A stretch of DNA of 23,837 nucleotides from a virus, in IMG/VR virus record IMGVR_UViG_3300022752_000398, positions 1 to 23,837 of that record; one strand, given 5' to 3'. This document shows, piece after piece, positions 1 through 23,837 of this stretch (its first letter is position 1; every line of letters starts with the position of its first letter). Position numbers and translations under genes: made by a program. The notes beneath the pieces were generated by a model, which was not told where the DNA came from, did no database searches, and worked only from the letters and a program-made list of their open reading frames with translations.

Positions 1-1
1 G

Positions 2-79
2 GCCGGCTGGCAGGATGCCTTCATGCGCGCGGCCGACTACCGCGCGATGTTCGAGGCTCAGGACGGAGGTGCGGCGTGA
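2..79 (+). CDS. 3' end of an unidentified protein (partial)
   Basis: The first 79 bases are open in one frame and end at a TGA at 77-79. They encode the last 25 residues of a protein that begins upstream of the window, ending in ...MFEAQDGGAA. The stop overlaps the GTG start of the lysozyme-like gene by the GTGA arrangement seen throughout the window, which supports it being a real upstream gene in the same operon. The fragment is too short to assign a family. Confidence 0.55.
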   Translation, partial: AGWQDAFMRAADYRAMFEAQDGGAA

Positions 80-468
80 CGAGCCTCTTTCTCTCTCTGA
101 TGCTCGTTCCCCCGCCGGCAGGCCTCGACACGCGCCCGATGCTCGACGCGATCCGCACCGTCGAGACCGGCGGTCACGCTGACCCGGCGAACGCGGTCGG
201 CGACGGCGGCAAGGCGCTCGGCCCCTACCAGATTCACTACGGCTACTGGTTCGACGCGACCGAGCGCGACCCGGCGCTCCGCGCGCTCGGATACCAGAGC
301 GTCCGCGACCAGGCGATCGCCGAGCGCGTCGTCCTCGCGTACCTCACCCGCTATGCGCCGGACTGGAGCCTCCGCACCTGCGCGCGGATCCACAACGGAG
401 GGCCGCGCGGTCACCGCAAGCCGGCGACGCTCGGCTACGCCAAGCGCGTCGAGGAGGTGACCAAGTGA
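76..468 (+). CDS. Lysozyme-like muramidase with N-terminal signal segment (candidate endolysin)
   Basis: This 130-residue protein probably cleaves peptidoglycan in the periplasm or at release. A short hydrophobic N-terminus (about residues 3-16, SLFLSLMLVPPPAG) looks like a signal peptide or signal-arrest segment. The body resembles the invertebrate-type (destabilase-like) lysozyme fold: VETGG at 29-33 with a candidate catalytic Glu30, DGGKALGPYQIH at about 43-54, and CARIHNGGPRG at about 102-112. The GPYQI and IHNGGP signatures are the basis for the call. It starts with GTG at 76, overlapping the previous stop, and its own TGA overlaps the next start. It is separated by about 6 kb from the holin/spanin candidates, so the lysis genes are split. 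It could instead be a virion-associated hydrolase. Confidence 0.72.
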   Translation: MTSLFLSLMLVPPPAGLDTRPMLDAIRTVETGGHADPANAVGDGGKALGPYQIHYGYWFDATERDPALRALGYQSVRDQAIAERVVLAYLTRYAPDWSLRTCARIHNGGPRGHRKPATLGYAKRVEEVTK

Positions 469-683
469 ACGAGTACGCTCGACATCAGAAGAGGATTGAG
501 GTTCTCTGCCGCTGGATCCTTGACGCAAAGACTCCCCAGGCCGCGATCGGCCGCTACGAGTCCGCGCGCGAAAGCGCGGCCGCGACGCCCGGAGACCTGC
601 GCCGTCTCCGCATCGCCAAGCAGCTGGCGCTGACCGCAATCGCACACGAGGCGATCTTCGTTGCCGGATCGCACAAGGACTGA
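465..683 (+). CDS. Small hypothetical protein (72 aa)
   Basis: A short, mainly helical-looking protein with no motif I recognise. It starts with GTG at 465, inside the GTGA overlap with the lysozyme-like gene, and ends five bases before the ATG of the Gp157-family gene. Composition is Ala/Arg/Ile rich without a membrane segment or cysteines. Codon use matches its neighbours and the reading frame fills the gap exactly, which is the main support that it is real. Function unknown. Confidence 0.6.
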   Translation: MNEYARHQKRIEVLCRWILDAKTPQAAIGRYESARESAAATPGDLRRLRIAKQLALTAIAHEAIFVAGSHKD

Positions 684-687
684 TCCC

Positions 688-1200
688 ATGCCAACCATCT
701 ACGAAATCTCCGACGACCTGCGCGCGCTGCACGACCTCCTCGCGGAGTCCGGCGGCGAGCTCACGCCGCAGACCGAAGCCGCGTTCGCGGCGTTCGAGGC
801 CGAACTCTCGAGCGATCTGCACGGCAAGCTCGACCGCTACTGCTCCCTAATCGCAGAACTTGAAGCGCTCGCGACCGCGCGCAAGGCCGAGGCCAAGCGC
901 CTGACCGACCTTGCGCGCACGAACGAACGCTCGGCCGAGGCGCTGCGCGAGCGGCTCCGCTGGGTCTTCGAGGCGAGAGGCCTCGGAACGCAGCAGACCC
1001 AGCGCTTCCGCGTCAGCCTCGCGGCCAACGGCGGGAAGCTGCCGCTCGTCGTCCTCTGCGCCGAGGACGAGCTCCCGGCCTGGGCGACCAAGTCGCGCGT
1101 CACCGCCGACACCGAGGCGATCCGCGAGCGGCTCGAGGCCGGCGAGTCGCTCGCATTCGCACGCCTCGGCGACCGCGGCCGGAGGATCAGCATCCGATGA
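688..1200 (+). CDS. Siphovirus Gp157-like protein
   Basis: A 170-residue protein whose layout fits the Gp157 family of siphoviruses: an N-terminal helix (IYEISDDLRALHDLL), a long helical middle with Y-x-x-L-I-x-x-L-E and a run of Lys/Arg/Glu (K-x-E-A-K-R-L), then the short C-terminal part on LPLVV. The family was linked to phage resistance in Streptococcus thermophilus phages and often sits beside early/replication genes; its biochemical role is unclear. An in-frame TTG at 661 would add nine residues inside the upstream gene, but ATG at 688 follows the upstream stop and begins the conserved region, so I chose it. The TGA overlaps the next ATG. Confidence 0.78.
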   Translation: MPTIYEISDDLRALHDLLAESGGELTPQTEAAFAAFEAELSSDLHGKLDRYCSLIAELEALATARKAEAKRLTDLARTNERSAEALRERLRWVFEARGLGTQQTQRFRVSLAANGGKLPLVVLCAEDELPAWATKSRVTADTEAIRERLEAGESLAFARLGDRGRRISIR

Positions 1201-1442
1201 GGAAGCGCAAGCCGTACCTCTCCGCGACCGTTCGAGCCGGACTCGGCGACCTCGCGCGACGCGTCACGCCGGAAACGCCTGAGGAGTTTCAGGCGATCGC
1301 CTGGATCGTCTCTAGCATCGCGCACCATGCGGCGATATCGTCGCGACCGCTCGACGGCGCAGGACGCGCCCATCTGTCTCCCGAGCCGCCGGCGGCCGTG
1401 CAACCGGCCGCCGGCAGGGAGACGCAGGAGACCACACCATGA
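1197..1442 (+). CDS. Small hypothetical protein (81 aa)
   Basis: It begins MRKRKPYLS, has a helical middle (FQAIAWIVSSIAHHAAI) and a low-complexity Pro/Ala/Glu tail. Both ends form 4-base ATGA overlaps with neighbours (1197-1200 and 1439-1442), indicating translational coupling. The low-complexity tail coincides with a strong inverted repeat (1376-1423), so the tail sequence may be shaped by RNA structure rather than by protein function. No known family recognised. Confidence 0.6.
   Translation: MRKRKPYLSATVRAGLGDLARRVTPETPEEFQAIAWIVSSIAHHAAISSRPLDGAGRAHLSPEPPAAVQPAAGRETQETTP
1376..1430 (+). promoter_or_regulatory. Two-part hairpin and GGA motifs before the CsrA-like gene
   Basis: Seen directly: an 11-bp perfect GC stem, 1388-1398 paired with 1405-1415, around a 6-base loop, plus an outer 7-bp stem GTCTCCC (1376-1382) with GGGAGAC (1417-1423). 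AGGGA at 1416-1420 fits the ANGGA core recognised by CsrA, and a second GGA lies in the Shine-Dalgarno AGGAG at 1426-1430, eight bases before the ATG at 1439. CsrA proteins typically bind paired GGA sites overlapping ribosome binding sites, so this could be an autoregulatory leader. That role is inference; the hairpin lies inside the upstream coding region and has no T-run, so it is not an intrinsic terminator. Confidence 0.45.
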
Positions 1443-1708
1443 GCCAGCAGCAGACGAGAGGAGCGCTCGCGATCACGCGACGCGAGCGCGAGAAGGTATT
1501 CCTCACCCTCGACGGCCGCAGCCTCGGATACATCGAGGTCGCGCGCATCAGCGGCGAGAAGGTCGTGCTCGCATTCGTGCTTGACCGAGCTGTCCGCATC
1601 CGGCGCGATTTCGAGCAGGGAGCCTGCATCTACTGCGGAGCGGTCGAGTCGCTCGACGAGAAGGGAAGCTGCACGCATTGCAACCGGGATAGGCATGATG
1701 CCGAGTAG
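1439..1708 (+). CDS. CsrA-like RNA-binding protein with C-terminal zinc ribbon
   Basis: This 89-residue protein aligns by eye to CsrA/RsmA over about residues 10-58: L-A-I-T-R-R-E at the start of strand 1, a middle of alternating hydrophobics with ISGEKVVLAF, and AVRIRRDF where CsrA has V-x-x-H-R-E-E. The arginines at the first strand (ITRR) and last strand (IRRD) match the two CsrA RNA-contact surfaces. After it comes CIYC-x11-CTHC, a four-cysteine zinc-ribbon-like module that standard CsrA lacks. Likely role: post-transcriptional control of phage or host mRNAs through GGA sites. SD AGGAG at 1426-1430. Its end overlaps the methyltransferase start. The assignment is by pattern; CsrA similarity is short and needs a structure check. 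Confidence 0.62.
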   Translation: MSQQQTRGALAITRREREKVFLTLDGRSLGYIEVARISGEKVVLAFVLDRAVRIRRDFEQGACIYCGAVESLDEKGSCTHCNRDRHDAE

Positions 1709-2951
1709 CCTTCGCTATCTCTCTGTCTGCTCCGGCATCGAGGCCGCGAGCGTCGCCTGGCATCCGCTCGGCTGGACTCCCGTCGCGTTCAGCGAGATTG
1801 AGCCGTTTCCCTCAACAGTCCTCGCGCATCGCTTTCCCGATGTGCCGAACCTCGGAGACATGACCGCCTATGCAACTTGGCCTCTTCGATCCGGAGACAT
1901 CGACCTCCTCGTCGGAGGAACTCCCTGCCAGTCATTCAGCGTCGCCGGCCTTCGTCAAGGACTCTCCGATCCGCGCGGAGGACTCATGCTCACCTATCTT
2001 GAGATCGCTCAGCGTCTCCGGCCTCGATGGATCGTCTGGGAGAATGTCCCTGGAGTCCTGTCAAGCGGACGAGGAAGGGACTTTGGTTCCTTCCTCGGGG
2101 CGCTGGGGGAACTGGGGTATGGGTGGGCCTATCGGGTTCTGGACGCTCAATGGCTCAGAACACAACGGCACCCACGCGCCGTCCCGCAGCGACGGCGGCG
2201 TGTGTTCGTTGTCGGATGTCTTGGAGACTGGCGAGCTGCCGCCGAGGTTCTCTTTGAGCGCGAAAGCGTGCGCCGGGATCCTGCGCCGCGCGCAGCGTCG
2301 AGGCAAGGATCTTCCGACGATGCTGAAGGCTGCGTTGCTCGCTGCATCACAACAGGGGAAATGAAGCGGCAGGATTACGAAACCTGCACGATGATCGCTC
2401 AAGATGTTGCAGCGACTCTGAACCAGTTTGATACAGGCGAGCGCGACACGCACGCCGTGGCTCACGCATTCTACAGCACGGGCGGGACGCACGGCGTAAA
2501 CCAACATTCTGAAGTATCGCCGGCCGTCAAGGTCGGAAGCGGACTGGGAATACCGTCGCCGCCGGCGGTCGCGTTCAAGACTGGGAACAGCTCAAAGGCC
2601 AGGAGCAATGCGGAGAGCATAGAAGTAACACCAACGCTCGGATCGGACGCAGGTGGGAACACAGTTCCGGCGGTGGCCCACTCTCTCCGCGCCGATGGCT
2701 TTGATGCAAGCGAGGACGGCACCGGGCGCGGGACTCCGCTTGTCCCTCAAGCCATGACCGTGCGCCGGCTGACTCCGCGCGAGTGTGAGCGCCTACAGGG
2801 ATTCCTAGACGACTGGACGCTGATCCCTTGGCGCAAGCGCGACGCGAGCGACTGCCCGGACGGGCCGCGGTACAAGGCGCTCGGAAACAGCATGGCCGTG
2901 AACTGCATGGAATGGATCGGAGAGCGGATCGCCGCTCGGGAGGCACGATGA
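1695..2951 (+). CDS. DNA (cytosine-5) methyltransferase
   Basis: A 418-residue C5-MTase that transfers methyl from S-adenosylmethionine to cytosine in DNA. Motifs in order: I (SVCSGIEAAS, about 10-19), IV with the catalytic Cys (GGTPCQSFSVAG, Cys78), VI (ENV, 116-118), VIII (QRRRR at 165-169), a long variable target-recognition region (about 180-360), IX (RLTPRECERLQGF) and X (GNSMAV). Two adjacent in-frame ATGs, 1695 and 1698, are both possible; the frame is open further upstream but that part lies inside the zinc-ribbon gene. The 3' end overlaps the next ATG (2948). Likely role: protecting phage DNA against host restriction, or epigenetic control. Target sequence unknown. A second gene is overprinted within it (1870-2364). 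Confidence 0.92.
   Translation: MMPSSLRYLSVCSGIEAASVAWHPLGWTPVAFSEIEPFPSTVLAHRFPDVPNLGDMTAYATWPLRSGDIDLLVGGTPCQSFSVAGLRQGLSDPRGGLMLTYLEIAQRLRPRWIVWENVPGVLSSGRGRDFGSFLGALGELGYGWAYRVLDAQWLRTQRHPRAVPQRRRRVFVVGCLGDWRAAAEVLFERESVRRDPAPRAASRQGSSDDAEGCVARCITTGEMKRQDYETCTMIAQDVAATLNQFDTGERDTHAVAHAFYSTGGTHGVNQHSEVSPAVKVGSGLGIPSPPAVAFKTGNSSKARSNAESIEVTPTLGSDAGGNTVPAVAHSLRADGFDASEDGTGRGTPLVPQAMTVRRLTPRECERLQGFLDDWTLIPWRKRDASDCPDGPRYKALGNSMAVNCMEWIGERIAAREAR
1870..2364 (+). CDS. Overprinted protein inside the methyltransferase gene (164 aa)
   Basis: A 164-residue frame on the same strand, shifted relative to the methyltransferase and fully nested in it. It looks like a protein rather than a shadow: a MQLGLFDPE start, a Ser/Pro-rich first part, then W/G/T patches (WGNWGMGGPIGFWTLN) and an ordered C-terminus containing VCSLSDVLETGELPPRF, LSAKACAGILRRAQRRGK and LPTMLKAALLAA. 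I recall very similar segments in small phage proteins encoded with C5-MTases (memory, not searched). ATG at 1870 has GGAGA about 11 bases upstream. The host frame keeps all MTase motifs over the same bases, so both frames seem under constraint. Function unknown; perhaps linked to methylation. Confidence 0.6.
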   Translation: MQLGLFDPETSTSSSEELPASHSASPAFVKDSPIRAEDSCSPILRSLSVSGLDGSSGRMSLESCQADEEGTLVPSSGRWGNWGMGGPIGFWTLNGSEHNGTHAPSRSDGGVCSLSDVLETGELPPRFSLSAKACAGILRRAQRRGKDLPTMLKAALLAASQQGK

Positions 2952-3322
2952 CGAGTGAGCAGAAGGACATCGCAGCGACGCTGCGCGATACGGCGTGTTG
3001 CTGGCGCGGCGACGATCCGATTGCCATCGAATTGCGACAAGCCGCCGACGAGATCGAGCGGCTCCGCGCCGAACTTGTAAGCAAGGCTGATGAGTTGGCG
3101 GCAACCGTTCGGGAACTCCGAAAGGTTGAGGCCGAGCGCGACGAGGCGCGAGGAAATGCCATTCTCGCCGAACATCTTCTTTGGGATGCTCGGTGTGATA
3201 TCTGCTACGAGATCGCAGCAGCAAAGACCAATTTGCCGGAAGGGCACCCCGACACCGTTGTCGAGGCGAAAGCCGAGGCAGATCGGCGCGGCTGGGACTG
3301 CTTCAAGGAGAACAAGCGATGA
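2948..3322 (+). CDS. Coiled-coil hypothetical protein (124 aa)
   Basis: Starts at ATG 2948 in an ATGA overlap with the methyltransferase stop; an earlier in-frame start at 2828 lies inside the methyltransferase and translates to an unconvincing Arg-rich stretch, so I rejected it. The middle (about residues 25-75, AADEIERLRAELVSKADE and following) is heptad-like and likely coiled coil. A CDIC pair follows, then a charged C-terminus ending FKENKR. No enzyme motif. The TGA overlaps the next ATG at 3319. Confidence 0.65.
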   Translation: MTSEQKDIAATLRDTACCWRGDDPIAIELRQAADEIERLRAELVSKADELAATVRELRKVEAERDEARGNAILAEHLLWDARCDICYEIAAAKTNLPEGHPDTVVEAKAEADRRGWDCFKENKR

Positions 3323-3579
3323 GCCGACCGCTCGACTACGCGCGAGACCATCAGCACGGACGCACTGCAATTGCCGTCGACGAGGTCAACGGCACGCTAC
3401 GCGTCTGCGCGATCGTCTCCGTCACGCTCCAGATAGGAGACGCGCCGCTCGCCATCTGCGACCAGGCCGCGATCATCATGCGCGACGAGCTCGAGAGCGC
3501 CGCGCGACACACCCCACCCATGCTCCGCGTCCTCGCGGACGAACTCGCCGAGAGCCGGCGGAAGGAAGCGACACCATGA
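3319..3579 (+). CDS. Hypothetical protein (86 aa)
   Basis: A short soluble-looking protein: an N-terminal MSRPLDYARDH, a strand-rich middle (TLRVCAIVSVTLQIG) and helical C-terminal half (CDQAAIIMRDELESAA, MLRVLADELAESRRK). ATGA overlaps on both sides (3319 and 3576) place it in a coupled string of small genes. No family recognised. Confidence 0.62.
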   Translation: MSRPLDYARDHQHGRTAIAVDEVNGTLRVCAIVSVTLQIGDAPLAICDQAAIIMRDELESAARHTPPMLRVLADELAESRRKEATP

Positions 3580-3863
3580 GCGGACAGACGACCGTGCAAG
3601 TGAACCTCTCCGACGACTTTGACCCGCTGAACGACGACCTTCGGGCCGACCTCCGATCGGCCTGCGGCGTCGACGGCGAAGACCACAAGTGGAAGATCGA
3701 GGTCGAGGTCGACATCGATCACGACTCGGGCGCGCTCTTCTCCCTGCGCTCAAACCGCTCGGACTCGGGCGGCTACCGCCGGCCGATCGGATCCTTCTAT
3801 GTCACGAAGCAGGAGCTTGAGATCATCCTCGCGAACATGGAGGCCATGAGCGATGGGGACTGA
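3576..3863 (+). CDS. Hypothetical protein (95 aa)
   Basis: An acidic small protein (MSGQTTVQVNLSDDFDPLND...), with a strand-rich centre (WKIEVEVDIDHDSG) and a helical end (VTKQELEIILANMEAMSDGD). The longer open frame from 3090 runs through two upstream genes and is not believable before the ATG at 3576, which has the GGAAG...ACACCATG context used by several genes here. Its last codons GATGGGGACTGA are the first copy of the 18-bp repeat that bounds the HNH gene. Function unknown. Confidence 0.65.
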   Translation: MSGQTTVQVNLSDDFDPLNDDLRADLRSACGVDGEDHKWKIEVEVDIDHDSGALFSLRSNRSDSGGYRRPIGSFYVTKQELEIILANMEAMSDGD

Positions 3864-3869
3864 GCAGCG
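3852..3869 (+). repeat. 18-bp direct repeat, left copy
   Basis: GATGGGGACTGAGCAGCG here is identical to 4414-4431, 562 bases downstream. This copy contains the TGA of the 95-residue gene and the ATG (3853) of the HNH gene. Confidence 0.95.
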
Positions 3870-4425
3870 AGAGGAAGCGCGAAAGAAAAGGCGCAGGAGA
3901 ACCGACAAGCACAAGGCTTGGCGACAAGAAGCCATCGCATACTGGAGCACTCGCGTGTGCGAGTCTGACATCGGATGCGATTGGAACGAGGCGGACATCA
4001 GGTGCTGGCGATGCGGCTGTATGCGGGAGTGTCAGAAATGCCACATCATTCCCAGATCGCTTGGGGGTCTGGACTTCACCCCAAATCTCATTCCTCTCTG
4101 CGCCATGTGTCACGACGAAATGCCCAATGTGCTCGATGCATCCGCGATCTGGCTTTGGATCAAGTCGGATCATGGCGTCATGCACGACACATACTGGGTC
4201 ATGCGAGGCATGAAGGAATCTGGTCTGACTCTTAAACAAGTCGCGCGAATCAAGCCGCGAAAACTCAATCAGACCCTAAGTCGCGCTGGATTCCATTTTG
4301 GTCAGAACGCCGGCGGTATACGACTGACAACGGCGACTCTCGCATGGGTCTTTAGCACGGCATGGAAGGAGTCCATGACCAAAAAGCAGATCCTGAATGC
4401 AACGGAGGCCAGAGATGGGGACTGA
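3853..4425 (+). CDS. HNH endonuclease (probable free-standing homing endonuclease)
   Basis: A 190-residue protein with a basic N-terminus (ARKKRRRRTDKHK), then an HNH nuclease core: CWRC (51-54), CQKCHIIPRSLGG with the first catalytic-type His64, LDFTPNLIPLC with Asn78, and CAMCHDEMPN with His87. The paired CxxC motifs suggest a structural zinc. The C-terminal half (LTLKQVARIKPRKL, MTKKQILNA) looks DNA-binding. Base composition is visibly less GC-rich than neighbours, with more AT-ending codons. The gene sits exactly between two copies of an 18-bp repeat that supplies its start at one end and its stop at the other, the signature of a cleanly inserted selfish gene. It overlaps both neighbours. 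Confidence 0.85.
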   Translation: MGTEQREEARKKRRRRTDKHKAWRQEAIAYWSTRVCESDIGCDWNEADIRCWRCGCMRECQKCHIIPRSLGGLDFTPNLIPLCAMCHDEMPNVLDASAIWLWIKSDHGVMHDTYWVMRGMKESGLTLKQVARIKPRKLNQTLSRAGFHFGQNAGGIRLTTATLAWVFSTAWKESMTKKQILNATEARDGD

Positions 4426-4431
4426 GCAGCG
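4414..4431 (+). repeat. 18-bp direct repeat, right copy
   Basis: Identical to 3852-3869. It holds the TGA of the HNH gene (4423-4425) and the ATG (4415) of the following membrane-protein gene, so both flanking genes keep the same 11-base ATGGGGACTGA overlap. Confidence 0.95.
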
Positions 4432-4585
4432 CGACGCCTGGCACCGCTCGACGGCACGCGCCGACGACGACGCGGCGCACATCATCCTCCGCTGGCTCCT
4501 CTGGATCCTCGCGATCGGATTCGTCGCCCTCGCTCTCCTCTGCTCCGGAGGGTACGGAATCCTCTGGTCTCTCTTGCCGATCTGA
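4415..4585 (+). CDS. Small single-pass membrane protein (56 aa)
   Basis: Starts at ATG 4415 within the repeat, giving the same first residues MGTEQR as the HNH protein. A charged N-terminal part of about 23 residues is followed by one long hydrophobic segment (IILRWLLWILAIGFVALALL and onward to residue about 45) and a short tail ending WSLLPI. It is a likely inner-membrane protein with the N-terminus in the cytoplasm. It could serve in lysis or superinfection exclusion, but nothing in the sequence decides. The in-frame ATG at 4397 lies inside the HNH gene and is less likely. Confidence 0.6.
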   Translation: MGTEQRDAWHRSTARADDDAAHIILRWLLWILAIGFVALALLCSGGYGILWSLLPI

Positions 4586-4589
4586 GGGC

Positions 4590-4724
4590 GTGACCTATGA
4601 CCTCGAGGGAATCGCCGACGCCGTCCGATGGCTCCTCGAGCTCTACGACGAGGATCCTCCGAGTGGTAGGCTGGCACCCCACGCGCGGCGTCATCCACGC
4701 GACCGCGTTCCTCCGGAAGAATGA
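4590..4724 (+). CDS. Possible short ORF (44 aa), frame in dispute with next gene
   Basis: A GTG at 4590, preceded by GAGGGC, opens a frame whose first 25 residues (VTYDLEGIADAVRWLLELYD...) look like a real helical protein, more so than the Ser/Thr-rich N-terminus in the overlapping frame from 4597. The rest, after about 4665, looks like a shadow. Either this is a short gene overlapping a later-starting neighbour, or the two frames together are one protein joined by a frameshift or a sequencing error. Confidence 0.35.
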   Translation: MTYDLEGIADAVRWLLELYDEDPPSGRLAPHARRHPRDRVPPEE

Positions 4725-4887
4725 CCACGCCAAGGAGCGCGCCAAAGAGCTGCGGCAGACGCTCGCAGCGCAAGGATGTAAGACGGTCTCCGATGTGATC
4801 GCGACCCGCATCGACGAGCACCAGAGCGCGGACGACCAACTTCGACACGCGCGGAACCGCATCCGCGATCGCGCCCGGAACTACTGA
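4597..4887 (+). CDS. Hypothetical protein (96 aa; true start uncertain)
   Basis: The C-terminal two-thirds, from VVGWHPTRGVIHATAFLRK to the end, is protein-like and helical, while the first 22 residues from ATG 4597 (MTSRESPTPSDGSSSS...) look like out-of-frame reading. A GTG at 4663 with GAGG nine or so bases upstream would give a 74-residue product that avoids the doubtful part. The gene ends just before an intrinsic terminator, making it the last gene of the first transcription block. No family recognised. Confidence 0.5.
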   Translation: MTSRESPTPSDGSSSSTTRILRVVGWHPTRGVIHATAFLRKNDHAKERAKELRQTLAAQGCKTVSDVIATRIDEHQSADDQLRHARNRIRDRARNY

Positions 4888-4999
4888 GCCATCTTCACCC
4901 TTGCGAGCGCCGGCCCTCCCCAGAGCCGGCGCTCGTTTCTTTCCTGCCCTGAAAAGAGCGCGCCGCAGGAAACCGGATCGCGAGCCGATGGAAGGCGCG
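4888..4999. other. Intergenic region between transcription blocks
   Basis: 112 bases without a convincing gene. It holds the terminator at 4904-4944; the rest (4945-4999) should hold a promoter for the downstream genes, but I cannot point to a clear -35/-10 pair. GGAAGG at 4990-4995 is the likely ribosome binding site for the nuclease gene. This is the longest gap in the window apart from about 80 bases before the capsid gene (14952-15031). Confidence 0.6.
4904..4944 (+). terminator. Rho-independent terminator
   Basis: A perfect 11-bp stem, CGAGCGCCGGC (4904-4914) with GCCGGCGCTCG (4925-4935), around a 10-base loop, followed directly by TTTCTTT. It lies in the longest non-coding gap of the window (4888-4999), just after a stop codon, exactly where a terminator would separate the accessory block from the next operon. 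Confidence 0.85.
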
Positions 5000-5344
5000 A
5001 TGGGTTCGCTATCTCGCCAGAAGGGCAAGCGCGCGGAACGGCAGGCGGCGAAGGCCGTCGCCGACGCGCTCGGCGTGGAGGCTCGGCGCTCGGTGCAGTA
5101 CTGCGGAGACAACGGAGACGCCGACCTGACCACGACGCTCGAGGGCGTTCACTTCGAGGTCAAGGCTCGCGCGTCGCATGGTTGCCTCCGCTTCATGGAG
5201 CAGGCCGAGGAGGACGCCAAGGAAGGCGAGATCCCGGTCGTGCTGCTCCGCGAGGACGGAGACACCCGCTTCTTCGCGCTCGTCGAGCTGACGCACATCC
5301 GGACGCTGGCCCTCAAGATCGCCAGGATCGGAGAACTCCCGTGA
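5000..5344 (+). CDS. PD-(D/E)XK nuclease, Holliday-junction-resolvase-like
   Basis: A 114-residue protein with the order seen in Hjc-like phage nucleases: SRQKGKRAERQAAK (helix with an early acidic residue), SVQYCGDNGDADL with the metal-binding Asp42, HFEVKARA with the E-x-K pair (Glu53, Lys55), and F-M-E-Q-A as the following helix. It likely cuts branched DNA during recombination or packaging. Starts at 4988 (MEGAMGS...) and 5000 are both possible; I chose 5000 because GGAAGG sits just upstream. The open frame further up runs through the terminator and is not coding. The TGA overlaps the next GTG (5341). Confidence 0.72.
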   Translation: MGSLSRQKGKRAERQAAKAVADALGVEARRSVQYCGDNGDADLTTTLEGVHFEVKARASHGCLRFMEQAEEDAKEGEIPVVLLREDGDTRFFALVELTHIRTLALKIARIGELP

Positions 5345-5601
5345 CCGTCGAGGATGTGCTGAAGGTCGTCTCGGTCGTCCTGATCCCGTCGATCGGCGCG
5401 GTCGTCTGGCTCCTCTCGCAGGTCTACGGCCTGCGCTCCGACCTCCGCGAGATCCAGCAGATCCTCAAGAGCGAGCGCGAGCAGAACGCCAGCCGCATGA
5501 CCAACATCGAGGCGAGCGTCGCCCGTCTGACCGAGGCGCTGCACGACCTGACGATGGATCTCGCGCGGCACGGCCTGAACGAACTACGCAAGAAGCAGTA
5601 G
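5341..5601 (+). CDS. Membrane-anchored coiled-coil protein (86 aa)
   Basis: GTG start at 5341 in a GTGA overlap; the longer open frame from 5182 lies within the nuclease gene and is rejected. One N-terminal membrane segment (about residues 7-27, LKVVSVVLIPSIGAVVWLL) is followed by a long heptad-patterned stretch (LRSDLREIQQILKSERE, IEASVARLTEALHDL). The layout, an N-in single helix with a periplasmic or cytoplasmic coiled coil, is seen in phage haemolysin-XhlA-like and spanin-like proteins. The exact role cannot be decided from sequence. Confidence 0.6.
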   Translation: MTVEDVLKVVSVVLIPSIGAVVWLLSQVYGLRSDLREIQQILKSEREQNASRMTNIEASVARLTEALHDLTMDLARHGLNELRKKQ

Positions 5602-5612
5602 AGGGAGACACC

Positions 5613-6479
5613 ATGCCGGAGACGAGGAGACCGTCTGCGAATGTGATCCAGCTCGACCTCGAGAAGCCCGGAGCCTACGCGGAGCCGGTCTGGTTCCTGC
5701 TCAGATCCGACGCGCATCACGATGCGGTCGGCGCAGACCGCGAGCTCGAGGAGAAGCATCTCCGCGAGGCCGTCGAGCGGAACGCCTACATCCTCGACAT
5801 CGGCGACCTCTTCGACTGTATGCAGGGCCGCTACGACAAGCGCGCCGACCGCTCCGCGCTCCGCGAGGAGTACCAGCACGGGCCGTACCTCGACCGTCTC
5901 GTAGATGTCGCCGTCGAGCGCTACCGTCCGTTCCTCGAGCGCTGGGTGCTGATTTCTCCCGGCAACCATGAGACGAGCGTCGCAAAGCACAACGACACGA
6001 ACCTGACGGAGCGGCTCTACGCGCGCCTGAAGCCGCACGCGCCGCTCCTCCAGATGGGCACCTATCAGGGCTTCGTTCGCATCCGTCCGAAGATCGCGTC
6101 TGGCCGCTGCGGCAACCTGACGATCGCGTATCACCACGGCTTCGGCGGCAGCGCGCCAGTCACGCGAGGCACGATCCAGACGAACCGCATGGCGATCGCG
6201 TATCCCGACGCCGACCTCGTCTGGAGCGGCCACACCCACACCGAGTTCTATCTCTCGATCGCGCGGCTCCGGCTGAACGCATCCGACTCCGTCGAGCGCG
6301 ACGAGCAGATCCACATCCGGTCGCCTGGCTACAAGGAAGATCTCAAGAAGGGCGAGGGCTGGGCGGTCGAGAAGGGATTCATGCCGCAAAGCCTCGGTGC
6401 CTGGTGGATGAAGCTCTGGATCGAGAAGACCTCGAAGGGTTCGCACGGCATCCGATTCAGCGTGGAGGCCGCGAAATGA
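5613..6479 (+). CDS. Calcineurin-like metallophosphoesterase
   Basis: A 288-residue enzyme with all metal-binding blocks of the calcineurin-like fold: D-x-H-H-D at 33-37, GDLFD at 64-68, GNHE at 117-120, a HHG at 174-176 and GHTH at 206-209. It probably hydrolyses phosphodiester or phosphomonoester bonds with two metal ions. Related phage enzymes are often near recombination genes, and the neighbour here is a resolvase-like nuclease, so a DNA end-processing role is possible but unproven. Good ribosome site GAGGGAGACACCATG. Its TGA overlaps the next ATG. Confidence 0.88.
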   Translation: MPETRRPSANVIQLDLEKPGAYAEPVWFLLRSDAHHDAVGADRELEEKHLREAVERNAYILDIGDLFDCMQGRYDKRADRSALREEYQHGPYLDRLVDVAVERYRPFLERWVLISPGNHETSVAKHNDTNLTERLYARLKPHAPLLQMGTYQGFVRIRPKIASGRCGNLTIAYHHGFGGSAPVTRGTIQTNRMAIAYPDADLVWSGHTHTEFYLSIARLRLNASDSVERDEQIHIRSPGYKEDLKKGEGWAVEKGFMPQSLGAWWMKLWIEKTSKGSHGIRFSVEAAK

Positions 6480-6772
6480 CCGACGATCCAAAGAAGTCGA
6501 AGCCGAAGCCGACCGCACCGCAGGCGAAGGACATCGAGGCCGGCGTGATGGCGCAGCTCGCGCGGGAGACCGTCGAGACGATCGGCGCGGACGCGGTGCT
6601 GATCGTCTGGACGAAGCAGCGTCGGCGAAACACCGAGATCAACTCGACCGCGATCGGCAATATGCTCGCCGTGCACGGCCTGATGAGATATGTCCGAGCG
6701 CGAATCGACGAGATCGAAGATCCCGATGATGAGGAAGAGGACGAGGACGAGACCGAGGAAGACGACGAGTAA
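6476..6772 (+). CDS. Acidic-tailed hypothetical protein (98 aa)
   Basis: ATG at 6476 in an ATGA overlap with the phosphoesterase. A Lys/Pro-rich N-terminus (DDPKKSKPKPTAPQAKD), a helical centre (GVMAQLARETVETIGADAVL) and a very acidic end (EDPDDEEEDEDETEEDDE). The tail could mimic DNA or bind basic proteins; no domain recognised. Positioned just before the lysis-type genes. Confidence 0.62.
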   Translation: MTDDPKKSKPKPTAPQAKDIEAGVMAQLARETVETIGADAVLIVWTKQRRRNTEINSTAIGNMLAVHGLMRYVRARIDEIEDPDDEEEDEDETEEDDE

Positions 6773-6783
6773 AGGAGAACACC

Positions 6784-6984
6784 ATGAAGAAGAGCTGGAA
6801 GACTTCGGCAGCAGGCATCGGCGCGATTCTCGTCGCGCTCGGCTCTGCTCTCTCTGCGACCTTCGACGCCGATCCCGTGACCGTGCCCGACTGGGGCGCG
6901 CTCGTCGCGGCGATCATCGCCGGCGTCGGCCTCCTCGCGGCGCGCGACAACGACAAGAGCAGCGAAGAGGTGGGAGCTAAGTGA
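6784..6984 (+). CDS. Holin-like small membrane protein (66 aa)
   Basis: Strong ribosome site AAAGGAGAACACCATG. Two hydrophobic segments (about 9-26, AAGIGAILVALGSALSA, and 39-54, ALVAAIIAGVGLLAA) separated by a short acidic turn, a basic N-terminus and a charged C-terminus (RDNDKSSEEVGAK). Size and topology fit a class II-type holin that permeabilises the inner membrane, and it is followed at once by the candidate spanin pair. Holins share little sequence, so this rests on topology, length and context. Its TGA overlaps the GTG of the lipoprotein frame. Confidence 0.65.
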   Translation: MKKSWKTSAAGIGAILVALGSALSATFDADPVTVPDWGALVAAIIAGVGLLAARDNDKSSEEVGAK

Positions 6985-7301
6985 GATGCTCGACCGCATC
7001 GTCGCGGCCGTCGCGCTCGCGCTGCTCCAGTACCTCGAGCGCCGGATCGAGCGCGGCTCAACGGCCGTCGACGCGGCTCCTGATCGCGAGCGCCTTCGCC
7101 GCGGCGGCGCTCGCATCCGCGAGTGGCTGCGCGAGAACGGTGCTCGTCAGCGAGGGAAGCCCGGTTCGGGCCGGCCCTGAGTTTCACGGCCGCGTCTACG
7201 CGCTCGTCGACGGCGAATGGCGGCTATCGTCGGGAGCCGTCGAGATCCCTGAGGGCTGGTACATGGTTCCACCATCCTTTGTCGAGGGGCCGCACGAATG
7301 A
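6981..7301 (+). CDS. Candidate outer-membrane spanin lipoprotein, overlapping another gene
   Basis: In this frame a hydrophobic stretch (LLIASAFAAAALASASGC, about residues 33-50) ends in a lipobox-like ASGC, then ARTVLVSEGSPVRAG and DGEWRLSSGAVEIPEGWYMVPP. A short lipoprotein of this kind beside a holin is typical of an o-spanin. The frame opens at GTG 6981, giving a long Ser/Arg-rich n-region of about 30 residues that is unusual for a signal peptide; the real start may be internal and non-ATG (for example CTG near 7078). It overlaps the 6986-7180 gene in another frame, like Rz1 inside Rz. The C-terminal part extends beyond that gene and ends in an ATGA overlap. Confidence 0.6.
   Translation: MRCSTASSRPSRSRCSSTSSAGSSAAQRPSTRLLIASAFAAAALASASGCARTVLVSEGSPVRAGPEFHGRVYALVDGEWRLSSGAVEIPEGWYMVPPSFVEGPHE
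6986..7180 (+). CDS. Candidate inner-membrane spanin partner (64 aa)
   Basis: ATG at 6986, just two bases after the holin-like stop, with GGGAG about nine bases upstream. N-terminal short hydrophobic helix (MLDRIVAAVALALLQYLE) then charged helix (TAVDAAPDRERLRRGGAR, IREWLRENGARQ). It lies wholly within the lipoprotein frame, mirroring the overlapped i-spanin/o-spanin layout. At 64 residues it is short for an i-spanin and the hydrophobic segment is only about 13 residues, so the role is tentative, but the periodic charged helix looks real. Confidence 0.5.
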   Translation: MLDRIVAAVALALLQYLERRIERGSTAVDAAPDRERLRRGGARIREWLRENGARQRGKPGSGRP

Positions 7302-7528
7302 AGGCGCGGACTCTGCTTCGCGCGCCGAAGAGCACCGGGAGCGTCTGGCTAACGACCGGCGCGGTCGCGCAGGCGCTCGGATGCTCGGTGCGTCACGCGT
7401 GCAAGCTCATCGACTCCGGTCGCCTGATCGGATGCCGGCTACCCGGCTCGAGGCATCGGCGCGTGACCTCTGAGTCTCTGCTCTCGTACATGGAACACAT
7501 GGGAGTCAGGAAGGCACGCGGATGCTGA
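7298..7528 (+). CDS. Helix-turn-helix (excisionase/MerR-like) DNA-binding protein
   Basis: A 76-residue protein with the winged-helix pattern of the excisionase/HTH_17 group: VWLTTGAVAQALGCSVRHAC as helix-turn-helix (about 16-35), KLIDSGRLIGCRLPGSRHRR as second helix and wing, and a closing helix SESLLSYMEHM. Likely a small DNA binder regulating or coupling to nearby genes. With no integrase in the window, I do not read it as proof of a temperate phage. Coupled both sides: ATGA at 7298 and a 7-base overlap with the next gene at 7522. Confidence 0.75.
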   Translation: MKARTLLRAPKSTGSVWLTTGAVAQALGCSVRHACKLIDSGRLIGCRLPGSRHRRVTSESLLSYMEHMGVRKARGC

Positions 7529-8355
7529 AGCACTTCCCACCAGAGGCAGGACTGCGGCTTGGCTCCGGCCTGTCGATCTCGAACGGCCATATCGTCTCAA
7601 GCGGAGGCGGCGGATCGGTCTCGATCAATGTGCAGGAGTTCACGGCCTCCGGCACCTGGACGAAGCCAACCGGCGCGCTCTGGGTTCGCGTCCTCGTGAT
7701 CGGCGGCGGCGGCGGCGGTCAAGCCGGCACGACGGCGGCAGGCGGCATCGGCGGATGCGCCGGCCTGACGGAGATCGTCGAGTTCCGCGCGGACGACCTC
7801 GGAAGCACTGAGAGCGTGACCTGCGGAGCCGGAGGCCTCGACGCATCGCTCGGAAGCGACACGACATTCGGCACCTCGACGATCTGGGCGCGAGCGACTG
7901 GCGGACGAGGCGCGAACGCGACCACAAAGACGCGAGACGGCGGAACTCTCATCAACGCATTCGGCGCGGGAGGCGCGGCCGGAGCGCCGGGTCGTCACGG
8001 ATTCGTCGACGGTTCAGCTGGCGGCGGCGGCGGCGGCGCTACGACCACAAGCAACGGATCAGCCGGCGGCAAGGGCGGCTCGGGCGAATGGGCGTCGACG
8101 ACTCCTCAGACGGCCAGCGGCTCGGCTGGCGGAACCTCCGTGAGCCGCGCAGGCGTTGCAGGCACGGTCTCTGCGAACGGCTACGGTCACGGCGGCGGCG
8201 GCGGCGCGGGAAACAACGCGGGAGCCGGCGGCGCTGGCGGCAACGGCATACGCGGATCCGGCGGCGGCGGCGGAGGCCGAGGATCGACGGCCGGCGGCGC
8301 GGCAGGCACCGGCGGCACGGGATACGCGATCATTCACACCATCTGCTCCTCATGA
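7522..8355 (+). CDS. Glycine-rich phage fibre/adhesin-like protein
   Basis: A 277-residue protein in which, after an N-terminal strand region (VQEFTASGTWTKPTGALWVR), the sequence becomes glycine-rich: VLVIGGGGGG, AGGAAGAPG, GGGGGGATTTS, GGGGGAGNNAGAGG and more, ending TGYAIIHTICSS. The F-x-x-x-G-T-W-x-K-P start followed by runs of glycine is typical of phage glycine-rich tail-fibre tips and adhesins, where glycine-rich loops form polyglycine-II bundles and host contact. It is followed by tiny genes and sits upstream of the terminase, away from the tail genes. Probable receptor-binding or fibre component; the role is inferred from composition. Confidence 0.7.
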   Translation: MLKHFPPEAGLRLGSGLSISNGHIVSSGGGGSVSINVQEFTASGTWTKPTGALWVRVLVIGGGGGGQAGTTAAGGIGGCAGLTEIVEFRADDLGSTESVTCGAGGLDASLGSDTTFGTSTIWARATGGRGANATTKTRDGGTLINAFGAGGAAGAPGRHGFVDGSAGGGGGGATTTSNGSAGGKGGSGEWASTTPQTASGSAGGTSVSRAGVAGTVSANGYGHGGGGGAGNNAGAGGAGGNGIRGSGGGGGGRGSTAGGAAGTGGTGYAIIHTICSS

Positions 8356-8531
8356 TCCGAGTCGCTCTCATCCTCGACGGAGTCGTCGCGCAGATCGCAG
8401 TTTGGGACGGCGTCGCGCCGTGGGATCATCCGCTCGGCATGGAAGGCGTCGAGCTGACCGAGGGCGAATGGTGCGAGCCGGGCGCGATCTACGACGCGAA
8501 CGGTTCGCCGCGATTTGGCCCTCTGCTCTGA
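8352..8531 (+). CDS. Small protein after the fibre gene (59 aa)
   Basis: Starts ATG 8352 in an ATGA overlap; the upstream extension from 8088 is within the glycine-rich gene and rejected. The sequence IRVALILDGVVAQIAVWDG, then GEWCEPGAIYDANGSPRFG, is of a type often found right after fibre genes. The N-terminus resembles that of the next tiny gene. Function unknown. Confidence 0.6.
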   Translation: MIRVALILDGVVAQIAVWDGVAPWDHPLGMEGVELTEGEWCEPGAIYDANGSPRFGPLL

Positions 8532-8548
8532 CCGATCTAGCCTGTCCG

Positions 8549-8674
8549 ATGATGTATGCTCTGATCCGAGACGGGCAGATCGTGGAAGTGCTGTCCTTCG
8601 TGCCGTGCGCTGCGCCTGGCGAGACGGTCATGCCGATGAGAGAGGCGATCGCGCTGGGGATCCCCTACGCGTAG
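8549..8674 (+). CDS. Very small protein (41 aa)
   Basis: Two ATGs in a row (8549, 8552), then MYALIRDGQIVEVLSFVPC and EAIALGIPYA to TAG. The opening A-L-I-x-D-G-x-V pattern matches the gene before it (ALILDGVV), suggesting a related pair. No clear ribosome site, but reading frame and codon use are consistent. The frame upstream of 8549 is a shadow of the fibre gene. Unknown function; possibly fibre-associated. Confidence 0.5.
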   Translation: MMYALIRDGQIVEVLSFVPCAAPGETVMPMREAIALGIPYA

Positions 8675-8690
8675 CAGAGGAGAAGAGAGC

Positions 8691-9344
8691 ATGGGAATCA
8701 GCGATATCGCATGGCGATCGCAGCTTCGGCAGGATCGCTTCGTCGCGGAACTGCTGCAAGGCAAGCGCGACGGAACCTTCGTAGACATCGGCGCAGGCGA
8801 TCCGGAGCAGATCAGCAACACGGTCGTGCTCGAGCGCGAGTTCGGATGGCGCGGTCTGCTCTGCGACCTCGCGCACTACGATGCGCTCCGCGCGCATCGA
8901 CCGACCGCACTTGTCCTCAAGGACGCGCTCGTCCCGACGACGCGCGACTGGAGCGACCATTTCCTCAGCGTCGAGCGAATCAAGGAGCACGAGGAGCAGG
9001 CCGCGCATCCTTGGTCATGGCACAAGATGAAGGCGCTGACGGGCTGGATCGACTACCTCTCGCTCGACCTTGAGCCGCCGGAGTTGACGATCGAGGTGCT
9101 GCTCCGTCTGCCGGCCGACTATCGGTTCCGCGTCGCAACCGTCGAGCACGACGAGTACCGCGACGAGAACGGGCCGCTTCGAAAGGAACTCGTCCGGACG
9201 CTGATGGCATGGCGCGGCTACCTGCTCGTCGCGGAGATCGGTGCCAAGGACTACGGCCCGATCGAGGACTGGTTCATCCATCAGGAAAGCGGAATCACGA
9301 TCGAGCACGCGGCGAAGGTGCTGCGCGAGATGGAGATCGGATGA
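8691..9344 (+). CDS. FkbM-like SAM-dependent methyltransferase
   Basis: A 217-residue protein beginning with the FkbM-family arrangement SQLRQDRFVAELL, then G-T-F-V-D-I-G-A-G-D (SAM-binding motif I, about 28-37), SNTVVLEREFGWRG and LLCDL (acidic motif II). The middle IDYLSLDLEPPE and the later VATVEHDE keep the family's strands. FkbM-type enzymes O-methylate sugars or small molecules. In a phage it may modify a glycan or virion component together with the glycosyltransferase gene at 18701. Ribosome site GAGGAGAAGAGAGCATG. Ends with an ATGA overlap to the small terminase. Confidence 0.78.
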   Translation: MGISDIAWRSQLRQDRFVAELLQGKRDGTFVDIGAGDPEQISNTVVLEREFGWRGLLCDLAHYDALRAHRPTALVLKDALVPTTRDWSDHFLSVERIKEHEEQAAHPWSWHKMKALTGWIDYLSLDLEPPELTIEVLLRLPADYRFRVATVEHDEYRDENGPLRKELVRTLMAWRGYLLVAEIGAKDYGPIEDWFIHQESGITIEHAAKVLREMEIG

Positions 9345-9694
9345 AGCGCAAGCCGGCAGAGCGACCGACCCGTGAGATGCCTCTTGATCTTGATCTGATC
9401 GAGAAGCTCTCGTCGATCGGCTGCACTCAGGAGGAGATCGCGGCCGTCTGCGGTTGCACGGCACGCACGCTCCGCAACCGCGCCAAGGATCAGATGCGCG
9501 CAGGCATGGAAAAGATGCGCGTCAGCCTCCGTCGATGGCAGTACGAGAAGGCGAAGGAAGGCAATGTCACGATGCTGATCTGGCTCGGCAAGCAGTACCT
9601 CGGCCAGAGCGACCGCCAGGAGCAGAAGATCACGGAAGAGGTCGTGACCATCGAGCGCATCGCGCCGAAGATCGCTCTCTCGGAGTCGGCGTGA
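9341..9694 (+). CDS. Terminase small subunit (probable)
   Basis: A 117-residue protein just before the large terminase. Residues about 20-50 form a helix-turn-helix (LIEKLSSIGCTQEEIAAVCG, TARTLRNRAKDQM) and the rest is helical with RRWQYEKAKEGNVTMLIWLG and KQYLGQSDRQEQK, the typical oligomerisation and terminase-contact part. It would bind the packaging site and load the large subunit. ATG 9341 in an ATGA overlap; the longer frame from 9209 is a shadow of the methyltransferase. Assignment from HTH and position. Confidence 0.82.
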   Translation: MKRKPAERPTREMPLDLDLIEKLSSIGCTQEEIAAVCGCTARTLRNRAKDQMRAGMEKMRVSLRRWQYEKAKEGNVTMLIWLGKQYLGQSDRQEQKITEEVVTIERIAPKIALSESA

Positions 9695-10873
9695 TTGCGC
9701 GTCCGTCTGCCGTCGCTCGCGTCCGTCCTGCATCCATCGCAGCGTGAGGTGCACGCCGCGCTCGCGCGGTTCTCCGTGCTCGAGATCGGCCGTCGCTGGG
9801 GTAAGACGACCTTCGGCATCCAACTCGCGATCGACGACGCGGTGTCAGGCCGAAAGGTCGGTTGGTTCGCGCCTTCGTACAAGTACTTGGCCGATCCGGT
9901 GCGCGAGTTCGAGCGCGCGTTGAAGCCTGTCGTGCGCCGCATCGACCGCATCGAGAAGCGAATGGAGCTGAAGACGGACGGTTCCATCGACTTCTGGACG
10001 CTTGAGGACATCGACTCTGGACGCGGCCGCTCGTACGATCGCATCGTTGTCGACGAGGCTGGCTTCGCGCCGCGTCTGCTCGAAGCATGGCGCGCGTCGA
10101 TGCGCGCGACGCTCGCAGACCGCAAGGGCCGCGCACTCTTCCTCGGCACTCCGAAGGGTACCGGAGACTTCCATCGGCTCTATCTCGAGGCCGAGGGAGA
10201 CACGACGGGCGAGTGGCGCGCGTTCCGCATCGGCTCCATCTCGAATCCGCACCTAGACCCCAGCGAGATCGAGGCCGCGCGACGGATGCTCCCGGCCGAG
10301 GTCTTCGCGCAGGAGTTCGAGGGCGTGCCGGCCGAGGACGGCGGCAATCCATTCGGCCTCGACGCGATCCGAGAGTGCATCGCGCCGATGCCAGAGACGA
10401 CCGTCGAATGCTGGGGCGTCGACCTCGCGAAGTCGCAGGACTGGACGGTCGCGGTCGGCCTCGACGGCGAGGGCCGCGTCTGTCGGCTCGACCGTTGGCA
10501 AGGCCCGTGGAGCGTCACGCGCGAGCGTCTCGCGCGCATGATCGGCGACAAGCCGGCGCAGATCGACTCGACCGGCGTCGGCGATCCGATCGTCGAGGAT
10601 CTCCGCAAGGTCTGCCGTCGCGCCGAGGGCTTCAAGTTCACATCTCCAAGCAAACAGCAGCTGATGGAAGGCCTCCAGCTCGCGATCCAGACTCGCGAGA
10701 TCCGCTTCCCGGATGGTTGGTTGCGGAGCGAACTAGAGGCCTTCGGCTTCCGATACTCGGGGAGAGCCGTCTCGTACGAGGCGACGGTCGGGCACGACGA
10801 CGGTGTCTGCGCGCTCGCGCTTGCCGTCCTCGCGCGAAGGCAGCGGAAGCCCCTCCTGCTGAAAGTCATCTGA
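9695..10873 (+). CDS. Terminase large subunit (packaging ATPase/nuclease)
   Basis: A 392-residue motor that pumps and cuts DNA at the portal. ATPase: Walker A G-R-R-W-G-K-T-T at 32-39, Walker B IVVDE at 117-121, motif III LFLGTPKGTGD about 149-158. RNase H-like nuclease: Asp243 in GVDLAKSQDW, Asp291 in IDSTGVGDP and Asp368/369 in GHDDG. The start is TTG at 9695, immediately after the small terminase stop (9692-9694), with GGAG about nine bases upstream; there is no suitable ATG before conserved residues. The TGA (10871-10873) overlaps the portal ATG by one base. Confidence 0.92.
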   Translation: MRVRLPSLASVLHPSQREVHAALARFSVLEIGRRWGKTTFGIQLAIDDAVSGRKVGWFAPSYKYLADPVREFERALKPVVRRIDRIEKRMELKTDGSIDFWTLEDIDSGRGRSYDRIVVDEAGFAPRLLEAWRASMRATLADRKGRALFLGTPKGTGDFHRLYLEAEGDTTGEWRAFRIGSISNPHLDPSEIEAARRMLPAEVFAQEFEGVPAEDGGNPFGLDAIRECIAPMPETTVECWGVDLAKSQDWTVAVGLDGEGRVCRLDRWQGPWSVTRERLARMIGDKPAQIDSTGVGDPIVEDLRKVCRRAEGFKFTSPSKQQLMEGLQLAIQTREIRFPDGWLRSELEAFGFRYSGRAVSYEATVGHDDGVCALALAVLARRQRKPLLLKVI

Positions 10874-13800
10874 TGCTACTGAGCCGAATCAAGGCAGCAC
10901 TCAACGCCAACCGCTGGCTCCAGTCCTCGATGCGGATCGTCTCAGGCGGCGGCGATGCCGCGCGCCAGCCCTTCTCGTATCAGGCCGCGGTCATGGCGAA
11001 CCGCTCGTGGATCTATGCGGCCGCGCACCTGAACGCGCAGGCCGTCGCAAGCCAGCCGCTGCGCCTCTATGTGCGCTCACGCGGAACGGCCGTCAAGCTC
11101 TGGAAGACTGCGCGTCCGTCGCGCGCGACCTTTGCGCGCTTTGCCGGCGAGCGCGACGACCGTCCGTCGCCGTTCGTCATGCAGAAGGCCGCGGAGTTCG
11201 GTGAGGACTACGAGGTCGTCACCGAGGCGCATCCGGTGCTGACGCTCCTCGACCAGCCGAACGCGTACACGAACGGCTACGAGGCGACGATGCTCCGGAT
11301 CCTGTTTCAGGAGCTCACGGGCAACGCGTACCTTCATCCGGTCATCGACTCGCAGACGGGCGTGCCTGTCGAGCTCTGGTCGATGCCGTCGCAGTATGTC
11401 GAGATCGTTCCCGGAAAGACGCAGTTCATCGACGCGTACCTCTACGGCGCGTCGCGCGACCAGCGCCGGATCTTCGCGGCCGACGAGGTCATTCACTTCA
11501 AGCGCCCGAATCCCGGAGATCTGTACTACGGCCTCGGCAAGCTCGAGGCCGCATGGGGCGCAGCGACGATGAACGCGGCCGTGAAGGACATGGATCTGTC
11601 CTTCTTCCAGAACAAGGCGCGGCCCGACTACCTGCTCACGATCAAGAGCAACGCGTCGCAAGAGGAGATCGAGCGGCTCGAGGTGCAGATCGACGAGAAG
11701 CTCCGCGGCAAGGAGCGGACGGGACGCTTCCTGACCGCGACGGCTGACATCGACCTGAAGCCGATGAACTTCCCGCCGAAGGATCTCGGCGGACGCGAGG
11801 ACATCGTCGAGGAGATCGCGGCCGTGTTCGGCGTTCCGGTCTCGATGCTGAAGGCGAACGACCCGAACCTCGCGAGCGCGACGGTCGGCTTCCAGTCGTG
11901 GAAGGCGATCTCCGTGCTCCCTCTGCTTCGCCTGGACGAGCAGACGCTCAACTCGCAGCTCCTCCCGCTCTTCGGCATCGAGGACGATGCATTCCTCGCG
12001 TACGATTCGCCCGTCGTCGAGGACGAGAAGTTCGAGTTCGAGAAGCGCCGCTCGTCGGTCGCGGCCGGAATCATCACGGCGAACGAGGCGCGCAAGCTTG
12101 AAGGCCTCGAGCCTGTCGACGACGAGATGGCCGATCGACTGCTGATCAACGGACAGCCGCTCGGCGGCCCGGCTCCTGCGATGCCGACTCTGCCGTTTGG
12201 CGCTAGTATCCAAACGGATACGCCTGCCCCCGCTCCGCAGCCCGAGCGCAAGGACGCGCTCGCGGACTGCGTTTCCGAGAAGATCCCGACGCTTATCGCC
12301 GAGGGATACGAGCAGGATCAGGCCGTCGCGATCGCCTACTCAATGTGCCGCGACGGCAAGACGCTAGAGGACATCCTCGATGAGCGCGGATCGCAGATGC
12401 GCTCGAAGGCGCTCTCGGACATCGACACGAAGCCTCCGCAGACGGTCGCCGACAACGCGCGCCGAGCGCTTGAAGTTCGCGCGCGGAAGCCTGAGTCGCA
12501 GCGCGGGATGACCGCGGTCGGCATCGCTCGGGCGAGAGACCTAGCGAATCGCGTCGAGCTCTCCGAAGACACGATCCGGCGGATGCTTGCGTACTTCGAG
12601 CGGCACGAGGTCGACAAGCAGGGCGAGACATGGGACGACCAGGGCAAGGGCTGGCAGGCGTGGAACGGCTGGGGCGGCGACGACGGCTTTGCGTGGGCGC
12701 GGCGCAAGGTCGAGCAGTTCGACCGCGAGCGCGAGCGAAAGGCCGCAGGCAAGTCGCTTTCGACGAAGTGCGGTTGCGGATGTGGATGCGACGAAGCCGA
12801 AGAGACATTCGAGATGTCTGCCGAGATGTTCGCAAAGATCGTCTCAGAGCTTGAACTGGAGACAGAGGATCAGGGCGAGGAGATCCTCAAGAACTGCGGA
12901 GTAGGTTCGGAGGGATTTGAAGAAGGCAACACCTGCGCTGGCGGCGGAGGTGGAGGCGGCGGAAGTTCCGGATCTTCGAAGCCTGCTGCAAAGCCGACAT
13001 CGGAAAAGCCGTCCAAGCCATCGAAGCCGTCCAAGCCGAAGGTCGGAAAGCCTGACAAGGGCAAGCCTCCGGCAGAAGGCATGGCAGCACCAAAGCAGCA
13101 TTCAATCGCGCTTCCACCGAAGCCGAACAAGATCAACATCGACCAGGCCGAAAGCGCGCTGCGTTCGATGGGATACGAGATGACTGCGTGGAAGCCTTCT
13201 GCGACTGGAACCACAGTTTCCATCAAGGATCCATCCGGCAAGGAGACGAAGCTTCCTGTTCACGAAGCCATCAATCTGATCTATGCGAACAGCAGCGACC
13301 CGAAGGCAAACGCGGCGCCAGCCGTCAAGCCAAAGAAGTCTGCTCCTGCCATCTCGCAAAAGGCGCTTTGGAGCGTGATGACGAAGGCGAGCGAGCGCGA
13401 CGCCGAGCGCGAGTTCGACAAGATCACCGAGCAGGAGCAGGAGATCGGCAAGGCCGTCTCCAAGGTTCTCGAGAAGCAGGTCGCCGAGGTCATCGCCGCG
13501 ATCCGCAAGGAAGGCCGGCCGACTCGCGCGACCGTGCAGAAGGTCGAGAAGATCCTCCGCGAAAGCCGCTGGAACGCTGAGCTCGTCAACGCGCTCCGGC
13601 CGTACCTCGCGGACGCGATCACGCAGGGCGTCTCGCTCGGACTCGACACGGTCGGCAAGATGATCACGGGAGCGCCCGACTTCACGCCGGCGCGCGACGA
13701 CCTCCGCGCCTACGCGCAGTCCGAGTCCGTGCGCCTCGCTCGCACGGCCGCTGCAGGAGTCAACCGCTACACCTCCGTCCGCGTCGGCGAGATCCTCGGC

Positions 13801-14283
13801 GACGGCATCGCGGACGGCGAGACCATCGACCAGCTCGCGAGCCGCGTGCAGGACTGGGCAGGCGAGAAGGGCGACGCCGACCGCGCGACGCGCAACCGCG
13901 CCGTGACGATCGCTCGCACCGAGGCGCAGCGCGCGACGCGCAAGGCCGAGCTCGAGGCGTGGAAGTCGACGGGCATCGTCGAGGGGAAGACTTGGCTCCT
14001 CGCGCCGGATCCGTGCGAGTTCTGCGAGGCCGCGGCGAAGGCGTTCGAATCGAAGGCAGTCGGCCTCGACGACTCGTTCTACCAGAAGGGCGAGACGCTC
14101 GAAGGCGCGGACGGCGGCGCGCTCGTCCTCGACTACGAGGCGATCGACGCTCCCCCGCTGCACCCGAACTGCCGATGCTCGATGGAGCCGAAGCTTGCCG
14201 GCGAGTACGGCGCGATTCAGGACGAGATCAACGCCGAGGTCGATGAATACTTCGAGCAGCTCAAAAGGGAGCAGCAGGCATGA
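10873..14283 (+). CDS. Portal protein fused to Mu gpF-like head morphogenesis protein
   Basis: One open frame of 1136 residues. Residues 1-about 440 are an HK97-family portal (ANRSWIYAAAHLNAQAVA, LTGNAYLHPV, VIHFKRPNPGDLYYGLG, an EEIAAVFGVPVSML core), the dodecameric DNA gate. About 460-620 is a segment with DALADCVSEKIPTL, AVAIAYSMC and GKGWQAWNGWGGDDG. About 630-830 is a lower-GC linker: CGCGCGC, NCGVG...GNTCAGGGG, a Ser/Lys/Pro repeat and a small domain with MGYEMTAWKPS. About 840-1136 is MuF-like: TIARTEAQRATRKAE (about 1011), DPCEFCEAA and LHPNCRCSMEP. MuF proteins are normally a separate gene. ATG 10873 follows the terminase stop; the open frame back to 10087 is a shadow. Confidence 0.85.
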   Translation: MLLSRIKAALNANRWLQSSMRIVSGGGDAARQPFSYQAAVMANRSWIYAAAHLNAQAVASQPLRLYVRSRGTAVKLWKTARPSRATFARFAGERDDRPSPFVMQKAAEFGEDYEVVTEAHPVLTLLDQPNAYTNGYEATMLRILFQELTGNAYLHPVIDSQTGVPVELWSMPSQYVEIVPGKTQFIDAYLYGASRDQRRIFAADEVIHFKRPNPGDLYYGLGKLEAAWGAATMNAAVKDMDLSFFQNKARPDYLLTIKSNASQEEIERLEVQIDEKLRGKERTGRFLTATADIDLKPMNFPPKDLGGREDIVEEIAAVFGVPVSMLKANDPNLASATVGFQSWKAISVLPLLRLDEQTLNSQLLPLFGIEDDAFLAYDSPVVEDEKFEFEKRRSSVAAGIITANEARKLEGLEPVDDEMADRLLINGQPLGGPAPAMPTLPFGASIQTDTPAPAPQPERKDALADCVSEKIPTLIAEGYEQDQAVAIAYSMCRDGKTLEDILDERGSQMRSKALSDIDTKPPQTVADNARRALEVRARKPESQRGMTAVGIARARDLANRVELSEDTIRRMLAYFERHEVDKQGETWDDQGKGWQAWNGWGGDDGFAWARRKVEQFDRERERKAAGKSLSTKCGCGCGCDEAEETFEMSAEMFAKIVSELELETEDQGEEILKNCGVGSEGFEEGNTCAGGGGGGGGSSGSSKPAAKPTSEKPSKPSKPSKPKVGKPDKGKPPAEGMAAPKQHSIALPPKPNKINIDQAESALRSMGYEMTAWKPSATGTTVSIKDPSGKETKLPVHEAINLIYANSSDPKANAAPAVKPKKSAPAISQKALWSVMTKASERDAEREFDKITEQEQEIGKAVSKVLEKQVAEVIAAIRKEGRPTRATVQKVEKILRESRWNAELVNALRPYLADAITQGVSLGLDTVGKMITGAPDFTPARDDLRAYAQSESVRLARTAAAGVNRYTSVRVGEILGDGIADGETIDQLASRVQDWAGEKGDADRATRNRAVTIARTEAQRATRKAELEAWKSTGIVEGKTWLLAPDPCEFCEAAAKAFESKAVGLDDSFYQKGETLEGADGGALVLDYEAIDAPPLHPNCRCSMEPKLAGEYGAIQDEINAEVDEYFEQLKREQQA
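13006..13041 (+). repeat. Short in-frame tandem repeat coding SKP/PSK
   Basis: AAGCCGTCCAAGCC occurs at 13006-13019 and again at 13024-13037 (18-base period made of two 9-base units), encoding the Lys-Pro-Ser repeats of the flexible linker. Replication slippage could change its length between relatives. Confidence 0.8.
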
Positions 14284-14951
14284 ATAGCATGATCGTGAAG
14301 GCTCTCGCGGCCGAGGTCTCGGCGACGGCCAAGGGATTTACCGCGACGATCACCGCGGAGACCCTCGACCGTGACGGCGAGGTGCTCATCCCGCAGGGAA
14401 TGAACTCCCGCGAGTTCGATCAGAATCCCGTTCTCTTCTGGAATCACGACTACGCGAAGCCTGTTGGCAAGTGCGTCGGCCTCAAGCGCGGCGAGCGCGC
14501 GATCGTCGGCGAGTTCACCTTCGCGAAGAAGCCGGACGGCTATGTCGGCGAGTTCTTTCCCGAGGTCGCCGCGGCGCTCGTCGGTCAGGGCATCGTCAAC
14601 GCGGTCTCGGTCGGCTATGTGCCTGAGTCTGGCGGCGTGCGTCGCGCGACGGACATCGACCGCAAGAAGTACGGAGACGAGGTGCAGACGATCTTCTCGC
14701 GCTGGAAGCTGCTCGAGGTCTCGCTCGCTCCGCTCCAGGCGAATCCCGACGCGCTCATAACGGCCGTGAAGAAGGGTCTCGTCTCGCCCGTCGCCGCGAA
14801 GCAGTTCTTCGGCGTCGAGGCTCCGAAGCGCACGGTCGTGACCATCGAGCTCCCAGCCGCGCGCTCAACCGTCGCAAAGCCTGCGCCGATCAGCGTAGCG
14901 GAGATCGCTCGTCGCGAGATCGCTCGCGCGCGCGGCTCTATCTACCTCTGA
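14280..14951 (+). CDS. HK97-type prohead maturation protease
   Basis: A 223-residue serine protease (S78-type) that trims the capsid scaffold. FTATITAETLDRDGEVLIP is the opening strand block, then NPVLFWNHDY with catalytic His56, VNAVSVGY with catalytic Ser110, and LLEVSLAPLQANPDA for the closing acidic residue. The C-terminal tail (VAEIARREIARARGSIYL) is the helical region usual for these proteases. ATG 14280 makes an ATGA overlap with the portal-MuF gene. Followed by 80 bases without a gene before the capsid. Confidence 0.9.
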   Translation: MNSMIVKALAAEVSATAKGFTATITAETLDRDGEVLIPQGMNSREFDQNPVLFWNHDYAKPVGKCVGLKRGERAIVGEFTFAKKPDGYVGEFFPEVAAALVGQGIVNAVSVGYVPESGGVRRATDIDRKKYGDEVQTIFSRWKLLEVSLAPLQANPDALITAVKKGLVSPVAAKQFFGVEAPKRTVVTIELPAARSTVAKPAPISVAEIARREIARARGSIYL

Positions 14952-15031
14952 TCCTGCGACGCGGCCTACGGCGAGTGCCTGCAAGCGCGTCTTGATGGTG
15001 CGAGAGGCGGATCCCAACGGAGGATCTGCTC
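14952..15031. other. 80-base gap before the major capsid gene
   Basis: No gene. AACGGAGGA at 15017-15025 is a strong ribosome binding site for the capsid start at 15032. A promoter or RNA processing site could lie here to raise capsid expression, but I see no convincing -35/-10 pair. Confidence 0.5.
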
Positions 15032-16417
15032 ATGCAGACCATGAATCTCGACAAGTTCCGCGAGGCGCTCACCCTCGCGGCGCGCGTCAAGGGCGAGCCG
15101 GGCGTCGTTGCCCAGAAGAAGCTCATCCTTGACCGCTACATGATCGTCGACGCCGACGGCGTCGCGGTCGATCCCGAAACACTCGATGTCACCATCGCTC
15201 CGGCCGCTCTCGCGGTCGAAGAGGACGCCGCCAAGCCGGCGGAGGAAGACCCCATGACCAACGAAGAGATCACGAAGAGCGTCCGCGCGGTCGTCGCTGC
15301 GGAGCTGAAGGCGTCGCCGCGCGCGAACGCCGTCGTCGCCGAGCCGAAGGCGTGGGAAACCGCCAAGGTTTACGGCAAGCTGAAGAACCTCACGAACAAG
15401 GAGCAGGCCTTCCGCTTCGGCACCTGGTGCCTCGGCGCGATGGGTCACAAGCGGTCGGCCGACTGGTGCGCGGCCAACGGCCTCGCGCTCCGCACGAAGG
15501 GTCACACCGAAGGCGTGAACAGCGCTGGCGGCTTCCTCGTGCCGGACGAGTTCGAGAACGAGCTCATCACCCTCCGCGAGCAGTACGGCGTCTTCCGTCG
15601 CAACGCGCGCATCTGGCCGATGTCGAGCGACACTCTTCGCATCCCGAAGCGCTCGTCGACTCTGACCGCGTACTTCGTCGGCGAGGCCGCTGCCGGCACC
15701 GAGTCGCAGCAGGTCTTTGACAGCGTGCAGCTCGTCGCAAAGAAGCTGATGGCTCTCACCACGGTCTCGAGCGAGCTGCTCGAGGACGCGGTCGTGAACA
15801 TCGGCGACGACATCGCCGGCGAGATCGCGTACGCGTTCGCGCTCAAGGAGGACGGCTGCGGCTTCCTCGGCGACGGCACCTCGACCTACGGTGGCATCGT
15901 CGGCCTTGAGAACGCGCTCACGAACGCGACCTACCAGATCAGCGACGGAGCTGCGACCGCTCCGAGCGGCGTCCTTCTCGCCGAGATCAACGCCGCCTTC
16001 GGCAAGCTCCCGGCGTGGGCTTACCAGCGCAACGGCGTGAAGATCTACTGCCACAAGTCGATCTACCACACCGTCTTCGAGAAGCTCGCAATGGCGGCTG
16101 GCGGCGTGACCGCTGCCGAGATCGCGGCCGGAATGCAGCCGCGCTTCTTCGGCTACCCGGTCGAGTTCGCTCAGGTGATGAATACCTCGGCCAGCCTCGC
16201 CAGCGCCGGTTCAGGCACTTTCGCGTTCATCGGCGACCTCTCGCAGGGTTGCTACCTCGGCGACCGTCGCTCGACCGCGATTGCGTTCTCCGACTCGGCG
16301 CTCAACGCGTTCGAGCAGGACGAGCGCGTCGTCCGCGGCACCGAGCGGTTCGACATCGTCTGCGCCAATGTCGGCTCGTCCACCGAGTCGGGCGCGGTCA
16401 TCAAGCTCACCCTCTGA
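15032..16417 (+). CDS. Major capsid protein, HK97 fold
   Basis: A 461-residue protein, the main head shell. Residues 1-about 115 are a charged, Ala/Glu-rich scaffold-like delta domain, probably removed by the protease. The mature part starts near WETAKVYGKLKNLTNKEQAF and includes the HK97 signatures GVNSAGGFLVPDEFENELI, YFVGEAAAGTESQQVFDSV (E-loop region), LTTVSSELLEDA, and the C-terminal GDLSQGCYLGDRRS with DERVVRGTERFDIVCAN. Preceded by a strong GGAGGA. The order protease-capsid-decoration fits the family. Confidence 0.93.
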   Translation: MQTMNLDKFREALTLAARVKGEPGVVAQKKLILDRYMIVDADGVAVDPETLDVTIAPAALAVEEDAAKPAEEDPMTNEEITKSVRAVVAAELKASPRANAVVAEPKAWETAKVYGKLKNLTNKEQAFRFGTWCLGAMGHKRSADWCAANGLALRTKGHTEGVNSAGGFLVPDEFENELITLREQYGVFRRNARIWPMSSDTLRIPKRSSTLTAYFVGEAAAGTESQQVFDSVQLVAKKLMALTTVSSELLEDAVVNIGDDIAGEIAYAFALKEDGCGFLGDGTSTYGGIVGLENALTNATYQISDGAATAPSGVLLAEINAAFGKLPAWAYQRNGVKIYCHKSIYHTVFEKLAMAAGGVTAAEIAAGMQPRFFGYPVEFAQVMNTSASLASAGSGTFAFIGDLSQGCYLGDRRSTAIAFSDSALNAFEQDERVVRGTERFDIVCANVGSSTESGAVIKLTL

Positions 16418-16435
16418 TCGGAAGGACTTCCACAC

Positions 16436-16882
16436 ATGGTTCCCAGCAACAGCAAGACGGTCGTCCTCGCGGTCAACACGAACACGAGCGGCGTCTCCAC
16501 TCTCACGGCGACGGTCGACACGAAGGGCTTCTCCTTCGCGAAGATCCTCTGCCTCTCCTCCTCCACCGGCACGGTCTCGACCGGCACGAACAACAAGATC
16601 GAAGACGCGGATGCCTCCACCGGCACCTTCGCGACCTTCGCTGGCTTCGTGCAGGGCACGGACTGGACTGGCTCGACCTCGACCAACAGCACGCAGAACG
16701 CGAAGGTTGTCTGGAACATCCCGCTCCAGGGCCGCAAGCGTTACCTGAAGGTCACCTTCACGCACGCGACCGCTGGTGTCGGCGAGGTTCTGCTCGCCGA
16801 GCTCGAGCGTCCCTCGAACGGCATCTCGGCTTCGACCGAGGCGTTCGAGTCGACCGATGTCGGCAACATCATCGGCCTCTGA
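16436..16882 (+). CDS. Capsid decoration-like protein (beta-rich, 148 aa)
   Basis: A Thr/Ser/Val-rich beta protein immediately after the capsid gene. It has VDTKGFSFAKILCLSSS (Asp28, Gly31, Phe32), a middle FATFAGFVQGTDW and a conserved LQGRKRYLKVTFTH near residue 96-109, ending in LAELERPSNGIS. I know this order (DTxGF ... GRKRYLKV) from head-decoration or minor-capsid proteins of many uncultured tailed phages, but this is memory. The next gene carries the same pieces split around an enzyme. Upstream GGAAGG ribosome site. Followed by a hairpin. Confidence 0.68.
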   Translation: MVPSNSKTVVLAVNTNTSGVSTLTATVDTKGFSFAKILCLSSSTGTVSTGTNNKIEDADASTGTFATFAGFVQGTDWTGSTSTNSTQNAKVVWNIPLQGRKRYLKVTFTHATAGVGEVLLAELERPSNGISASTEAFESTDVGNIIGL

Positions 16883-16896
16883 TCCCTCTCTCTCAC

Positions 16897-16930
16897 GGGC
16901 TGCGCGCCGAAAGGCGCGCGGCCTGTTTCC
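16897..16930 (+). terminator. GNRA-loop hairpin after decoration gene (probable terminator/attenuator)
   Basis: GGGCTGCGCGCC (16897-16908) pairs with GGCGCGCGGCCT (16913-16924) with a GAAA tetraloop (two wobble pairs), followed by GTTTCC. It sits between the highly expressed capsid/decoration genes and the SGNH gene and occupies the place where the next ribosome binding site should be. The T-tract is short, so termination may be partial. Confidence 0.6.
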
Positions 16931-18688
16931 ATGAAGTCATCCAACGATCTGCGCCCTACGGGCATCGTCGTCGCGGAAAGCCTCACCTCGAGTCAGACCG
17001 CGTCGTTCCAGTTCGACACGATCGGCTTCAATGCCGCGTCTGTCGTCGTTTCCTCGCGGAGCGTCTCGGAGTCGGTCTTCGGCTCCGAGGTCGTCGGATC
17101 GTGGATCTCCGACGCGACCAACGGCACGGACTCCATCGACTTCCTGTTCATCGGAGACAGCAATGTCTTCTATCAGGTGAGCGGATCCCGATGCTACGGC
17201 TACTTCGCAGGCTTCCACTACGCGATGCTCCAGCAGGGAGCGACGATGTACGGGACTGCGGTGACTCCGCTCTATCGCGGAGACACCTCAAACGCGACGG
17301 TCGGCTACCTCGGCAACGGAGCCAATGTCGTCGAGGACGACGCGAACTTCATCAATGCGACAACCAAGCGCGGATCGACTCGTGGGCCAGATGAGCTCTC
17401 GAAGTACATCAATGGCGGACCGTTCTCGTGGAATCCAGAGAGCACCGGAAGCGCAGACTTCCTCAGCATTCGCAACACGACAGCCTACGGCGGGTCGACT
17501 CAGGCCTATCAGGGAGCGACCGGAATCTATCTTGACTCCGCGCAGACTGCCTTCAACACGCAGAGCGCGACTCGATATCGCCTGGTGCGCGGCAAGGTGC
17601 CTGCGAGCCGCATCGGCTCGTATCAAGGATATGTGTACAAGGCCGGCGGAAATGTCGCAGGTTCTCGCGTCGTGACGACTTCTGCTGGCGTGGAAACCCT
17701 GATCCGGGAAGGCTCGTACGAGTGGGTCGCCGACGAGATGAACATCGCAGCCGCGACCTCGACTGCGTCGTACAGCGTCCACTACGCGCAGCAGAGTGTC
17801 GGCGACAATCTCGGCGTGCAGGGCGAGGTAAATCTCGCCTACCAGTCGGTCTATCGTCCGTCGACCAAGGGCTTCGCGGTCTCCGCGATGCACGCGCGAG
17901 GCGGAGCGAAGATGTCGGACATGGTCAACTCGCTGCTTGGCGCTACGGACGACGGGATCAAGCTGATCCTCGCCGAGATCCGGAAGCGTCAGGTTCGCGC
18001 CGGCGGCACGGGTCGCGTCTGCATGGTCGTCGAGGGAGGCTCCAACGCAGACACCGGAGTCCCGCAGTCGTGGGCGACGAACCTTGAGAAGATGCTCGAC
18101 AAGGTTTCGCGCGCATGGAGCCAGCTCGGCTTCCCGGCCGCTGACCTTGCGTTCCTCGCGTTCGTCTCGCAGCAGCGCGACTCGAACGATACGACCAATG
18201 TCAACCTCCGTCCGCTCGCGCGCAGTTGGGCGCTCGGCGACGGACGCCGGGACAACCTGACCGTAGTCGAGACAAAGAACCTGTTCACCTATGCGGAACT
18301 CAATGCCTACGCGACTGGCGGCGATACGCTCCATCTGACCGCAGACGGCTACAACTTCGTCGCCAATGCCATCGTGACTGCGCTGGTCGCTTCGCAGCCT
18401 TCCACCGCGGCGTTCTCCACCTTCCGGGCCTACGAGTCAGACGACCGAGCCAACTGGTCGGAGATGACAAACTTCTCGTCGATGACCGCAGGCGCGCAGG
18501 CGTTCGGAAACCAGCGGTATCCTCGCGCCGTGCTTTCGACCGACCGAGTGGGCCGCAAGCGCTTCCTTCGCGTCGATGTCACGCCAGGAGGAACAGCAGA
18601 CATCGCGGCCTTCGCGGTGATGAGCCAGCCCAGCAACCAGGTCACGACAGCGGCCGATGTGAAGGCTACGCTGCTCGTGCAGGGATAA
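16931..18688 (+). CDS. SGNH/GDSL-type hydrolase in a decoration-protein frame
   Basis: A 585-residue protein. The centre has SGNH hallmarks: FLFIGDSN with nucleophile Ser77, an Asn in VVEGGSNAD (about 372) and D-T-L-H (Asp465, His468) within GGDTLHLTADGYNF, so it probably removes acyl or acetyl groups from a glycan or other ester. The N-terminus (VVAESLTSSQTASF, FDTIGFNAASVVVSS) and the C-terminus (FSTFRAYESDDRANW, VGRKRFLRVDV, MSQPSNQVTT) match the two halves of the upstream decoration protein, as if the enzyme were inserted into that fold. Start ATG 16931 lacks a clear ribosome site and lies behind a hairpin. Likely attached to the capsid surface. Confidence 0.75.
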   Translation: MKSSNDLRPTGIVVAESLTSSQTASFQFDTIGFNAASVVVSSRSVSESVFGSEVVGSWISDATNGTDSIDFLFIGDSNVFYQVSGSRCYGYFAGFHYAMLQQGATMYGTAVTPLYRGDTSNATVGYLGNGANVVEDDANFINATTKRGSTRGPDELSKYINGGPFSWNPESTGSADFLSIRNTTAYGGSTQAYQGATGIYLDSAQTAFNTQSATRYRLVRGKVPASRIGSYQGYVYKAGGNVAGSRVVTTSAGVETLIREGSYEWVADEMNIAAATSTASYSVHYAQQSVGDNLGVQGEVNLAYQSVYRPSTKGFAVSAMHARGGAKMSDMVNSLLGATDDGIKLILAEIRKRQVRAGGTGRVCMVVEGGSNADTGVPQSWATNLEKMLDKVSRAWSQLGFPAADLAFLAFVSQQRDSNDTTNVNLRPLARSWALGDGRRDNLTVVETKNLFTYAELNAYATGGDTLHLTADGYNFVANAIVTALVASQPSTAAFSTFRAYESDDRANWSEMTNFSSMTAGAQAFGNQRYPRAVLSTDRVGRKRFLRVDVTPGGTADIAAFAVMSQPSNQVTTAADVKATLLVQG

Positions 18689-18700
18689 AGGAGAGAGAAC

Positions 18701-19804
18701 ATGAGGGAGAGAATCCTGACCGCGCAGGACGCGCGGCTCGAGGGCGTCGAGGCCGGAAGCCTCGACCGGATCGTCGCGGACATCGTGCTCGACCAGTTTC
18801 CGTCCGACGAGAGCGTAACCCTGCTGCGGCGTTGGAACGACGCGCTCGCCGGCGGCGGCACGCTTGAGATCGCGGTAACGGACTTCGACAAGGTATGCGA
18901 CGACTACAAGGCCGGCACCGCGGATCCCGAGCGGACGCTCACGCGCGGAGGCCTCGCGAAGTCGATCTACAACCGCGACAAGGTCTTGAACCTGCTGAAC
19001 ATCAGCGGCTTCGAGATCGACGGCGGCTCGGCCGGACTCGACTGGAAGCGCGACCAGCACACGATCGCCGTCCGTGCGACGAAGCGGCTCCGCAAGATGC
19101 CGAGCATCCCGATGAAGGACATCCATGCGATGATGTCGCTTCCGCGCGTCTCGTGGACGGAGACGATGGGGAATGTCTATCAGGCCGTCGCCGGCCTCGA
19201 GATCCCGTTCACGAAGTCGACGGGCGTATTCTGGTCGCAGTCGCTCCAGCGGATGATGCAAGGCATCCTCGACAAGCCGGACTGCCCGAAGTACATCCTG
19301 ACGATCGACTTCGACTCGATCTTCGACCAGCGCGACATCGTCCGCCTCTGGCAGATCATGGAGGACAATCCGGACATCTTCGCGCTCTGTCCGCTCCAGA
19401 TCGGGCGCGACCGCGACGCGGTGCTGATGACCGTGCTTGACGAGAACCGCAAGCCGATGCGCGAGGCTCCGGTCGAGTGGTTCCGGCGCGAGGCGCTCGA
19501 CATCGGGCACGGGCACTTCGGCCTGACGCTCATCAGGACGGAGATGCTGCGCAAGATGTCGCTCCCTTGGTTCGTCGGCCAGCCGAACGCCAACGGCGAG
19601 TGGGGAGAGGGTCGGATCGACGACGACATCTACTTCTGGAAGAAGGCCGCGGCGCAAGGCCTGCGGATCTGCGCCTCTCCGAAGGTGCGGATCGGTCACC
19701 TCCAGCTCGTCATCTCTTGGCCGGACGACGCGCTCCGCACGGTTCACCAGTATGTCGGGAAGTTTTACGATGAGGGGAGACCTCAGGAATGCATGACCTA
19801 CTGA
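18701..19804 (+). CDS. Methyltransferase-like domain fused to GT-A glycosyltransferase
   Basis: A 367-residue protein. Residues about 1-125 resemble the second half of a class I methyltransferase (LDRIVADIVLDQFPSD, LLRRWNDALAGGGTLEIAVTD), but the SAM-binding G-x-G-x-G motif is not visible, so this part may be non-catalytic. Residues about 150-367 resemble a GT-A glycosyltransferase: ILTIDFDSIFD with the D-x-D metal motif at 203-205, and the acidic block GRIDDDIYFW at 305-314 as candidate catalytic site. Likely modifies a virion protein or surface glycan. Placed within the head genes, ribosome site AAAGGAGAGAGAACATG. Overlaps the next gene by 16 bases. Confidence 0.72.
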   Translation: MRERILTAQDARLEGVEAGSLDRIVADIVLDQFPSDESVTLLRRWNDALAGGGTLEIAVTDFDKVCDDYKAGTADPERTLTRGGLAKSIYNRDKVLNLLNISGFEIDGGSAGLDWKRDQHTIAVRATKRLRKMPSIPMKDIHAMMSLPRVSWTETMGNVYQAVAGLEIPFTKSTGVFWSQSLQRMMQGILDKPDCPKYILTIDFDSIFDQRDIVRLWQIMEDNPDIFALCPLQIGRDRDAVLMTVLDENRKPMREAPVEWFRREALDIGHGHFGLTLIRTEMLRKMSLPWFVGQPNANGEWGEGRIDDDIYFWKKAAAQGLRICASPKVRIGHLQLVISWPDDALRTVHQYVGKFYDEGRPQECMTY

Positions 19805-20022
19805 TCGTGCTCCGAAACTGCTCGGTCTACCAGCCTGGCGTCGGCCGGCGCGATCTGCGGCCCGGAACGGTCGTGAATCTAGATCCGGTGCTTGCCGATC
19901 GCATGGTCGCGAAAGGCTACATGGAGCGCGTCGTCTCGGCCGCTCCTCTGTTCGCGCAAGCGACGGACGCGCCTCAGAAGCCGATGAGGAAGCGCAAGGA
20001 GCCGCGCACCGATGGCAGTTGA
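19789..20022 (+). CDS. Small hypothetical head-region protein (77 aa)
   Basis: Its start overlaps the glycosyltransferase end; GGGGAGA lies 10-16 bases upstream. The sequence SVYQPGVGRRDLRPGTVVNL, DPVLADRMVAKGYMERV looks like a small beta domain followed by a helix and a basic tail (PMRKRKEPRTDGS). Proteins of this size and look are common just before head-tail connectors, but I cannot name a family. Confidence 0.62.
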   Translation: MHDLLIVLRNCSVYQPGVGRRDLRPGTVVNLDPVLADRMVAKGYMERVVSAAPLFAQATDAPQKPMRKRKEPRTDGS

Positions 20023-20827
20023 CACCTACGCGCTGACCAGCCTCGCGAACCTCAAGAGCTATCTCGGGATCAGCTCGTCGAGCGACGACACGATCCTCGA
20101 GAAGTCCATCGACCGCGCGTCGGATATCGTCGAGAGCTACCTCGGCCGCAAGATCCTGAGCCGCGCGTTCGTCGAGTGGCGCGACACCTTCGGGAAGGAT
20201 CGGATCGCGCTGCGCCAGTACCCGGTCACGGGCGTTCGGTTCGTGGGCGTCGGCTACAACGCGGCGATCACGGTCGGCGCGAGCTCTCCGCTTGATCCGG
20301 CGGTTTCAATCACGGTCGGCGACTCGTCGGTCATCCTCTACCGCCAGGTCGCCGCAGGCACCGACACGACAACGACGCTGACCTTCGCGACCTATCCGAC
20401 GACGGCGCTCATGGCCGCTGCGATCGCCGCGACCGCCGGCTTTACGGCCTCGGTCGTGCTCGACCTGCCGAGCCGCTACATGAGGCGCTTCGCCGGCCGA
20501 ACGCTCCGCAATGCGACGGTGAACCTCGAGGCTCCGGATCAGGCCGTTGAGGACTACCTCGCGGACTTCGACCGCGGTGTCGTCTATGGGCGACAGCTCA
20601 CGGGATACCGCGCGGTGCTGATCGACTACACGGCCGGCTACGCGACCGTGCCGGACGACATCGAGCAGGCCTGCCTTATGGTTGCTGCTTCGATCTATCA
20701 GGGCCGCAAGCGAGATCCGAATCTGAACAGCGAGGCGCTCGGCGGCTACTCGTACAGCCTGCGCGCTCCCGGTCAGGCGACGGAGGAGGCTCGCACGATG
20801 CTCGAGGGATACAAGGCGATCCGATGA
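20012..20827 (+). CDS. Head-tail connector (HK97 gp6/adaptor-like)
   Basis: A 271-residue adaptor that would dock under the portal. The N-terminal helices (LANLKSYLGISSSSDD, ILEKSIDRASDIVESYLGRK) and the later helix (DDIEQACLMVAASIYQGRKR) are the usual gp6-type connector pattern. Between them lies an unusually long, beta-rich stretch (about residues 65-170, with ITVGASSPLDP and TTTTLTFATYP), so the protein is about twice the common length. Overlaps both neighbours (ATG at 20012, ATGA at 20824). Confidence 0.78.
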   Translation: MAVDTYALTSLANLKSYLGISSSSDDTILEKSIDRASDIVESYLGRKILSRAFVEWRDTFGKDRIALRQYPVTGVRFVGVGYNAAITVGASSPLDPAVSITVGDSSVILYRQVAAGTDTTTTLTFATYPTTALMAAAIAATAGFTASVVLDLPSRYMRRFAGRTLRNATVNLEAPDQAVEDYLADFDRGVVYGRQLTGYRAVLIDYTAGYATVPDDIEQACLMVAASIYQGRKRDPNLNSEALGGYSYSLRAPGQATEEARTMLEGYKAIR

Positions 20828-21213
20828 GCATCGAGTCGATCATCCGCGAGTTCGGCGTGAGCCTCCACATCTGGAGGCCGACGATCGGCCGCGCGACCGA
20901 TGGAGAGATCACGCGCACCTATGCGGTCGTTACGAGCGTGACCGGATTCATCCAGCCGTCGTCGCAGGGTCAGGATGTCTTTGAGGGCAGGATGAACTCT
21001 CGCACGGCCGGCACGATCTACCTCTCCGGCGCGGTCAATGTGCGGATCGACGACGAGATCCGAGACCAGACCGCGATCCCGACCGGAGCGACGCGCGTCT
21101 GGCGCGTCGTCGGCGCGGTGCAGCCTGCCGACATCGCCGCACCTTCCCGGCTCTCCATGACGGCAGTCGATGTCGTCGAGGTCGAGCCGGACATCCCCTA
21201 CTCGCCGCCATGA
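20824..21213 (+). CDS. Head closure / stopper protein (probable)
   Basis: A 129-residue beta-rich protein in the position of HK97 gp7 or SPP1 gp16: HIWRPTIGRATDGEITRTY, SVTGFIQPSSQGQD and ATRVWRVVGAVQP are typical of the barrel of head-tail stoppers, which plug the DNA channel after packaging. Assignment from order, length and strand pattern. ATGA overlaps on both sides. Confidence 0.68.
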   Translation: MSIESIIREFGVSLHIWRPTIGRATDGEITRTYAVVTSVTGFIQPSSQGQDVFEGRMNSRTAGTIYLSGAVNVRIDDEIRDQTAIPTGATRVWRVVGAVQPADIAAPSRLSMTAVDVVEVEPDIPYSPP

Positions 21214-21695
21214 CCTACATCCCGAATCCAGAGATGCGGAAGCGGTTCAACGCGGGAGTCCGCGAGGGTCTTGTCGTTTCCCAGATCCTGCTCTCGAACA
21301 CGATCGTCAAGATGCTCTCGAAGCCGGGCACCGGACGCCTGTACCGCGTGAACAAGGGCCGCGGCAAGCGAGCGCGCAACCTGCGCGAGTCCGGATTCCA
21401 TCGCGCTAGCGCGCCGGGATTCCCGCCGGCGGTGAACACGAACCGACTGCGCGGATCGTGGACGGTCGCGATCAAGTCTGGCAAGGATCTCGTGCCAGGC
21501 TACAACCTGAAGGTCATTCGCGGAAAGGGAATGCTTGGCTATGAGCTCGGCTCGAATGTCCCCTACGCGCCGATGCTCGAGTTCGGTACGCGCCGCATGA
21601 AGGCTCGCCCGTACATCAAGCCGAGTCTCGGGATCGTGCAGAAGCGGCTCCCTGCGATCTTCGCTGAGGCCATGCGCCGCAACCTCGGAGGCTGA
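21210..21695 (+). CDS. HK97 gp10-like neck / tail-completion protein
   Basis: A 161-residue protein with the gp10-family order: helical basic N-terminus, SAPGFPPAVNTNRLRGSW, then NVPYAPMLEFGTRRMKARPY and IKPSLGIVQKRLPAIFAEAM. The Y-A-x-x-x-E-F-G-T-x-x-x-x-A-R-P pattern is the family signature. Completes the neck between head and tail. Overlaps the stopper gene by ATGA. Confidence 0.84.
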   Translation: MTYIPNPEMRKRFNAGVREGLVVSQILLSNTIVKMLSKPGTGRLYRVNKGRGKRARNLRESGFHRASAPGFPPAVNTNRLRGSWTVAIKSGKDLVPGYNLKVIRGKGMLGYELGSNVPYAPMLEFGTRRMKARPYIKPSLGIVQKRLPAIFAEAMRRNLGG

Positions 21696-22085
21696 ATGAA
21701 GGCGATCCTCGACGGCATCTGGACTCGGCTATCCGGCGCGACGGTCTACACGACGCTCGGAGGCCGCATCTACCTGAACCAAGGGCCGGCGGACGCTCTG
21801 CTCCCTCTGATGGTCTATCAGGCCGCCGAGGCGACGAGCGAGCGCCTCTTCGGCGGCGTCGTGAAGTACACGCTCGAGGTCGAGTTCACGATCTTCTACG
21901 ACAACGCCGGGAGCACGGCGATCCACACGATCGCCGACCAGCTGCGGACGGCGCTCTCGACTTCCGCGACGGCGACTGGCTTCGACCGGATCACCTTCGT
22001 GCAGCTTGCCGGCGGCGTGCCGTCATTCTCCGACGACTCGTGGTCGATGGTAGAGCGGTACCGGGTCACGGCCTTCGACATCTGA
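21696..22085 (+). CDS. Tail terminator / tail-completion protein
   Basis: A 129-residue alpha-beta protein in the place of gpU/SPP1 gp17-like tail terminators: an N-terminal helix (AILDGIWTRLSG), LNQGPADALLPLMVYQ, a long strand pair (VKYTLEVEFTIFYDN), then helix TIADQLRTALST and closing strands VERYRVTAFDI. Caps the tail tube at the head-proximal end. ATG directly follows the previous TGA. Confidence 0.72.
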   Translation: MKAILDGIWTRLSGATVYTTLGGRIYLNQGPADALLPLMVYQAAEATSERLFGGVVKYTLEVEFTIFYDNAGSTAIHTIADQLRTALSTSATATGFDRITFVQLAGGVPSFSDDSWSMVERYRVTAFDI

Positions 22086-22092
22086 GGTAACT

Positions 22093-22515
22093 ATGGCAAT
22101 CGACACCTATGTGATCGGAAACGACGGGAATGTGACGCTTTCGGATGCGGCCGAGGAGTTCAAGGTGCGCTCGTTCGCGGCGAATCTGTCGCGTCCGTCG
22201 AGCGACCTGACGGCGTTCGGCGACACCGGCAAGCGCCGTCGCGTTGGCCTGCTTGACCTGACCGGATCGCTGAACGCGGTCATCGGCGTGAACACCGCAG
22301 GCTCGACGAATACCGCGAGCTTCTATACCTCGACGGCGACCGCTGCTCTCACGCTGACCATCTTCGACGGCACCGGAACGGCAGACGCGAAGATCGTCGC
22401 CAACTGCGTCTTCAACTCGTTCGCGTTCAACAGCGACAAGAACGGCGACGCGACGCTGACGGCGAACTTCGAGAACGCCGACGGCGTCGCTCCGGTCGTG
22501 ACCTGGCTGATCTGA
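22093..22515 (+). CDS. Major tail tube protein
   Basis: A 140-residue beta-rich protein after the tail terminator: AIDTYVIGNDGNVTLSD, FGDTGKRRRVGLLDLTGSLN, TASFYTSTATAALTLTIFDG and VANCVFNSFAFNSD. The order and the F-x-D-T/T-G-x-R/L-T-G-S pattern match tail tube subunits. No sheath gene is seen, pointing to a non-contractile tail. Confidence 0.76.
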   Translation: MAIDTYVIGNDGNVTLSDAAEEFKVRSFAANLSRPSSDLTAFGDTGKRRRVGLLDLTGSLNAVIGVNTAGSTNTASFYTSTATAALTLTIFDGTGTADAKIVANCVFNSFAFNSDKNGDATLTANFENADGVAPVVTWLI

Positions 22516-22516
22516 G

Positions 22517-22786
22517 ATGAGCCTTGAGAGGGTTCAGCAAGTCGCGACTCCGCAGGCTGACGACTGGATCGTCACGCTCAAGCTTCGTTCCGGCGGCATC
22601 GTTACGCGGCGCGTGACGCCCGGTCGGATCGACGCAGAGTTCGCGCTCCGCTGCGCGCTGCGCGCTCAGGGAGTCAAGCCGCAAGAGGTTTCCGACGCGG
22701 AGATCCGACGCGCTGGCGCGGCGCGCGTTGTCGTGCCGGTCGACGACGGCTTCGCTGATCTGATGAGGAGGGCCAAGAATGATTAG
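22517..22786 (+). CDS. Small hypothetical tail-region protein (89 aa)
   Basis: A charged alpha-beta protein (ADDWIVTLKLRSGGIVTRRV, PGRIDAEFALRCALRAQG, EVSDAEIRRAGAARVVVPVD). It sits between the tail tube and chaperone genes and overlaps the latter by eight bases. No known family recognised. Confidence 0.62.
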   Translation: MSLERVQQVATPQADDWIVTLKLRSGGIVTRRVTPGRIDAEFALRCALRAQGVKPQEVSDAEIRRAGAARVVVPVDDGFADLMRRAKND

Positions 22787-23168
22787 GATCGCACCGTGGG
22801 CCGTCGACCTGCTCGACGGCTCGAAGGCAAAGCTCCGGCCGCTGACCGTCCGCGAGCGCATTGCTGTCGCCGACGACTACTCGGAGACCGAGGCGCGACG
22901 CGCCGCTGCTGACGCAAAGGCGCTCGGCATGGGTCACGCCGAGGCGCTCAAGCACATCAGCGAGAGCCGCAGAAGGGCGCGCGTCGCCTCGGCGCTCATC
23001 ATGGACTGCTTCACGCACGATGGCGCCATGCGCGTCCTGCGAGCCGCCAGCGATGACGCGGAGCGCATCGCCTCGATGATCGAGCCGAAAGACCTCTCGT
23101 ACCTGGCGCTTGAGTGCCTCGGCATCGACACCGAGGCCGCGACGCAAGGGACGCCGGGAAACGGCTGA
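22779..23168 (+). CDS. Tail assembly chaperone, short (gpG-like) form
   Basis: A 129-residue helical protein read without frameshift, ending TGA at 23166-23168. IAPWAVDLLDGSKAKLRPLT then helices ERIAVADDYSETEARR and VASALIMDCFTHDG fit tail chaperones that bind the tape measure during tail assembly. Near the stop lies a -1 slippery site (23156-23162), so this is the short product of a G/GT-type pair, as in phage lambda. Placement directly before the tape measure supports the role. Confidence 0.8.
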   Translation: MIRIAPWAVDLLDGSKAKLRPLTVRERIAVADDYSETEARRAAADAKALGMGHAEALKHISESRRRARVASALIMDCFTHDGAMRVLRAASDDAERIASMIEPKDLSYLALECLGIDTEAATQGTPGNG

Positions 23169-23365
23169 GTCCCTCGGTGCCTGAGGTGCCGAGGGACTGG
23201 ATCAAGGAGGCGCACATGATCGCTCGCGCAGCACCCGGACTCGGCAACCCGCTCGACCTGACGGTCGGCGAGTTCTCGCGTCATCTCGAGCTTGCGCTGC
23301 GCGGTGACGACGCGGAGTCCGGCGAGAACTGGATGCGGCGCTATGTCGAGGAGTCCGTGCGATGA
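22779..23365 (+). CDS. Tail assembly chaperone, long (gpGT-like) form made by -1 frameshift
   Basis: A -1 shift at GGGAAAC (23156-23162) would carry ribosomes from the short chaperone into the frame ending at 23365, adding about 67 residues (RLSPSVPEVPRDWIKEA, then PLDLTVGEFSRHLELAL) to give about 195 residues. The downstream frame has no convincing independent start and is protein-like. The long form would link the coated tape measure to tube subunits. Frameshift efficiency cannot be told from sequence. Confidence 0.78.
23156..23198 (+). promoter_or_regulatory. Programmed -1 ribosomal frameshift signal
   Basis: GGGAAAC is in exact X-XXY-YYZ register with the chaperone frame (G GGA AAC; codons at 23157 and 23160). 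Five bases downstream, 23168-23181 pairs with 23185-23198 in a 14-bp stem (10 Watson-Crick pairs, two wobble pairs, two C-G pairs) with a TGA triloop. The zero-frame stop (23166-23168) is at the base of the stem. Confidence 0.88.
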
Positions 23366-23837
23366 AGGGCGGAGAGATCCACATCGCTGTCACAGCGCAG
23401 ATGCAGGCATTCGACAAGTCGATGCAGGAGGTCGAGCAAAAGGCTCGCGGCATCGGCGGCAAGTTCGCCGACAACTTTGCTGCTGGTGCCGAAGGAATGA
23501 TGGGCAAGCTGACGAAGATGTTCGCCGGCCCGATGATCTTCGCAGGCATCGCGGACGGGATCGCCGATCTCCTGAAGAACGGCGGCTCCGTGCAGCAGAA
23601 GGTCGAGGAGTTCCTCGATAAAATCCCATTCTTCGGATCGTTCACTCGACTCGGCAAGGAGCTCGAGAAGACGCTATCCGGCGAGCGGCTTGATGTGCTC
23701 CAGAGTCAGGTCGGATACGAGGAGCAGGCGCTCGCGGACGCCGCGTACCAGAACGCGCTCGCCGCCGAGAAGAAGCTCCTGGCAGAGCGCGACTCGCTTC
23801 AGGCGCAGCGCGAGAGCCTTGAGCTCCGAAAGATCGC
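23362..23837 (+). CDS. Tape measure protein, N-terminus (runs off window)
   Basis: 158 residues to the window edge, no stop. GEIHIAVTAQMQAFDKSMQE is a typical tape-measure opening, followed by GIGGKFADNFAAGAEGMMGK, a hydrophobic patch (MIFAGIADGIADLL) and a long helical, heptad-like stretch (EKKLLAERDSLQAQRESLEL). It sets tail length and is ejected ahead of DNA. ATG 23362 overlaps the stop of the frameshifted chaperone frame (ATGA), as in many siphoviruses. Confidence 0.85.
   Translation, partial: MKGGEIHIAVTAQMQAFDKSMQEVEQKARGIGGKFADNFAAGAEGMMGKLTKMFAGPMIFAGIADGIADLLKNGGSVQQKVEEFLDKIPFFGSFTRLGKELEKTLSGERLDVLQSQVGYEEQALADAAYQNALAAEKKLLAERDSLQAQRESLELRKI

What the first reader, a model, noticed from the sequence alone, without database searches (positions are those of the whole stretch)
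1..23837. ACGT appears to be absent from the whole window, with context-dependent codon switching
Reading every line and junction by eye I found no ACGT on either strand (it is its own reverse complement), although ACGA, ACGC, ACGG and CGTC are common. At an assumed 64% GC, independent bases would predict on the order of 80 sites. Codon choice follows this: Asp-Val is written GATGTC/GATGTG, Asn-Val AATGTC and Tyr-Val TATGTC although GAC/AAC/TAC dominate elsewhere, and Thr is ACC before T-starting codons but ACG otherwise (around 20361-20400: ACG ACA ACG ACG CTG ACC TTC GCG ACC TAT). Other palindromes (TCGA, AGCT, GATC, GTAC, CTAG) are present. This looks like selection against a restriction site. 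The phage's own C5-MTase or an unrelated host system could be the cause.
Basis: partly seen in the sequence, partly recalled or inferred. Interest (0 to 1): 0.8.

Follow-up and report, generated by a model that had tools for sequence, protein, structure and literature searches.

The report
Phage genome purged of ACGT
This phage fragment, like many but not all of its close relatives, has lost every copy of the four-letter word ACGT while its protein-coding frames stay open, most likely to escape a bacterial DNA-cutting enzyme; the strategy is known, but here it switches on and off between close relatives and in one contig appears to travel with a swapped genome segment.

Summary
Confirmed: ACGT occurs 0 times in 23,837 bp against 72 expected, and codon choice switches exactly where ACGT would form. 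GGWCC is nearly gone too (1 vs about 50). The window is one whole virus record of a tailed phage without a close match among the phage records searched. Uncultured relatives are bimodal: of 54 distinct loci with enough sequence, 22 are ACGT-free, 1 intermediate, 31 above 0.4 of expectation; on a TerL tree the state changed at least 6 times on branches with support of 95 or more. Elimination is almost confined to palindromes (26 of 356 palindromic versus 1 of 3002 other 4-mer tests), and lineages lack different sets. This is the signature of avoidance of orthodox Type II restriction sites, a known strategy (PMC6286503). The phage's own C5-methyltransferase is not the cause: ACGT-free sisters lack it. 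Deamination is not excluded as a minor contributor. Newest element: one contig, L012, is ACGT-bearing in 2 kb related to an ACGT-bearing phage and ACGT-free in the remaining 11.9 kb. Host and enzyme were not found.

The parts
1..23837 (.). ACGT-free sequence (0 sites, 72.4 expected); the whole record
17417..17421 (.). the only GGWCC site (GGACC) in the window, about 50 expected
1695..2951 (+). C5 cytosine DNA methyltransferase gene (PF00145, 9e-45); missing from ACGT-free sister phages, so not the cause
3853..4425 (+). HNH endonuclease-like gene (Pfam matches just under the curated cut-offs; PHROG HNH 1.5e-7); no tblastn match at 1e-5 in the 233 loci then held, so not a shared cause
9695..10873 (+). 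terminase large subunit, used to collect relatives and as tree marker
10870..14283 (+). portal and head-morphogenesis protein in one frame
15032..16417 (+). major capsid protein, used to collect relatives

Best explanation
[quoted passage not shown] Mutants with fewer sites survive infection more often, until none is left; proteins can be kept because ACGT can be removed by a synonymous change (NAC|GTN to NAT|GTN, ACG|T to ACC/ACT/ACA|T, A|CGT to A|CGC). When a lineage meets hosts without that enzyme, sites drift back or arrive with recombined segments, so the state flips within the family. Shown: absence, codon switching, palindrome specificity, repeated change of state, one contig with a state switch that follows ancestry. 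Inferred: the enzyme, the host, the direction of each switch, and that the contig is a real recombinant.
For: 0 of 72 and codon switching. Relatives bimodal: 22 free, 1 intermediate, 31 above 0.4, of 54 distinct loci with at least 15 expected (6 more too short; 60 distinct kept of 153). At least 9 changes on the TerL tree, 6 keeping only branches with support of 95 or more; 500 label shuffles give mean 18.6, minimum 14. Eliminated 4-mers: 26 of 356 palindromic versus 1 of 3002 other tests over 29 distinct contigs; 6-mers 15 of 222 versus 1 of 2570 (the distant record G012 was left out). Lineages lack different combinations of ACGT, AGCT, CCGG, GGCC, GGWCC, CCWGG. No tyrosine integrase: 0 of 25 records match PF00589; site elimination is commoner in non-temperate phages and for orthodox Type II sites (PMC6286503, text parts 1-4 of 5 read).
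Against: No host is known and no ACGT-specific R-M gene was found. The only cellular association at high identity is a Rhodobacteraceae MAG with two contigs of a relative; the bin also holds contigs that I read as other phages, and this relative is not ACGT-free (35 of 67 and 8 of 21). CpG transitions are enriched among replaced ACGT sites (16 of 30 and 22 of 43, against 244 of 769 and 314 of 935; p 0.017 and 0.021), and stratified by codon phase a weaker excess remains (p 0.047 and 0.10, not independent). Many relatives counted as bearing ACGT are at 0.4-0.8 of expectation (63 of 178 rows) and 9 of 178 at 0.2-0.4, so the division is not perfectly clean.
Confidence: 0.83

Rival explanations
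1. The phage's own gene is responsible: its C5-MTase, or a phage nuclease that cuts host DNA at ACGT while the phage lacks the site.
For: The window encodes a C5-MTase matching nearly the whole Pfam profile and an HNH-like gene.
Against: ACGT-free sisters lack the C5-MTase; the HNH gene has no match in 233 loci. Among 14 ACGT-free and 10 ACGT-bearing records, with ORFs of five ACGT-free records as queries, none tracked the state: the best scored 8 of 14 versus 0 of 10 (a 62-residue reverse-frame ORF); among ORFs in at least five of six long ACGT-free records the best was 8 of 14 versus 1 of 10 (records incomplete). Other lineages have lost several other palindromes.
Confidence: 0.05
2. Mutational decay: a methylase modifies C in ACGT and deamination turns it into ATGT/ACAT.
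For: ATGT and ACAT have the highest ratios among the one-base neighbours (1.68 and 1.41). CpG transitions are enriched among replaced sites, with a residual excess after codon phase is matched (stratified p 0.047 for G013, 0.10 for G014; A|CGT sites of G013 alone 4 of 5 versus 3 of 20, p 0.012).
Against: At NAC|GT, where C-to-T is the synonymous change, 13 of 18 versus 29 of 53 and 8 of 11 versus 18 of 34, not significant. In the window Thr before T is ACC 43, ACT 6, ACA 6, not mainly ACA. That decay alone would reach exactly zero in tens of kilobases is unlikely (inference).
Confidence: 0.06
3. Compositional or codon bias, perhaps shared with the host.
For: None found beyond the depletion itself.
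Against: Relatives of similar GC have normal ACGT (G017, GC 0.636, 117 of 120; window GC 0.651). 77 kb of a candidate host bin has 103 of 111 (host link weak). Synonymous shuffles never fell below 40.
Confidence: 0.01
4. Selection by another ACGT-reading defence rather than an orthodox Type II enzyme.
For: No enzyme identified; any defence that reads ACGT would leave the same trace.
Against: Rusinov et al. report eliminated sites almost only for orthodox Type II (7.1% versus under 0.5% for other types; PMC6286503). Loss of several different short palindromes fits Type II.
Confidence: 0.05

Closest known systems
Restriction-site avoidance by non-temperate dsDNA phages (Rusinov et al. 2018, PMC6286503; the earlier work of Sharp 1986 and Rocha 2001 seen only as cited there)
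   Same: Near-complete loss of short palindromic sites from a dsDNA phage genome; complete or almost complete elimination is reported there for about one tenth of viral genomes.
   Different: Host and enzyme are unknown here; ACGT is the word most often lost in this uncultured family (11 of 29 contigs); the state changes at least six times among relatives; a segment-wise switch is visible in one contig.
Type II R-M systems cutting ACGT (HpyCH4IV, MaeII, TaiI; names recalled, from no call)
   Same: Their recognition sequence is the purged word.
   Different: No such gene was identified here.

Membership tests
Phage restriction-site avoidance (criteria of PMC6286503) | Site eliminated: observed/expected below 0.1 with more than 15 expected | tested here: met
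   0 of 72.4; maximal-order Markov used, not their Burge statistic
Phage restriction-site avoidance (criteria of PMC6286503) | Avoided sites are of orthodox Type II kind (here: short palindromes) | tested here: met
   ACGT and GGWCC in the window; family-wide 26 of 356 palindromic versus 1 of 3002 other 4-mer tests. That an enzyme of this kind is at work is not shown
Phage restriction-site avoidance (criteria of PMC6286503) | Host encodes an enzyme with that specificity | not tested
   host unknown; no enzyme identified
Phage restriction-site avoidance (criteria of PMC6286503) | dsDNA phage | tested here: met
   terminase, portal and major head protein genes; that such genes imply dsDNA is established knowledge
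Phage restriction-site avoidance (criteria of PMC6286503) | Non-temperate lifestyle (favours elimination, not strictly required) | tested here: inconclusive
   0 of 25 records match PF00589, many of them fragments; serine integrases and repressors not searched
   candidate bin 103 of 111 in 77 kb, but its host status is weak

The most novel reading that the evidence does not exclude
In this phage family the absence of a restriction word behaves as a switchable record of past hosts, kept separately by each genome segment: purged and unpurged relatives recombine, leaving word-free blocks whose edges mark the exchange, so a module's motif deficits tell which restriction environment it came from.
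Probability: 0.45. Interest if true: 0.6.

Novelty: new member of a known kind. Interest (0 to 1): 0.45.

Why it matters
It offers a natural experiment for restriction-driven phage evolution: similar genomes with and without ACGT, repeated switches, and at least one contig in which word state follows ancestry. The set of purged words could serve as a fingerprint of host restriction enzymes for phages whose hosts are unknown, and as a tracer of recombination.

Tried and rejected
Own C5-MTase or HNH nuclease as cause: rejected. MTase content of 34 records: PF01555 in 3 of 16 ACGT-free and 8 of 18 other records (p 0.15), PF00145 in 4 of 16 and 2 of 18 (p 0.39); no relation shown. Gene-content association: nothing tracks the state. 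Deamination as sole cause: not supported, but a residual excess of CpG transitions after phase matching is not explained away; this check, made last, moved that rival from 0.04 to 0.06 and the main explanation from 0.85 to 0.83. GANTC as an alphaproteobacterial signature: 0.91-1.17 of expectation in 15 records, uninformative.

Host search: TerL at E 1e-30 found in 1 of 198 genomes of the MAG's family, the MAG itself. A nucleotide search of 394 genomes gave matches in 112 at E 0.001; beyond the MAG the best are one of 484 bases at 68% and one of 161 at 72%, the rest short. I read none as a CRISPR spacer but did not inspect their surroundings. tRNAs: one tRNA-Gly, in G004, among 5 phages scanned. 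Cultured phages: no megablast match; TerL matches 1033 records, all under 60% identity, the 40 listed at most 39.5%.

Block scan: 778 motif-contig tests over 45 records; after Bonferroni only L012 passes (log10 p bound -5.22). G015 (-4.02) passes only if ACGT alone is counted (at most 45 tests); G013 (-2.90) passes neither way. In the first, ACGT-only scan of 76 partly overlapping loci, permutation p was 0.0005-0.001 for these three, at or near the floor. Best-match identity did not reveal an ACGT-free donor for G015's block. L012 could be a misassembly of two strains of one metagenome; reads were not available.

Literature: searches listed no paper that I recognise, from titles and abstract starts, as treating mosaic absence of restriction words in phages; the library is open-access only. 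Hiraoka 2019 (PMC6329791, passages only) has no ACGT motif in its main text but tabulates lake methyltransferases most similar to ones for GGWCC and AGCT. PMC9426551: passages only.

Full report
ACGT is absent from all 23,837 bases; 72.4 copies are expected from a maximal-order Markov model, and at least 8.9 in each of six consecutive segments. In 34 coding frames, 1000 synonymous shuffles, which keep the window's own (already biased) codon usage, gave 55.6 on average and never fewer than 40. The codon switching is absolute: NAC before GTN 0 of 34, ACG before T 0 of 55, CGT after A 0 of 27, against 717 of 892, 223 of 415 and 40 of 492 elsewhere. A second word, GGWCC, is nearly purged as well: 1 site against about 50.

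The window is the whole of one virus record (completeness not given) with terminase, portal, head maturation and major head protein genes of a tailed phage. It has no megablast match among 50,697 phage records, and its terminase is under 60% identical to that of all 1033 phage records matched, at most 39.5% among the 40 listed. Relatives were collected by terminase, C5-MTase and capsid (the best 80 of each kept, 233 loci in all).

The relatives fall largely into two groups. Of 178 rows (loci of all three searches, contigs partly overlapping, and the window) with at least 20 sites expected from base composition, 34 have under 0.05 of the Markov expectation, 1 lies between 0.05 and 0.2, 9 between 0.2 and 0.4, and 134 above, with a peak at 0.8-0.9. 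After removing loci that share identical stretches, 60 of 153 terminase and capsid loci remain; 6 are too short to call, and of the other 54, 22 are ACGT-free (under 0.1), 1 is intermediate and 31 are above 0.4. On a terminase tree of 78 rows (21 free, 52 normal, 5 low) the low rows were set aside and at least 9 changes of state are needed, 6 if only branches with support of 95 or more are kept, 4 at 99; 500 shuffles of the labels need 18.6 on average, minimum 14. The tree is a quick one with SH-aLRT support only. The state is thus inherited but flips repeatedly; such counts cannot tell gain from loss.

What is lost is palindromic. Over 29 distinct contigs of at least 11 kb (the distant record G012 left out), 26 of 356 tests on palindromic 4-mers and 1 of 3002 on other 4-mers show elimination: ACGT 11, AGCT 10, CCGG 3, GGCC 2, and GCCC once; for 6-mers 15 of 222 versus 1 of 2570. 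Combinations differ by lineage: the window and its sisters lack or nearly lack ACGT and GGWCC; G005 and G007 also AGCT, CCGG and GGCC; G009 ACGT, CCGG, CCWGG and GGNCC; G008, of the words tested, only ACGT; G020-G022 keep ACGT (0.78-0.88) but lack AGCT and CCWGG. This matches avoidance of orthodox Type II restriction sites as described by Rusinov et al. (PMC6286503, text parts 1-4 of 5 read), who report complete or almost complete elimination in about one tenth of viral genomes.

Own genes are not the cause. The sister G001 (33,090 bp, ACGT 0 of 102) has no C5-MTase match, nor do the shorter G002, G026, G027 and G028; in L002, L004 and L005 genes from both sides of the MTase are present and the MTase is not. 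The HNH gene of the window is found in none of the 233 loci. No ORF is present in all ACGT-free and missing from all ACGT-bearing records (14 and 10 records, ORFs of five ACGT-free ones as queries). Incomplete records limit this test.

Mutation alone is unlikely but not wholly excluded as a contributor. At sites where G013 or G014 has ACGT, the ACGT-free relative G003 has kept 0 of 30 and 0 of 43 (as it must, having one ACGT in all), although 61% and 55% of other NCGN sites are kept. Replacements include CpG transitions in 16 of 30 and 22 of 43 cases, above the 244 of 769 and 314 of 935 of other changed NCGN sites (p 0.017 and 0.021). At NAC|GT, where that is the synonymous change, the difference is not significant (13 of 18 versus 29 of 53; 8 of 11 versus 18 of 34), but stratified over phases an excess remains at p 0.10 and 0.047. 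In the window itself Thr before T is ACC in 43 of 55 cases and ACA in 6, which decay of ACG|T would not give.

A segment-wise switch is the most interesting part. Contig L012 has 8 ACGT in its first 2 kb (9.0 expected) and 0 in the remaining 11.9 kb (34.5 expected). The first 2 kb are 92-96% identical to ACGT-bearing G014 and 76-81% to ACGT-free G003; in the 1 kb windows from 7 kb on it is 93-97% identical to G003, the closest of six relatives compared, and 78-91% to G014. Between 2 and 7 kb the closest relative varies (L009, L011 or G003). The block survives correction for 778 tests. A misassembly of two strains cannot be excluded without reads. G015 (0 of 21.0 over 10291-18102) and G013 (0 of 19.2 over 18384-26672) look similar but do not survive that correction, and protein similarity did not identify an ACGT-free donor for G015.

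Host: the only high-identity cellular association is a Rhodobacteraceae MAG with two contigs of an ACGT-bearing relative. That bin also holds MTase-bearing contigs that look like other phages (my reading of the ORFs), so I do not take it as the host. In 77 kb of its other contigs ACGT is 103 of 111. The restriction enzyme is therefore inferred, not shown.

Verdict: a strong and clean case of a known anti-restriction strategy, in an uncultured family where it toggles and may recombine. New member of a known kind; interest moderate.

Noticed in passing
window 1-23837: GGWCC nearly absent (1 vs about 50 expected); sisters G001, G002, G028, L004, L005 share it (1-5 sites each).
   Followed up: yes
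window 1-23837: CCATGG 0 vs 8.8, GGCGCC 2 vs 16.6, CATGT 1 vs 13.2 expected: weaker deficits, possibly further avoided sites.
   Followed up: no
L012 1-13866: Contig whose ACGT state and closest relative change together at about 2 kb.
   Followed up: partly
L258 10291-18102 (G015) and L254-L255 (G013 18384-26672): ACGT-free blocks of about 8 kb in otherwise ACGT-bearing genomes; not significant after correction over all motifs.
   Followed up: partly
L252 (G012, 16.5 kb; a distant phage found through the MTase): Many palindromes depleted at once: ACGT, AGCT, CCGG, CGCG, CTAG 0-1 each; TCGA, GATC, GCGC reduced.
   Followed up: no
L241-L242 (G005), L245-L246 (G007): Five restriction-like palindromes purged or nearly so in one genome: ACGT, AGCT, CCGG, GGCC, GGWCC.
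   Followed up: no
records G001, G010, G015, G024: N4/N6-type DNA methyltransferase domains ending about 1.5-1.6 kb before the portal match, thus probably just upstream of the terminase genes.
   Followed up: no
L294-L299 (bin G034, 77 kb): GTAC is depleted (22 vs 63 expected) in the contigs of the Rhodobacteraceae MAG.
   Followed up: no
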